This document shows, piece by piece, positions 1-64,000 of a stretch of DNA of 64,000 bases. The DNA lies in the NCBI RefSeq assembly GCF_000149955.1, contig NC_030987.1, positions 4,087,190 through 4,151,189 on the forward strand. The letters are read 5' to 3'. The translations under genes and the position numbers were made by a program. The number at the start of each line of letters is the position of its first letter. The stretch's first letter is position 1. This DNA is from Fusarium oxysporum f. sp. lycopersici 4287. Lineage: Eukaryota > Ascomycota > Sordariomycetes > Hypocreales > Nectriaceae. The notes under the pieces are model-generated. The model did not search any database and had not been told where the DNA came from. It saw only the letters and a program-made list of their open reading frames with translations.

Positions 1-76
1 TATCGAGACGATTCCCTTGGCTTTGGTGTTGTAGATAACTTTTGATATTCAATTCTGTTGTATTGTACAAGACAAA

Positions 77-1163
77 ATGACTGTTGTTACTCTTCCCGAA
101 CCCTTTGCTAGCATCCCCCGAGAGAACTTTCTCTTCGGCGCATCGCCTCTCCAGCCCCTCCCCAGAATATCCGCTGCTCTCGGCGGAAAGGTCAATGTCT
201 ACGCGAAGCGCGAGGACTGCAATTCCGGTCTCGCCTACGGTGGTAACAAAGTCCGAAAGCTAGAGTACGTAACTTCTCCCAAACTCATTCACAGCATAGC
301 TAATCGGAGATAGGTACCTCGCTGCTGAAGCGCAAGCCCAAGGCTGTGATACCCTCGTCTCCATCGGCGGCGTCCAATCCAACCACACCCGCGCCGTAAC
401 CGCCGTCGCTACAAAGCTCGGTCTCAAAGCCGCCACCGTCCAAGAACACTGGGTTGATTGGGAAGACCCTGGTTATGAAAAGGTCGGCAACATTCAGCTC
501 TCGCGACTCATGGGCGGTGATGTGAGACTTGATCCTTCGACATTTGGTATCGAGCACAAGACAACGCTTGCCAAGCTCACAGATGAGCTTAAGAGCAACG
601 GTCGCAAGCCCTACTATATCCCCGCTGGAGCTTCAGACCATCCCCTTGGTGGTCTAGGTTTCGCGCGATGGGCATTTGAAGTTGAAGCCCAAGAGAAGGA
701 ATTGGGAATCTTCTTCGACACCATCATCGTATGCGCCGTAACAGGCTCTACATTCGCCGGCATGATCGCCGGATTCAAACTCGCCCAAAAGAACGGTTCT
801 CCCGCGCGCAAAATCATCGGCATCGACGCCTCTGGCAAAGTGCAACAAACATTCGACCAAGTCCTGCGCATCGCCAAAAACACGGCTGCCAAGATCGGTC
901 TCAGCGAGGACGACATCACAGCGGACGATGTGATCCTCGACCCCAACTACAACGCCAAGATCTACGGTATTCCTGACGAGACTACCATCGAGGCTATGAA
1001 GTTTGGTGCTGCCACTGAGGCGTTCATCACGGATCCTGTGTATGAGGGTAAGAGTTTGGCGGGCATGATGGATTTGATCAAGACGGGAAAGATTGCGAGT
1101 GGGAATGTGCTTTATGCTCATTTGGGAGGCCAATTGGCGCTTAATGCTTATTCTTCCCTGTGA
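77..1163 (+). CDS. 1-aminocyclopropane-1-carboxylate deaminase
   Basis: PLP enzyme that breaks the ethylene precursor ACC into 2-oxobutanoate and ammonia. Exons 77-264 and 314-1163 are joined across a 49-nt GT..AG intron and give 345 aa, the normal family length. The first exon carries [12 protein letters not shown] with the PLP-binding Lys, and the second opens with [16 protein letters not shown]. Two residues used to tell ACC deaminase from D-cysteine desulfhydrase are the ACC-deaminase type: Glu in DPVYEGKS and Leu in AHLGGQ near the C terminus. This is known family information; the substrate is inferred from it. The ATG at 77 opens the frame directly at the conserved N terminus. D-cysteine desulfhydrase is the main alternative and is less likely. 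Confidence 0.93.
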
Positions 1164-1394
1164 TTTTATACATGATAGATTGTGATTTGAGCGTGAATAG
1201 AATTGATCGAAAAAATGCCTATTTCTAGAATAGTATGAGTTTCTGGGAAGCAGGGTAATTGATAGCCTGTGGCACGTTATCATCCATCATGCTTATTAGA
1301 GCTCTCAACCTGTCACCTTTGCATTCCTTCGACTTTCTTCCTTTTGAACTTTCTAATAACTCAAACTCAAGTCAATTCGCAAAAGATACGAAGA

Positions 1395-2183
1395 ATGGGC
1401 GATTCTCGAGACACCAAGGCAGCTGTTCTATCTGCTCTAACAGACTTCTTCAACATCTCACCCAAGAGTCCAAAAGATACCCGCAACCACCTCCTCGAGA
1501 CCTCTTACGTCATACAGTCCACCCCAGACACTATCGAGCAGACAACACTAGGAGAGCTATTCCTCAGCGACACAAAGCAAAAGGGTCACCTCGAATGGGC
1601 CATAGATGAACCTCAAGAACTCTTCATCCATGAGAAGCTCGCCGCAGCCTGGACCGGGTGGTCTATCCGCGCCGATGATGGTACTATTATCAGCCACAAG
1701 AAGGGCATCCTCGGATTAGCTTACACCGATGGACGCTGGAAGATCTCAGGTCTAGCTTCAACAGAGCGCTCTTTGGAAACACCCGACCCAGATGATGAAT
1801 CAACCCTAACCCAAGAAATCATGAAACCCATCAACGCTCTTCTAGATGACTTCTCCCGCCCAGACTGGGGCGTCCTCAAACAGTGGTTTCTTCCCAACGC
1901 TGGTGTAACGCTGTACAGACCACCTGCTGAGCCAGCACCTATGACTATGGAGCAGTCCATCGTTCGTCTGCAGGGTATGATCAGGAGTGGTATCACAATC
2001 CAGGAAAAGCTTCATGATATCCAGGTTAGAAAACACGGAGATATTGCGCTGGTTTGGGCGCCGTTTGTGGTTGAGATTAATGGGGTGCCTAAACATGATG
2101 GTGTTAATGCTTTTACGCTTTTGAGAAGGGAGGGGAGATGGGTTTTTAGTGGATGTCAGGACTATGGTGTTGCTCTTCAGTAA
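1395..2183 (+). CDS. SnoaL/NTF2-like tandem-domain protein
   Basis: A single-exon protein of 262 aa. The sequence reads as two successive NTF2-like (SnoaL/DUF4440 type) halves: residues about 1-130 end with the beta-strand segment DGRWKISGL, and residues about 135-262 end with EGRWVFSGCQDYG. The paired 'GRW+hydrophobic' ends are typical of this cone-shaped fold. No catalytic residues can be assigned, so the substrate is unknown. The frame is open further upstream (from 1269), but the ATG at 1395 gives a sensible N terminus (MGDSRDTKAAVL) and the upstream part looks like leader sequence. It lies 230 bp downstream of the ACC deaminase on the same strand. Confidence 0.75.
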   Translation: MGDSRDTKAAVLSALTDFFNISPKSPKDTRNHLLETSYVIQSTPDTIEQTTLGELFLSDTKQKGHLEWAIDEPQELFIHEKLAAAWTGWSIRADDGTIISHKKGILGLAYTDGRWKISGLASTERSLETPDPDDESTLTQEIMKPINALLDDFSRPDWGVLKQWFLPNAGVTLYRPPAEPAPMTMEQSIVRLQGMIRSGITIQEKLHDIQVRKHGDIALVWAPFVVEINGVPKHDGVNAFTLLRREGRWVFSGCQDYGVALQ

Positions 2184-3721
2184 GTAATGACTGCTGGGCT
2201 TGCTTCTCGTCATATGTCTGGGTTTGATCTGGTGAATATCTGTGTGAAGGATGAGGCTGGTCTATTTATTTGGTGCTCTGCCTGGAGGCGATGAATCAGA
2301 AAGACTGAAGCGGATGCCTAGTTATTTGCGACCGATAGCGTTTCTGTCCGTTTTGTTTGATATTAGATTTCTACACAGGTGAAATAGTGTCTAAGCCATA
2401 AGAAATTTCTCTTGTCCTTTGGGAAGTCGGGTGGCATGGTTCAACAGGCGCACACGATGCGCATGGGCATGAACCCCCCTCTGCCAGCCAAGATACGGAA
2501 TGATATCCTTATAGCTCTCTAAAGAACAGCACGTATTACAATTGTGCAGATCACACCTGGGAAATTCTCAAAGGGAGTCAAAAGAGGCAGAGTGTGTTTA
2601 TGCACAGATGCTTTGTTCGGTTGTTTGTATCATCACACTTTTACCAACCATGCAGGTACCATGCAGGCTCCCGTTTCTTTGCGTACGTACCCTGAAAGGT
2701 ACCTTTATGCTGAAAAACACATCTGTTATCTCCTTGGTCAATAAAATAAGGATTGTCATTGGCTAATTATTGTCACATTTGCTCTCCTTTTTGATCTGAA
2801 TCTTGCCCTCTTGCAGCTATTCCAGCTACTAGCTTTAGGAGCTTCAATACCACCAAAAACGTCAATGTTTACTACTTTAGATTCTTCGGAGTGCTTCCCT
2901 GTCCTTAATCTACTTGGTTCTTTTTGGCTATTCTCATAATGAGGCATCGCCTGTGTTCTAAACAGGCTGGAGTCTGTGTGCTGCTGGTTTGTTCACGCGA
3001 AATCCAAGGACAACAATAGAACTGCTTGCATTGAGCTTTGGAACGCCCATGCCCATGCCACTGGTAGCAATCAATAAGACAATAATCTCTCAAATAGAAC
3101 AATACTGCTGCATCCCACTTTCTATGTCTAACAACTACCTCAATGACAATTCCTTGACGATGCCACACAAAGGAACGGAAGACATAGCAGCAGTCTTTAC
3201 TTTATCGTCCAAGCCAAATCAAGGTTGTTAAAAGTCTTTCGGGTTTAATGTTTACTGCAAGGCGCAGGAGTTGCACGCTGCATTATTCGCACAAGGCTGC
3301 CATCTGTCAGCAAAGTCCAATCATTCATCTCATGACAAAGCCTACGAAACTCAATACCATCCATGTGAGCAAAGAGTCAGAAGGCTGGTATTCTTTGCTT
3401 TTGAAATTCATTGGCTCTTTCAGCACCTGGGTGCTTTGTTTATTGGTAGGTACGCTGAAATAAAGCCTAGGTACCTTAGGGAGAGGCTTCCACTGCCATC
3501 CTGCAACTAGCACTGCAACAAGCGTCTATCACCTATCACACTCTTTTATATTGTAGTCCCAATCAACCAGGCAACCATTTCTATGCGACTATAAATCTAA
3601 ATTCCCATCAACATCGAATTCTTCTTCTCTACATTACCTTCGCCCCACTCAACCTTCACTTCAACCAGCACTGAGTACTTCCGTCTCATCCTAACTCATC
3701 CACTCCTTTTCATCGCCCAAC
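2184..3721. other. intergenic region, promoter of the 3722 gene
   Basis: No convincing gene in 1.5 kb; the open frames are short, overlapping and low in protein-like character. Visible elements are several GGTACC-centred near-palindromes (AAAGGTACCTTT at 2695-2706, others near 2655 and 3470), a TATA-like TATAAAT at about 3590-3596, and a pyrimidine-rich tract about 3605-3720 just before the start codon, as is common in fungal promoters. Confidence 0.6.
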
Positions 3722-5447
3722 ATGGCAGACATGTCCTACGAAGATACTCAACATCTACTTGACTCTATTACCAGCACGGGCTTCGACCACCTTCTGAATG
3801 ACCACAAGGATGACAATGCTACTGAGGAAGTTGACGAAGATACAAAGGTATCTATGCTCATGGACCCCAGCAACTCCAACTTTCAGAACCATCAGGCCCA
3901 ACATGGAATTGAGAACGAAGGTCTGCTGGCATCTAATTCTTTTGAGAAAGAGTTTATGGACGCATGCAAGGCAGCAAATGCCAGGATCCCAAATTCTTCT
4001 GGGTCTGATGCACAGTTGAGTGGTCTTGACAACAGTGGTAGTACTATCGACGAGGATGTTGTCCAAGGTCCTGTCTCTACTGCTCTCACACCTGCGACTC
4101 AGTTCTCTTCGCCCACGAATCCTAAGGACTACCTACCAAAGTCGTTCCAGACACAGCCATATCCGCCACTTAGTAATCAGGCTCAGTCTTACCCTGTCCC
4201 GATGGGTCAACCATTCTATGGTCAGACGGCCCTTCAGCAAATGCAACCCTTTCCAGTACGACAACCCACTGGCCTTGGCGGACGTCAGATTAGGCAAACT
4301 CAATACCCCCAGCAGCAACTCTTCGTCTCCGTGAACAATCAACTTCGTCAACCTCTCCCTGGGCAAGTATCTCACCCAGCCTTCCAAGTCTCTCAACCTC
4401 ACAAACCCCCCTCCCAAGCACCACCTCGCAAAGGCCCTGCCCCCGGCGAACCAACCCGTCACAAGATCCCAGCCAACCCAGCCAACATCAAAGCCCACAC
4501 TTTAGAGCAGCAGTCACTCCTCTCAGAGCTGGAGCACTTCACCCACGAATACCAGGGCTACATCACGAACCCAGTTCAAGCTCGCCACATAGGCAACATC
4601 TTTCTCTCCCTGGCACATCATGAAGTAAAAGTCACTCCGCCAGACATAGATCCCACATTCCCCCGAACGCACGAAGCGTACCGCGCTCGTGTGCAGGAAC
4701 TCTTCATGGCTATTGTTGACTGGTCGAATCCTAGGGGATGGCGAACGAAGATGGGATCGAAGCTTGCTGCGCAGTGGGTTGAAGAAGTCATGACCTATCG
4801 AAAGAATGTTGGGCTTTCTGTTGAGCCGTCTGATATGCTTGATCACCAAATCGAACCTCCTCTTGATAGGATGCCCCCGGTGAATGAGCAGTGGAAGAAC
4901 GTCGTTCATCGTCAGTTGTCCAACATTGAGATTGAGATTCTCAGTTCCAAGATTCTCGTAAGACTGTCCTTTATTTACATGTAAGCTCTACTGACTAGAG
5001 TCATAGGACTCAGCCATGTTGTCGCAGCAGGATCGGAACTATGTTCCGCTTTGGAGCAATGCCGAGTGTCAGTGGGAGCAGTTCGCTAGTTTTGGAGAGC
5101 GTTAGGAACGCCTCGTGAACGCGTTTCGAGTAAGCCACCCCCTTTCACTTATCAACCAATAACTAACTTGGCTAGGACAACAAGGTTTTGATTCACTCGG
5201 CTCTACGCTCATCGTGGCTCTCCCGAATCACCAACTCCCCGGTTGCCGAGCTTGTCGTAAGTATATAACCATGGTTTTATGATGTGAGTACTAATGTGAA
5301 ACGCAGCGCAAGGAGAACAATAAGGCTGGTAATGACAAGAAGCGAAATGCCGCTCACCGTCAGAATGGCAAGGGTGCGAAGAGACCTCAGAATGAAGAGA
5401 GTGAAGGTGAAGAAGAGGGTAGGAAGACGAAGAGGAAGCGAAACTGA
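3722..5447 (+). CDS. Uncharacterised Q/P-rich protein with one in-frame TAG
   Basis: Four exons: 3722-4957, 5007-5129, 5176-5256 and 5307-5447. All junctions are phase 0, and the introns are 49, 46 and 50 nt with good GTAAG donors. The N-terminal 120 aa are acidic, residues about 130-250 are Pro/Gln-rich and probably disordered, residues about 255-400 form a conserved-looking helical segment with WSNPRGWRTKMGSKLAAQWV, and the C terminus is a basic, glutamate-rich tail ending KTKRKRN, possibly nuclear. In exon 2 the codon at 5103-5105 is TAG, although coding continues in frame through the next three exons. Termination there gives 444 aa; decoding the stop as an amino acid gives 526 aa. I do not recognise the family. 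See the separate TAG entry and findings. Confidence 0.7.
5103..5105 (+). other. In-frame TAG in hairpin loop (candidate UAG to UGG editing site)
   Basis: Codon 445 of the 3722 gene. Upstream arm GAGAGCGU (5095-5102) pairs with ACGCCUC (5108-5114) through seven base pairs with a single bulged A, leaving the five-base loop UAGGA. Inosine at the A would read as Trp in the context FGER-W-ERLVNAF. The same TAG also reads as a splice acceptor, giving another possible way around the stop. Confidence 0.5.
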
Positions 5448-5883
5448 TCGTTCAATTTGATTGGTGATATGGTTCTTTTGTGCCTATATACGATGGCTAT
5501 ACCGGGTGTTTTGGGGTATTTTCAGTTATGATTTTCGAAATGGTGGCATTTTGGCATCATTGGATGGCATTATAAATAAAGCACCTTGGGGTTCGATTTA
5601 GACAGCATAGACCTACACCCGCATGGGATTGACACGCATAGCTTGTTAGTTATACCTCCCCAAAGGAACACCTTTTTTTTTTTCCAGAACACATAAGGGA
5701 CTCATGACAGCAGAAACAAATGGGAGAAATTTGTTATCAATTATGGTGTTAAAACACCCGCTTATACCATCCATGCATATCTAGCCGAGTTGATCTTCTC
5801 AACTACCCTCAATTTTCCTTACCCTTCTTTTTTCATGTTGAATCCCCATCAACGCCAAAATCAAAACACCTCTTTTTCACGGC
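5448..5883. other. convergent 3' flanking region
   Basis: Between the stop codons of the 3722 gene and PDX1. No coding potential was seen. It contains AT-rich stretches, 'AATAAA'-like sequence near 5574-5580 and a T tract at about 5672-5683, consistent with 3' ends of two convergent transcripts. Confidence 0.6.
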
Positions 5884-6849
5884 CTACCATCCTCGTCCAG
5901 CAAGCTTCTCCTCGGGCTTCATGCTATCGCAGTTAATTCCCACCATAGCCTCGCCAAGCCCCGTGCTAGTCTCGGCCAGCACCTTGGCATCCTTATAGTG
6001 TGTAGTCGCACGCACGATAGCCTTGGCCCGCTTCGCAGGGTCGCCGGACTTGAAAATACCGCTGCCGACAAACACACCGTCGCAGCCGAGCTGCATCATG
6101 AGCGCGGCGTCAGCGGGCGTGGCGACACCGCCGGCGGCGAAGTTGACGACGGGCAGACGGCCTAGCTCCGCGGTCTGGCGGAGGAGATCGGCGTCGACTT
6201 CGAGCTCGCGGGCGAGTTCGCGGATGCGGATTATACCACCCTCGGCGAGTGCGGCCTTGGCTTGCGCGATTTGCTTGTTGACTGTCTTCATGTGTCGCAC
6301 GGCCTCGACGACATCGCCGGTGCCAGCCTCGCCCTTTGTTCGGATCATAGCAGCGCCCTCTGCGATTCTTCGCAGCGCCTCACCGAGGTTTCTGCAGCCG
6401 CAGACAAAGGGAACACCGAAAGTGCTCTTCTCAACGTGACTCTCGTCATCGGCGGGGGTGAGAACCTCGGACTCGTCGATGTAGTCAACACCAAGAGCCT
6501 CGAGGATCTGACACTCGACAAAGTGGCCGATGCGGGCCTTTGCCATGACGGGGATGGTGACGGCTTCTTGGATCTGCTTGATCATGGCGGGGTCTGACAT
6601 ACGAGCCACGCCGCCGTCTTTGCGGATGTCGGCGGGGACTCGCTCGAGGGCCATGACGGCGCATGCACCGGCTTCTTCGGCGATGCGGGCTTGCTCAGCG
6701 TTTGTGACGTCCATGATGACGCCGCCCTTGAGCATCTGGGCGAGACCGGCCTTGACGGTGAAGGAGGACTTGGCCTCGCCGTTGGAGGCGGCACCAGTGT
6801 TGGAGGAGTCGTTGGTCATGGTGAAGGTATAGTATGAAGTAAAAGACAA
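5884..6849 (-). CDS. PDX1: Pyridoxal 5'-phosphate synthase, PdxS/SNZ subunit
   Basis: Synthase half of the DXP-independent PLP pathway. It condenses ribose 5-phosphate, glyceraldehyde 3-phosphate and ammonia delivered by the PDX2 glutaminase. The intronless 321-aa frame is a beta/alpha barrel with [13 protein letters not shown] (Asp near the first lysine site), [10 protein letters not shown] (sugar-binding Lys), [18 protein letters not shown] (second Lys and phosphate loop) and the barrel end [15 protein letters not shown] second ATG at 6819 (MTNDSSNTG) would give 311 aa, closer to most fungal homologues, so the true start may be there. It is transcribed divergently from PDX2, with about 1 kb of shared upstream DNA. 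Confidence 0.97.
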
Positions 6850-7888
6850 GGTAGTGGGGGTGTGAGGGTATGGTTTGAGTTGGAGAGTTGGAGTGACAAG
6901 AGAGGGGAACGGGTAATTATAAGTTTTTTCTTTCTCCTATGCACTATGCAGGTAGAGTCAATGACTAGAAAGGGTATTACTCAAAGAAGAAGTTGACAAG
7001 AACAAATCTTAGAGTTTCTCCTAGTCTGACTGTTAGGTACCCCTCCGGCCCTCCGCCTCCGCACCCGGTATACGGCGCCGTGAGTGCGGAGTCAAAAAGG
7101 GTCCAACTATGACACCAATTTACTGCAGCCGCGGCCTCCGAATATGCAAGTCTAATGCGCCATAGCCCCTCTGCAGAGCCCAAAACCCGCCGGCATCGAG
7201 CTCCGGCCCATCTTTAAGCGCGCCCTACAGCAACAGTAATTGGATGAATCATTGACATGTGCCGATGTTTAGAGGCGGCAATTGTCGGGAAGACGAGGCT
7301 CAAAAAGGCCCTTGGCTTTGCAGGTGAGGAGTATCCAAAGAGGGGGATATGCATGCATTGTTCTAGATTCTTGTGATATCATGGATGGAATCATTTGGTA
7401 GATCGTAGATAATGTCTCATCTCATCTCATCTCATCTCACTCATCTCTTATCTTGCATGAGTTCGCCACGATAAGCCATGTTCACTCTCCTCCATTGTCC
7501 ACACGTATTGTTCTCTCAACCCTTCTAGACTCCAGTACCAACAACCTCTAGTAAGTAACTGACTCAATATAGTTCAACCACCTCCTCAACTCTTATTTTT
7601 TTAGCCCGGAGAACAATCGGGGTAGTCCGGAGGTACTCTCGCTCTAGCGGCTCCGTCATGCATGCAGCCTACATGCGCTCTAATGCACGTCTTTATCCCT
7701 TTTGGGTCACTCCGGTACCCATCACCAGAATCTGGGGAACCTTTCTATCTTGTATGTCACCTGCGAGTGACTAAGATTTTTTTGCCTTCGGTGAAAGGCT
7801 CCGAGTTTAAACTGTCCGTTATCGCTCCTTGTCTTTATCATCTCATATTTCTCTAGCAAATCATCGTTGTTGAGAACTCCAAGTCAGA
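6850..7888. other. shared PDX1/PDX2 divergent promoter region
   Basis: About 1 kb between the two start codons. No gene was seen. Positions 7415-7447 hold a CTCAT pentanucleotide repeat. The region is the only upstream DNA for both genes, so co-regulation through it is a reasonable inference. Confidence 0.65.
7415..7447. repeat. CTCAT pentanucleotide microsatellite
   Basis: About six copies of CTCAT, the last ones imperfect (CTCAC then TCATCTC), in the divergent PDX1/PDX2 promoter region. Confidence 0.85.
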
Positions 7889-8653
7889 ATGATCAGTCTT
7901 ACGGTCGGTGTCTTGGCCCTTCAGGGTGGTTTTGCTGAGCATATCGATCTTGTTCGAAAGGCCGCAGAGTACCTTTCTTCTACAGAAGGTATTTCCAAGA
8001 CGAAATTCCACTGTATCGAGGTTCGCACGAAAGAAGAACTCGATCAGTGCAATGCTCTGATCATTCCTGGCGGCGAGAGCACCACTATCTCTTTCGTCGC
8101 CGCTCAATCTGGTCTCCTTGAGCCATTGAGAGATTTCGTCAAGTAAGCGGTCCCCGTCTCATAAATGATGCAAATACTGACATAGATCAGGGTCCAGAAG
8201 AGGCCAGTCTGGGGAACATGTGCAGGCCTTATTCTCCTCTCAGACGAGGCAAATGCTACCAAGAAAGGTGGTCAAGAACTCATCGGTGGTCTCGCAGTCC
8301 GCGTTCACCGCAACCACTTTGGTCGTCAAATGGAGAGTTTCGAGTCAGGAATGAACCTCCCCTTCTTAAACGACGATAAACCGTTCCCTGGAGTCTTCAT
8401 CCGCGCACCCGTCGTGGAAGAAGTCATCGGTTCGTCTGACGATGGACGACCACCAGTTGAGGTCCTGGCCAAGTTACCAGGTCGAGTAGATAAGATGAAG
8501 TCTGGCGTCTCACAAGCCAATACCAAGGACGATTCAGGGGACATCGTCGCTGTTAGACAGGGTAATGTGCTAGGAACAAGCTTTCATCCTGAGTTGACGA
8601 AGGATGAGAGGATACATGTGTGGTGGTTGAAGGAAATTCTCAACCAGCAATAA
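7889..8653 (+). CDS. PDX2: Pyridoxal 5'-phosphate synthase glutaminase, PdxT/SNO subunit
   Basis: Class I glutamine amidotransferase that makes ammonia for PDX1. Exons 7889-8142 and 8191-8653 are joined over a 48-nt intron and give 238 aa. Visible motifs are VGVLALQGGFAEH at the N terminus, the oxyanion-hole loop IPGGESTT, the nucleophile Cys in WGTCAGLI, which lies just after the splice junction, and the His-Glu pair of the triad in SFHPEL near the C terminus. Length and order match SNO/PdxT. Fungal homologues carry an insertion in the second half, as here (residues about 140-195). It is paired head-to-head with PDX1, so both subunits of one enzyme are encoded side by side. Confidence 0.95.
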
Positions 8654-8737
8654 ATACAGCGACATAGACGGCGTTTTGGGAAAATAGAAATATTAATTAT
8701 TATTCGGGGGTATCAACCACTTATTTCCTACGTTTCT

Positions 8738-10766
8738 TCATACTTTGCCCATCGCTGCATCATATCCAGGCGGCGGTGGTGAATGCGCTCGAGCTGGTCC
8801 TCTCTGTGAAGAAGAGCCAAAGCCCAATATCTGAAGAATCTCAAGATCACCCATCGACTGCGCCAGTTCCTGCGGTGAAATACACCCTCCAGCATTCATA
8901 TCAGCGCCGTGTGCTTTCAGAACCCTTATCAACTCCGTATCTCTCCTCGAAATAGCTTGCATCAATGGCGTTCTGCCCTTCTTATCCGCCGCATTAGCAT
9001 CAGCGCCAGCTTCGAGAAGAAGCTTAGCCTGATCCCTCTTCCCGTTATCAATAGCGTAGAGCAAAAGTGTCTCGCCGCTGCTCATCTTCTTCTTGGTGTT
9101 GGAGCCAGCTGCGAGCATCATTTTCACGAGGTCGGTGTTGCCTGTCTCCACGGCGAAACAGATCGCTGCGACGCCCCATGTTCCGTCTGATACGTTTGGT
9201 GAAGCGCCGTGGTCGAGAAGCATCCTGACGACTCGAATTTTCTCGTTCTGTGAGAGTTTGCTGTCGCGGAGGGCTATGACGAGAATTGGGTGGCCGACGA
9301 GATCCTTTGCGCTGGCATTGGCGCCATGTTTGAGAAGAAGTTCTGCCATGTCAAGTTTTCTCTTTGCAATAGCGTCCGCGAGAACAGATAGTCCACTCAA
9401 GTTCTTTGAGCTTGCGTTTGTTCCACTTTCAAGAAGCAGCTTCATCATATCCATACGATCCTGGCTCGCTGCGATAGACAATAGCGAATTGCCAGACAGA
9501 TCGCTAGTGTCTGGATTCGCGCCATGTTGAAGCAGCATCCTAGCAAGCTCCAAGTTACCCTTCTTGACAGCCTGTGCAAGAACCGGTCGTCCAGAGGTGT
9601 TCGTGGTGTTTGGCTTCGCACCGTTGTCCAAAAGAAGCTGAATACCCTCCAGATTCTCACTGTTGCATACATCGACAAAATATGATTGTCCAGACCAGCT
9701 GGCAGCGTTAACGTTCCATGTGCCCTGGTCGATAAGCATCTTTGCAACGCCAATGCTTCCAACTGATGCGGCCAGGAAGACCGGTGGAATCTTCATATCT
9801 CTGCCGTTGGTGTCGGCACCAGAACCGATAAGAAACCGCACAGCGTCTTCTTGATTGGCCAGGATAGCACAGCCAAGAGGCGAATTGCCTTCTCCGTTTC
9901 GTCCGTTGATGTTCGCTCCTTGTGCGAGTAAGCCGCTCATTTGTTGAACATCACCGCGAAGAGCCGCTTGACACAGAGCTGTGGATAAAGGATCAGGCTT
10001 AGGCCAGAGACCAGCTGTCATGGCCTTGAACGAGTTTGTCAACGAAGACAGACCTTTAGCAAACCCTGAAGATCCACTTGGTGATTCGCAGCTCGGCGAT
10101 TGAGCTGAAGAAGGCTGTGCTGGTTCATAAGGCGGAGGTTCGATATCGCCAGGAAGAGGACCTTTACTACTCGATGCATAAGAGTCGTTCTGCGATCCAG
10201 TGAAAAGAATATCCTTTGTCTGAGAAGCCTTTTGACAAGCTCTGTTAACATGATCAAAGATCTCTCTTCCACTCTTGGTATCGAGAGCAGAATCTTGATC
10301 ATCCCGAACTTTGCTAGCACATCATGAATAAACGTTCACACAGCGAGATGAGCACCACTCACATCGACAGCACTTTTGCGAAGAACGCAAAAAGCCGGGA
10401 AAACGCAACAACAGCATCACTATAAACCACCAAAAACACCTCATCCAACAACGGCAGCGTCTCGGCCTGCAGTCTCATGACCTGTTTATTCAACACAGTC
10501 GCGACAACATCGCACGATCCAAGACTCTGACTTATCGTCGTCTGCAATCGACCCGAGATAGCGCTGGCGCTATTTAGCGCAGTCTCGAGAACGCCCACAT
10601 GCTGATGGAGCTGATACAACCTCGTCGCGAAAGAGGACAATCGCTCGTCGGGTACTTCTAGCGCAGTGTTTAATTCATTGAGCTCTTCGGCGCTGGACAA
10701 CACCCGGTGAGAAATACTCGAGCCGAGCGAGGTAAGTGAAATGACCGAGAAGCCGTCTCCGTCCAT
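8738..10766 (-). CDS. Ankyrin-repeat protein with fungal helical N-terminal domain
   Basis: Exons 10766-10363 and 10313-8738 are joined across a 49-nt intron (GTGAGT..CTAG) and give 659 aa. Residues 1-135 form a helical domain resembling the N-terminal domain found ahead of fungal NACHT/ankyrin proteins, with a hydrophobic stretch LPLLDEVFLVVYSDAVVAFS. Residues about 136-225 are a Ser/Pro-rich linker. Residues about 240-640 hold roughly eleven ankyrin repeats with consensus pieces such as AKLLLEAGADANAADKKG and RTPLMQAI. Ankyrin arrays bind partner proteins; no enzymatic domain is present. The partner and process are unknown. The long open frame of the second exon has no in-frame ATG near its start, which supports the two-exon model. 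Confidence 0.85.
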
Positions 10767-11290
10767 TGTATGTGGGGAAAGTTAAGAAGGAGTTGAAGTG
10801 GGGGATTGTCAGATCGACTGAGGGCAGGCTTCAGTCTACTGCTATATAACCATGGAAACTACATCACTGCCTATTCCCAGTAGGGCTGATAGCGGGAGAC
10901 AAAAACGCCTAAGAAGGCTGAAAATGATTCAAATGCGCGTCGTGTGCTGATTACGCGGTCTGTTGACTGCGACACGCACGTGTATAACACATCACAGACG
11001 AATAGAGACATAGCTTTGGCTTGGCTGCCTCTTTTGAGGCTGTAAACTAGATCCTACGGCCAACTTGACAGGGATATAAGCTCTGCGGTGATAGGTGCGG
11101 AGATGCCGTAACATGACGACCTGCCTCATTGATTTGGTAGATAATGCAGTTGGAGCTGTAATAGGTTCTGCTTGTTATGGACGACCTATTTTCTTATTCA
11201 ATCATCGCTTACGCTATCGATCATTATACCCTGCATATCCACGTTGCTAACCCCAGACTCTCTCGTATCTCGTATTCTCTCGCTCTCTCT
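10767..11290. other. intergenic region
   Basis: Upstream of the ankyrin gene and downstream of the small membrane-protein gene. No coding or RNA feature was recognised. Confidence 0.55.
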
Positions 11291-11619
11291 TTATTTGGGG
11301 CTCACGGGCTTGGATTTTACACCCTCGATAGGTTGTTCCTTTGCTTTCTCGGGTCGAGACATAAGGAAGAAGAAACCTAGACCGATCGCAAGACCAACAC
11401 CTCCCAGCATCACGATCTGCGAGCTATTCATCATCAGCCACATCTCCAACTCTACCGCAGCACAACTTACTTGTCACCCTTGCTCATGGGTTTACCTTGA
11501 GATTTCGGTCCAATAGGTTCCTTCTCATTGTGTCGAAGTAATCTGGTTGTGCGAAAGCCTCGCTGGATAGGAAGAGAGGGCCCCAAGGCCATTGAAGATC
11601 GAACGATACGTGCAGACAT
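11291..11619 (-). CDS. Small single-pass, probably mitochondrial membrane protein
   Basis: A 93-aa gene split by a 47-nt intron, so neither exon stands out alone. Exon 1 is 11619-11471 and exon 2 is 11423-11291, with donor GTAAGT and acceptor AATAG; the split codon gives Asn. Residues 1-30 are Arg/Ser-rich with no acidic residue (MSARIVRSSMALGPSLPIQR), as in mitochondrial presequences. Residues about 54-71 form one transmembrane helix (MLGGVGLAIGLGFFFLM), followed by a short Lys/Pro-rich tail. Size and layout fit the small inner-membrane proteins of fungi. I cannot name the family. Correct splicing and clean reading frame across the intron are the main support. Confidence 0.8.
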
Positions 11620-12639
11620 GGTGTTGATGTGTCGCTGAAGATGGATTCTTTATTGTTCCGCTGAGGTTGACAAGGTGAAGTTAGGTATGGCAGAGTGAGC
11701 AGCTACTTACCCAGGCATGTTTACCTTATTAAAGAAGTACAAATTATTGATGACGTTCTAATCGACATGTTTGGCGGCCAAAGGTGAATCAACAGTGGGA
11801 CTTCTTTGATCGTGGCGTCATTGATGCGTACCTGCAATCGACCACTTTCATCATTTCTACAGAATAATTAGGACATTTCCACTACGAGGCGCACTAATTA
11901 AACAGTCGGACGTTAGGTCAGTGTCGATTTATGTAAGAAGTGGCTGAACGGAAAGGCGAAATCAACATTACTTGCCTTAAGAAATCCGTCATGAGGCTCT
12001 ATCAGATCATCACATCAATGTTCCCCTCAATATCATCAACAACTCTGACTTGCTCATGCTTCGTCAATCACATCACATAGCTTTTTGGTACAGCACAGAC
12101 TCTTAACTCGCTCAATAATTAAAATAAATACGTAAAATTTCCGTTCTATGATGCCCCTAACGTCTATGCCTGCTTTTTTCCCCAAAAGTTTTCCATCCCA
12201 ACCCCAGTCCCCTCACTCACTCATCCTCCCTCCAAACAGCAAATCATCAGATCAACTGTCCGTACCTAATATCGCTTGGGTATCAAACATTATTCGTAAA
12301 ATCCCCATGCACCAGACGCATTTTGACGGGTGGGACCATCAGTAGAAAGGAGGTTTGTCTTGGTTTGTTGTTTTGTTATAAATATGGTTATGATTTGATA
12401 GATGGGAGTGCCGGTTCCTGGCGAGAAGAAATACGCCTTTCTGAACCGTTTAAAAAGTCGAGACGGATTGGGATGGGATGTTTCCGGCCGTTCGATAGAA
12501 GGGAATCTCTGTTGGGGGCTGAGGCATGTCGCGGGCGACCTGCATCGGCATCGTGCGCTTTGGCACGTCGCTGGGCCACGGGGTCATCGTGAGCAGCTTC
12601 CTCTAGTTTATGTCCAATACTCAGATATGCTGTATCCAA
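11620..12639. other. intergenic region
   Basis: Promoter side of the small membrane-protein gene and 3' side of PAC1. No gene-like frame was seen; the open frames near 12320-12680 are shadows of or run into PAC1. Confidence 0.55.
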
Positions 12640-14133
12640 CTACCGCGAAAAGATTCGAAGAGACATATCTACACTTCCTGTAGCAATGACACAGCGGATC
12701 TGCACATCTTGAGGTGCCGCCGCCGTTTTCTTGGGAGTGCCCACATCACCATTGGCCTCCTCAGTCGGACCCTTGTCCTTGATAATAGGCGGCGCCCATC
12801 TCAGACTTGTAATGAAATGTTCGTGGGCTCCTTCAACGGTCTTGACACACTTTCCTTCTTGGCTCAGATCCCAGCATCGAATCGTCTTATCATCGGATAC
12901 GGAGAGAAGGAATTTGCCGCTTGGATGGAACACAAGGCCTCGAACCCAGTTGTCATGACCTACCAGGGTCTTGATACAGGTTCCTCGGCCATCCCACAAC
13001 TTGATCGTCTTATCTCTGCCACCGGTCGCCATAAACTCCGCCGTGCTGCTTGCTGGAGGCGCCTTCTTTACTCCGGCGAGAGTAGCCAAGTGCGAGTATG
13101 CTGCTGGTGGCGCAAAGGTACAGCATTCGACGAAATGCTCGTGCCCAATCATGACGAGCTTGGCTTCAGGATTTGGTACTGAAATATCCCAGAGTCTCAC
13201 TGTTCGATCGTTACCAGTCGATAGTAGGTATTTTCCATCCAGCGACGGAGCGACATCACGAATCCAGTCGACATGCCCTCTTATCGTCTTGACGCAATAC
13301 CCTGTCGTGACATCCCATATCCTCACTGTAACATCTCGACTAGCGCTCGCGAGCAGATTTCCAGATAACGGCGCCCCAGGAGCTCCGGAGGGTATAAATC
13401 GGACTGCGCTCACACTATGGTCGTGACCGGGTAGTGTGCGAATATTTTGGTACTCGTTCGAAGGATCCCATAGCTTGATAGTTAAATCGGAACTGCAAGA
13501 CGCAAGCAGCGTATGACCTTTCGGACCACCGTAGTCGAGATCGAGAACCGCTTTGGTGTGACCTTTCACCGTCCTTTCAAGCTCGCCAAACTCCCAATCC
13601 CAGATCTTGATAGTGGCGTCTTCATCTCCGGATGCGATAGACGAAAAGATCGGATGAAAGGCGACGCAGTTGATGGGCGTTCGATGCGATTGAAGGACGT
13701 GTCGTGGGGGACCGGATGGGAGCCAAGAAGATGGATCTCCTCTTCGGTTAGAGAGAGATGTCGGTGTAGCGCTATTAAGTTCTGTCTGAAGGGCGTTGTT
13801 CTGTGCTTCTAGATCCATGATCTACGAATCGCTCCATTAGCAACGCCACGATACGCGCATCTGCTGCCGTACCTTTTTTTGTAACCGCACGACACTTGTC
13901 CATTTCTTCTCCAGCAGCGTCTCGTATTTCTTCGCGGTAGCCGTATCGAAAGCATCCTCTCCAAGACTGAGCTCCGTCCTCATGGCATTGGCGCTTTCTT
14001 GTAGGTTATTTGCGGCGAGGTAGGCGATGATGGATTTATGCCTGCAGCAGTGTCAGATGGGCAAATCAAAGCTCCAGAAGCTCCCCTGTACGAACAGCTC
14101 CTCGGCCTGCCGGCTCGTCAACGTCCGGCTCAT
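12640..14133 (-). CDS. PAC1: Nuclear distribution protein PAC1/LIS1 (WD40)
   Basis: Dynein regulator needed for nuclear migration; in fungi it works with dynein and NDEL1/NudE at microtubule plus ends. Three exons, 14133-14096 (38 nt), 14041-13873 and 13821-12640, give 462 aa. Residues 1-40 form the LisH dimerisation motif ([21 protein letters not shown]), followed by a coiled coil (residues about 60-87) and seven WD40 repeats from residue about 110 to the end, with repeat ends such as IKIWDWE, IKLWDPS, VRIWDVT and VRLWDIS. A fungal-type insertion ([10 protein letters not shown]) sits in the fifth repeat. The short first exon was placed by following the conserved LisH sequence across the intron; its GTTCGT donor is weak. 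Confidence 0.93.
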
Positions 14134-15944
14134 GATGGCGGTTCGTATCGCTCCGCTCAAGAGAGCACTAGGATTCCCAAGATCTTGTGTCTACTGTATT
14201 TCCAAGAGTTGAGTTTGTTATCGTTGGGTGTTGGGAAAAGGAGTATGCGAGATCGGTTCGTGGAGAAAACGGCGGGGGAGGGGCGGCAGGAAGTTTTGGT
14301 GGGAGCTTCGTTTCGTGACGTGTCTGTGGAGGATGCGCTGAAGAAAGAGATGATTGCTGTAGAATTGTTGACCAATGGGGCGCTTGATTGGGGATTGCTT
14401 AAAGGCGGTAAGACGCAGAAGGACAAAGGAAATATCAACAGCTAAACCGGCTTCATTGAAATGCGCAGCGCAGAGTAACACGGTCTCGCCAGGGGCATCA
14501 ACATTGACATCCAAAGAGCGGTGCAGCTAGCCTGAGATGAGCCGCTGCCCAAGATCACGTGGAGATAAGATAGGCCTACCCTGTATCCACTGCATTGATA
14601 ATTCGAAGACATGTAACTTATCCGGTATGGGATAGATGTACATTGTTTGACTGTAGTCCATTCTTTCTTTATGCACGTAAAACTTAGGATCTCAATCGTA
14701 AATAATAAAAAGATTTAGGTAAGTTAACATAAATTCAAGAGCCTCTTTAACAGGTTTTTTTAATCATCTTCTTCCAGAGTCTAAAGCTCATTCCACATAG
14801 TGCAGTCAAAGTCAAGCAATAGCGTCAGTGTTTGTGTAAACACCAACATTTTGTTACCTATGCGCTTCCACTGACAAGCAGCTACCAAGAATAACATGAA
14901 TATGTTTCGCTGTGTTTCTAAATATATAGGCCAGTTTGTTTCTCAGCTGTGACACAATTCTCAAAGCGTTTTCATCGATGCAATAACCACTGGGAGCAAG
15001 ATTCAGCGCTGCTTCTGATGCTCTGCTACACGACCATGAATATAGCGTGTGTTCGTAGGTTGATCAGAAGATAAAGGGCTGATATGAAATGGCTAAATGA
15101 GAGGGATTGTCCCTCTGATTGCTAGAAATGATATCAGTCTTCAGGCCATTTCCAACCATTTCCTCATTTTCTGGTGGTACTTCATATAGTGAACATAACA
15201 AAGCCGATGGCCCGAAACCATAGGACTCCAAGTCTCAGGCATTTATAAAGCCAACATCATTGAATTATACACAAAAAGCTCTAACTCATGGAGTGAATCA
15301 TTGCTACCCTGTTCCCTGAACAAACACACAGGCATGAGTCCCTATTCCCGGGTGGATATAGGTTACATCCATCCATCAAAGACATCGGAACTCGCTAAAT
15401 CCTCCTCCCACATGGCATCCACGATCGAGCGAAGCATTATTCGGCGCTCAGGCCAAGTAAGGCTTCTAATTCTCCGAGTTGGATCTTCTGGGGAATGTGC
15501 CAAGCGAATAATCCCCATCTAGAGCCTGCATCCACCAGATGAAACCTCACGATGAGCTCATGGTGATGTCGAAGGACTGCCCTGGGTTAAGTGAGATTAA
15601 AGAGGCTGAAACTTTCGCGGAAATGGTCGGCTATGTGAACGATGAGGAATGTTAACGTGGAGTCGCATGTTTGATGGCTGGATTTTGATCGACAGGGACG
15701 ATAATTTCCGCGATGGTTGAAAGCTAATCGTTATTTGGGCTGCAGAAACAGGAGACCTTACTCCGGTCAGCATAGTAACTTCTAGATGTAAGGTTGAAGG
15801 AACTGACATTATCTCGAAAGAAGGACTTGTTTATTGGGTATTAGATCTAATCGAAAAATACAAACGCCTCTAGCATTACCGCCTGCTTTTAGTATCTAGT
15901 TTATATAACAATAGAATGACTTCCGTTGACCCGGACTCGTTCGA
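14134..15944. other. intergenic region with ankyrin-like scrap and AT-rich patch
   Basis: PAC1 upstream region. Minus-strand positions 14545-14430 could encode an isolated ankyrin-like segment (LDVNVDAPGETVLLCAAHF). About 14690-14765 is AT-rich. No complete gene is visible in the remaining 1.2 kb. Confidence 0.5.
14430..14545 (-). pseudogene. Possible ankyrin-repeat fragment
   Basis: One ankyrin-like unit with the helix segment GETVLLCAAHFNEAGLAV is readable on the minus strand after a TAG that could also be an acceptor site. Nothing on either side extends it, so it is either a remnant or a chance resemblance. Low confidence. Confidence 0.2.
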
Positions 15945-17197
15945 TTATGGCGATCGTGTAGTCGTTTGCTGGAACTCTCGGTGCACCCTTATGCCCTGCA
16001 ATATCTCCTCACTGCTCGAGTTCCCACCATCGACTTTGGCGTTGTAGGTCGTAGTAGTGAGCTCAAAGCCCTCAACATCAGGCCTTAGTTTAGTGTTGAC
16101 TGGTGCTGATGTCTCTGTGAATTTCGGCCCCTTGATCAAATCGGTTGAGTCGTTGTCGTCGGGAAGTCTGTAGAACGTGTTCGTCGATGCAGAGCCATTG
16201 GAACTCCTGCCAGCGCCAGTGTTCTCGTGGGACTTGAGGCCCTTTGTTGACTTGTCGCCTGATGGTCTGACGTTACTGCGAACTGTAGATGCAAAGCTGC
16301 TGAGGCCGGTAAATTTGGCGACGAGTCGGAGAACAGGCAACATTGTAGGGAGATTCGCTGAGACGATGCCGGCTGACATTTCGATCTCGGTCCATCCCAC
16401 TGTAGGGGCGAGAGTGTAGCTTGGATCGGTGCTGGTGTAGGTGAAGAGAACGCTGGTTCGATAAGCTGAGGCGAAGACGACGAAAGATCCGATGGCGAAG
16501 GCGGCTGTAAGACCAAGCTTTTCAGACTTGCCGAGCTGAAGTTTCCAAATAGGAGGAAGTGGTAGACACAAGATAACAATGTCGGTAAAAATGGTAGAAG
16601 CGGCGTTGGCGATCCATGTTCCGACTTGGTTGATACATCGGCCAGGGAGATCGGGATACCAGAGTTTGGCAACTGGGATGCAGATGAAGATGAAAAGAAA
16701 GGTAATGGTGATGACCCAAGCAAAGACGAATGATCCAACGAGCCAGGCCATCTTCTTGAAGTAAGGAACGCGGAAGATTCGGTAGTACATGAGCAAAAGA
16801 CTCAGCTTCGTCCAGCCGAGATTCCAAGCATATAGAACTTCTGCTACGACGAGCCACTTTGCCATCATGACGATTTGTGTCATGGGGACTTTGTCGGCGT
16901 GAATACCCATTCCGTTGGCGTGCATGGCGAAGATGAATCCTACAACGACCAAGTTCCATGACTGGACTGTCAGACTCCGTCGTAGGTGATGATTACTATA
17001 CCTAGGCAACTTACCATGGAGAAGAGAATAACATAGTCATCCCACCAAAGCTTCTGTGCCTTCAAGTGCCGACTATACAACCGAAGACCACAAGAAACCA
17101 AAGCCAAAACAGTCATAGAAACAACGACTTCGACAGTCCATGGCTGAATGTTGTGCTTGTCGAAGCCAGGAAGGCCTGGGAGCTGAGACTCGGCCAT
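15945..17197 (-). CDS. Rhodopsin-like (SAT4 family) seven-helix membrane protein
   Basis: Exons 17197-17015 and 16961-15945 are joined over a 53-nt intron and give 399 aa. About seven hydrophobic helices lie between residues 20 and 280, with the family hallmark WWDDYVILFSM near the first cytoplasmic loop, then LGWTKLSLLLMYYRIF and IFTDIVILCLPLPPIWKLQ, a segment highly typical of the fungal 'rhodopsin domain' (SAT4/PTH11-related) group. The tail of about 120 residues is hydrophilic and Ser/Thr-rich. There is no lysine-retinal signature, so it is not a true opsin. In related fungi such proteins are proposed surface receptors; the ligand is unknown. The ATG at 17197 (MAESQLPG) was chosen; the frame is open upstream only with a non-ATG codon. 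Confidence 0.85.
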
Positions 17198-18457
17198 GGT
17201 CAAAAGAGATGATATTACAATGAACAAAAGAGAACAAGAGCTAATGGAATAAAGGAACGGAGTATTTTAAAAACATAATGTATTATTCACAGGAGAGTAT
17301 CATGTCGAGCAGGGAGTGGAACCCATGGTCAAAACTCGTCTGACAGCTCACATTCCAGCCCAAAGAAGAATAGAACATGACTTGACTGGAAAAAGCAATG
17401 GGACCCAAGAGTTTGGTATCAGTTGGGTAAGGACTCGACGTCTAGGCTAGAACGTGGCTGTGGATTCATTTCCGCACAGCCGGGAAAAGGTCTTCCACCC
17501 TGTCTTCTCATCGGTAGACGTGATCCGGCGATGAAGAAGTAAGGCGAGACAAAAGACGCTATAGTGAGACATCTATTGATGAGTCTATCACGCTATCTTC
17601 AAACTTGTCCAGTATTGTCTTTTCATGATACATCTTCATGCAGAATCATGCTTCAGCTCGGATATAAAACTGACAGGGGTTTATGTAAGTGAGCCGACTG
17701 GCCGATCACGCAGTGGCAAGCTTACACGGCATCTGATAGATATTTGCTCATAGGGTAGTATTCTACCAGCAGGGGACTGATTCAGGAACACGCACAACTT
17801 CTGATGCATCATATGCATAAGAATTTTCTTGTCCTTTTCTCCTTTTGGCTTCGGGAATAGTCGTTCCTGCGCCGTGGCGTCGGTGTTTAATCCCTGTGCC
17901 TGTCAGCACTCTAACGTATTTCTCACCAATGACTTTCAGACTGTGGGGAATGCCGAGGAACAAAAAAACGTGTGAAACGAAACAATACCTGCATAGTAAT
18001 TCCGCACACCAAAAGTATGTGATGTCTTCAACATACAGTCAGTTGTTGGTGAAGAGTACATGGCAGAATAAACTCTACGGTCCGTCCCGTTTTCTAAACG
18101 CTCTCAGTGTCTGATCACAATAGACTTCTTAGACTCTTCTCCATGCGGACCTCCCGCCGGTTCCGCTCGAGTCCGGCGCGGAACGGTGCCGTTCATCGCA
18201 CGGAGAAGTAACCCCTTGCGGATCAAGGTCTGGCCACCGACTCAATTCTGCGCATGTCCTACCCCCCTGATCGTCGCTAGGTACAACACACGTTTCCATC
18301 GGTGGGTTGTCATGAGAAGTACATAGCCCAGTTCTCTAGCTCTTCCTTTTGGGAATCATACCAAGAAATCTATCTACCTCTCCATCTCTCACACCAGGAA
18401 CAGTTAACTCACACCAACACTGTGCCGTAACTGAACATCTTGTTTACTTTTGCAAAA
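17198..18457. other. divergent intergenic region
   Basis: Promoter region between the SAT4-type gene and the hydrolase gene. No gene, RNA or clear repeat was recognised in about 1.26 kb; a pyrimidine-rich stretch precedes the hydrolase start. Confidence 0.55.
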
Positions 18458-19520
18458 ATGGCTGCCAAATCTACTATCAAGGTTCCCCACCTCGGAGGCA
18501 TCGATGCCGGCTATCGTGTCTCGGGCTCTGGAATCGACTCTAGCAAACCTACCCTTGTGCTCGTCAACTCCATGTGCACCGCATCATCTCTCTTTGAAGC
18601 ACAGTTCTCTGCTCAAGAACTTACTGACAAGGTCAACCTTCTCGCCATTGAACCCCTCGGCCATGGCGCCACAAGCTCAAAGTCAGAGCACTTCACCTAC
18701 TGGGACTCAGCCATCATGAACCTCCAGGTCATGGAAGCTCTTGGCGTCGACAAGGCCTTTGCCCTGGGAACAAGCGCTGGCGGCTGGATCGTCGTTCGCA
18801 TGGCTCTTCTAGCCCCTGAAAAGGTACGTTTCTCTCAAGAAGTACAAGTCCACCTTCGGTAGTGGCCTTTTTTCATACCCGGTTACGTTAAAACCCCCTG
18901 ACTTACACACCCGTTCCACCTGAACAGATCCTCGGCGTTCTCCCACTTGGCACGTCCATGGACTACGAGTCCGCCGAGTCTCGCGAGAAAGGCTGCTGGG
19001 ACCCCAAGACGCAGCTCGGTCCCTTCTACGAGAACTGGCACAGCACTACGCCCACGCCTGACTTTGTCGTCGATGACGTTTGGCGTGGTCTCGTTTCGTC
19101 GGTAGGCTTCGGAAGCAACCCATCTCCTGAAACGCTCGCGTTTTGGGACGGGACGCTCAAGCAGGTTTATCGCGGAGACGAGGGCCGAAAGAAGCTGCGG
19201 ATCGCCGTTGTCAACCTCTTTGAGAGGGATGGTCTGCTTCTCCGCTTGCGAGACGTCAAGTGCCCCGTTTACTGGCTTCAGGTGAGTGAAATAGAATACG
19301 CTGACCTCCACTGACTTAAGCGGAGACTAATTATCATTGTTATTAGGGCACTGCCGATCCTGTGTTTGGTACGACTGTTCCTGCTGAGCATATCAAGCTC
19401 TTCACTTCAAGCCCTGAGGCTACGCTTGAGCTTGTCGAGGGTGGTGGCCATTACCTGAGCGCTACTAACCCCAAGGAGATTAACGAGGCCATTCTCAAGA
19501 TGGTGAACAAGTATGCTTAA
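18458..19520 (+). CDS. Alpha/beta-hydrolase fold protein
   Basis: Three exons, 18458-18823, 18928-19281 and 19347-19520, all phase 0, give 297 aa. The nucleophile elbow is GTSAGG (Ser, residue about 107) after the strand KAFALGT. LVLVNSMC near residue 35 forms the oxyanion region, and the C-terminal GGGHYLS supplies the catalytic His. An acid residue is likely the Asp of GTADPVFG. The family covers esterases, lipases and C-C hydrolases; the substrate cannot be told from sequence. The ATG at 18458 (MAAKSTIKV) is preceded by AAAA, and there is no upstream in-frame ATG. Confidence 0.87.
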
Positions 19521-20898
19521 GATAAGATAGAATAGAACATAGCTCTCGATGAATTGATACTTGATTGCTATGACCAAGGGTTTCCCCAACATCCTCCACA
19601 GTTACTGTCATCCGGACTTAACTTGGAGTGTTGGTTATTTCAACAAAGTCATCCCCGGACACGGGTTTAACAAGTTTGCCGACGAGTATGGGGCCGGGCA
19701 CTAGGGTTTACCCAACGGGCGGGACGGCGTCGAACTATGAGTTAGTGGCTCCATCCAATATGGTTCGAGTTCCTGAGCAAAGAACGTATGAGGCTGAAGC
19801 TTATGTGAAGAATTTTCCGATGGGGTCGGGTCCTTGCATCGAGTGCCTGTTAATTTGTTGATGGCCCGTTGTTGAAATAGGGAACAAGTCCCGTGAGTAA
19901 AAGTCATTTGCTTGATATCGTATGTTCTTATCTGAGTATCCGGGTATCGCTATGATAGAGCAGAGTAACTGCTTATGGTTAAGAAGTCGACTACCACGGC
20001 CAAGCACGGAAATAATAAAATTTTTCTTCGACGGACCCTGAACTATCAATCGCCGGATACAAGGCCAAGCCATCGATGTAACCTTTCTTCTCGCCTCAAA
20101 AGGTCCGATGAGCCTGAAGCCTTGGTCCAAGTCCCTTTTTGATAGCGCACCAGACTAAGCACGCGGATGAGCCTCAAGACTTCCGTTCAACCTATGAATC
20201 CACGCTTGAATGCTTTAGTTATATGTGAACCCACAGCTTTAATATCATCCGCGTGCTTCAGCGGAAGCCATTGCGATTCCGCGTTTGCTTCATTGTTCAT
20301 ATCGGCTACATTGGTGCGAGTCAGGTGGTTGCCGATCATTGTCAGCCGCTAGCTTTTATTGCGTGTTGCCACAGCATCATACCTATTTAGTATATAAAAT
20401 GTCAGCCTCAGTTTTGACGCAACTCGATGTCGTATTGTGATTGCTCATATTACTTTTGGCGTCTGTGAGTGGCAGAGTCATTTGCTTCAATGAGTCAGGA
20501 CACCAGTCAACGACAAAAGAAATGTCGTCGGAGATGAAAAAGAAGCAGAAAAAGAAGCAAGTATTTGTAAAAGCTAAGTTGTGTACAAACAGCAGATGGA
20601 CTTCCTTGCTGACTCTGCTAATGAGTGAATGATATGACCAGATGATTATGTGACAACCCGGGTGTCATTGACACTCCTTGAATGGTAATGGTACATGACT
20701 CTTTCATCATTGATAATATCCCGTTCTACCATATGGGTGGCTGTGCCACGAGGTCAACTCAAGTCCGAGTTTGTTTCTCTTTCATCTCCTAGACCACTGT
20801 ACCATGACTTAATACCAGCCAGCTTTCATGTGTTCCTGTAAGAGATGCCAGTGATTTCTTTCCCTTAATCGAGCATCAATATGCACTCCAGTTGTCCT
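19521..20898. other. intergenic region
   Basis: No credible gene in 1.4 kb. It separates two convergent genes (hydrolase and zinc-finger gene 1), so mainly 3' flanks are expected. Confidence 0.55.
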
Positions 20899-21691
20899 TC
20901 AGAACGCAATCAAGCGATCCGAAGAGAAGAAGCCCCGAATACCATTCTGAACAGCCCCGAATCGCAGGAAGCGGCATGATTCGCTCTCCAAGTGGTTGAC
21001 CATACCAGCTAGAGTTGTAAATTCCTTAAGGCACTTTCTGTTTGGGCAGTGATAGAGCTCTTGCTGGTGTCGTGGTGAGGCCAGGTGCTGATTCAGGCTC
21101 GACAGCTGTCTAAACAAGTCGCCACAGAAGTAACACTCGTATTGTCCATAGCGTGAGTTGCAGGCGAGAGAGGTTGCATGGTAAGACACTGTTCCGTGCC
21201 ATTCAAGAAGCTTGTTGCAGACGAAGCCATTAGGGTCTCGTCGTCTGACCTCTTGATACAGCGTGTCGCGGTCCAGAGGTGCGTTGGGGCAACATCCGCG
21301 CTCGAGATGGTGAACAATACCACTGGCAGCTTGGTAGTATGCCTTGCAGAAGGGGCAAGAGACTCCTTTTTGATAGGTTGAAACACCCGAGTAGCTCATT
21401 CCTTGATGCCGTCTGGAGTTCAAGTGCTACCACAGTCAGCGTTAACTCTCCCGTTCCTTGTGGTAAACAAACCTGGCTAATAGCATGCCAGCTCGAGAAC
21501 TGCTGATCGCAGTGGCAACAGTAGAAGCAGGAGTTGACCATATGGTCCATACACTGCTTGTGGGTATGGAAACCGGCACCACAAGAGTCGCATTCCCATT
21601 CAGGTGTATAGTGCCCTGTTGCATTACAGTGTTGGTTGCGGGAGTGCTCTCCTGCAGGGAACTGCCTCTAGCAAGTCCCGCACGAGTACAT
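20899..21691 (-). CDS. C2H2 zinc-finger protein 1 with in-frame TAG at codon 8
   Basis: Exons 21691-21473 and 21426-20899 are joined phase 0 over a 46-nt intron; the frame is 248 codons long apart from a TAG at 21668-21670. It starts with MYSCGTC, then the stop, then RQFPAGEHSRNQHCNATGH, which together make one C2H2 finger. Further fingers follow: WECDSCGAGF..H, FYCCHCDQQF..H across the intron, CPFCKAYYQ..HHLERG, YECYFCGDLF..H and YHCPNRKCLKEF..H. The C-terminal segment (CRFLRFGAVQNGIRGF) is typical of this fungal multi-finger family. If the stop is real, only seven residues are made, or translation restarts at an internal Met. Nucleic-acid or protein binding is likely; the target is unknown. 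A tandem paralogue lies about 650 bp upstream. Confidence 0.75.
21668..21670 (-). other. In-frame TAG in hairpin loop (candidate UAG to UGG editing site)
   Basis: Codon 8 of zinc-finger gene 1. On the transcript strand the arms GGGACUUGC and GCAGUUCCC (21679-21671 and 21665-21657) pair with seven Watson-Crick pairs, one U-G wobble and one mismatch, closing the five-base loop UAGAG. The stop falls between a CxxC pair and the following RQF of a zinc finger, where an aromatic residue such as Trp would fit. Confidence 0.55.
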
Positions 21692-22341
21692 TTTGCACTT
21701 GGTAGCTTCAGAGAAAGGGTTGAATGTCTTTTCTGCAAATGGGAGTGAAGTTTGGAAGATGGTGTTGTGCAGGTGAGAAAAGTCGAAGTTGAGGGGTTGA
21801 AAGGAAAGGAAGAGGCACCGAATTATGGGCGCACGTGATGAGATCAAGGCTGGCGTGGCAGGAACAATTTGGTGCAGGTCGGGTGGCTTTTGTCTCCTGA
21901 GAACTGAGCCATCCGATCCTTCCAAGGCTCGCTGTCCTGGGAGTGCGTATTCAGCAGTGTTCTTTGAACTACAGTGCAGTTCTGGTGAGCCTAGCTAGGG
22001 GAGGCAAGAAAACTTGAAACCTTTATCCTAAGTGATGAAAATGAGCAATCTAAAACCCTCCTAAGTTGATACTAAACTTACCTAACTACTTTTGTCATTT
22101 AGAGTAGAGGTCCTAAGCTTTTTTGCTCCCCGAGGCCTAGTCACTCAGACCCCCCAAGGGCAAAGAAGATGCAGGTAGTATGCGAGCTCAAAAAGACCCG
22201 AATATAATTACTATTATACAACAGATATAATATGAAATTCCAAATCGACCTCAGATCAGCGTCTTCTCATCGACTACCGATTCCTCAGCCTAAAGCAAAA
22301 TACACCAGATACAACGTTAACACCGAGCATTCACATCCCCC
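21692..22341. other. spacer between zinc-finger paralogues
   Basis: Promoter/leader of zinc-finger gene 1 and 3' flank of zinc-finger gene 2. No other gene seen. Confidence 0.5.
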
Positions 22342-23021
22342 TCATGGCAAAGCTATCATCTTATGCGGATCAACAATAGTAGCAATGCTCTTCTGCACCT
22401 GCTGAAAACGCATTATTTTACAAATCTCGCTCTCAAGGTGATTTATCAGCTCCGCCAACGTCTTAAACTCCTTTCCACAAGATCGTTTCATACAGTGATA
22501 CAAACTCTGCTGATGTCTCGGCGACTCCAGATGCTTCTTCAGAGCATTTAGGGTCATGTGCAGCTTGTGGCATAGATAACACTCGAAGGCTTTGGGCCAG
22601 GGGTTCTACGCTGCAGTTGGGTTGATAGTATATATCTCCTCACCGTACCATGCTATCCCTTTGTTCGTGATGAGATTGCGATGATCGCGATTCTTGATGT
22701 AGTAGTAGAGTTTATTGCGATCCATGGGAATACGAGGGTACGAACCTCGCTCAAGATGGTGGGATAGACCTGTTGCTGTGTTGCAGGTGACTCTGCAGTA
22801 TGGGCATTTCACTGCTGATACGCGATGAAGTTTGGGGTTTAAATGCTGAACGAATTAACAATAACTCAATCAACTACTGGGTATCAGCTTACCATCCGGA
22901 GGTTATTCGTGTTCATAAACTGACGATTGCAGTCCGCGCAGTGAAAATGCCTTTCAATCTCATGCTCTCTAATCTCGGGTGGGCTAAGTTTCAGGATAGA
23001 GTTTTGGTGGTGACCATCCAT
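22342..23021 (-). CDS. C2H2 zinc-finger protein 2 with in-frame TAG
   Basis: Paralogue of the gene downstream. Exons 23021-22893 and 22845-22342 are joined phase 0 over a 47-nt intron (GTAAGC..TTCAG). The frame has 210 sense codons if the TAG at 22606-22608 (codon 123) is decoded. Fingers visible are FHCADCNRQF..H spanning the intron, CPYCRVTCN..HHLERG, FECYLCHKLH..H and YHCMKRSCGKEF..H; the C terminus (CKIMRFQQVQKSIATI) matches that of the first copy. It lacks the first finger of its neighbour, so it is N-terminally shorter. The TAG lies at a different place from the one in copy 1, so the two stops arose independently. Without decoding, the product is 122 aa. Confidence 0.7.
22606..22608 (-). 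other. In-frame TAG (candidate UAG to UGG editing site, weaker hairpin)
   Basis: Codon 123 of zinc-finger gene 2, within NPTAA-stop-NPWPKAFECYLC. The aligned position in copy 1 is Cys followed by the same Asn. A modest stem, CAGCG with CCCUG (four pairs and one mismatch), would place UAG in a six-base loop. Confidence 0.4.
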
Positions 23022-23472
23022 GATAACAACAACTCAACATGTACGGACTTATACTTGTCATTCTCTTCTATCGTACATGTTTATATTCCAGTATCGACCG
23101 TATCGTAGATATTCCCGATATGAAGTCGATATTCAGGAAATGTCAATAATTGAAAGTCATGTAAAGACTAAAGTAGTTTGGGAATAGTGTCAACTGAGTG
23201 GATCCGAGGACAAGACAACTGAGGTTATCACTCTTCAACTGGCTTTTTTATTACACGAACGATCATTCACAGGTTGACTGCAAAGACCCTCATTGATATT
23301 TTTCAAACATACGAGATAACTGAGAGCATTAGACATTATTCGTGACAAAGTTGACTCTTATCCGCCATGAGGGACAAGTGGTATCATCATCAAGAAACAA
23401 AACGATCCCTTCCGACTCCATGCTTTTCACAAACCGCAAGCAACAATGAACCATCAAACCCATACTGCGTCT
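23022..23472. other. intergenic region
   Basis: Upstream of zinc-finger gene 2 and downstream of the PIP-kinase-like gene. No gene seen in 450 bp. Confidence 0.5.
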
Positions 23473-24498
23473 TTACCCTTCAACGACCATCTCATCCACC
23501 ATCTTCATAAACCTCTCCCTATACTCCTCCGGATCCGCTGTGATGCTCATCGGTCCCTTATGCGCAACCTTGTTAAAGATCTTCACAATCTTCGTTAATG
23601 CCCTCGCCTGGAAAGCATGCTTCGCCCAGAAAAAGTCCAGCACAACACATCGATACGTCCACTTCCCATCCACATCATCAACACCCCTTCGCCAGTGTCC
23701 AGCATCTGATTCCACAACTGGAACTTCCATGCCTTGCGGGTATCGTACTAAAAACAGGGAATAGTCCACTGCGTTGTGTGAGGCGAGGAGTGCAGAGTCC
23801 GCGAAGAGTAGTGATATAAGCTCTTGTTTGGCTTGGTGTGTAACACGGACTTTGTCGGGAAATTCATCGACGAGGCGTTCTATAACGCTGTCTGGAACAA
23901 GAGCACCGTCTGCGATATCTCGTTCTGGAAAGAAGTAATCGTTTGGCTTGAGGTCGTACGTCTCCCACTTCTTTCCCTCATCACCCTTTGGTTTTCCATA
24001 CAGTAGATTCTCCATGACTATATGATGTGTCGGCGCAGCACCAATCATACCACCAATACTCGCCTGCGACGAGACCACCAAATCCGTGATCCTGACGAGT
24101 AAGCTATGTGGTTGAAACTTCATATGTCCCACATACGGATCCAACAACTCCTTCACGAAGAAATCATGCTCAAAGCGTCTTGGCAGCGATTTGATGAGAT
24201 ACTTCTCATTAGCCGTCGTGAAAAACGTAGAGCCGCTGTACCCTAGATCGCCAATGGGTATGAGCTCAGCATTGTCTTCTCCATCTGTCTGGAAAGACTC
24301 GTGATATTCATCTTCATCAAGTTGCCAGACCTCTTTGCGCAAAGCGAGAAAGTCGATGGAGCGATAGCGTGTTAGGAGGAGACGAAAGAGGCGGAAGAAG
24401 GCGATTATGGTTTTTATGATGCCTTTCTTTGACTTGCCGTGGCGTTGGCTTATGGCTTTTGCTATTGAGCCTGAGATGCGAGATGAACGGATCTTCAT
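23473..24498 (-). CDS. PIP-kinase-like protein
   Basis: Intronless, 341 aa from the ATG at 24498. The order of motifs follows the phosphatidylinositol-phosphate kinase fold: a glycine-rich segment with SGSTFFTTANEKYLIKSL (ATP-binding Lys), HHIVMENLLYG (hinge-like), YDLKPNDYFFPERDIADG in place of the usual YDLKGS, then VDYSLFLVRYP (the MDYSLL-like catalytic loop) and VVLDFFWAKH (the IID metal-binding position, here LDF). It is much shorter than MSS4-type enzymes and has a basic N-terminal 40 residues with possible membrane-binding character. The divergent DLK and IID motifs leave activity uncertain. The open frame continues 16 codons upstream without an ATG. Confidence 0.75.
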   Translation of the reverse strand: MKIRSSRISGSIAKAISQRHGKSKKGIIKTIIAFFRLFRLLLTRYRSIDFLALRKEVWQLDEDEYHESFQTDGEDNAELIPIGDLGYSGSTFFTTANEKYLIKSLPRRFEHDFFVKELLDPYVGHMKFQPHSLLVRITDLVVSSQASIGGMIGAAPTHHIVMENLLYGKPKGDEGKKWETYDLKPNDYFFPERDIADGALVPDSVIERLVDEFPDKVRVTHQAKQELISLLFADSALLASHNAVDYSLFLVRYPQGMEVPVVESDAGHWRRGVDDVDGKWTYRCVVLDFFWAKHAFQARALTKIVKIFNKVAHKGPMSITADPEEYRERFMKMVDEMVVEG

Positions 24499-24716
24499 GC
24501 CTGCGGTTTTGGCCGTTGGCTGATGAAGTGAAGAAGGTTTGGCCAATTTGAGGCTAGAATTTGTGTTGTGTTCGAGAAGCTGTTGGTGGAGGGTAGTAAG
24601 TGAAGGTGGTGGAATGAGAGGTTGGGTGTTGGGAAGTCTGACGTCACTGAATCATCAGTTGAGAATCGAGATCGAGTCTCAAATTCCATGTGATTCCAAC
24701 TTGTGCAACACGACAT
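24495..24716 (-). promoter_or_regulatory. Upstream ORF overlapping the PIPK-like start (ATGA)
   Basis: A 73-codon ATG-initiated frame in the leader ends with TGA at 24495-24497, overlapping the PIPK-like ATG (24496-24498) as ATGA. Such an overlap can allow termination-reinitiation. It may instead mark a frameshift in the real N terminus or an unrecognised upstream exon. Confidence 0.35.
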
Positions 24717-25037
24717 GTTTTAAAGAATAAAAATAGCCAATTTCTCAGTAGAAAAAAATTATTATTATATCAGCGCTGTATATCCTGTTCATCCCGGTCA
24801 TTACCGTCCCGTATCTATAGTTCTGTTTATCTGTGTATGATTGTAAAAAGGAAACCCATCGCTTGCTTTGCGCCAGTCGCTTCAATCCCAATTCCAATAT
24901 GACAAAGAAAACAATAACTCCAAGCAATTTCCCTTGTTGCTTTTGTATATTCGCTGTGATAAGCCATCCTGAAACAACTGACGCTCTAATATTATGACCA
25001 TAATGAAATGCAGTATAAAAATGAATGTGCGTTCAGC
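24717..25037. other. short intergenic region
   Basis: AT-rich spacer between the PIPK-like leader and the stop of the Prm10-like gene. Nothing further seen. Confidence 0.5.
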
Positions 25038-27752
25038 TTAGAAACTGAACAGTCCACTTCGTCTCTTACCCAATGGGTAGACGATTAGTGCACTCATGAA
25101 CAAACCGACACTGATACCAATGGCAACTTGGATAACCTTGAACAACACATTGAACGCAGTTCCTTCAAGATTACCCATCGTGTTCATGTCAGATGCTACC
25201 TTTGTTCCGTTCTTGGTGATCTCATCAGCCATAGTGATACTGGCCAACAGAGAACCTCCTGCTGCAAGACCAGAGGGAACCTGCACAAAAATGGCTGGAA
25301 GCATAGCCGCAGCTGCGAGACTGTATCCGACCTTGCGGGGCTTCTTCTCGGGCTCTTGGTGTTTCTCTGGTGTTCCGGGTCGAGACTCGGGGTCGTTGAG
25401 TGTTGGGAGGGACCAGGAGTCCGAGTCGATTCTCTTCTTGGTATATCGTGGTCGAACCCTGAGCTTCCACCAGTCGACAAAGTCCAGGTATCCATTCTCC
25501 ACATGCCGTCCCATTCGAGAGTACAAGTTTGCAAGAATACCAATCGTCAAGGCACCCAGCATATTGGAGATTTGGCCGTTTCCTCCAAAGTATTCGGCGC
25601 AGTAACTGTTGACTGACCAACCAGCTAAAGCCATCCCGACCATAACGGGAGTTTGCTTCCACTTGGCTTGGTTGATGAGACAGAGACACATGGTGAATCC
25701 AGGGACGAAGAGGAAGTACCATTCCCGTCCAAGAGGGTTATCGCATGTTGAGCGACTCGTTGCGTTGCTATCAATCATGCCGTAGAGCGAAGCACCGATT
25801 GTGATACCATATCCGAGGAAGAGAGTGTAGATGAGAGCATGCACCATACGTACACTACCGGCGACGAGGTTATGACTTTGAAGTTCGAGAGAACTACAGA
25901 GGACCATGTACCCTGGAAGAATCAAGGCGATACTACTCTGTGCTAGTGCACTGAAGCAGAACAGTTTGCCATTTTGGATAGAGCCGAATGCTCGAGCGAA
26001 GAACGACGTGATAAGGGCGGCCGAAACTTCAAAGACGTGGGCGTACAGTTCATTGCTAGGTGCCAAGACAAGTTGAAGAATGCCAACGATACATCCCAGA
26101 AAGAAGGCAATAGACAAGTCGATGAATCGACCTTGGAAAGCGAAGGGCGCCACACAAGCTGATGCGACACCGTATAGGAATACTCGAATCCAGACGTTGT
26201 ATTTATCCTTTCGTGCGTTGACGTCGTCCAGTCGTTTTGTCGCTTCTTCAACGCCGATCTTGTCGTGGACAACTTCTTTGTAAATGTTGTGTACGTCTCT
26301 AAGACGTCCGAGGTCGATACCCTGCGGTACACGAACGAGCTTGACTTCAGTGGTATGTGTAGTGCTATCATCGAAACTGATGATCATACATCCAGGGAGG
26401 TACAAGAACTGAGCTTCGATTTCGAGGACACGGGATGACATGGTCATGTACTCTTCCAATCGATGTGTAGGCGCACCATACATCATAAGAGCTCTACACA
26501 GCTTGAGTAGATACCGATGTCGTTGGATAATACCCGCAATATGAATAGTAATCCGAGCCTTGTCGCGCTTCTTAGGAGGAGGCGGTTGTTGTTTAATCTT
26601 CTCAGCCCACTTATCAGAGATATTCGCTGAAGCTGGCGCCGCAAACATAGAAGAAGACTTCATCAACTCCGTAAGTGCAAGCGAAGACGTCGAGTGTCTG
26701 TTCTTGTGGTAATTGAACAAACCGCTCGTCGGTCGTGAGCGAGGCGGTGATCGAATAGGAGGCGTTCCATTAGATGATCCAGGGCGAGATATAGGTGGTG
26801 AGTTACGAGGCGACATGAGTGGTGTACCCGTGTCCTTGGGCGTGTTCATTCCACTACCTGGTGTTCTATCATCGTGATACAACTTAAGCAGTGAGGAGAG
26901 AATACCGCCGCGATATTGGTCCGGACGAGGAACGTAGTCGTGGGCGTATGCTTGTTGAAGAACGGGTGTAGCTGTACCAGATGCCGGTCCGCCGTTGGGA
27001 TGCTGTGTGAACAAATCCCGTTTTCCTTTGCGGGTATGAGATCTGACCAGATTCTCAGCCGCAGCGTGATGCTGAAAACGATCAGAGTTGGCTATGCGTT
27101 GTCGAAGACCGAAATATCCTGCATCTTCAATGGTATTCGACCCAGCTGGCGGTGAACCCTTTGGATTATCATAGTCCTCAATCAGTGGCTTAAACGAAGG
27201 AACTTCCTCGAGGTCAAGCGATCCTCGTCGCGACCCAGGGGCAGAGTAACTCCCCACAGAAACAGCTAACCGATCAGCTCTCTGTCGAGCATCAGCCATA
27301 GATCGATACTGTCTCTCCGTCGTCCTCGACTCCGCCTGATCCGCCTTCTCCCTCTCATTAGGATCATCATAACTCGTATTTCTCCTCAGCGCAGGTCTCG
27401 GCCTCTTTGGTCCTACATCTGGGGTATCTGGTGCGAGATTCTGAACCTGTCGTTTCTTCTCCTGCTCGGCGGACAAGATCTTTGTGAGAGCAAGGCTTAG
27501 TTCGTAAGCATCTGGTGCATTAGGTGGTAATTCCCCGGGAGCTAGTTTTGGTGAACCTGCTGGTGAGAAAACACCTTCATCTTGACGCTGCTGTCGTGTT
27601 TGCTGTTGGTGTGTTGTTGAGTCGCTGCTTTCTCCGGAGGATTCTTTGCTGGAGTGGAAGCCTACTCGCTTCTTTTCCCTGCGGAGGGGAGTATGTACCT
27701 GGCTAGGTCTCCCGCCGCTCCCACTCCCACTATCGTTCTGTTCAGATAGCAT
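25038..27752 (-). CDS. Prm10/ThrE-type membrane protein (DUF1212)
   Basis: A large intronless gene of 904 aa. Residues 1-400 are hydrophilic and Ser/Pro/Arg-rich (probably a cytosolic disordered region). Residues about 405-560 carry the ThrE/DUF1212 start: HRYLLKLCRALMMYGAPTHR, then EAQFLYLPGCMIISFDD. From residue about 525 to the end there are about ten membrane helices in two sets, including VASACVAPFAFQGRFIDLSI and SIALILPGYMVLCSSLELQS, interrupted by a hydrophilic loop near residues 760-810. The last helices carry QVPSGLAAGGSLLASI. The bacterial relatives export threonine/serine; yeast Prm10 is pheromone-regulated and its transport role is unproven. The substrate is therefore open. Confidence 0.88.
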   Translation of the reverse strand: MLSEQNDSGSGSGGRPSQVHTPLRREKKRVGFHSSKESSGESSDSTTHQQQTRQQRQDEGVFSPAGSPKLAPGELPPNAPDAYELSLALTKILSAEQEKKRQVQNLAPDTPDVGPKRPRPALRRNTSYDDPNEREKADQAESRTTERQYRSMADARQRADRLAVSVGSYSAPGSRRGSLDLEEVPSFKPLIEDYDNPKGSPPAGSNTIEDAGYFGLRQRIANSDRFQHHAAAENLVRSHTRKGKRDLFTQHPNGGPASGTATPVLQQAYAHDYVPRPDQYRGGILSSLLKLYHDDRTPGSGMNTPKDTGTPLMSPRNSPPISRPGSSNGTPPIRSPPRSRPTSGLFNYHKNRHSTSSLALTELMKSSSMFAAPASANISDKWAEKIKQQPPPPKKRDKARITIHIAGIIQRHRYLLKLCRALMMYGAPTHRLEEYMTMSSRVLEIEAQFLYLPGCMIISFDDSTTHTTEVKLVRVPQGIDLGRLRDVHNIYKEVVHDKIGVEEATKRLDDVNARKDKYNVWIRVFLYGVASACVAPFAFQGRFIDLSIAFFLGCIVGILQLVLAPSNELYAHVFEVSAALITSFFARAFGSIQNGKLFCFSALAQSSIALILPGYMVLCSSLELQSHNLVAGSVRMVHALIYTLFLGYGITIGASLYGMIDSNATSRSTCDNPLGREWYFLFVPGFTMCLCLINQAKWKQTPVMVGMALAGWSVNSYCAEYFGGNGQISNMLGALTIGILANLYSRMGRHVENGYLDFVDWWKLRVRPRYTKKRIDSDSWSLPTLNDPESRPGTPEKHQEPEKKPRKVGYSLAAAAMLPAIFVQVPSGLAAGGSLLASITMADEITKNGTKVASDMNTMGNLEGTAFNVLFKVIQVAIGISVGLFMSALIVYPLGKRRSGLFSF

Positions 27753-29642
27753 AACGAATGAATATTTTTATGATAAGAAAATATCGGGTCTGGAAATTGG
27801 GGAAAGCGAGTTGCTCTTGTTTTAAAGGACTGGGCCCCTCGAGGGCAAAACTGAGTTTGGAGGATTGATCATGTTGTCGATCAAGGGGGGCATGATTTAC
27901 ATACTATTCTGTGTCTGTCTGTGTGTGTATACTCTCGCTCCGGGGCGAGAACAAGAAAAACAAAACTGGGCCTGTATAAGTTTTTTCTCTGTAGTGTTGT
28001 GGCTACGGGGGCGGCAAACTTGCGTGATAAGGACTGTGGGTCGCCGAGAGCAAGCCCGAGACGGGACACGCCAGGTTTAGTTCACTGATTAACTCTGCGA
28101 TGATGCTATATAAGTTGATGGATATGATGATGATGGTGTGCTTGTTTCCTTGGTTTCTGAGCCTATAAAGGGCTCGTCATAGCATTCGTGGTATGTTGTT
28201 GGATTGGTATTGGTACTGGCGATATCATTTTTGGTGTTTTTGCGTCGAGTCATGAAAATTGTTTCTTATCTCACCCTCATTAAATGCCAAAACACTCGTC
28301 ATATATGATGAAAATACTCAATACACTGGAATTCTCTTCAAACCAAGCAAACTATTTTCTTCTTCCCTTGCTCAACCCACGCAGGCCAATCCTCGCTTCA
28401 GACCTGTCGTCTTGGATCAGTCTCATCATGTCTGCTACTCGCCCTTCAATTGGTCCGGTTAAAGTGTCTTGGTTATCATGAAAAAAAGAAGCAAACGCTC
28501 GGATTACTCGTTCGGGGAGGGTGTGAGATAAAAAGCAAGGACCTCACTCACTGCACCCGGACTGCCGGTACAATAATTAGAAGCCAGAGCTAGACGGGGA
28601 GAGCTTCCAACGGGCTTCTTCCACCGCCACGTGCCGGCCGCTGAGACCTTGAAGTGCCCTGTGCTTCAGGGGACGATGGGCTCTGCAGCTACAGGACAGC
28701 CCTGCAGCGATCGGTTAGGGGCCGGTTGGGCGCTAGAGAGGACTGGCTTTGACATTTGGAATTGAGGCTCTCTGACTATTGACAATATTTCCGAGATGGT
28801 TCATTTTTAGTACACACCATCTTTGCTCTGCTGAAGAAGGCCAGAGAATCACCTTCCACGTTGACCATGCAGGGCTGGCAGTTGATCGACACTCTTGGTT
28901 TCCTTGATTGGTGTGATTGACATGCGAACTGACGTGCAGATGCAGATACTGACAGAGGCGGTCACTTGTTGTCTCTTGTCCTCCCACATTCATAATCGAC
29001 TGAGGGTTCGTATTCTGACGCGTAATGTTCAATCGCTGAATGGTGAGTCAGTACGGAGCATCTCGACTGAACACCACCAGATCCATAACTTAGCATTCCT
29101 TGTAATCACATGTTAGAGTTTAGAGGCTCTTTGGGCTCCAACCTATTGAACAAGGGCTCATACTTGATGTTGCTCCATTAATGGAGCATATCTTGAGATC
29201 CACCCGATACCGGCTTGTCCGGAGCATCCACCATCAGCGGATCATAGCGCCGATAGAGAAAAGCCAAGCTTGGACTAGAAAGCTCTAGACACGATACCAA
29301 ATCTGATTGTGTCTGTTTCTAATAATTTCATCACCATCAATAATCTTGTTTCTATTCTTGTAGAGTTTTCAGTTAGTTCCAGTAGTTAGTTGTTCAACGT
29401 ATTACAAGTCTGGTTAGCGGCATGATAAGCATCCCCTATAAACAAGCTTCAGTCTCATTGGGTCTACACCTTGAGTCAAGGTCAAACTCACCGAGACAGA
29501 CGCCCAAGCGCGTTCACTTGACGCGAAGCGAAATAGGTTAGGCCATCACTTACGGATACTCTTTCTACCCTTGAAGATCTGGGCATCAATAATCTCCCTG
29601 CATCACCATTGAAACATCGTCATCTCGCGAAACAACATCACA
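27753..29642. other. divergent intergenic region (1.9 kb)
   Basis: No credible gene. It holds the promoters of the Prm10-like gene and the sulfotransferase-fold gene, a TG-rich patch near 27910-27930 and an 18-bp perfect palindrome at 29171-29188. Confidence 0.55.
29171..29188. promoter_or_regulatory. 18-bp perfect palindrome
   Basis: TGCTCCATTAATGGAGCA reads the same on both strands and lies 455 bp before the sulfotransferase-fold gene. It could be a dimeric factor site; no factor can be named. Confidence 0.35.
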
Positions 29643-30614
29643 ATGTCGACGTCTACGTACACCATCCCTGATCGCATCGTGCCAATGCGCGTCATCGTCT
29701 GTGGCGTCCATCGCACAGGAACGTTGAGTACGTTTTGCTCTATCTCAGGGGGTTGATAAGCCCCCCCTCTCAACAATTACGCGCGTAATCTACTACCCGA
29801 AAATGTGAGCTGAAACAGACCAACAGGTATTCGTAACGCTCTGTGGCAGCTTGGTTTCCACGATTGTTACCACATGCAAACTCTCTTCAACAATCCCACC
29901 CGGGCCCCTGAATGGGTACGTGCTATGGAAGCAAAGTACGCCGATAAGGGGACTTTTACCCGCGCAGACTGGGATCATTTGCTCGGCGATTGTCAAGCTG
30001 TGTGTGATGTTCCCGCTGCGTTCTTTGGTCCTGAGTTAGCGGAGCTGTACCCTGAAGCTAAAGTCATTATCATGAACCGAGACCCTGAGAAGTGGTATGA
30101 GAGCGTGCTTAATAGTATCTACTTGATAACCACCCCAAAGGGCTTCTTGGCTAAACTCAGTATGATTTATTGTTTTTTCCTTGATACAAATCTTCAATAT
30201 ATGGCAAAGTATAGCAAATCGATGAGATCTCTGGTTCAGAAGTATGACCACGGAAATGATAAGGAGAAGGCAATTGCATGGTACAAAGCGCAATACCAGG
30301 AATTCCATGACAGAATTCCAGCGGATCGGTATATCGAGTATACCATCACAGAGGGCTGGGGACCGCTGTGTGAGTATCTTGGTGTTCCTGTACCAGAGGT
30401 TCAGGACCCTGTGACAGGCAAGACGGTGGAGGCACCGTTTCCACATCTCAATGACGGCGAGACGTTTAGAAGGAATAGCAAGGTCATGAAGAAGAAGACC
30501 ATGGAGAGGGCGAATCAGAATCTACTGGCGGCTGTGGGCAGGCTGGCCTTGACGGGTGTGGTGGGATATGCTGGTTATCTGGTGTGGAAGACTCGACTTG
30601 GAGGACGTGTTTAG
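29643..30614 (+). CDS. Sulfotransferase-fold P-loop protein with C-terminal anchor
   Basis: Exons 29643-29727 and 29827-30614 are joined across a 99-nt intron and give 290 aa. The N terminus has the 5'-phosphosulfate-binding-type loop CGVHRTGTLS, split by the intron, followed by ALWQLGFHDCYHM. VIIMNRDPEKWYESV is the second cofactor-binding element. This is the large fungal 'sulfotransferase family' group, often annotated without known acceptor. Residues about 263-283 (LAALTGVVGYAGYLV-like stretch) form a hydrophobic helix just before a short basic end, suggesting tail anchoring. The acceptor substrate is unknown and activity has not been shown for most members. Confidence 0.82.
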
Positions 30615-30873
30615 TCGAGCTTGACTATGTTGATTACTTGGTCAATGAGGATCGTGTATTTGTATTGTATCATAGAAACTTTCTTGTCCTGTTGTTAAGG
30701 GCATCCGGGAATTCAGGCACCAGGCTACTCACATGCAAGTTATGCTAAGGGTAGTCTGTTCAACACTAACTTTCGTGCATCATTACTCTTATTCATATCA
30801 TTCCTGTAGCAGACCTGTCATATACAAGAGACACATCCCATCGTTTCCTGAACTCATAACCTTCCAATCATCA

Positions 30874-33534
30874 TCAACCCATCATCTTCAAAAGCTTCAT
30901 AAGCTCCGCAATATCAGCATTACTCGCCCTTCCCCCCAAGTGTCCATCCCGATTCATCTGCTCCATCTTGAGCTTCCTTGACCCCCACAACTCCGACCCA
31001 TCAACATCAACATCCTCAACATCCTCCGGCCCAACCTCCGCATCCCTCGCCTCCTTAGTTTCCTTTACCCTCGTATAAAAACTCGTCCATGGCTTCTGTG
31101 GCGACGTCGAGGAACCTATCATTTCCCACGCTGCGCTCTCGGGCATCGGAGCTCCCGTGCCCCGCGGCCGTCGAGGAGACGTAGCCTACTACAAAGGGCA
31201 GTTGGTCCTCGGAAGGTACGTAGGTGAGGAACTCGGGGCCAACTCCGGCGGTGAGGGCGCGCTTTAGATCGGTTAGGAGGGACCAGGCGATGTTGTGCAT
31301 GGTGAAGAATTTGAAGCTGATACGGGGGATTTCGCTGTTGACGACTTGGGCGAGCTGTTCGATGAGACCACTTGGAGATTTTGGCACTGCCTCGAGCTGG
31401 GATCTGTTAATAAAAGCTTGCTGTAGGGACTTATCAGGGCTTACATTGGCCTCCTTGGCCCTTTGCTTCAGGTCCTCCTGTATATGACCCTTGCCATCCA
31501 TGATTGCCTTCTTACGACACTCCGTCAAGAGTTCTCCAACAGTAGTAATTGTCCAAGGCTCACGGGGATTATCCACACAAATACGGTTGTCCAACGAAAG
31601 GGACACCCAGCCATCGAACTTCATGTTTGGTGCAATGCCTTTATGTTCGGTAAGCTTGGCGCTCCGCCTGTTCGGTGCCCGATGGGTGAGTGAAGTGCCC
31701 AGGCAGAGACAGTAGTTCTTGTAGTAGCCCTCAAGGTCCTTGGACGGATTTCCAACGAAGAAGCACGGGTTGCCTTGGTATCCCCAGAACTCCTCGAGAT
31801 CCTCCCACGCTTGGCCTTCGGGAATACGACCCTATTATCGAAGGGCTTGGTACAGTTGTGTAGTAGTCATAAGACCTCTGCTGGGCGCAGCAGCCTTGAC
31901 ACCATTGACATGCAGCATAGATCGCGTGTGATGGATCAAAAGACCGCAGTATATGGGGTTCCGACGAAGAAACGGGAACGCCGCATTATCATCACTGTGA
32001 GCCATAGCACCGAAATCCATCATCGACTGGTTCGTCTCATAGATAGGGTCGTGGTTCCAGCGCGTCGCTACTTGGAGGACTTGCCTGCGCTCAGCCGTCT
32101 TAGGAAGATCAACAAGAGCCTTTTGGATCTTCAGACTCTCCTGCTTGAACTGCTCATACCCGCGTCCGACGGACTCTCCAAGACCCTGGACAATGTCGAG
32201 ATACATCTGAAGAGCACACGATATCCAGAGACGAGGGTTCTCTTTCTTTTCTTTGAACGCAGCGCCTATGCCGCGGACAAGCTCGTCCTCCACGTCACCT
32301 TGACCAGGGGTTGTGTTAAGGAAGTGAAAACCCGGGAAAATCTCAGACAGGGCCGTCTTGTCCCGATTCCGCCTCTCAGTGTTATTTCCGCCACCGGCAC
32401 GGAGCCTCTCTTTATACCAACCAAAGGCGCCGTTGTAGCTTCCAGGTATGACAGTGTCACGGTTGTGATCTACTTAGCTCTTGAAAAGACCCATGATGTC
32501 TAGAGTCAGGACCTTGGCCACGTCGTAAGCCGCAAGGTTATACATTGCGCCTGGGCTATTCCTTTCCTTGTCGATTCCTAGCCCCTCACAAGCTGCGTTG
32601 AAGCACAGTTGCGCGAAAACAGTTGTGCCGCCGAATTTGTCCATCACCTTCTTGATGTCCATCTCCATGCTGTGGGCAAACTCAAACGCTGTGTTGGTAG
32701 CTAGAGCCACAGTGGCAAGATCAAGTTCACCATTGGCGTACTTCTCCCAGAGCGAATGAATCTCTTGGCTGAGATAATCATAGTCGCGGAGAAGCGTGGT
32801 GAAAGCGAAGAATGCATCTTCCCAGGTGACCTCTTCCTCGACGGTGTATTGGGTTTCAGGTGTAGGTGTAGCAGTGATGTCAGGAGCGTTGAGGAATTCT
32901 TCTGAAAAGGGTGTAGACGCCGAGGACGTCAAACATGCCCTTTGCGGTGTGGTTTGTCTTGACATCTGTCTTTTTGTCGAGATCATCTGGTTTGAAAAGA
33001 CCAGCTTCCATAATGGGTTTGAGATAGCCGCGGACTTTCTCCAGGGCCTCAACGAAATGAGAGTAAGAAGCACCAGCGACGATCCCTTCTTGCACCGCTC
33101 TCTGTGAGCTTCTGAGAGAATGATCGTCGAGCTATAAATAATATCAGCAAGACTGGAATCAACATAACCAGATGCGTTTAACACACCCCAGATACCTCTC
33201 TCCAAAGCTACAGCAGTCCGATGAGGAACCGCAACAGCATTCGTCTCGGCAACATGTTTCGCCATAGCCTCAAAGTCCCTAACTCTGATGACATATTTCT
33301 TTGTGCTAGGGTCTTGCTTCTCCTGTGTTTTCTTGTTCTTAGCTCTGCTAGGTCCTTTGCCCTTTCCATTTCCTTTGCTCTTCTTCCTTTTCTTCAGAGT
33401 GTCGAGAGCCGCTGCGCCAACTGCACCGTCAGCGTCGTGGCCGTGCGCTTTAGCAGTGTTGGCTGGCTATATTGCTACAGAGTCTTTGTCGGCTTGTATT
33501 GTTGGTAAATACTCATATAAGCTGGGGAGAGCAT
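30874..33534 (-). pseudogene. Decayed DUF6604-domain gene
   Basis: The remains of a fungal protein of about 830 residues can be followed from MLSPAYMSIYQQYK (33534) to KLLKMMG (30874), with one normal intron at about 33163-33111. Defects seen are: a frameshift near 33490-33495; a TAG at 33467-33469 where Trp is expected before ANTAKAHG; a frameshift in the A4 run near 32905; a TAA at 32474-32476; a tandem TAA-TAG at 31832-31837 (probably from CAA CAG); and a frameshift near 31181-31190. The stops fit C-to-T or G-to-A change in CpA/TpG context, as caused by repeat-induced point mutation. Between the lesions coding sequence is well preserved, so the decay is recent. The function of DUF6604 proteins is unknown. 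Confidence 0.85.
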
Positions 33535-34923
33535 TTTGAATAGATTTTACTTTATTTGTTGATTCTGCTGATATCTGTTGATATTTGATGTTGATGATGG
33601 TTTGTTTGCTGAGACGTGGACAGCCTCGTTGCTAGGAAGTGGCTAGTAACAAAAAGCAATGCCAGCTTCCCCTGAAGACGGATTTATTAAATTCCGCTTG
33701 GGACCATCTGTATGCTTGTCTGACTACCGAAAGCCATGTTTCAAATTACCCATCATAATATGCTGGTGTTTTCTCATGCAAAATGACAAGATGACCTGCA
33801 TTTCTAGTGCATCCCGGCAGTAGATGGTGTTTTATGAGGGTAACGAACCAGCATCGGCAGTGAGTAATGCCACCACTCCACAATCCACCAACTACGCCTA
33901 CATCCGGAAATAAACAAGATATAAATAGAACCAAAATAGCAGCATCCATCATTTGAAGATCAGATTCATACAACACAGCATAAACAGAGAGAAGAAACAC
34001 AGAATAACCCCCCCACGTCAAATGCACGTGAGGAAAATGGTCTGCAGTGGCCCGCTGCGCTCTCTTCCCAAGACCACAATCAGATCACGACGATCACCTG
34101 CCCTCCCCCCCTCACGAATATTCCATCAATTAGAATGCCCAATTCACAAGATCTCTTCTAGCGTTGTCTCTTCTCTCAGCTTGTTGCTCCCCCACGCTCT
34201 CTTCAGCATTCCTCTCTGAGGTTACACGGCAATTGGCGGGTGCTATTGGACAAGCTGGACGTGGGGGCTAGAGTAGTCAGGCGACTTGTGAACGGACGGT
34301 ACCTGCTTCTGCGAGGATGATCGCTGTTTGTTTCTGGTCTCTGTGATGGATGGCAGCCTTCACAATATGCTCGACATCTTTGCTTCCATTTCGTAAAGGT
34401 GGCGTTTGTGTAACTCTCCGTGTAAGTGATCCCTCTCAAATGCCCCTGTATTGATCCATTGAAACCCTCAATTGCAGTAGAAAACTGCACTGGAGACCCC
34501 CACGATCACTTCATGTCTCTTGACTCGCGTGAGGTCACCGGTTCGGCCCGGAGTCTCTCGGCCGGAGCTCAGCGGATGTCTTGTCGTGTCTCTCCCCCGC
34601 CTTTTCACCACGCACCCAAGGATCCGGACCTAACCCCCACGCTTTTCGAACCATGCCTCTCTCGAACTCAAGAGCCTGAGCCTGAGAATGGGCTACCTCA
34701 TGACAAGGACGCCACTCTTATACCTAGTCCTTGGTTGGACATAAAAGAGCAGCTGACGCCAGCCTCTTTTGAACAATGCCTCTTCAGCATACTATCCTTT
34801 CTTCGTTTTCCTCTGCTTTGCTTGTATAAAAAGAAACTGCTTGCTGCGTGTAATCTGCTTGCACTTATATACTTTGCACTTATATCATACCATATGCCTT
34901 CGACATTGCTTGAATCTCCCACC
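33535..34923. other. intergenic region and open leader of the aldolase gene
   Basis: 33535-34425 shows no gene. From 34426 a frame stays open without stops for 166 codons into the aldolase start at 34924; it contains several ATGs and a hydrophobic stretch near 34795-34890. It is most simply a long 5' leader, but an N-terminally extended isoform cannot be excluded. Confidence 0.5.
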
Positions 34924-35862
34924 ATGGGCTCTCCCAAGGCTTCTCAGCTGCGCCTCGGCGATGGCGTATACGTTCCTACCCTTGCGTTCTTCACTCCCGA
35001 GGACGAAGTCGATACTTCAGCTACTGAGAAACACATCATCAAGCTTCTCGAGTCAGGAGTAGCTGGTATTGTTGTCCACGGCTCCAACGGAGAATGTGCC
35101 CACCTCTCTCCTTCAGAACGAACCACCATCATCCGCGTTGCTAGAGATACCATCTTCCACGAGGGAAGCGGTACGCGTGTTCCTCTCATCGCAGGCTGTG
35201 GTGCTCAGAGCACAAGGGAGACAACTGAACTGTGTGAAGACGCTGGCAAGGCTGGTGCTACACATGCTCTTGTTCTACCTCCAAGCTACTACGGTGGACT
35301 TCTTCCCGATGATCTAGTCATTCAGCATTACTACACCGTTGCAGACAAGAGCCCAATTCCTCTTCTGGTGTACAACTTCCCCGGCGCCGCAGCTGGTCGA
35401 GACCTCTCATCCGACACGATCCTCAGCATCGCCAAGCATCCCAACGTCGTAGGCGTCAAGCTCACATGCGGCAACACTGGAAAGCTCGCCCGCATCGCAG
35501 CTGATTGTCCAGAAGGATTCTGGGTCGGAGGCGGCAGCGCAGACTTCATCCTTCAAGGCCACGCCGTCGGAGCCAACGGCACCATCTCAGGCCTTGCCAA
35601 CCTCTGCCCCAAAGCATGCGTTCGCATCACAGAGCTTGCAGAAGAAGGAAACTGGAAAGAAGCCCGTCAGCTGCAAGCCAAAGTGGCCAAGGCTGACTGG
35701 ACGGCGATCAAGACTGGATTCGTTGGCGTAAAGGCAGCACTGGGACACTTTTCCGGGTACGGAGGCGAACCTAGACGACCTTGCGTGGCGCCATCTCAGA
35801 AGGATCTTGATACTATTGCACAGGGGTTCCAAGAGGTAATGGATCTTGAAGTTACCCTTTGA
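34924..35862 (+). CDS. DHDPS/NAL-family aldolase
   Basis: Class I aldolase of the dihydrodipicolinate synthase superfamily, 312 aa from ATG 34924 (strong CACCATGG context); an in-frame ATG at 34894 would add ten residues. The beta/alpha barrel motifs are all present: VVHGSNGECAHLSPSER, the catalytic Tyr in LLVYNFPG, and the Schiff-base Lys in VVGVKLTCGN, with GGGSADF in the next strand. Fungi lack lysine synthesis by DHDPS, so this is more likely a sugar-acid or hydroxyproline-pathway enzyme, such as L-threo-3-deoxyhexulosonate aldolase or 4-hydroxy-2-oxoglutarate aldolase. The exact substrate is not decided by the sequence. Confidence 0.87.
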   Translation: MGSPKASQLRLGDGVYVPTLAFFTPEDEVDTSATEKHIIKLLESGVAGIVVHGSNGECAHLSPSERTTIIRVARDTIFHEGSGTRVPLIAGCGAQSTRETTELCEDAGKAGATHALVLPPSYYGGLLPDDLVIQHYYTVADKSPIPLLVYNFPGAAAGRDLSSDTILSIAKHPNVVGVKLTCGNTGKLARIAADCPEGFWVGGGSADFILQGHAVGANGTISGLANLCPKACVRITELAEEGNWKEARQLQAKVAKADWTAIKTGFVGVKAALGHFSGYGGEPRRPCVAPSQKDLDTIAQGFQEVMDLEVTL

Positions 35863-36880
35863 AAAAAGCATGTTTTTGGGTCTGGGGGACAAAAGCAGGT
35901 TGCATTGAGCGGTGACGACGTTGATGATGACGATACCTGTTATTTCGAAGCAAAGCACGGAGATGGTGTTGTGGCGTTGGGCATACACTACACAGCCATC
36001 AATCATATCAGGCTGTTTTGTAGCAATAATTTCGATGTACATAAAAATACCAATTTAATGCTTGAAAGATATACATCATATGCCTGATTACCCCATGGAA
36101 ACTACCATTCCCCGCAAAGTGGCCATATTTTTAATAATCCCACGCGTGTGCAGCAGAAGCCGGTGAGGAAAAAGATGTGTCTCGTGGTCGATTGTGCGTA
36201 GCCAATGGGGGGTGAAAGTTGGTGAGGAGCACGCTGGACATTGCCGCTTTGGGGTGATGATGCTTACACGAGGTGTCGGATGTTCAATGGGGATATGCTG
36301 GGTGTACGAGCTGGAAGAGAGACGCTTGGATGGGGATTGTCAATCGTGGGGAACCCCGCAGTTGGATCTGGATGTGGAGTTGACGCTGTGAAAGAGCAAG
36401 TAAGAGAAGCTGAGTTTGTAATGGTGTTGATGTCCTCGGAGGGAGCCCGAGTCTGTGCTGTACCTGTACTTCACTACATGCCTACATGCAAGTCAAATTA
36501 GGTACTTGTACAAGCTTAGAACTACTGATATACATGCAGCACAACTGAACAGGTAGTGAGAACACACTCACGCCAAGAATCACAAGCAATTCATTCATGA
36601 GGGGGAACAACACGAACAGGTCATAAGATGAACCCAGAAAATACATATGTAGCATAGCCAACACAGGCAAAGAGGAGAATGTGGAGATGGCTAACAAAGT
36701 GCCCGATGCGTTCGTGTGGAGAAGCGTGGGGGGTTAAAAGCACTCGGGTGCAGTTCCCGGACTGAAGCTAAGTTGAGACGGTGAAGAAAGCGTATGTTGT
36801 CGGTAGATTTCGGGCCATTGATGCGCGAGATCATGCCATTGAGTTTACATATGTAATCGATGCTTCTATGGGTTGAGGGT
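35863..36880. other. convergent 3' intergenic region
   Basis: About 1 kb between the aldolase and the M20 peptidase stops. No gene or repeat was recognised. Confidence 0.5.
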
Positions 36881-38610
36881 CTAGAAATCGGCTGCGTCAA
36901 AGTTGCGGATCAAGTCGTAGTAAAACTTGACAATGTCCACGTGCGACTCAATCCTGATCCTCTCGTCGACTGTGTGAATGTTCTCTGAACCGCGCTGTCG
37001 ACTCGGTGTCCAGCGGTAAATGTTTGGTGACAAGTCTATAACCTATTAGCATATTCCCTTTGCATCATGGCAAGTACTTACTGAGGTAGTGTCTCGTGTC
37101 GGTGTTACCAGTCATGATTTCACCAACAGGCACAACCTTTCCGCCGTCGAAAGCAAAACTATGCTGGATTGTTCCGGAGAAAATATCCCAGATTGGGCCG
37201 CTGGTAGGTGATACGGGCGTTGTGACTGAGTTGCGGAACGCTGTGAGTTTGAGATGACCATCGTAGTCAAATCCAGGTTTGATGTTTTGAGACTTTGCGT
37301 CATCCTCGTAGGCGCTCAGGGTAAGATTGTACTTTTGAATAACGGCGTCAATGTTCTTTACGAACTGCTCCTGTACCTTGTCAAGACTGTCTTGGGGTGC
37401 AACACGGTAGTTGACACCAAGACTGACAACTTCTGGCATGGCGTTGATCTTCTGACCGCCTCGAATAATATCGACCGCTTGTGTCGTCTGAATAGTAAAT
37501 TTGGCCATGGGATCAAGATGAAGAAGCTCATCCTTCAGCTTCTCCAGATCATCCTTCTTCAGAAGATCATGAAGCTTGGTGTGAGAATCCGGGGAATGGC
37601 GTGCCAAGCAGACAAGATGGTTGTAGACAGGGCTTCCCTTGAGGATAGCAGGTTCGTAGGGCTTGGATTCAAGAGCAGAGATGATCTCGGCCATGATACC
37701 GATTCCTGTGTGAGGATGAGGAATGGAGCTGTGGCCGCCTTTCACGCGAAGTTCAGCCCAGATATCGATGGCGCCCTTCTCCTGCACCGAGGGGAGAACG
37801 TAGAGGGTATCGTCAATAAGCTGAATACCCGAACCACCTTCGTCCAAAATGAACGGGATACTGTTGTCGCCATATCTCTCCGTTAGGAACTCTCCGATCT
37901 TAGCAGCGCCTCGAGGACCAGAGCACTCCTCATCGAATCCAAACGCCAGGATCACAGTACGCTTTGGTTGCCATTTCGTCTCAGTGAGCAACGTCTCAAT
38001 GGCTGACATTAGAGCTGTAAGACTGTTCTTATCATCCGATGCTCCACGTCCCCAAAGCCACTCTCCGTCAAAGTAAGCGTCGAAAGGCGGATGCGTCCAA
38101 GTCGATGGATCAGGTACGGGAACAACATCTTGGTGAGCTGCAAGAAGATAAGGCTTGAGCGAAGCGTCGCTTCCAGTAAATGTGTAAACAAGACCAAACT
38201 TATTAATCTTCTCCAGCTTCGCATATTTATGTCTAAAACATGTCAGTAAGAATCTGTGAATTGAGTTCGGTGGCTTACATGGCTGGGTACGTCTTTGCCA
38301 GGACATCATGTAAATCGTAGAAAGGCGCCCAACGTTCGTCTTTATCCACATCACCTAGATCATCGTAACAAATTGACGGAACGCGCACAATCGCTTGATG
38401 ACGCTTCACTTGCTTATTAAAAGCATCTTTTGAGTCAAATAGTTCACTGGCGGAAGGGAGACCATCGTTTCCGGGTGAGAGCACAGGCGGCAAATCGCAC
38501 TTAAAGTCATGCTCATTCTGGCCAATGGGCTTTTGAGTTCCGAAAGGACCGAGGGTGAAGCCTGAAGCTCCAGCTACAGTCGCCAAGACCGCGAGAGACT
38601 TACGCACCAT
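36881..38610 (-). CDS. Carboxypeptidase S-type M20 metallopeptidase
   Basis: Vacuolar/secretory dizinc carboxypeptidase releasing C-terminal residues from peptides (family knowledge). Exons 38610-38279, 38232-37082 and 37035-36881, with two 46-nt introns, give 545 aa. The N terminus MVRKSLAVLATVAGASGF is a signal peptide or anchor. M20 metal ligands are visible in order: His in LLAAHQDVVPV, Asp in GRGASDDK, the Glu pair in FGFDEECSG, Asp in ILDEGG and the last His in GNTDTRHY. GGHSSIPHPHTG lies in the lid domain. The last junction was chosen because it restores NLSPNIYRW and the C-terminal helix. Compared with yeast CPS1 the length is normal. Confidence 0.92.
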
Positions 38611-38954
38611 TTTGAAGATATTTGGTGCAGAATTGGAGATGTCGAGGTTTGAGAGGGAAGATTTGTAAGGTGAAACGGGCGGGGAATAAAGACATAATGG
38701 AGTCGGTAGCACGACATCGGCGCCGAAGCCGAAGCCGGACCCGGTTGAGATAACGGTTGCTAAAAGTGTTCCCGATGAGGAAGTTGGGATAAAGAACTTT
38801 TGATGGAGGATTTTTTGGAGGTAAAACTGTGTTGATCGATGGGTTCGACGTTATTCCCGGGAGTATCTGGGGGTTTTCTTTGATTGCCGCTGTTGTATGC
38901 AGGCTCCTAGTTAGCAATAGTAGTTAGCTACCTAGTGTAGTATAGAGGGCTCAG
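38611..38954. other. intergenic region
   Basis: Upstream flank of the M20 peptidase gene; nothing else seen in 344 bp. Confidence 0.5.
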
Positions 38955-40449
38955 TTAGAACGAACCTACTCTATGTATATCGACCATGTCTCGGATGGTC
39001 TTTGGCCAATCAATGACTGACGCCTCCTGGTTTGAAGGCCAAGCTGCGTCGTCGTTGTCGCCCTTGCGATCCTCGAGTCGCTTTTCCAGCCATGCCACAA
39101 ACGCGGCGAACTGGGGGATCTTGTTCCACTTGTTGCAAAACGCCTTCAATGCAGCGTATTGGGCCTCCAGCCAGGCCTTCTCTCTTTCGATTCCGCCTTC
39201 AAACCCATGCTGCAGAAGAACCAGCTCCCACCCGAGCTTCGAGTAACAGACTTGGCAGAGATACGGGGGTATCTCGCCGGTCTGGCGGGTCCCACTTACA
39301 CCCTGCATCAGACATGAGTAATAGGTGCAATTGCCTAACCCAAAACAATGAGTCGCTTCCCGAGAAACAGCAAAGACAACTCGTGCAAACCATTGGTTCG
39401 AGAGTTCCTCCCTTGTTGATGGCCTGCCCAGCTTGCTTGGCAGCTTGGATCGCAAGATCAAGCGCAGACTTGACGGGAGGTTTCCCAAAGGCCTTGGAAG
39501 AGAGGCGGTTCCTCTTCTTCCAGCCTTTGGTCTTATTTAGGACTCAGAACCTCACATCCACGTTGGCCTTACAGTGGCTCGCTGGCCACCTATGCAATGG
39601 GTCGATGCCTGCCAACCCATCTAAAGATGGGTTGTAGCGAAACATAGACACAATTGCGACTCCATCTGAGGCCCATGCTCTGGCTGTCACATAGGCTCCC
39701 TCGCCATCTTCGTACATGTCATGGTCGACCATCATGACAAACGAATGGACAGTTGAGGGTATACTGCGCATGAGCGCATCCCTCAAGTCAGAGACATTAA
39801 GTTGTATCTTTGAAACGTCATCTGGTGATGGGCGGTACCGAATCTCAAAGGGCTCTCACCTATCTCGAGTCTTAAGGCCGATAACTTGTGTTCGTGGAGT
39901 GTCGACGAAATGAACTCGCCTGCGCTGTTCAATAGGTAGAAAGGAGATCTTATTGGGTACTGGGTGATTTGCATCGTGTTGTAAAATGCGCAGAGATAAA
40001 CGATCAGTTGTTTGAACATCTTCAGCGTGGAATTCCATCTCTCTGTACCGGGGGGAGAGTCTGGTGGCAGGACAGGCTTATTCCAGTCTCTCATCTCCTC
40101 AGACGGACGTGTCATGCTTGGAGGTCTGACGACATAGAGTTTGTTTCGACGGGAGATTATCCCATTTCGCTGCTGGGTGGCTTCCATCTCGAACCAGTCC
40201 TTAAAAGACTGGCCCTGCTCTTCTGGCTGCTCGGTGAGGTGATCTCCCGGCAACACCAACGGTCCGGGAAAGCTGTATTCGTTATCTGCAGCATCCTCCT
40301 TGGAGAGGTATGCCCCCCTGGCCAGTCTGCCTGCCAGTCTTAGCCATAGCCAGGGTCCTCTCCTCCGGAGATGGTCACACGAATCCTGCATTCGCTGCAG
40401 CTCTGCTACAATCGACGTAGGTAGACGAGTGGCCGCAGGTGGTTGACAT
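38955..40449 (-). pseudogene. Decayed archaemetzincin-like (M54) metallopeptidase gene
   Basis: A fungal archaemetzincin (AMZ) relative can be read in pieces on three frames. From the 5' end: MSTTCGHSSTYVDCS..AGFV, then TGA (40375-40377) before PSPEERTLAMAKTGR; a frame change near 40300-40345; FPGPLVLPGDHL; another near 39945-39960; TGA at 39856-39858; MMVDHDMYEDGEGAYV..RWPASHC; a frame change near 39545; and TAA at 39537-39539. The zinc motif region reads SREATHCFGLGNC where HExxHxxGxxxC is expected, so the first ligand His is Arg; the following CLMQG and CQVCYSK cysteines remain. Three of the stops can be explained by C-to-T changes (CGA to TGA, CAA to TAA). Non-functional as read. Confidence 0.82.
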
Positions 40450-41708
40450 TGTGACGTGTTGGGGGTGGTGAGAGAGAAGAAGGGGAGGGAAGACGTATGT
40501 CGTGGAAGTGAAGGTGTGTATCGTAGAAGAAGATGCGATGAAAACTGGTAACAGCGAAGATGGTTCTGCTGACATTGATTCAGAAAATGAAAAGATGGCC
40601 TGTAGGATAAAGAAAAAAGAGTAAGCAATCGTTCTGAAATTCACCACATAGGCCTCTAAGTAGTATCGCCAGACTACTTTTCTAGAAAGTCTTTGCTTCG
40701 CTGAGGATTCGATCACTTACCTTGAATATCTAAGGACTGGCGCGAGGTTTTGTTACTTTCTTTGCACTATTTGAAGAGTCTCTGTAACCAGGAAGAGTGA
40801 AATTTGAGTAGAAAGATGGACGCAAGCTGGAGGTTAGCGGGGCACTGGCAAGTTCATGTAGAGCGAAGAGGGTCGGTGCCTAAGGCGGAGGGGGAACAAT
40901 AACAATTGGACTGCGCAGGATTGGCGAGTACTGGACTTCAGAAATTGATGATTATATTCTTTTGGACCGAATACTGCATGGGTTGGTCTCGGGAAGTGAG
41001 TGTTTATGTCAACATTATACAACATCTATACTCGCTCGTCAATAGTTTCAGTAGAAGCTGGGGAGGTCTAGACAGAATATACATGTATCATAATCCCTCA
41101 ATGATTCTGGGGCGTTCGGTATGTTCCTGGAGATATTTCGTGGATAATCCAACAGTCATGCTGCATCTTCTTCGTACAATTCCCAACCTCAACACCAAAG
41201 ACATCGCAATAGGGGATGAAAAACGTATCTCACTTTTCTAAAAGCACGAGCATACAATTGATAAGACCCTTTGATGTTGATTTCTTTGACATCTTGTTCA
41301 AAGAGTTCTTTTACCATCATTGTGTTCTGCTGTTCGGCCCATCTGTTCACCAGGCTGGTCCCTCTGTTCGCATGCTATTGTTCACTCTAGCCTTTCAAAA
41401 CATTTCCCACTACCAACATCTCAATGGCATCCAAATGTTCCAGCAAGAACATTTAAGCAACGACTCGCCTTCATTTCCAATATTATCATACTCAGGCATC
41501 GTCTATTCAAGCACCCATCGAAAAGCGCTTCAATCTTATGCTACAAACACAAAAGCAACATCAATCCCTCGTTCGAATTCTTATGAATCACTATATACTC
41601 CAGCTATTATACTATAACACATACTGTCAGTTCGAAAACACCATTCTATACTCCCACGATCCTCCCTAACATTGTCAGTATCAACATATACCCTTCCAAC
41701 CATACACC
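40450..41708. other. divergent intergenic region
   Basis: About 1.26 kb with no credible gene; AT-rich toward 41200-41700, ending in a CT-rich leader before the F-box-like gene. Confidence 0.5.
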
Positions 41709-43109
41709 ATGCCTCCTCGTTTCCACTCCCTCCCTCCCGAGATCCAGGACATGATCCTGGAAGACATTTCCCGAGAACCCTCAACCGCCCCTTACGCCAC
41801 CGTCTGCAAGTCCTGGCAGAATTTCTTCGAGCGCAAGAATTTCAGGTCGTTCGCTATCGAGCAAGATGACCTGCGCTGCCTCTCACGACTCCTGACCGCC
41901 CGACGCCAAGGTTTCGTCAAACATATATGGTATCGAATCTATCTTCCTAATTCCAATCCCAGGATTTCAACCAAAATCAAGAGGTTCGAAAAGCCTAAAG
42001 TAACATTCCGTGCGGACAGGGTCTTTACCCATTCCATCTTTGGACTCTGGGATATCCTTTCTCTATGGGATCCAGAGAACAGAATCACCCTTGAGCTAAG
42101 TGTTTACGCATACGACGATTGGGCTCCTATTCTGCGGCAAGAGCGTATATTTGAACGGGATCTTGCAGCGTACAAGGTTCACAAGGAGTCGGGGTCAAGA
42201 GAACCTTACCGTTACGACAATCCTCACGGGCCTTACATCGAACAATACAGGTTGTGGGGCTTGCCGTATGCTGATCACAGGATACGGGGTCACTGGAACG
42301 CCTGTAGGCATGACCTCATAGGTTGGAAGGATATTGAGCTCACCACAGCAAGACGCGCAGATGCACGACCATACTACATAGAGGAAAATGCCATCCTCCC
42401 TCGCGTCCCTATTATCTCCAAGTTCCTCATCCGCAACACGCAATTCCGTCGAATATACCCAGGAACTCTACTTCAAATGTTCAAAAGTTTCAAAAACCTT
42501 GAAGATGTCACCATCGAGCGATGGGCTTCTGTCGACGCCGGTGACGAGACAGATTGGACCCGACATGCCTCTGTAGCTTTTGCCTCGGAGCTCCCAGCCT
42601 CAGTCAAGACATTATCCATCAATGGAAGAAAATGCGCTGTGTTCCAGGATTGGGTATCACGCGATGTTAAACTAAGAAACATTTTGGCCAAACGCTTCCG
42701 CCAATACTCCAAGGAACTGGCACACATGTCTGTAACGGACGTTATCGATGCCAAAGACTTCCTCGATCTCTTCCGCGCCTCCGTCTCAGAAGACGACTTG
42801 GAATCATTGATAAGGTGGCCTGATCTTGAGACACTTACGCTATCGACAGATTTATTCGAGACGCAAAATCGAGTCAAAATAGAGAAATTGCTCTGCTCTG
42901 CGGCGAGAGCAGCACGAAAGATGCCACAACTTCGAAAACTTGAAATCAGGAGCAGCAGACATGCACAATGCTTGTTTCGGTACAATGTAGTCGAAGCTAT
43001 AGCAGAGGTAACGTGGTCAGGGCCAGTTGTCGATAGTACCGATATTATGAAGGAGTGGGAGAAGACATCTGCATGGAGAAACAACATTGACGTGATAAAT
43101 GACTTCTGA
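41709..43109 (+). CDS. F-box-like protein
   Basis: Intronless, 466 aa. The first 45 residues (FHSLPPEIQDMILEDI.. TVCKSWQNFFERKNFRSF) match the F-box pattern LPxEIxxxIL followed by a conserved Trp/Phe helix, which would bind Skp1 in an SCF ubiquitin ligase. The rest has no recognised substrate domain; it contains the aromatic, basic pattern common in lineage-expanded Fusarium F-box proteins, with leucine-rich-like sections near residues 330-420 (DLETLTLSTD, LRKLEI). The start has the context CACCATGCC. The target protein is unknown. Confidence 0.78.
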   Translation: MPPRFHSLPPEIQDMILEDISREPSTAPYATVCKSWQNFFERKNFRSFAIEQDDLRCLSRLLTARRQGFVKHIWYRIYLPNSNPRISTKIKRFEKPKVTFRADRVFTHSIFGLWDILSLWDPENRITLELSVYAYDDWAPILRQERIFERDLAAYKVHKESGSREPYRYDNPHGPYIEQYRLWGLPYADHRIRGHWNACRHDLIGWKDIELTTARRADARPYYIEENAILPRVPIISKFLIRNTQFRRIYPGTLLQMFKSFKNLEDVTIERWASVDAGDETDWTRHASVAFASELPASVKTLSINGRKCAVFQDWVSRDVKLRNILAKRFRQYSKELAHMSVTDVIDAKDFLDLFRASVSEDDLESLIRWPDLETLTLSTDLFETQNRVKIEKLLCSAARAARKMPQLRKLEIRSSRHAQCLFRYNVVEAIAEVTWSGPVVDSTDIMKEWEKTSAWRNNIDVINDF

Positions 43110-43436
43110 GTATGTAAGCGAGTCAGTTGAAGGACACATGAAAGGCAATCAGGAAACTGGTCCTAAACGAATATACGTTGACGAAAGTGATGGACCATAC
43201 GCGGACGAGGAATGCATTCACAAGGTTACGAGGGTTGTTTCAAAGCGTTGAATCTTATTCATAAGGCCCATCACATTTTACAAAACCAGTTTAGATAAAA
43301 ACAATAATGATAATTGATCGCATTTCTTACGTCAAACTGGCCAACTCCGTATGATAACTATACAGTGACAAAACCATAACGAACGCCGCGTATGCATCCA
43401 GTGCTTGCACAAATATTTCTCAAGCAGCCTTTCTCT
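43110..43436. other. convergent 3' intergenic region
   Basis: 327 bp between the F-box-like and transporter stops; AT-rich, no gene. Confidence 0.5.
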
Positions 43437-45207
43437 CTAAGCATCAATCTTCTCAACACGAGAATCCTCTCCAGAGTGAGACTCGCTATTTCTACCCTTG
43501 TCATTTCCGCGGAAGACGGCCTCATCTCTCTGGGCACGGGTGATGTATCCAGGTGGAACCCACTTATGACTGTTCCAAGCCTTAAGACCCTCCTGACCAT
43601 ACATGAGATCGACATTCTCCAGACTGAGCTGTCGAGATTCGAAGAGGAAGAACCAGATGAGAAGAGCGGCAGCCAAGTTGGTTCCAACCAGGACGAAACC
43701 AAAAGCATACTTGATGCCAGCGTCGGCGATAGGAGAGAGGAAAGCGATCATCCCTATTATGGTTGTTAGAAGCAATTAAATCCCAAGGATGGTTGTAACT
43801 TACAGTTACCAAGCCAGTTACCGGCAGTAGCGATAGCGGCTTGCTTGGCACGAGTACGGAGAGGGAAGGTCTCTCCTATGACGACCCAAGCCATGGGACC
43901 CCAGGTACTGGCGAAAGATGCAATAAACATGCACGCGCAGACGATAAGAACGATACCGACTGTGCTGTTTGTCTCGGGATTGATAGCCGTACCAATCGAA
44001 GCAAACACGCATAGCCAGGCAGCTTGCCAAATAGCACCGATGAGCAGAGGCCAACGACGCCCAAATCTCTCGACGAACCAGAGACCCGCGAAAGTAGTGC
44101 CAACGTTGACAGCACCCAGGATGAGCTGTGTTTGGATAGGGTCCTCAATTCCAGCAGACTTGAAGATGGTGGCGCCATAGTAGAAGAAGTAGTTGACACC
44201 GGTCCATTGCTGAAGGAAATGGATGAAGAAACCGAGGAATGTGCGCCAGACGAGCTTGGGAACTCCGCTCTTGGGGTTGAAGCACTCGAGCCAGCCGCCC
44301 TGGCCGACTTGCTTCTCCTTCTCGAGGATGCCGCGCATTTCGTTCAGATCGTCCTGGACAAGAGGGTGATCAAGCTTATTTTTCATACCGCGAAGACGTC
44401 CAAGTGAGATCTGAGCACCCTCCCAGTCGCCCTTGGAGGCGAGCCATCGAGGAGACTCGGGGACACACAGGATACCGATACCGAGAGGGAGAGAGAAGCC
44501 AATGCCGAGGCCAATGACGATTCTCCAGGATGCGTCGCTGTGATCGATCTTCTTGAGACCGAGACAGACAATGTTGGAAACCAGGATACCGATTGTGATC
44601 ATGAGTTGGTAGGAGGCGACGACGGCACCACGGATTTCGCGAGGGGCGCATTCGGACTGGAACATGGGAACACCGACGGAGAGGTTACCAACACCAAGAC
44701 CGGCAACAAATCGACCCATCATCATATGAATCCACGATTCCATCGCCGTGATCTGAATGACATTACCAATAATGAACAAGGCGACTCCGAAGGTCATGCT
44801 CTTTCGACGTCCCCACCAATCAGAAGTGCTGAGAGCTTGTCAGTTGACGTTTTGGGGTTGCGCGAGGGTCGTTGGGACATACTAGGCACCGGATAGAGCA
44901 CCGATCAAGCTTCCTATACTCATGAGACTGACCATGGTCGACTGGATAATAGGCACAAAGACCTTTTCGTTCTTATCATAGTCATAACCGGTTGCGAAGC
45001 GATCTATAAAGTCTCGGAAGAGGAGCATAGAACTAATCTGCCCAGTATCGTAACCGAAAAGGAATCCACCGATGGACGTGATAATGCCCAAGATGATGGA
45101 CTCGATGCCGCAGTCGGCGCCATTCACCTTGATAGACCTGGGAGTGTTAGCTGGGATCGATAACCAGAATAGTAAGGGAGAGAAGAGACATACCTCTGAC
45201 CCAGCAT
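43437..45207 (-). CDS. MFS sugar transporter
   Basis: Plasma-membrane hexose-type transporter of the sugar porter family. Four exons, 45207-45194 (14 nt only), 45137-44883, 44828-43804 and 43753-43437, give 536 aa with twelve helices. Family signatures: GGFLFGYDTGQISS in helix 1, DWWGRRKSM after helix 2, GRFVAGLGVG, PESPRWLASKGD after helix 6, FLQQWTGVNYFFYYG in helix 7, VERFGRRWPLLIG and GETFPLRTRAK, then GNWLGN at the third splice site. The acidic C-terminal tail has SGEDSRVEKIDA. The 14-nt first exon (MLGQ plus part of an Arg codon) was placed by splice consensus and gives the typical short N terminus. Substrate within the sugars is not determined. Confidence 0.9.
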
Positions 45208-48200
45208 GGTTACAACGGTGTACGACTGTCTCACAGGTTTAATGAGAAAAGGAAATACAATAAAACTAGAATAAAGATCTGTTTCCAAAAAGCATAGAAA
45301 AAAGGGCGGGAAGACGAGGTCTTTTATTCTTCAGATACCAAGACCAAGACCTGGGGTATAAGAACGAAGAAAAACGGAAATGGCCCTGCCCCATAAGACT
45401 ATTAGGGGAAAAGGGCAACAGTCGGGGGTCCCGACAGGGCATGTCTTTCCGTTCCGCGATGGATGATGATGATGGAGAAGATGGGATGGGGGCGGGCATC
45501 ATTTACTAAACTTGGCAGTCGTCATGGGGAAGTCAAGTCAAGCCAAGTCAAGCCCATTTCTCTCAGAGACAGCCGTTGTGCCAGATGCAGATCACCTCAC
45601 ACTTACAGCACCCAAGACTCACTAGAGATGGCATTGCAGACAACAGAGCGTGGAGAGGTCCATGTGGTTATTAGTCTCTAACGACGTTTGACGATAAAGG
45701 GCCGATGTCAGTGGCGTTGCTTTCATCCTTCATCATCTGGGGTTTCTCCAGTATCTTTTTCCTCTCTCGCTCCATCTCTGCTGCTGGCCTCGGAACCTGA
45801 ACCGCAACAAGGCGAGCGAGCAACTGCACTGAACAACGGGGCCTTGGGGTGTCCATGGGGGAACGAGTCAGTGCAAGTGGATCAAAGATGATTGGATTTC
45901 TGGAAGAATGTGGATGCGAATAACCCCTTGGCATGGGGTTCTCTCCTTCTGGGGTACGTACACCCAAAAAACTTGGCGAGAATTACAGTGGATGTTCTCT
46001 CTAATTTTCTTGGTGTTGTTAGTTGTAGAGTTTGGGCTATGACGTAACGTCCAAGGCACCGCAAGGTAAGCTTAAACCACCATGGGTGCCAGCCCCATTT
46101 TGGAGCGCTGGTATTGGTCAATCTCTGGGCTTACGGCATCGTTCTCGGTGCGACTTCGACCACGACCCCCGACGATCACTACGCGTTACACAATTCACGA
46201 CACGCTCCCTACACAGAAGAGACAGACGTTGGAGAAAAAACCTTGATTGTGTAGCGAATTCTGGGGTTTTACTTGCGGAGAATCTCCAACGTCAACCACA
46301 GCCATCATCCACTCATCCTCACTCACAATCACAATCACACTCCGCTCGTCTATCCTTGGCTCAAGTTGCATTCATCGCCAAGTCTAGTGGGTCATCGAAA
46401 CGATTCCTTGGCTCTGATACCAAGTACCGGCATATCAATTCGATCTTCCAAACCCAGCACTAACCGTAAAACTCTTTCAGCTCGAGTAATTCTCTTCTCT
46501 CCAACGTGACCTCGCCTACAGTCATACGGAGTACACTGACCACAATCCCCAGCCGTGAAATAGGCACAAATCACCCCCAAATTTCTACTCCGGACCCGCG
46601 TTGTCATTTCGGAAGACTCCTCCAGGACCCACCCGGAGCCGTGGAGAGCCGGCCGTTTACTCGGAGCTTCATGCCTGTCGCTGGGGAACGGACAATCCAT
46701 CTTGCACCGAAGTAAACGGCCCTTTTTCAGCATGTATACTTGTCAAAATATCTCAGAGCCCCTATTTTCTTGTCTTCCCCGGGCGAATGGACGCATTTAT
46801 CCCCCACGGTCCCAACAGACGCAGTGAGAGATATCTGGGGACTCCTCATTCCCAACTCCGCGTTCAGGTACCCAGAATGGCGGAGATGGCGAATATGGAG
46901 CATTGTACTCTGTATGTGAATTTGTGAAACACCAGCTGACTCTGTGAACGGGCCCTATAAACGGCCGTAATTCGGCGATGCAGACTTGAACGTGCTTGAA
47001 TAGTCGAGATATATCCCGTATTATCTTCTTCAAACATCCGACTTTTGTCGAACTACGAAGGATTCTCTTCGCGTATGTCTTCCGAGCTGACCTTTTCTTC
47101 GAGGCTCAAGGCCAGTGCAAACTCGGTGAGTGTTGATACGTGAAATGCCAAGAAACTCTGAAAAGAACGCATGACCCAACTCGCAAATGGGGCTCATTCG
47201 ATTTGTTGGATCATGGGAAATGTTCGATTACCCCTTTGATTGAAATGCAGAAGATGGCCAAGACATTGGTGGAGAAAGGTATGCAGAATTTTGTGAATAA
47301 GGGGTGATGTGATGGGATGTGAGTTATCAGCCATCCCCAACTCAGCGTTGCAACCTCTCACAACTCTATCTCTGAACCACATTTACGAGATAACCTATCA
47401 CTTTCCAATACCTGAAGCGTCAGACAATCTGTCTTGCCTATCTTGTGATCACCGCTTTCAAGTTCCACTATATCTTGCACTATATTCTCGCGAAATCCTT
47501 ATGTACATCAGTGATACCACACAAGCTTTTGGCCACGCGGTTTCGCGAGGCGAATCCATGAGCATAAGCGCCCATATATCGTTTTTCTACGAATCGGAAC
47601 GTGTATATACTATCCCTTGTTGACATTTATGTTCATATCGGTTGTCCTATCTTTCGATATCTTGTAGTACGAGACTAATGCACTACGCCTTTATTCGCGG
47701 TTATCTCCCGCGCTATCATCGACTAAATCTCGGGAAGCTGAATTGGGCAATCTCCGGCAGCTATTTCCAGCAGCCTCATTGTATGGTTGAGTTCGAACTT
47801 TTGTATCGTTGTTGACAAGAGGTCATCATTAGTTGTGGGCATGCGTTATTCATCAGGCTCTGCTAAGGCCGCCAGGACGAAATCCCTCGCCTGACTAGAA
47901 ATATATGAACTGGCTGCAAAATCTACGAACAATAACAAAGCCCAAGTAATCCAGGCGATTACCGAACTCGGTGTAGAATCACTTCCGACTTGCTGGAGCT
48001 TAGGGTAGGCTAAATGATTTGCTACGAATCTCGAAGTCAAGCCCATATTTTCGGTCACTACCATTCATAGACACGTATTACCATTTAAGTTTAGAACAAC
48101 AGACTAGAGATTTAAGGCAGCAAAGGGCTTAGAAAAGAGATAAGTTGGTATCCTTCATAGACTATGAGTTCAAAGTAATTGTAACTGAGTTCTGTTTGGT

Positions 48201-48441
48201 GATATAAGCTCTTAGCCACAGGTCTCAACTGCAAATTGTGACATGAAGATCTTCATATCGCACTGACATATGGCGCCTCACTTATCACCCACGCGAAGTG
48301 AAGGATTGAAATACAATATAACTTTTCTACTATAGCTACAGTCGCGGTTTCGACTCTTGAATTCTATCATACAATAACTATGCGTCTCAATTTGGGTATC
48401 GTTTCTCATAACTCATTACTCCCTTTTAGCCGATCTTCCCC
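45208..48441. other. large intergenic region (3.2 kb) with inverted repeat
   Basis: The longest gene-free stretch of the window. Open frames are short and show no known domain. It includes a CA/TC-rich low-complexity tract near 46300-46345 and an 11-bp inverted repeat at 46651-46661 / 46711-46721 with a partial third copy at 46958-46966. It could carry long regulatory DNA for the sugar transporter, or a non-coding transcript; neither is shown. Confidence 0.5.
46651..46721. repeat. Inverted repeat GGCCGTTTACT / AGTAAACGGCC
   Basis: Two perfect 11-bp arms at 46651-46661 and 46711-46721 separated by 49 bp. TAAACGGCC recurs at 46958-46966. This suggests either a repeated binding site or the ends of a small decayed element. 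Confidence 0.45.
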
Positions 48442-51018
48442 TTAGTCGACCACCTTCAACATCTCGTACGCCTTGTGGCTGATGGCCTTCTGTACAATTT
48501 TGAGAGGCGTCATCTTCACCTTCTTCGTCTTCTGGGTAACATTACCCTCCTCATCCTTCTCGACAACAACCTCTTCATCCTCTTCCTCAAAACCACCTCC
48601 CTCCAAAAACACCTTCAGCAGTCCCTGTGAGTATCCGCTGACGAGGCATGTTCCATCCTCATCGGCCTTGACAGGCTTGGGCGCCGTTGGATCCCCACCG
48701 CTTCCGGTGTATCCTGCCCGTCCACCTGCGAGGTTCCAGAAGACAAGCTCGGGGAGTTCGTAACCCGCCTTTTCGAACTTGGCCTTGATACGTTCGAAGG
48801 AAGTAGACCAGCTTGATGGTCTTTCAGAAGCCCAGCCTTGGTAGTAGCGGGAGTCTGAGGAGCTTGCGTCATTGAATTGCATATCACTGAAGACAAAGAC
48901 ACGCTTGATCATATCCTCCTGCTTGAGCTTGTTCTGGAGAGCCATGGGAAGGATCAGGTCTTCGAAGACGGACACGAAGTTGGTGCTCATACCCCACTCC
49001 GATCTGTGCATGGCCCAGTACTTCTCCCTCAGAGTCTTGCTCAGGTCAACTTCCTCGACCCGGGGGTTCTCGCTGAAGGTGATGAATGTGCCGGCGAAAG
49101 GGGGCTTGGCGACCTCTGTGAGAAGGAGAGACAGACCGATGGCGGAATCGATGGGTGTGGTTTTATCCTTGAAAACAGGGCTGTTCATGCTGCCAGATAC
49201 ATCACATACCGCGATGCAGGAGTCCATTGTGCCCGAGTCCTTGATTCTCTTGACGAGCGTATTCCATTGCCCGTCGAGGACCTTGGCCTCGATCTCCGCG
49301 ACCTTCTGGTCAAGAAGCTTGTTGGCTCCTGATCGATCAGAAGAACCGCCCATTCGAACCTTTTGGATCAATGTAGAGGGAAGAAGAGTAGCTCCAGAGA
49401 TGTTGGCCTTTCCTTCAGCAACCTTGTCAAGGTACTTGCCGAAGCGCTCGGCATCGTTCTCGATGAACAGCTTGGAGTACTGGTTCATGGCGAGGGAGGG
49501 AACTCGGTCGTACTTGATGTTTTCGTACTTCTTGACGCTGATGTCTCGCTCAACGATCTCTAGCTGCTTTCGGAGGGCAGACGTATCTTTGCGGTATTGC
49601 TCACGGGCGAATCGTAGATACTTCTCATAGTCGTCTCTTGGGCTAAGCATCGGGTGGTAGATAGACGCCCGCGGGTACATGATCTCGGCGATGGTGCTGA
49701 CGATGAAGGTGTGTCTGTCATGGAAGTGATCGGGTGAAGGAGCCCACTTGCCGCACAGCGAGATAGAGCGCTTGGCCTTGTCGTCTCCTCGAAGGGCTTG
49801 GATATCCTTCTTTAACTGCTCCGCGAACAGTCGAGCGATGGTCAGGTGCAGGGCGCGGTACACTGGATCAGTCTTGAAGAGGATCTGTGCGGTCTCATGG
49901 CGGTTCTCTCTAGTCTCTCGCCTGAGTTCCTTGGGATCGACCTTGCGATTCTGCTCTCTCATCTCCTGTCCAGATGAGTGAGATCCTCGGCCCCGGCCAC
50001 GACCGCGACCTCTTCCACGTCCTCGGTCTCCACGATGAAGTCCCCGGAGTCTGCGGCCGTCACGATGACGAGGCTTGTTGATACTCTTGCCGCGGATGAT
50101 GCCGGGGTTCTCGATGTTGAGGACCTCCTTAGGGTCATCAACAACAGTAAGCTTATCGTTGGCCGCAATGGCCAGGATGTTGAGGAGATCCTTCCAGTAG
50201 CCATGGGCGACTCCATTTTTCACGTCGAACTTGGTCGAGTCGTCGTCGTTCTCTTCTTCAACGAGGACAAGGTCATCGTCTTCCTTCTTCTCGGCCTTCT
50301 TGTTGATAACTGGGCGGCTGAGCCAGCAGAGGTTGGCGACGAGGGTCAAGGGATGGTTCTGTGCCAGCCAGCCAGCACAGCGGTAGAAGACTGTTCGTGA
50401 ACTCTTGCCTAGATGGATAGAGCGAGCGTTGAAGATAATTCTGAGAGTAGCAAGGGGGTTCTCTTGCCAGGCTCTGGTGAGGAGATCCTTCAGGCGAGGA
50501 CCAGAGACGACTTCCTCGAGTTCTTGGAAGAGGTCAACAAGGGCGTCTTGGCTAGAACGATAAGCGAGATCGCCGTTTTCCGTGAACATCATGTTTTCGA
50601 GGTTCCGAGATGGCTCCTGGTTCCCGTAGCTGATGAGGCCCTCCATGAAAGGGTTGGACTGGGCAGGCTTGGCTTCTTCCGCCTCCGGCTCCTGGGCAGC
50701 AGGAGATTCTCGGATAGTTTCAGAGTCTTGGGAAGCATGGCTCAAAAGGTTGGTGGCCTCCATGGCCTGACGGATTTCGGCAGACGTCGAGTTGGAGACG
50801 AGAGTGAAGGTCTCGGACTCATCAGCGTCAGCCATGGCAGCAAAATGAGCCTCACGTTTATCGAGTAAGAGAGATCTCTTGTGTCGATCGGCGATCATCT
50901 GACGAATACATTCCTCAAACTCAACCTGTGGCAATCTCACGGCATCGTCGAAGGGGAAGAGAACGGGGTAGGATGACTTGAGAAACCAAGGCAGGTCTGA
51001 TTCCGATGAAGACGCCAT
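48442..51018 (-). CDS. DUF2828 / VWA-like protein with RG repeat
   Basis: Intronless, 858 aa. The C-terminal half (residues about 600-830) has a von Willebrand A-like fold with the MIDAS sequence CDVSGSMNSP and the later FVFSDMQFN; the family is DUF2828, related to TROVE/Ro-type RNA-binding proteins. The N-terminal half begins with NPFMEGL and an HEAT-like helical region around residues 170-300. Residues about 325-350 contain a run of alternating Arg-Gly (RGDRGRGRGRGRG..), a common RNA-binding element. A role in RNA binding or quality control is inferred from family and RG repeat; no experimental function is known to me. Two acidic/lysine segments lie near the C terminus. Confidence 0.85.
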   Translation of the reverse strand: MASSSESDLPWFLKSSYPVLFPFDDAVRLPQVEFEECIRQMIADRHKRSLLLDKREAHFAAMADADESETFTLVSNSTSAEIRQAMEATNLLSHASQDSETIRESPAAQEPEAEEAKPAQSNPFMEGLISYGNQEPSRNLENMMFTENGDLAYRSSQDALVDLFQELEEVVSGPRLKDLLTRAWQENPLATLRIIFNARSIHLGKSSRTVFYRCAGWLAQNHPLTLVANLCWLSRPVINKKAEKKEDDDLVLVEEENDDDSTKFDVKNGVAHGYWKDLLNILAIAANDKLTVVDDPKEVLNIENPGIIRGKSINKPRHRDGRRLRGLHRGDRGRGRGRGRGRGRGSHSSGQEMREQNRKVDPKELRRETRENRHETAQILFKTDPVYRALHLTIARLFAEQLKKDIQALRGDDKAKRSISLCGKWAPSPDHFHDRHTFIVSTIAEIMYPRASIYHPMLSPRDDYEKYLRFAREQYRKDTSALRKQLEIVERDISVKKYENIKYDRVPSLAMNQYSKLFIENDAERFGKYLDKVAEGKANISGATLLPSTLIQKVRMGGSSDRSGANKLLDQKVAEIEAKVLDGQWNTLVKRIKDSGTMDSCIAVCDVSGSMNSPVFKDKTTPIDSAIGLSLLLTEVAKPPFAGTFITFSENPRVEEVDLSKTLREKYWAMHRSEWGMSTNFVSVFEDLILPMALQNKLKQEDMIKRVFVFSDMQFNDASSSDSRYYQGWASERPSSWSTSFERIKAKFEKAGYELPELVFWNLAGGRAGYTGSGGDPTAPKPVKADEDGTCLVSGYSQGLLKVFLEGGGFEEEDEEVVVEKDEEGNVTQKTKKVKMTPLKIVQKAISHKAYEMLKVVD

Positions 51019-51732
51019 GGTGATGTATTATGACAAGCGGAAGCCTGTTGGAGAAGAAGAAAAGAATGTGAAAATAAGAGGATGTGTGAGATCTTATATA
51101 AGGTATAGATGCTGGAAAGTAGCTTTTGCGTGTGTCTTTTTAAGTTTGGGTCAGGACTGAACTGAGTGGCAGAAATCGGCCAGTGAGTCAGATGCTCCCT
51201 TTGTAGGTTGCTGAAGTCTCGAGAACCTTTTAGCTACAGTGGCTTAGGTAGTCCTGTGAATTGTAGGCTTGCAATGGCTGTACTGGTTGCATGCGGCTGA
51301 AGCTTAGTGCTTTGGATGCCTGGAGGCTGAGCTAGACGAGGAAGTTTATCCACATCGAACAGGGTACAATTTGGGAATCGCCGAATAGTATGAACTGATC
51401 AGAATTTATACATGGGAATTAGAGATGTGACTGATCAGAAAGTAGTGATAATTATTGGTTCTACAGCTCTACTTCTCATCATCGGTGTTGGTTCAACATG
51501 CCGTTGTCTCTGAATACCCCTGTAACTGACGTCTACAACCCATGTCCTGGGAGTTCAACAGGGGTCTTTTGCGGGGGCAAGGGTGCTAAAACTGGCCGCT
51601 TGACTCACCCGGGAGCTAAGGACCTTTAAGGTACCAGTTACTGACCATACATCTCTGAGCTTTTCGTCTCTCGTAGTCGCAGAATTTCCTCTGATTTCTC
51701 CATAGCATGGACTTGTATCTATCCAGCTTGCA
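51019..51732. other. intergenic region
   Basis: Promoter of the DUF2828 gene and 3' flank of the second F-box gene. No gene recognised. Confidence 0.5.
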
Positions 51733-53322
51733 TTACAAGCCTGCTGACATTAGTTTCTCAAACCTGGGATCAAATGCATCCAAGAGCCTCCCATTACCTT
51801 GAGGCGTATCACTTTGAGGAATATAGGGATCCTCAACACATCCTTCATCTTGTTCAAATGGGTTCTCACCGTTTTGATACATGAAACTGGTCACCTCCCG
51901 GCTAACATCCATCATCACAGCGCCATGAACCTTTGCAAACCGAACGTCAACGCGAACAACTATTTTAGGCTGGTTTTCTGCGTCCCGCTCGCGCCAACCC
52001 AGCTTCTCGTGCATGTCGTGCACCAAGCTGTGATAGTCGCCACTATCGGGCATGAAGATAAAGAAGCTCAGCTCAACAGACTCCAGGGTTGGCGGTAAAG
52101 CTCTAAGAAATTTGATCACGTCGTCCTTTTTAACGATGAATCGAGAAAGGCCGAAATGTCGAAGTTGGTGCCAGTCGTTAACAGGGAAGATACTATGCAA
52201 AGGAATAAAGTGGTCTCCTTCCTCTCCATCAGAGTCATCAGAGTCATCAAAGTCGTCAACATAAACAACATTAGTAAATAGACTAAAATGTTGGATATCC
52301 GTCGCGATGGAAAGCGTATTCCGCAAATGGTTACTTCGAAAAGAGCACCAGTTCATGTTACACTGGTTGCCACAGTGTAGGGAGAGGTCGAGGCCCGCGA
52401 ACCCAGGATGACTTAGGATAGTGTTCAGGTCTTTGATCTCGCTGTTCTCAGCGTCATCAAACATACGGCAACTGATCCCTGTCCGAAGTTGATTGGTGTC
52501 AATAGCCAAGTCGGCAAGTTTACTCTCTGGATTCTCCCGTAGGTGTTGGGCGATGATGCGACTGACGAGACAATAGCCGCGCCATCTATCCTTCTCCGAG
52601 CGATCCCAATCCCTCGCTTCGGGAAAGTTGGAATGCATCTTTGTGAGAGGCCATCCACGCTCAATGGGGTAAAGGAGACCGCGTGGGAGTGATCTGATAG
52701 TGGGCGTGAGATACAAGGGCAGCCCAGGTTTTCCATGAGCCGCAGGACTAACTACCATTCGTCTCAGATTGGGGAAACGCAGCAGCCCATACCTCAACGC
52801 ATCGGCGTCTCCGTTGGTGGCAATCGTCTCTTGTTGTTCTTGCCACAATTTCTTGAAATGCTTGAATGCTTCTGCTGGGCTGAGTAGATGTTCAAAGGCT
52901 TCTTTGACTTGGCTATGGTGTGGCTTGTACCTCCTGATCATTCCGCGATTCTGGCGGTAGACGTGACGATACCATTCAGGAACTCCAGTGACCTCACCGA
53001 TATCATCTTCTTGGTCATACCATGAGGGCCACTCCATTTCGTGGGCTGGATCAAAACGTGCATCATCGTAGATAATCTCTGTGACCTGGAACCGAAAGGT
53101 TTCGTGATCCGCCACAGCTCTGAAGACCTCTATATCGCGGAAATTGGGCGAAAGAAAGAGGCGGTTAAGGCGGAGATGCGTGGCATCTTTGATATAAGTG
53201 CATGTTTGGCGCAGAGTTTTCAAGTCGATGTTGTGCAGTTGGTAGAGTACTTGATTGAGCACTTCGGCTGGAAGACACCCAAGAAGCCCAGACGATCCTC
53301 GGCCTTCATCATTGGCGGTCAT
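51733..53322 (-). CDS. F-box protein
   Basis: Intronless, 529 aa. Residues about 13-55 (LGCLPAEVLNQVLYQLHNID..LRQTCTYIKDAT) make a clear F-box, the Skp1-binding part of an SCF ubiquitin ligase. The remaining 470 residues have no recognised repeat type; they include an acidic patch DDFDDSDDSDGEEGD near residue 360 and a conserved-looking segment GDYHSLVHDMHEKLGW near 440. Such proteins are numerous and variable in Fusarium. The substrate is not known. Confidence 0.85.
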   Translation of the reverse strand: MTANDEGRGSSGLLGCLPAEVLNQVLYQLHNIDLKTLRQTCTYIKDATHLRLNRLFLSPNFRDIEVFRAVADHETFRFQVTEIIYDDARFDPAHEMEWPSWYDQEDDIGEVTGVPEWYRHVYRQNRGMIRRYKPHHSQVKEAFEHLLSPAEAFKHFKKLWQEQQETIATNGDADALRYGLLRFPNLRRMVVSPAAHGKPGLPLYLTPTIRSLPRGLLYPIERGWPLTKMHSNFPEARDWDRSEKDRWRGYCLVSRIIAQHLRENPESKLADLAIDTNQLRTGISCRMFDDAENSEIKDLNTILSHPGFAGLDLSLHCGNQCNMNWCSFRSNHLRNTLSIATDIQHFSLFTNVVYVDDFDDSDDSDGEEGDHFIPLHSIFPVNDWHQLRHFGLSRFIVKKDDVIKFLRALPPTLESVELSFFIFMPDSGDYHSLVHDMHEKLGWRERDAENQPKIVVRVDVRFAKVHGAVMMDVSREVTSFMYQNGENPFEQDEGCVEDPYIPQSDTPQGNGRLLDAFDPRFEKLMSAGL

Positions 53323-55567
53323 TTTCTCAAGTCATTTAGATAGTTGAGATATTTGAGATAGTAAAGTCTCTAAAATCCAGCTGCACCAAGATAAAAGTAG
53401 CTTCTACCAATTCCGTGACTATATGAAGATAGGACCTTGCGTGCAACTACTTACTCTGTACAGTGGGTCAATTTAGAGGCACCTAAAGGTGTCTTAGTGT
53501 GGAGCTTATGGGGACAGAGTAGGAATGGCATGTCTTTTCACGTGAGACCGTTGCAACCTGGTTTCTTCCATTCCAACTTCATGTCTTCAAGTTTTTACTC
53601 CTTTATCTTCTTCTCCGTGTCTCCAAAGCCTGAATGTTCGTTCTGCGGTCGTATCGTCGAGTGATGAGACCGGTCACTGTCAATTGCTGATCAGTCTCAT
53701 TCAAAAGACACCTTTCTTTGACAATCAACTTTCCAATTGTTCAGTGTGTTCTTTGTCAACTGCGGCGCCAATCCCTTGTTCCCCATACTTCCCTTGTACA
53801 TATGTGCCTTGTGTTGTATCTCAATGCGTCTCGGGTCTCGTCTCTTGTTTCGTGGTCTCTTCGTACGTCGTGTCTCCTCCATAAAGCCAGCGCTTTGGGG
53901 GCTATTCGTTCGTCTTCTCCTGTAACATCAAGTCTGGTCAGTTACAGCTTGTATGTACGGTTGTAGGGAGAACCTCTATATGGATCAAGGAGTGTCGATG
54001 CTTCGTAGATCCGATCGCAGTCAAGACAAGTGGTCTGATGGATATGAAAGCAACCGCAAGTGCAAGAATAAGGGATAGAGGCAAAGCGAGTCTCCGAGGA
54101 TGTGATACTTTGTATATACGTGTGTCTGTGTTCCTCTCTGTCGTGACATGGACTTCGGGCATGGTGTCTTCGAGCGAAGGCCTGCTGGTCCATCAGTATG
54201 CTCCGAAGGATATCAAGGCCATGCGGTAGTCGTGCTTCTTACTCTTGTCTCGCCCATGTGCCGCTCCCAGGTCGCTGCATCTTTGGTGGAATGCTTCCTC
54301 GTCGTTGGCCGATGTCTCGTATGCCCCATGGGCAAGCCGCCGCCGCAGCCGTTATGATGGAGGAAGATGGGGATGACTGTTGCAGATGGCCGATGCACAT
54401 CGTCTGTTTGCTTTACGGGTTCGGGGTCGAAGGGTGGAAAACACCATGAGTCCATGGTGGTGATACTGCGCAACGATACAAGGTTAGTACTCTTCAAGAT
54501 GCACTGCTCCCTTAGTGAGGGAGCTAATACTCAAGACCATCGTGGGCATATTCATCCCTCGAGCTCTGAGTTCCATGACTCTGTGCTGGTGGATGAAATT
54601 CCCATGTACTGGACGAAATACAATATGGATGAATCAAAACAACAAGATGGCGATATCGTGATGACTTCTGGGGGACTAGTGGGGTCCCGAATAGTTTCAA
54701 CAGTGGAGGGGCGGGACAAAATGGGATGCAGGCCACCCACAACACCAAGCAACAACACCACTTGGACTGCAGAAGAGCAAGTGAAAGTTGGCATGGGCCA
54801 TCTTGTCAATAATATCTACCTCCGACAATATTGGGATTACGATTATATTATCTACGTTCAAAATTCAGGTCGAGTGTCAGGGCGATATCGTGCTAATGAA
54901 CAACATATGAACATGACATGAACATTGGTCTTGATGCTTTCTTCCAGACCTGTGAACAGGATGAATGTTCTGCACCGAGGTGGTGCATGTCTCGATACCT
55001 TCTACTGCTTTCGTCACACTGCACTGCCGCTCCTCCAACTTCTCCAGAGCCCCTCCGCTGCTAGGACTAATTCCACTGCAGTGCCTCAAGGAGTTGACAT
55101 CCAGCAATGCCCTACCCCTGCCCACAAGAAACTCTGCAATTGCTGTCCCCGGAGTAAATACTCAGTGCCCTACTCCCGAGTATCACTGGCAGCGCAACTG
55201 GTCGTCACCTGGTCACCGGAGTCCTCTGCCTTTTGTTGACTCTGCTCTCCTGTAGGCTAGGGCTTGACGCGTTGTAGGCTGCATCTTCTGCCACGCTCGC
55301 GTATATCTCGCTCTCCTCTTTTCTCCCCTTCTCCAACACCATCTCTCCCTCATCTCTGCTGCACAGAACAAGACTTCCCTTCACATTCCTTTACTCTGTT
55401 CGTGCCGTATCAACAGTATCTCACTCACTTACCTATCCATTTTCATCTTGATCTCTTATTTGAGAAGTTATAATCACCATACCCAATACCCCTACTTCCT
55501 GTTTACATCTTCCCCAACCTTCTACCTCCGCTCCTTTCCCCCTTCACTAACACTAATCGCCCCCGAC
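53323..55567. other. divergent intergenic region (2.2 kb)
   Basis: A 184-codon open frame at 54367-54921 (plus) is the longest in this stretch, but it shows no domain and has the look of chance. CT-rich DNA at about 55300-55560 is the leader of the RRM-like gene. Confidence 0.5.
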
Positions 55568-57831
55568 ATGTCTGCCCATCCTCCAGATGAACATAGAGGT
55601 CCTACCTCTGAGGAAGGGAGTTGGGACATCCCGTCTTCCCGCTCCGATGAGGTAGCCTCTCACTCCTCCGACTTCAACGGAATTGGTACAGCATTTGGGG
55701 ATCTCGACTCACACCCTTCCGATATGAGTCTTTCACTTTCCGCTGACAGCGATGAGGTCACACTGGCTTTCCAAGAGCGAGACGACATCCTGAAAGCAAA
55801 GCTTGCCAGCGTTGAAACTCAAATCGACTACATGACCAGTACTGCTAATTTCCCCAACCTCTCTTCGGAAGAGATTATGAGCCGTCGCGAAGCTCGCGAG
55901 CAAGCCCGAGCCGATCTTGTCAGGCTCAAAGAGGAGAACCAGGCCAACCGCGTTCGTTACGACGAACTCAGAGTAAGTCATCACCAGCCAAGACAAGCTC
56001 GTCGTCTCATATTAACCCTTTCACCTTCTAGGAGGATCTTATCAACTCTACCGATGGCAACCTCACCCCTGCACAGGTTTTGGCCAAGATTAAGGAATTG
56101 GACCGAGTTGAGGTAGACCTTGCCGAAAGCAACGCGGCGCTGCGTCGCATGAGTGAAGCCCAAGGTGACTCCTCGTCCGGTAGTGATGTAAGTATTTCCT
56201 GTACCTTATTGAAACAGATGATTGACATCTGAACTTAGGGGGATGATGAGGCATCATCTGAAGAGGATTTGTCTGATGACTCGGACGAATCCAGCGCCCA
56301 GGGAACCACCTCAGAGTCCGACAGCGATGGTCCAGGGGAATAGGATCCCCCAAACTCTCTTGCTGATGATTCCTCAGAGATGGAGTCCCAATTCGCTCGT
56401 TCAGATGGCAACTCCGCTGCCGATGGCGGCAACAATGATGCATCCCCAGCCAACCAAGGCACTGCATCTGCTGATCAGGGCTGTCCCACCAACGACCAGA
56501 ACGAGACTGTTTCCATTCCTTCTGATGATCAGAAGTACACGATCAACGTCAGCTCGGTTTTCAACGCTAACAGCAACGTTAATTCTCGTCGTGTGCTCTT
56601 GGAAAAGATCCCTCAAAGCACCACTCTGACTCAGGTTGCCAACGCGGTCTGTGGTGTTGGAGGCCTCGTCCGAATCTCCGTTCTGGAGAACATCATCAAG
56701 AGTGGTACTGCGTTTAAGCTTGCCTGCGTTGAGTTCCGCGACTCGACCGCAGCGGAGAAGTACGTTGCCAATGTTAAGGCCAACGGGCTTGAGCTTGTTG
56801 ACGCCACTGGACGATTCGTCGACATTGAAGTCAAGCTCATCAACAACACCTCGTCCTACCAATCCCGCCACGGGCACCCGCACAACTATGGTGTCGGTCA
56901 TTACAGCGAGCACTCTGGCCGCTGCATCACCCTCGGCAACTTTCCCACCTCTGCGATCTGGTATCTGTTTACCCGATTCGGGACTAAGTACATCATCCGT
57001 GCTTGGTTTTCCCCCAATGAGAACCAGATGAACGGCAAACTGTCCGTTGAGTTGGCCAGTACCTTCGAAGCCGGTCGCCTCTGCGGAATGATTCTCAACC
57101 GCGGCTTCCTGCCTTACCATGGACCTGTCGCTCAGATGGGATTTGGTCCTACTCCCTCTGACCGAGATGTCGAGGAGCTTACCAGTTCCGTCTCCAACAC
57201 GATCGACTACATCTCTCCTAAACATCTTGTAGATACCTGGAATGTGCAACCCTTCAACCTATTCACTCCCGCAACAAACTTCGTGTATGGTGCCCCTATC
57301 CCTCGGCGAGCGGTTACAAGCCGCACTTCGTCGATGACCGTGGAGGTTTCGCGCATCCCATCTCACTACTCAGGAATGTCCAGTGTAGTGCCGCACATTC
57401 TCGTCCGTTATGAGAAGACCTCCACCGACCTTCAAGATATTCCAATGACAAACATCACCTTTACCTTCGTCGATGAGGATATGAAGTATATTGTCGTTGG
57501 TGGTCAGATCTTTTCTCGAGAGGTCACAGGAGATATCTATACCAAGGTCGATGGCGTCGAGCTTGTCAAGCTTAAGCAGGACAACATTCTCAAGACCAAA
57601 TGGGCCCCCTTCTGGAAGCACTACTGTGAGGTCAACGACCTCCCTGACATCCGCAAGTACGCTGAGTATGGACGAATCGCCGGCATTCGCCGCAACGTCA
57701 ACAAGAAGTTCGGTTTCGCTTCCTCTTGGAACCCCGAGCGCCTCACAGCCATTCCGACTCAGATCATAAACTATCTAAACCCAAAGAGCCGAAAGGTGGT
57801 CTCGACCGCTGGGACCCCTAATCGCAAGTAG
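55568..57831 (+). CDS. RRM-like protein with acidic N terminus and one in-frame TAG
   Basis: Exons 55568-55972, 56032-56187 and 56239-57831, all phase 0, joined over 59- and 51-nt introns. The frame has 717 sense codons if the TAG at 56341-56343 (codon 222) is decoded. Residues 1-75 are Ser/Asp-rich, about 80-185 form a coiled coil (ERDDILKAKLASVETQID, RREAREQARADLVRLKEEN), and about 188-250 are acidic. Residues about 280-380 look like an RNA-recognition motif (RRVLLEKIPQSTTLTQV, KLACVEFRDSTAAEKYV), and about 400-490 like a second (RCITLGNFPTSAIWYLF). The C-terminal domain (about 560-717) has a conserved-looking WNPERL end. If the stop is obeyed, a 221-aa acidic coiled-coil protein results and both RRM-like domains are lost. 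RNA binding is inferred. Confidence 0.75.
56341..56343 (+). other. In-frame TAG in hairpin loop (candidate UAG to UGG editing site)
   Basis: Codon 222 of the RRM-like gene. Arms GGGGA (56335-56339) and UCCCC (56346-56350) pair perfectly, closing the six-base loop AUAGGA. Editing would give GPGE-W-DPPNSL and open the remaining 495 codons. Confidence 0.5.
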
Positions 57832-58306
57832 ATATGTACCAAGAAGAGTCCGCGATAACTAGGTACACAGAACAGCTGATTAACAACGGATCAACGGTGT
57901 TCAGGGGAACACCTCAACAATGGTTCAGCAATATTCGGCTGAAATAATCAACAACGAAGGCAAGGGAGGCTTGCGACTATTTCCGGAATGTTGTTTGCAC
58001 GCAGGTGAATGGTAGTATGGAACACATGGGACATCTAAGGGCTTTGCTGTAACGGGATTTGTATCACATCTTTTTTGGAGCCCTGGGGAATCAATGAATT
58101 AATCAACGGTAGTTTAAGGTACTTTTAGGTAGCTCAATGTAAAAAAGTCATTTGACACAAAATGGGTATCTCTAATGCTATGTCCGCCGTGACCGTATGC
58201 TTTTGAAAAGTAATTGCGCCTTCGCCTGTAATAATAAAATGCTCTCATGCAATCTTCACGAAAGCCATCTCCAACTCCGTAGCCAGCCTTGACCTGTTGC
58301 TTTTCT
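57832..58306. other. convergent 3' intergenic region
   Basis: 3' flanks of the RRM-like and chromodomain genes; no further gene seen. Confidence 0.5.
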
Positions 58307-59953
58307 TCAACTGTAATCATCTGCTCCCCATCCATTCGCACCCCAGTTCTTAGCCCGGTTCTTCTTCGCAGGCGGTTCCTCCACAACGAAAAGCTCATCA
58401 TCGTCATCATCCTCCTGACGCGGATCTGCAGCGACGGGCATTCCAAGTTCATCTTCCTCTCCGCCCGCGAAAGCCTCACTGACGCTCTTGAACTGCTTTG
58501 CAGGAATGCCCCATGATAACGTCGTTTGTTTCATGGATTTCTTCTTGGGAGCGTATGATGGTGCAGCGGAGGGTTGTTTAGAAACTGGTTTTGTAACCGG
58601 CTTGTCTGAGCGCTTTCGTTTCCTGTTGCGGAGGTATGCTTTGACGAGATCCTTGGGGAGGTTAGATTCTGGCTCCCAGGAGGGGTTCTGATCCGGTGGC
58701 CAGTCGCCTTCCCAGCGGACCAAGAAGTAGCGGACTAGACCTTGGCCTTCTACATCATATAGTTCCATGTCTTCGAGGCGTTTGACTTCCCAGCCTAGTT
58801 CATCTGCCTCTTCTGGATCTTCCCCCACGGGTTCTTCTTGAGGAACTGGCTCTGGAGACTTGGGGATGCTAGTTTTGGGCTTTGACTTTGGCTTTGGAGG
58901 TTTCTTTTGAACTGAGATAGCTTCTTCGATGAGTCGTGCTGTCTGGGTTTCTGGCTCTGGATCTGGTGTCTCAACCCCCGAGTTAGAGTAGGTGAGTGAC
59001 TCTTGGGGAGTCCAGTCTGAGGCGGAGCCTGTACCTCGAACGCCACTCAATAGTCCGTAAGAAGGTTGTGCTTTTTTTGAAGGACGGTCAAGCTTTTTTT
59101 TGCCTTCAGACTTTGAGCGTATGCTCGTGATTTGCGGCGTGCTTTGTCGACTTGAGGTCCCTGTTGAGGGGAATGACTCAAAATGTTTGCCCTTGGTATG
59201 ACTTTTCTTTGGGGCATGAGAGTCGACAGTTGTACCATGCAACGGATCCATATTAGTGCCACTGAAAGCACTTTCTGAGTCCTCAACAGTCCCTCTATGC
59301 TCATCCAATGCCTGATCATCCGTCTCAGCCGAATTACCAGTCATTTCCCACTGCAACTGTCTCGCCGGACCCTCTTCATCCGACAACCCCTCAAAGTCCT
59401 TCAATCTGTTCTTCGTAGGGGTCTTAATCGTCATGGCCCCCTTCATTGGAACAGCCTCCTCATCTTCTACCACCGCAACAACAGCCGTTTCTATCGTACT
59501 GTGCTTGGGTGGTCTACCACGCCTCTTTGGCTGGGTGACCTGTCCAGCATCTGTCTTCTTTTTCTCCGCCGCTTCCTCTTCAAGCTGTTCTTCCGTATTC
59601 TTGAATTCCCATTCTTCCAATTTCCTCGGCGATACGTACTCCAGAACATCCATTGCAGGAACCAACATCTGCGCCGCAGGTAGGTCCGTCCATGACACGA
59701 TATATGTCATCCGTCTCGGTAGAGGGAGTCCATCTGCAGCAACGCCCGGCGAGGGAAGGATAATTCGCTCCAATATATACGCGGTCGAATCTTGGGGCGG
59801 AAGCAAGCTAATAGGCTGTAGTGGAGGGCCGCTTCCAGGCACATAATCTCTTGGTTTAGACCGAAGACGTACTTCGATCCTAGATCTCTTGTGTTCCTTC
59901 GGTTTTCGTTTTTCCGACTCGTCTGGCTCGAGCTGCTGCTGGAAGGACTCCAT
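58307..59953 (-). CDS. Chromodomain and AT-hook protein
   Basis: Intronless, 548 aa. Residues about 145-152 (KRRGRPPKH) are an AT-hook for minor-groove DNA binding. The chromodomain lies near the C terminus, about residues 405-465: WEVKRLEDMELYDVEGQG, YFLVRWEGDWPPDQNPSWEPE and a following helix, with the aromatic cage residues expected for methyl-lysine binding. The N-terminal segment about 50-110 (TAYILERIILPS..YIVSWTDLP) resembles a second, shadow-like domain. The tail has KQTTLSWG, a weak PCNA-box look-alike, and an acidic end. A heterochromatin role similar to Neurospora CDP-2 of the HDA1 complex is possible; this name is a guess. Confidence 0.8.
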   Translation of the reverse strand: MESFQQQLEPDESEKRKPKEHKRSRIEVRLRSKPRDYVPGSGPPLQPISLLPPQDSTAYILERIILPSPGVAADGLPLPRRMTYIVSWTDLPAAQMLVPAMDVLEYVSPRKLEEWEFKNTEEQLEEEAAEKKKTDAGQVTQPKRRGRPPKHSTIETAVVAVVEDEEAVPMKGAMTIKTPTKNRLKDFEGLSDEEGPARQLQWEMTGNSAETDDQALDEHRGTVEDSESAFSGTNMDPLHGTTVDSHAPKKSHTKGKHFESFPSTGTSSRQSTPQITSIRSKSEGKKKLDRPSKKAQPSYGLLSGVRGTGSASDWTPQESLTYSNSGVETPDPEPETQTARLIEEAISVQKKPPKPKSKPKTSIPKSPEPVPQEEPVGEDPEEADELGWEVKRLEDMELYDVEGQGLVRYFLVRWEGDWPPDQNPSWEPESNLPKDLVKAYLRNRKRKRSDKPVTKPVSKQPSAAPSYAPKKKSMKQTTLSWGIPAKQFKSVSEAFAGGEEDELGMPVAADPRQEDDDDDELFVVEEPPAKKNRAKNWGANGWGADDYS

Positions 59954-60682
59954 CGCTCGTGTGCCAACGCGAGTCCCGCGACCCGTGACGCCAGTTCTAG
60001 CAGAATTATAACGGAATAGTCGCCAATGCGATTGGGTGAGTAAAATTCATGTAAAAAGAAAGAGTCTAAAGCAGATCAATTAGAAGGATTTTTGATCTGT
60101 GCCGTCGGCGTGTTAATAAAAATAAATCTGTTTTATGAGCTGTCCGAAAACGCGGCTTGTATCGTCAGAGGCTGGCAGCAAGTCTTAGAAGGAGCTGCTA
60201 CCCGATGACTAAGCTAGAGTCAAGGTCAACAAAGCCTAAAACAGCATGAAAAGGCCTATAGGTTGTATTTTAATTAATTTAAAGAAATGGAACTTGGCAG
60301 CTTTTATTTAATAAATATTTTTTATAATATTTATTAATTTATTAACTTATTAATTAATATCCTTAATCACATACCTAAATACTAAAGTAAATAACAAAAG
60401 TAAAATTATTCTTAACTTAATTAAGGCTATATAGCCCTTATTAGGGGGGTCCGGGCTATCCCTTCCTAATTGAGCCTCAATGGCGGCAGCGCTTAGCCGC
60501 GCCTAACCAAGCGCCAAACTTTTCCATCCACCATGAGAGCACGAACACAGCTCTACCGAGCTTCAGCATCCCCACGTCACGCCAAATAACCGACGACGGC
60601 ACAACGACATCTTCAATCTCCACTCCAAACCTCTAATTGACTTTTCCTTCCGAACCTCAATTGGCCACACCATCAATTCATC
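59954..60682. other. divergent intergenic region containing AT-rich island
   Basis: No gene. Positions about 60245-60450 are extremely AT-rich, with TTAATTAA and TATTTATTAATTTATT-type sequence, ending at the 12-bp palindrome GGCTATATAGCC (60425-60436). GC-rich promoter sequence of PAM17 follows. Confidence 0.65.
60245..60450. repeat. AT-rich island, possible RIP relic
   Basis: A sharp block of AT-rich DNA with no coding content between two housekeeping-type genes. It resembles the remnant of a repeat destroyed by repeat-induced point mutation. Confidence 0.4.
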
Positions 60683-61395
60683 ATGGCCTCTTCGCTCAAG
60701 ACCTCCGTCTTGCGCATGCCGTTAACAGGTCTCGTGCGCTCATCACAAAAAGCTTCATTCTCAACCCTCCGCCCAGCATCATGTCTCTCAGCATCGCCGT
60801 TCCGACCTCAATGCTTCACACCCGTCGTCGCAAAGACCTTCTCCCGCACCTACGCCGATAAGCCGCAGTCCACCGAACTCCCCCCGCTTGACTGGAACAG
60901 CTTCTTCAAGCTGCGAGTTTCGCGCCGACGATACCAGCTCTTGTTCTCCATCACCAATGGCTTATTCGCCGGTGGTGCGGGTGCCGTTTTTCTCTCGACG
61001 GGTCTGGCGGAACCGATCATCTCGCAAATCCCTCTCGATCCGTTTATGACGCTGGGACTTATGACGCTCGCGTTCTCAGGTCTTGGGTGGTTGAGCGGCC
61101 CTAGTGTTGGAAACCAGGTGTTTTACCTCTTGAATCGTCAGTGGAAGAAGCAGATGACGCAGAAGGAGGCTCAGTTCTTTGAGCGCATCAAGAAGCATCG
61201 GGTTGACCCCACCAACTCGAGCGCCAGCAACCCTGGTAAGTTGTCATCTCGCTAGCTTCAAGTGCCGATCAAGTTACTAACTACAAGACAGTTCCCGATT
61301 TCTACGGCGAAAAGATTTCTAGCGTTTCTGGATATCGCCAATGGCTAAAAGACCAAAAGGCATTCAACAAAAAGAAGACTGCCAACTTCGTGTAA
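60683..61395 (+). CDS. PAM17: Presequence translocase-associated motor subunit Pam17
   Basis: Mitochondrial inner-membrane subunit of the TIM23 import motor. Exons 60683-61235 and 61292-61395 are joined over a 56-nt intron and give 218 aa. The N-terminal 60 residues are a mitochondrial presequence (Arg/Ser-rich with no acidic residue). The mature part begins LDWNSFFKLRVSRRRYQ, followed by two transmembrane helices (NGLFAGGAGAVFLSTGL and MTLGLMTLAFSGLGWL) and GPSVGNQVF, then a matrix tail ending in DFYGEKISSVSGYRQWLKDQ, all characteristic of Pam17. The second exon supplies this conserved tail, which confirms the splice. A GC-rich promoter lies between it and the AT island. Confidence 0.95.
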
Positions 61396-61599
61396 AAAAA
61401 GAAAAGAAAAAATATCTCACATGAGTCTCTGTTGACTTGAGCAAAATGTTATTTGTAATGGCGCAGCTGATGGGCAGGAATGGCCTGTCCTTGGTGTGCT
61501 CGGGTTAACACGGGCATTGTATGTTGTATGTATGTATCATAAAATCTCTCATCCAATACGACTATCCCCATTTCCTCTTTTAGCTGGCGTCTTTTTTGC

Positions 61600-63041
61600 C
61601 TATATAAAAGGTACAGATGGGTCAACAGTGTCCTTCCATGACTTGATACCACCCAGAATATCGCCGATAAATCTCTCCCCGTTGTTCCCTAGTCCCAGGT
61701 CTTTGAGTTTCTGCGCGGCAATCTGCGAATCGTTGCCGACTCGGCAGACGACGTATATGGGGGTTGAATGAGGCAAATCGCTTGGCCATCCCTCGGGTGT
61801 TGCTTCACCACGAGCGCTCATGAAGCGACTGATAGGGATGTTGACTGAACCTGAAATATTGCAGAGGTCAAAATGTTCCTTCTCTCGGACGTCCACGAGC
61901 AGCATATCCTTGTTCTCTAGCTTGTAGAGCTCATCGTACTCCTTCGCTGTGACTCGCTCATCCGGTTTGAGCAATTGAACAGGCTGCTTGACACCGCAGA
62001 ACTGAACATAGTCCATTGAGTTCTTCAGCTCATCCAACGTCAGTCTGTTCTCATCACCACAAGCCAAACAAGTCTTTCTTCTACCCCTCATCCTCACAGA
62101 TCGGAAAGGGGTATCAGCCATGCCGCTGAAAAGTAACAGCATCGGTGTCTTGGCCTCCCCATGGGTCTCGAGATCACCTCTTGAAATCAACTTGATGGCC
62201 TCCAAAGCCTGTAAGATACCCATTGTGCCAACAATAGGTCCAATGATACCACCCTCACCGCATCCAACCACGCTATCTGGTGGTGGCGGCGTAGGGAATA
62301 CGCAGCGATAACAGGGGCCTTTTCCAGGAGGGTTGTTGAGCACGATTAGTTGGCCTGAAGTTTGAAATGCAGATGCTGAGACGAGAGGCTTTGAGAGAAG
62401 AACGCAGATATCAGAGATAAGATAGCGGGATGTAGGGTGATCAGTACAATCAAGGACTAGATCATAACCCGATACAATTTCCTCAGAGTTCTGCGGTGTA
62501 AGATGTGTGTTGTGCGCATTGTAAGTTATCGTCGGATTCAGACTTCATCAGTTAGCAAGGAACACTTAGCGATGAAGGGGTGTCTCACTCTTTGAGATAT
62601 GTAATCGCACTCTGAACCTTACTCATACCAACGCGACCCGTCGAATGCGCAACTTGACGGTGCAAATTCGAAACTTCAACTTCATCACCATCAACAAGAC
62701 CGATCGTCCCAATCCCTGAACCAGCGAGGTATGCTGCAGCAGGACATCCCAGGCCTCCAGCCCCAACGAGCAGGACCTTGGCATTCCTCAAGCGTACTTG
62801 ACCTATTCTTCAATTAGCACCTTACTCTTGAACATTTAAATGGCAACTGACCTTGAAGTCCAAAGTTGGGAACAATCATCTGTCTACTGTACCTCTCATA
62901 CTCGTGGTTATCCAGTGGCCATTTCCACGCTTCTTTAGATTCACGTGCTTGTGACTCTGCGGCTGCGAGTTGAGAGCGTAGATCTGCGAGTTCGACTTCT
63001 CGCTTTGCGATTTCTCTTCGAAGGTTATCAATCTCTTCCAT
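61600..63041 (-). CDS. UBA4: Adenylyltransferase and sulfurtransferase UBA4
   Basis: E1-like enzyme that activates the ubiquitin-like Urm1 by adenylation and thiocarboxylation, for tRNA wobble-uridine thiolation and protein urmylation. Exons 63041-62852, 62802-62589 and 62542-61600 give 448 aa. Residues 1-40 form a coiled coil, then [15 protein letters not shown] and the nucleotide loop [45 protein letters not shown], the zinc cysteines CYRC and CLAC, and a C-terminal rhodanese domain with active Cys in VVCRVGNDS. The third exon starts after an AAG acceptor, giving DLNPTITYN. Divergent from the SLX9-like gene over about 410 bp. Confidence 0.95.
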
Positions 63042-63450
63042 TATTATTGCATGAGTGTGAACGAGATGTGTGAAGAAGTGTGAAAGTTAAATGTCACGAG
63101 AGGATCAGCTTAGAACGGAGATATTGAGTTGAACCCCACTATGGAATGATAGTATGAGCAGTTCTAACATTTCTATTCATAAAACATCGCAGACTGTTAA
63201 CTGATATAAGAACTAAATGCTCATCTCTTGATTCCATTTTTAGTCATAATTTCAGTGGTAACTTTGCCTAACTTCTGACCGTTGCGTTGATCTGGTCATC
63301 AAGCCGTAAACTGCCCCTCCATGCCGCATCTCGGTGTGCCCCACCATCTCGGTGAGGGTGGCTCACCGAAAATGTTTCTCCAGTATCTTCACCTACACCT
63401 TCAATTCCACACCAAGTCCTCCATCTCCAACACCCCAACCACAGCACAAA
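63042..63450. other. shared UBA4/SLX9-like promoter region
   Basis: Divergent promoter DNA of about 410 bp; no other feature recognised. Confidence 0.5.
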
Positions 63451-64000
63451 ATGGTACAACCCCTTCCCTCTACATTCTCTTATATAACGCCTCACTAACA
63501 AACCTCAGGCTCCTCAACCCCCAGGTCTCAAAAAGCCCTCCGCGCGCACCCTCCGCCACCAGCGCATAACAGGCCAAATCCACCCGCAAGCCCCCCAAAA
63601 AGTCTTCCGCGACGACGCCGCCGTAACCGACTCCTTCCTCTCCAGCAAACGCGACAAGCGGCTCATCAAGCACTCCTCCTTCGTATCCCGCATCCAATCA
63701 GCACGTATCTCAAAATCCACAAAGCGTCGAAGACCATCGAAGAAACTAGCAGCGAACTTAGAGAGTTTAGCTGATGCGCTGCCGGAGCTAGAGGAGGGCG
63801 CGGAGGTTGTGCAGGGAAAAGTTAGGCATAAGAGCTTGAAGAGTAAGAGGGGTGCGTTGAAGAGGAAGGAGAGGGTTGTTAAGGGCGAGATGGAGAGGTT
63901 TGGGGTTAGTATGGCGAGGTTGACGCAGCAGGATGGCGTGCCTGTGCAGAAGGTTGAGGCGGAGGAGAAGGCTGCGCCGGCGCCGACTGCGAATCGATGG
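63451..64000 (+). CDS. SLX9-like ribosome biogenesis protein (partial, runs off the window)
   Basis: Exon 1 appears to contribute only the ATG (63451-63453); a 55-nt intron with GTACAA donor, CTAAC branch site and CTCAG acceptor follows, and exon 2 runs from 63509 past 64000 (at least 165 codons so far). The protein starts MAPQPPGLKKPSARTLRHQR and is strongly basic. KRRRPSKKLAANLESLADAL and the downstream RGALKRKERVVKGEMERF match the SLX9/FAF1-like small-subunit assembly family, a nucleolar factor for 40S maturation. The 3' end is outside the window, so length cannot be judged. The one-codon first exon is an inference from splice signals. Confidence 0.65.

What the first reader, a model, noticed from the sequence alone, without database searches (positions are those of the whole stretch)
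3722..57831. Four genes each broken by a single TAG, mostly in hairpin loops: candidate sexual-stage A-to-I recoding set
Seen: the genes at 3722-5447, 20899-21691, 22342-23021 and 55568-57831 have correctly spliced, otherwise intact frames with exactly one in-frame stop, always TAG. In three the UAG lies in a 5-6 nt loop of a local hairpin (stems of 9 with one mismatch, 7 with one bulge, 5 perfect); the fourth has a weaker stem. Known: Fusarium and Neurospora edit A to I in mRNA during perithecium formation, favouring A after U in hairpin loops, and edit some premature UAG to UGG (for example PUK1 in F. graminearum). Inference: these four may be latent genes made full length only in the sexual stage. 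Contrast: the two clear pseudogenes here carry mixed TAA/TGA/TAG stops plus frameshifts.
Basis: partly seen in the sequence, partly recalled or inferred. Interest (0 to 1): 0.95.

Follow-up and report, generated by a model that had tools for sequence, protein, structure and literature searches.

The report
Conserved stop-interrupted genes, probably RNA-edited
In a Fusarium oxysporum-type genome, four neighbouring genes each contain one stop signal in mid-sentence; for two of them the stop seems to be kept on purpose across many Fusarium species, as expected if the cell edits the RNA when it needs the full protein, while one of the four looks like an ordinary decaying gene.

Summary
The window lies in a 61.2-Mb genome whose proteins match Fusarium oxysporum. 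All four in-frame TAGs exist, at 5103 (A), 21668 (B), 22606 (C) and 56341 (D), but the four genes are not one class.

A and D are strong candidates for premature-stop-correction (A-to-I recoding) genes. None of 46 A homologues and 31 D homologues reads a homologous residue through the stop: gene models end at it (F. torreyae, A), splice right behind it (3 of 46 for A, 12 of 31 for D), drop the region or start after it. Yet the part behind the stop is better conserved than the part before in 39 of 43 (A) and 25 of 27 (D) comparisons. A recent pseudogene does not do that.

B is plausible: 10 of 20 homologues covering the site carry tryptophan there; hairpin and context are good. C is probably a decaying paralogue: shortened N-terminus, lost zinc ligand, no hairpin.

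Hairpin loops alone are hardly significant for four sites, and genome controls gave no TAG excess. Editing itself is unproven: no RNA could be examined. 'Sexual-stage' is the open part, because F. oxysporum has no known sexual stage. The kind is known; these are new candidate members.

The parts
3722..5447 (+). Gene A: four exons (3722-4957, 5007-5129, 5176-5256, 5307-5447), 526 codons with the stop counted, no Pfam family found in the homologues scanned
5103..5105 (+). In-frame TAG, codon 445 of A; stop position shared with F. torreyae model, 3 of 46 models resume right behind it
20899..21691 (-). Gene B: two exons, C2H2-type zinc-finger protein, 248 codons
21668..21670 (-). In-frame TAG, codon 8 of B; Trp in 10 of 20 homologues that carry the first CxxC
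22342..23021 (-). Gene C: two exons, 210 codons, paralogue of B, shortened N-terminus and lost zinc ligand; probably decaying
22606..22608 (-). In-frame TAG, codon 123 of C; Trp in four F. fujikuroi-complex relatives; no hairpin
55568..57831 (+). Gene D: three exons (55568-55972, 56032-56187, 56239-57831), 717 codons; helical and acidic N-part, RRM-like region behind the stop (sub-threshold RRM_1)
56341..56343 (+). In-frame TAG, codon 222 of D; 31 of 31 homologous models have a gap here, 12 of 31 resume right behind it

Best explanation
Genes A and D, and probably B, are premature-stop-correction genes. Their mRNAs carry one UAG in a local hairpin loop. A tRNA-type adenosine deaminase (Tad2-Tad3 with a cofactor such as Ame1, or another deaminase) converts the A to inosine under some condition, so that the ribosome reads tryptophan and makes the full protein. 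Without editing only the N-terminal piece is made: for D a helical and acidic piece without the RRM-like region, for A a piece without its conserved basic tail. Shown here: the stops, the intact frames, the pattern in relatives' gene models and stronger conservation behind the stop. Inferred: that the stop is present in the relatives' DNA, that editing is the mechanism, and when it happens. Gene C is not part of the set: it is a decaying paralogue of B.
For: (1) A: 0 of 46 homologous models carries a homologous residue through the stop. F. torreyae P0118 ends exactly at it (..WEEFATFGER); P0087 (F. oxysporum), P0090 (F. acutatum) and P0122 (F. lateritium) resume exactly at the codon behind it. 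The coding block just before the stop (WSNxExQWE) is kept in 6 of 46 models and the one just behind it (RxxNAFR) in 5 of 46, never both in one model. (2) D: 31 of 31 models have a gap at the stop, 12 of 31 resume exactly behind it (DPPNS), and one (P0078) starts just downstream. (3) Identity is higher behind the stop than before it in 39 of 43 usable A homologues (3 skipped for too little aligned) and 25 of 27 usable D homologues (4 skipped); for example A against F. graminearum P0116 58% against 32%, D against F. beomiforme P0085 58% against 28%. (4) The stops are TAG in all four; A, B and D lie in local hairpin loops and have 6, 5 and 4 of 6 published preferred neighbours, C 3 (contexts, preferences PMC9600606 passages; counted by eye). 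(5) B: Trp at the stop column in 10 of 20 homologues; no departure from columns conserved in at least 85%. (6) The same three annotation artefacts (stop taken as end, start behind it, false intron) are published for the conserved edited stop of CHE1 (PMC11169179 section 7); 69 F. graminearum genes besides PUK1 had the edited stop in exons misannotated as introns, and 34 of 47 with F. verticillioides orthologues share the edit (PMC4817773 passages). (7) The genome has three places with DUF726, the Ame1 domain, and deaminase-domain genes (Ame1 domain from PMC11087585 passages).
Against: No RNA evidence. No DNA of another Fusarium was available, so conservation of TAG as such is inferred from protein models. 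The hairpin excess is weak for four sites (P 0.018-0.18). Controls found no TAG excess: a crude gene finder on 264 kb, allowed to read through one stop type at a time, included TAG/TAA/TGA in 2/1/3, 3/3/4 and 2/1/2 genes at three settings; single-stop kinase and P450 matches without insertion were 6 TAG, 6 TGA, 2 TAA. F. oxysporum has no known sexual stage. Two of 46 A models show a letter at the stop column, inside stretches that are not homologous (P0117, P0132). The part of A before the stop looks poorly structured, so higher identity behind the stop does not by itself prove translation.
Confidence: 0.72

Rival explanations
1. Alternative splicing: in A and D the TAG is a real 3' splice acceptor (TAG|G), or lies in a short real intron, as automated models have it.
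For: P0087, P0090 and P0122 (A) and 12 of 31 D models resume exactly behind the TAG; the acceptor letters fit (scores 2.64 and 3.15). FgBUD14 combines editing with alternative splicing of an intron holding its stop (PMC11156358, section 6).
Against: For A the branch-point score before the TAG is -1.6, lower than in 116 of 117 finder introns, and 11 AGs would be skipped; for D the score is 0.9 (13 of 117 are as low) and 9 AGs are skipped. The 48-nt intron of the F. oxysporum model of D needs the donor GTCCAG (score -2.36) (the finder's own donor threshold was 3.0, so its minimum is not independent). Both flanks of each stop are coding-conserved in other species' models.
Confidence: 0.12
2. Ordinary pseudogenes or recent nonsense mutations, frames still intact by chance.
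For: Best for C: shortened, zinc ligand Cys to Tyr, no hairpin, Trp in four relatives. TAG is one of the stops expected from C-to-T or G-to-A mutation (general knowledge).
Against: For A and D the stop position is shared in relatives' models while the frame behind it stays the better conserved part. For B, models in F. oxysporum clusters (P0001, 26 members; P0003, 14 members) also begin behind the stop, P0003 in another frame. Against decay of C: its first residues (MDGHHQNS) are shared with the model P0016 of a relative.
Confidence: 0.1
3. Stop-codon readthrough or downstream re-initiation produces the C-terminal part without editing.
For: Some models start behind the stop (P0001, P0078).
Against: None of the four stops is followed by C (following codons GAA, AGG, AAC, GAT; sequence), unlike the readthrough contexts I recall. 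Re-initiation would not explain conservation of the block directly behind the stop in A, which has no ATG in front of it.
Confidence: 0.06
4. Variant of the best explanation: editing is real but made in vegetative hyphae, by an OTT_1508-like (OLD) deaminase or by stress-induced Tad2-Tad3, not in a sexual stage. (This overlaps with the best explanation, so the confidences do not add up to one.)
For: 13 OTT_1508 matches in this genome; OLD-ZAO and CHE1 are published vegetative cases (PMC12754623 parts 1-2 of 3; PMC11169179 abstract and sections 6-7). Would explain upkeep in a fungus without known sex.
Against: No OTT_1508 match lies in the window; the one on this contig is about 0.78 Mb away, so B and C are not zinc fingers adjacent to OLD. 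F. verticillioides, which shares the D pattern (P0077), forms perithecia with editing (PMC4817773 passages).
Confidence: 0.2

Closest known systems
PUK1-like premature-stop-correction (PSC) genes of F. graminearum and F. verticillioides (PMC4817773, passages; PMC11156358, section 1 part 1 and section 6)
   Same: UAG in a conserved frame, hairpin-loop and U(-1) preference, exon misannotated as intron, frame conserved behind the stop
   Different: Editing is proven there by perithecial RNA; here only sequence, in a species without known sexual stage. Whether A's F. graminearum orthologue (P0116/P0132) is in their supplementary list could not be checked
CHE1 of F. graminearum, vegetatively edited C2H2 factor (PMC11169179, abstract and sections 6-7)
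   Same: C2H2 zinc-finger gene with UAG; same three kinds of annotation artefact
   Different: CHE1 has its fingers behind a 145-codon N-terminus; B is stopped at codon 8, C at codon 123. Homology to CHE1 was not tested (its sequence was not at hand)
OLD-ZAO antiviral editing module of Neurospora (PMC12754623, parts 1-2 of 3)
   Same: zinc-finger gene silenced by an editable UAG
   Different: no OTT_1508-like deaminase beside B or C

Membership tests
Fungal A-to-I premature-stop-correction genes | In-frame UAG (not UAA/UGA) inside an otherwise open, spliced frame | tested here: met
   A, B, D; C also has UAG but a shortened N-terminus
Fungal A-to-I premature-stop-correction genes | Conserved frame behind the stop, stop shared by relatives | tested here: met
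   A and D, indirectly from protein models; B partly; C not met
Fungal A-to-I premature-stop-correction genes | Edited A in a hairpin loop, more than background | tested here: inconclusive
   A, B, D yes locally, C no; four-site P 0.018-0.18; 2 of 4 in a loop at +-30 nt
Fungal A-to-I premature-stop-correction genes | A-to-G mismatch in RNA, stage-specific | not testable with these tools
   no RNA reads held
Fungal A-to-I premature-stop-correction genes | Editing machinery (Tad2-Tad3, Ame1) encoded in the genome | tested here: inconclusive
   DUF726 and dCMP/cyt-deaminase domains present; orthology to Ame1, Tad2 and Tad3 not established
OLD-ZAO module | Zinc-finger gene adjacent to an OTT_1508-like deaminase | tested here: not met
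   13 matches in the genome, none in the window
CHE1 orthologues | Sequence homology to CHE1 | not tested
   CHE1 sequence not at hand

The most novel reading that the evidence does not exclude
A fungus with no known sexual cycle keeps conserved editable stops with constrained reading frames behind them, three candidates in one 54-kb stretch. It would then either still edit mRNA in a cryptic perithecial stage or use the recoding switch in vegetative hyphae, and editable stops would serve as a genomic test for hidden sex.
Probability: 0.4. Interest if true: 0.75.

Novelty: new member of a known kind. Interest (0 to 1): 0.5.

Why it matters
Editable stops kept under selection would give a DNA-only readout of whether a supposedly asexual crop fungus still runs the A-to-I mRNA editing programme. 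They would also show that gene catalogues of many Fusarium species carry false introns, starts and ends at such genes: if the reading is right, none of the 46 models of A and 31 models of D seen here gives the full protein.

Tried and rejected
Hairpins as sole proof: rejected, weak for n = 4. Genome controls: a home-made codon/splice gene finder on the window plus 200 kb to its left (264 kb, 1884 N). A first version over-called introns and was discarded. The later version did not separate TAG from TAA/TGA, recovers the TAG of D at two of three settings, never those of A, B or C, so it is inconclusive. Stops inside Pkinase (131 matches), MFS_1 (9 scored of 918 candidates, none with a single stop) and P450 (94 matches): of 35 single-stop matches, typed over by hand have no insertion of 10 or more positions: 6 TAG, 6 TGA, 2 TAA. 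Intron acceptors ending in TAG confound this count. DNA methylase hits have no stop inside the matched exons; whether the published FgRID site is shared was not tested. OTT_1508 (OLD) partner in the window: none. Rfam and tRNA scans of the window: nothing. PDB sequence search of homologues of D and A: nothing better than E 0.36. Structure model of the D homologue P0056 (20 sequences): mean pLDDT 48, only the order of secondary structure used; no fold search made. Density: about 70 such genes in F. graminearum (PMC11156358; roughly 14,000 genes, recalled) would give about 0.1 among the roughly two dozen genes of this window (22 found, plus B and C) against three candidates; post hoc, and the F. 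oxysporum rate is unknown. Two papers on PSC genes are not held and supplements were out of reach, so the published gene list could not be checked. Literature searches for editing in F. oxysporum; of their hits PMC12582100 was opened for this (passages), and those passages speak of F. graminearum and F. verticillioides only; the other hits were seen as listings.
Full report
Where the window lies. The window is G000:C2:4087190-4151189 of a 61.2-Mb, 71-contig genome. Gene D is 96% identical to an F. oxysporum model (P0056) and B is 98% over 81% to another (P0001), so it belongs to the F. oxysporum complex or very near it. One MAT1-1 alpha-box match is present. No sexual stage is known for F. oxysporum (PMC3334483, passages).

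The four genes. With consensus introns each gene gives one frame with one internal TAG. A has 526 codons with the stop at 445; B has 248 with the stop at 8; C has 210 with the stop at 123; D has 717 with the stop at 222. Homologues of A have no Pfam family above its cut-off; those of D carry a sub-threshold RRM behind the stop. The low-confidence model of the D homologue P0056 shows helices at 61-179 before the stop and strand-helix orders like an RRM at about 289-372 and 400-457 behind it.

Gene A. Across 46 homologues, 44 named Fusarium and two from metagenomes, no model contains the stop position as a homologous residue; two show a letter there inside non-homologous stretches. Most models delete all or part of exon 2. 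F. torreyae P0118 simply ends at the stop. Models from F. oxysporum, F. acutatum and F. lateritium resume at the very next codon. Yet the codons on both sides are conserved where models include them, and exons 3-4 are better conserved than exon 1 in 39 of 43 comparisons, for example F. graminearum P0116 58% against 32%. The simplest reading is a stop kept at one codon over much of the genus while the protein behind it stayed under selection.

Gene D. All 31 homologous models have a gap at the stop; 12 of 31 resume exactly behind it. The part behind the stop is better conserved than the part before in 25 of 27 comparisons, by little among close relatives and clearly among distant ones (F. beomiforme P0085: 58% against 28%). 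D homologues were seen only in Fusarium proteins of the F. oxysporum and F. fujikuroi kind and a few further ones (only the 8000 candidates sharing most words were scored).

Is the stop just a splice site? In both A and D the TAG could formally be an acceptor. It would need to skip 11 and 9 AGs. In A the branch-point score is lower than in 116 of 117 introns; in D it is poor but not excluded (13 of 117 as low). The 48-nt intron of the F. oxysporum D model has a non-consensus donor. Alternative splicing around such a stop is known in FgBUD14 (PMC11156358), so this rival is kept at 0.12.

Gene B. Ten of 20 homologues that carry the first CxxC pair have tryptophan at the stop column; the others have D (4), G (2), N, L, E or S. 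B departs from none of the columns conserved in at least 85% of homologues. F. oxysporum-cluster models start behind the stop (P0001) or in another frame (P0003). B could still be a recent nonsense mutation.

Gene C. Four F. fujikuroi-complex proteins have tryptophan at its stop. C lacks about 70 N-terminal residues found there and has tyrosine instead of a cysteine that 54 of 55 homologues and B keep. Its first residues are shared with one relative's model (P0016), and other differences flagged are partly shared by its own orthologues; these are not counted as decay. With no hairpin and three of six preferred neighbours, C is best read as decaying.

Structure and context. In +-10 to +-20-nt windows A, B and D sit in hairpin loops with probability 1.0 and C does not; at +-30 nt A drops to 0.1, at +-45 nt B to 0.45, at +-60 nt A to 0.05. 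Against other coding-sequence TAGs the four-site mean is not convincingly high (P 0.018 at +-45 nt, 0.07-0.18 at the six other sizes). Published editing sites are in hairpin loops in 62% of cases and prefer U at -1 (PMC4817773 and PMC9600606, passages). Matches to the six preferred neighbours are 6 (A), 5 (B), 4 (D) and 3 (C), counted by eye from the contexts.

Machinery. The genome has three places with DUF726, the domain of Ame1, nine matches to the deaminase domain PF00383 and 13 to the OTT_1508-like deaminases. Which of them are editing enzymes was not established. None of the OTT_1508 matches is near B or C.

Controls that went against or nowhere. A gene finder allowed to read through each stop type found no TAG preference in 264 kb at any of three settings. 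Stops inside kinase and P450 domains showed none either.

Verdict. A and D: probable conserved premature-stop-correction genes. B: plausible. C: probably not. The kind of system is known; the new points are these candidates, their apparent misannotation across the genus, and their upkeep in a fungus without known sex. Whether the switch works in a hidden sexual stage or in hyphae is the open and testable question.

Noticed in passing
window 31055-33466 (-): DUF6604 gene with an in-frame TAA at 32474 between two same-frame open stretches, and a further open stretch at 31055-31831: an interrupted gene whose stop is not TAG.
   Followed up: partly
genome G000, contigs C1, C2, C4, C5, C7, C12, C15, C55, C71: 13 OTT_1508-like deaminase matches, the family said to contain the antiviral RNA-editing OLD proteins; three on C15 and C71 share score and open-frame length.
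   Followed up: no
G000:C1:3905598-3906263: Strong kinase-domain match with one TAG inside and no insertion relative to the profile; could be an edge effect of an intron acceptor or a PUK1-like case.
   Followed up: no
G000 contigs C3, C6, C62, C70: Eleven full and one partial kinase matches with the same pattern of 3 TGA and 1 TAA inside, apparently one multiplied gene.
   Followed up: no
window 20899-23021: B and C are tandem paralogues; F. fujikuroi-complex annotations such as P0007 fuse units like both into one gene of about 400 residues.
   Followed up: partly
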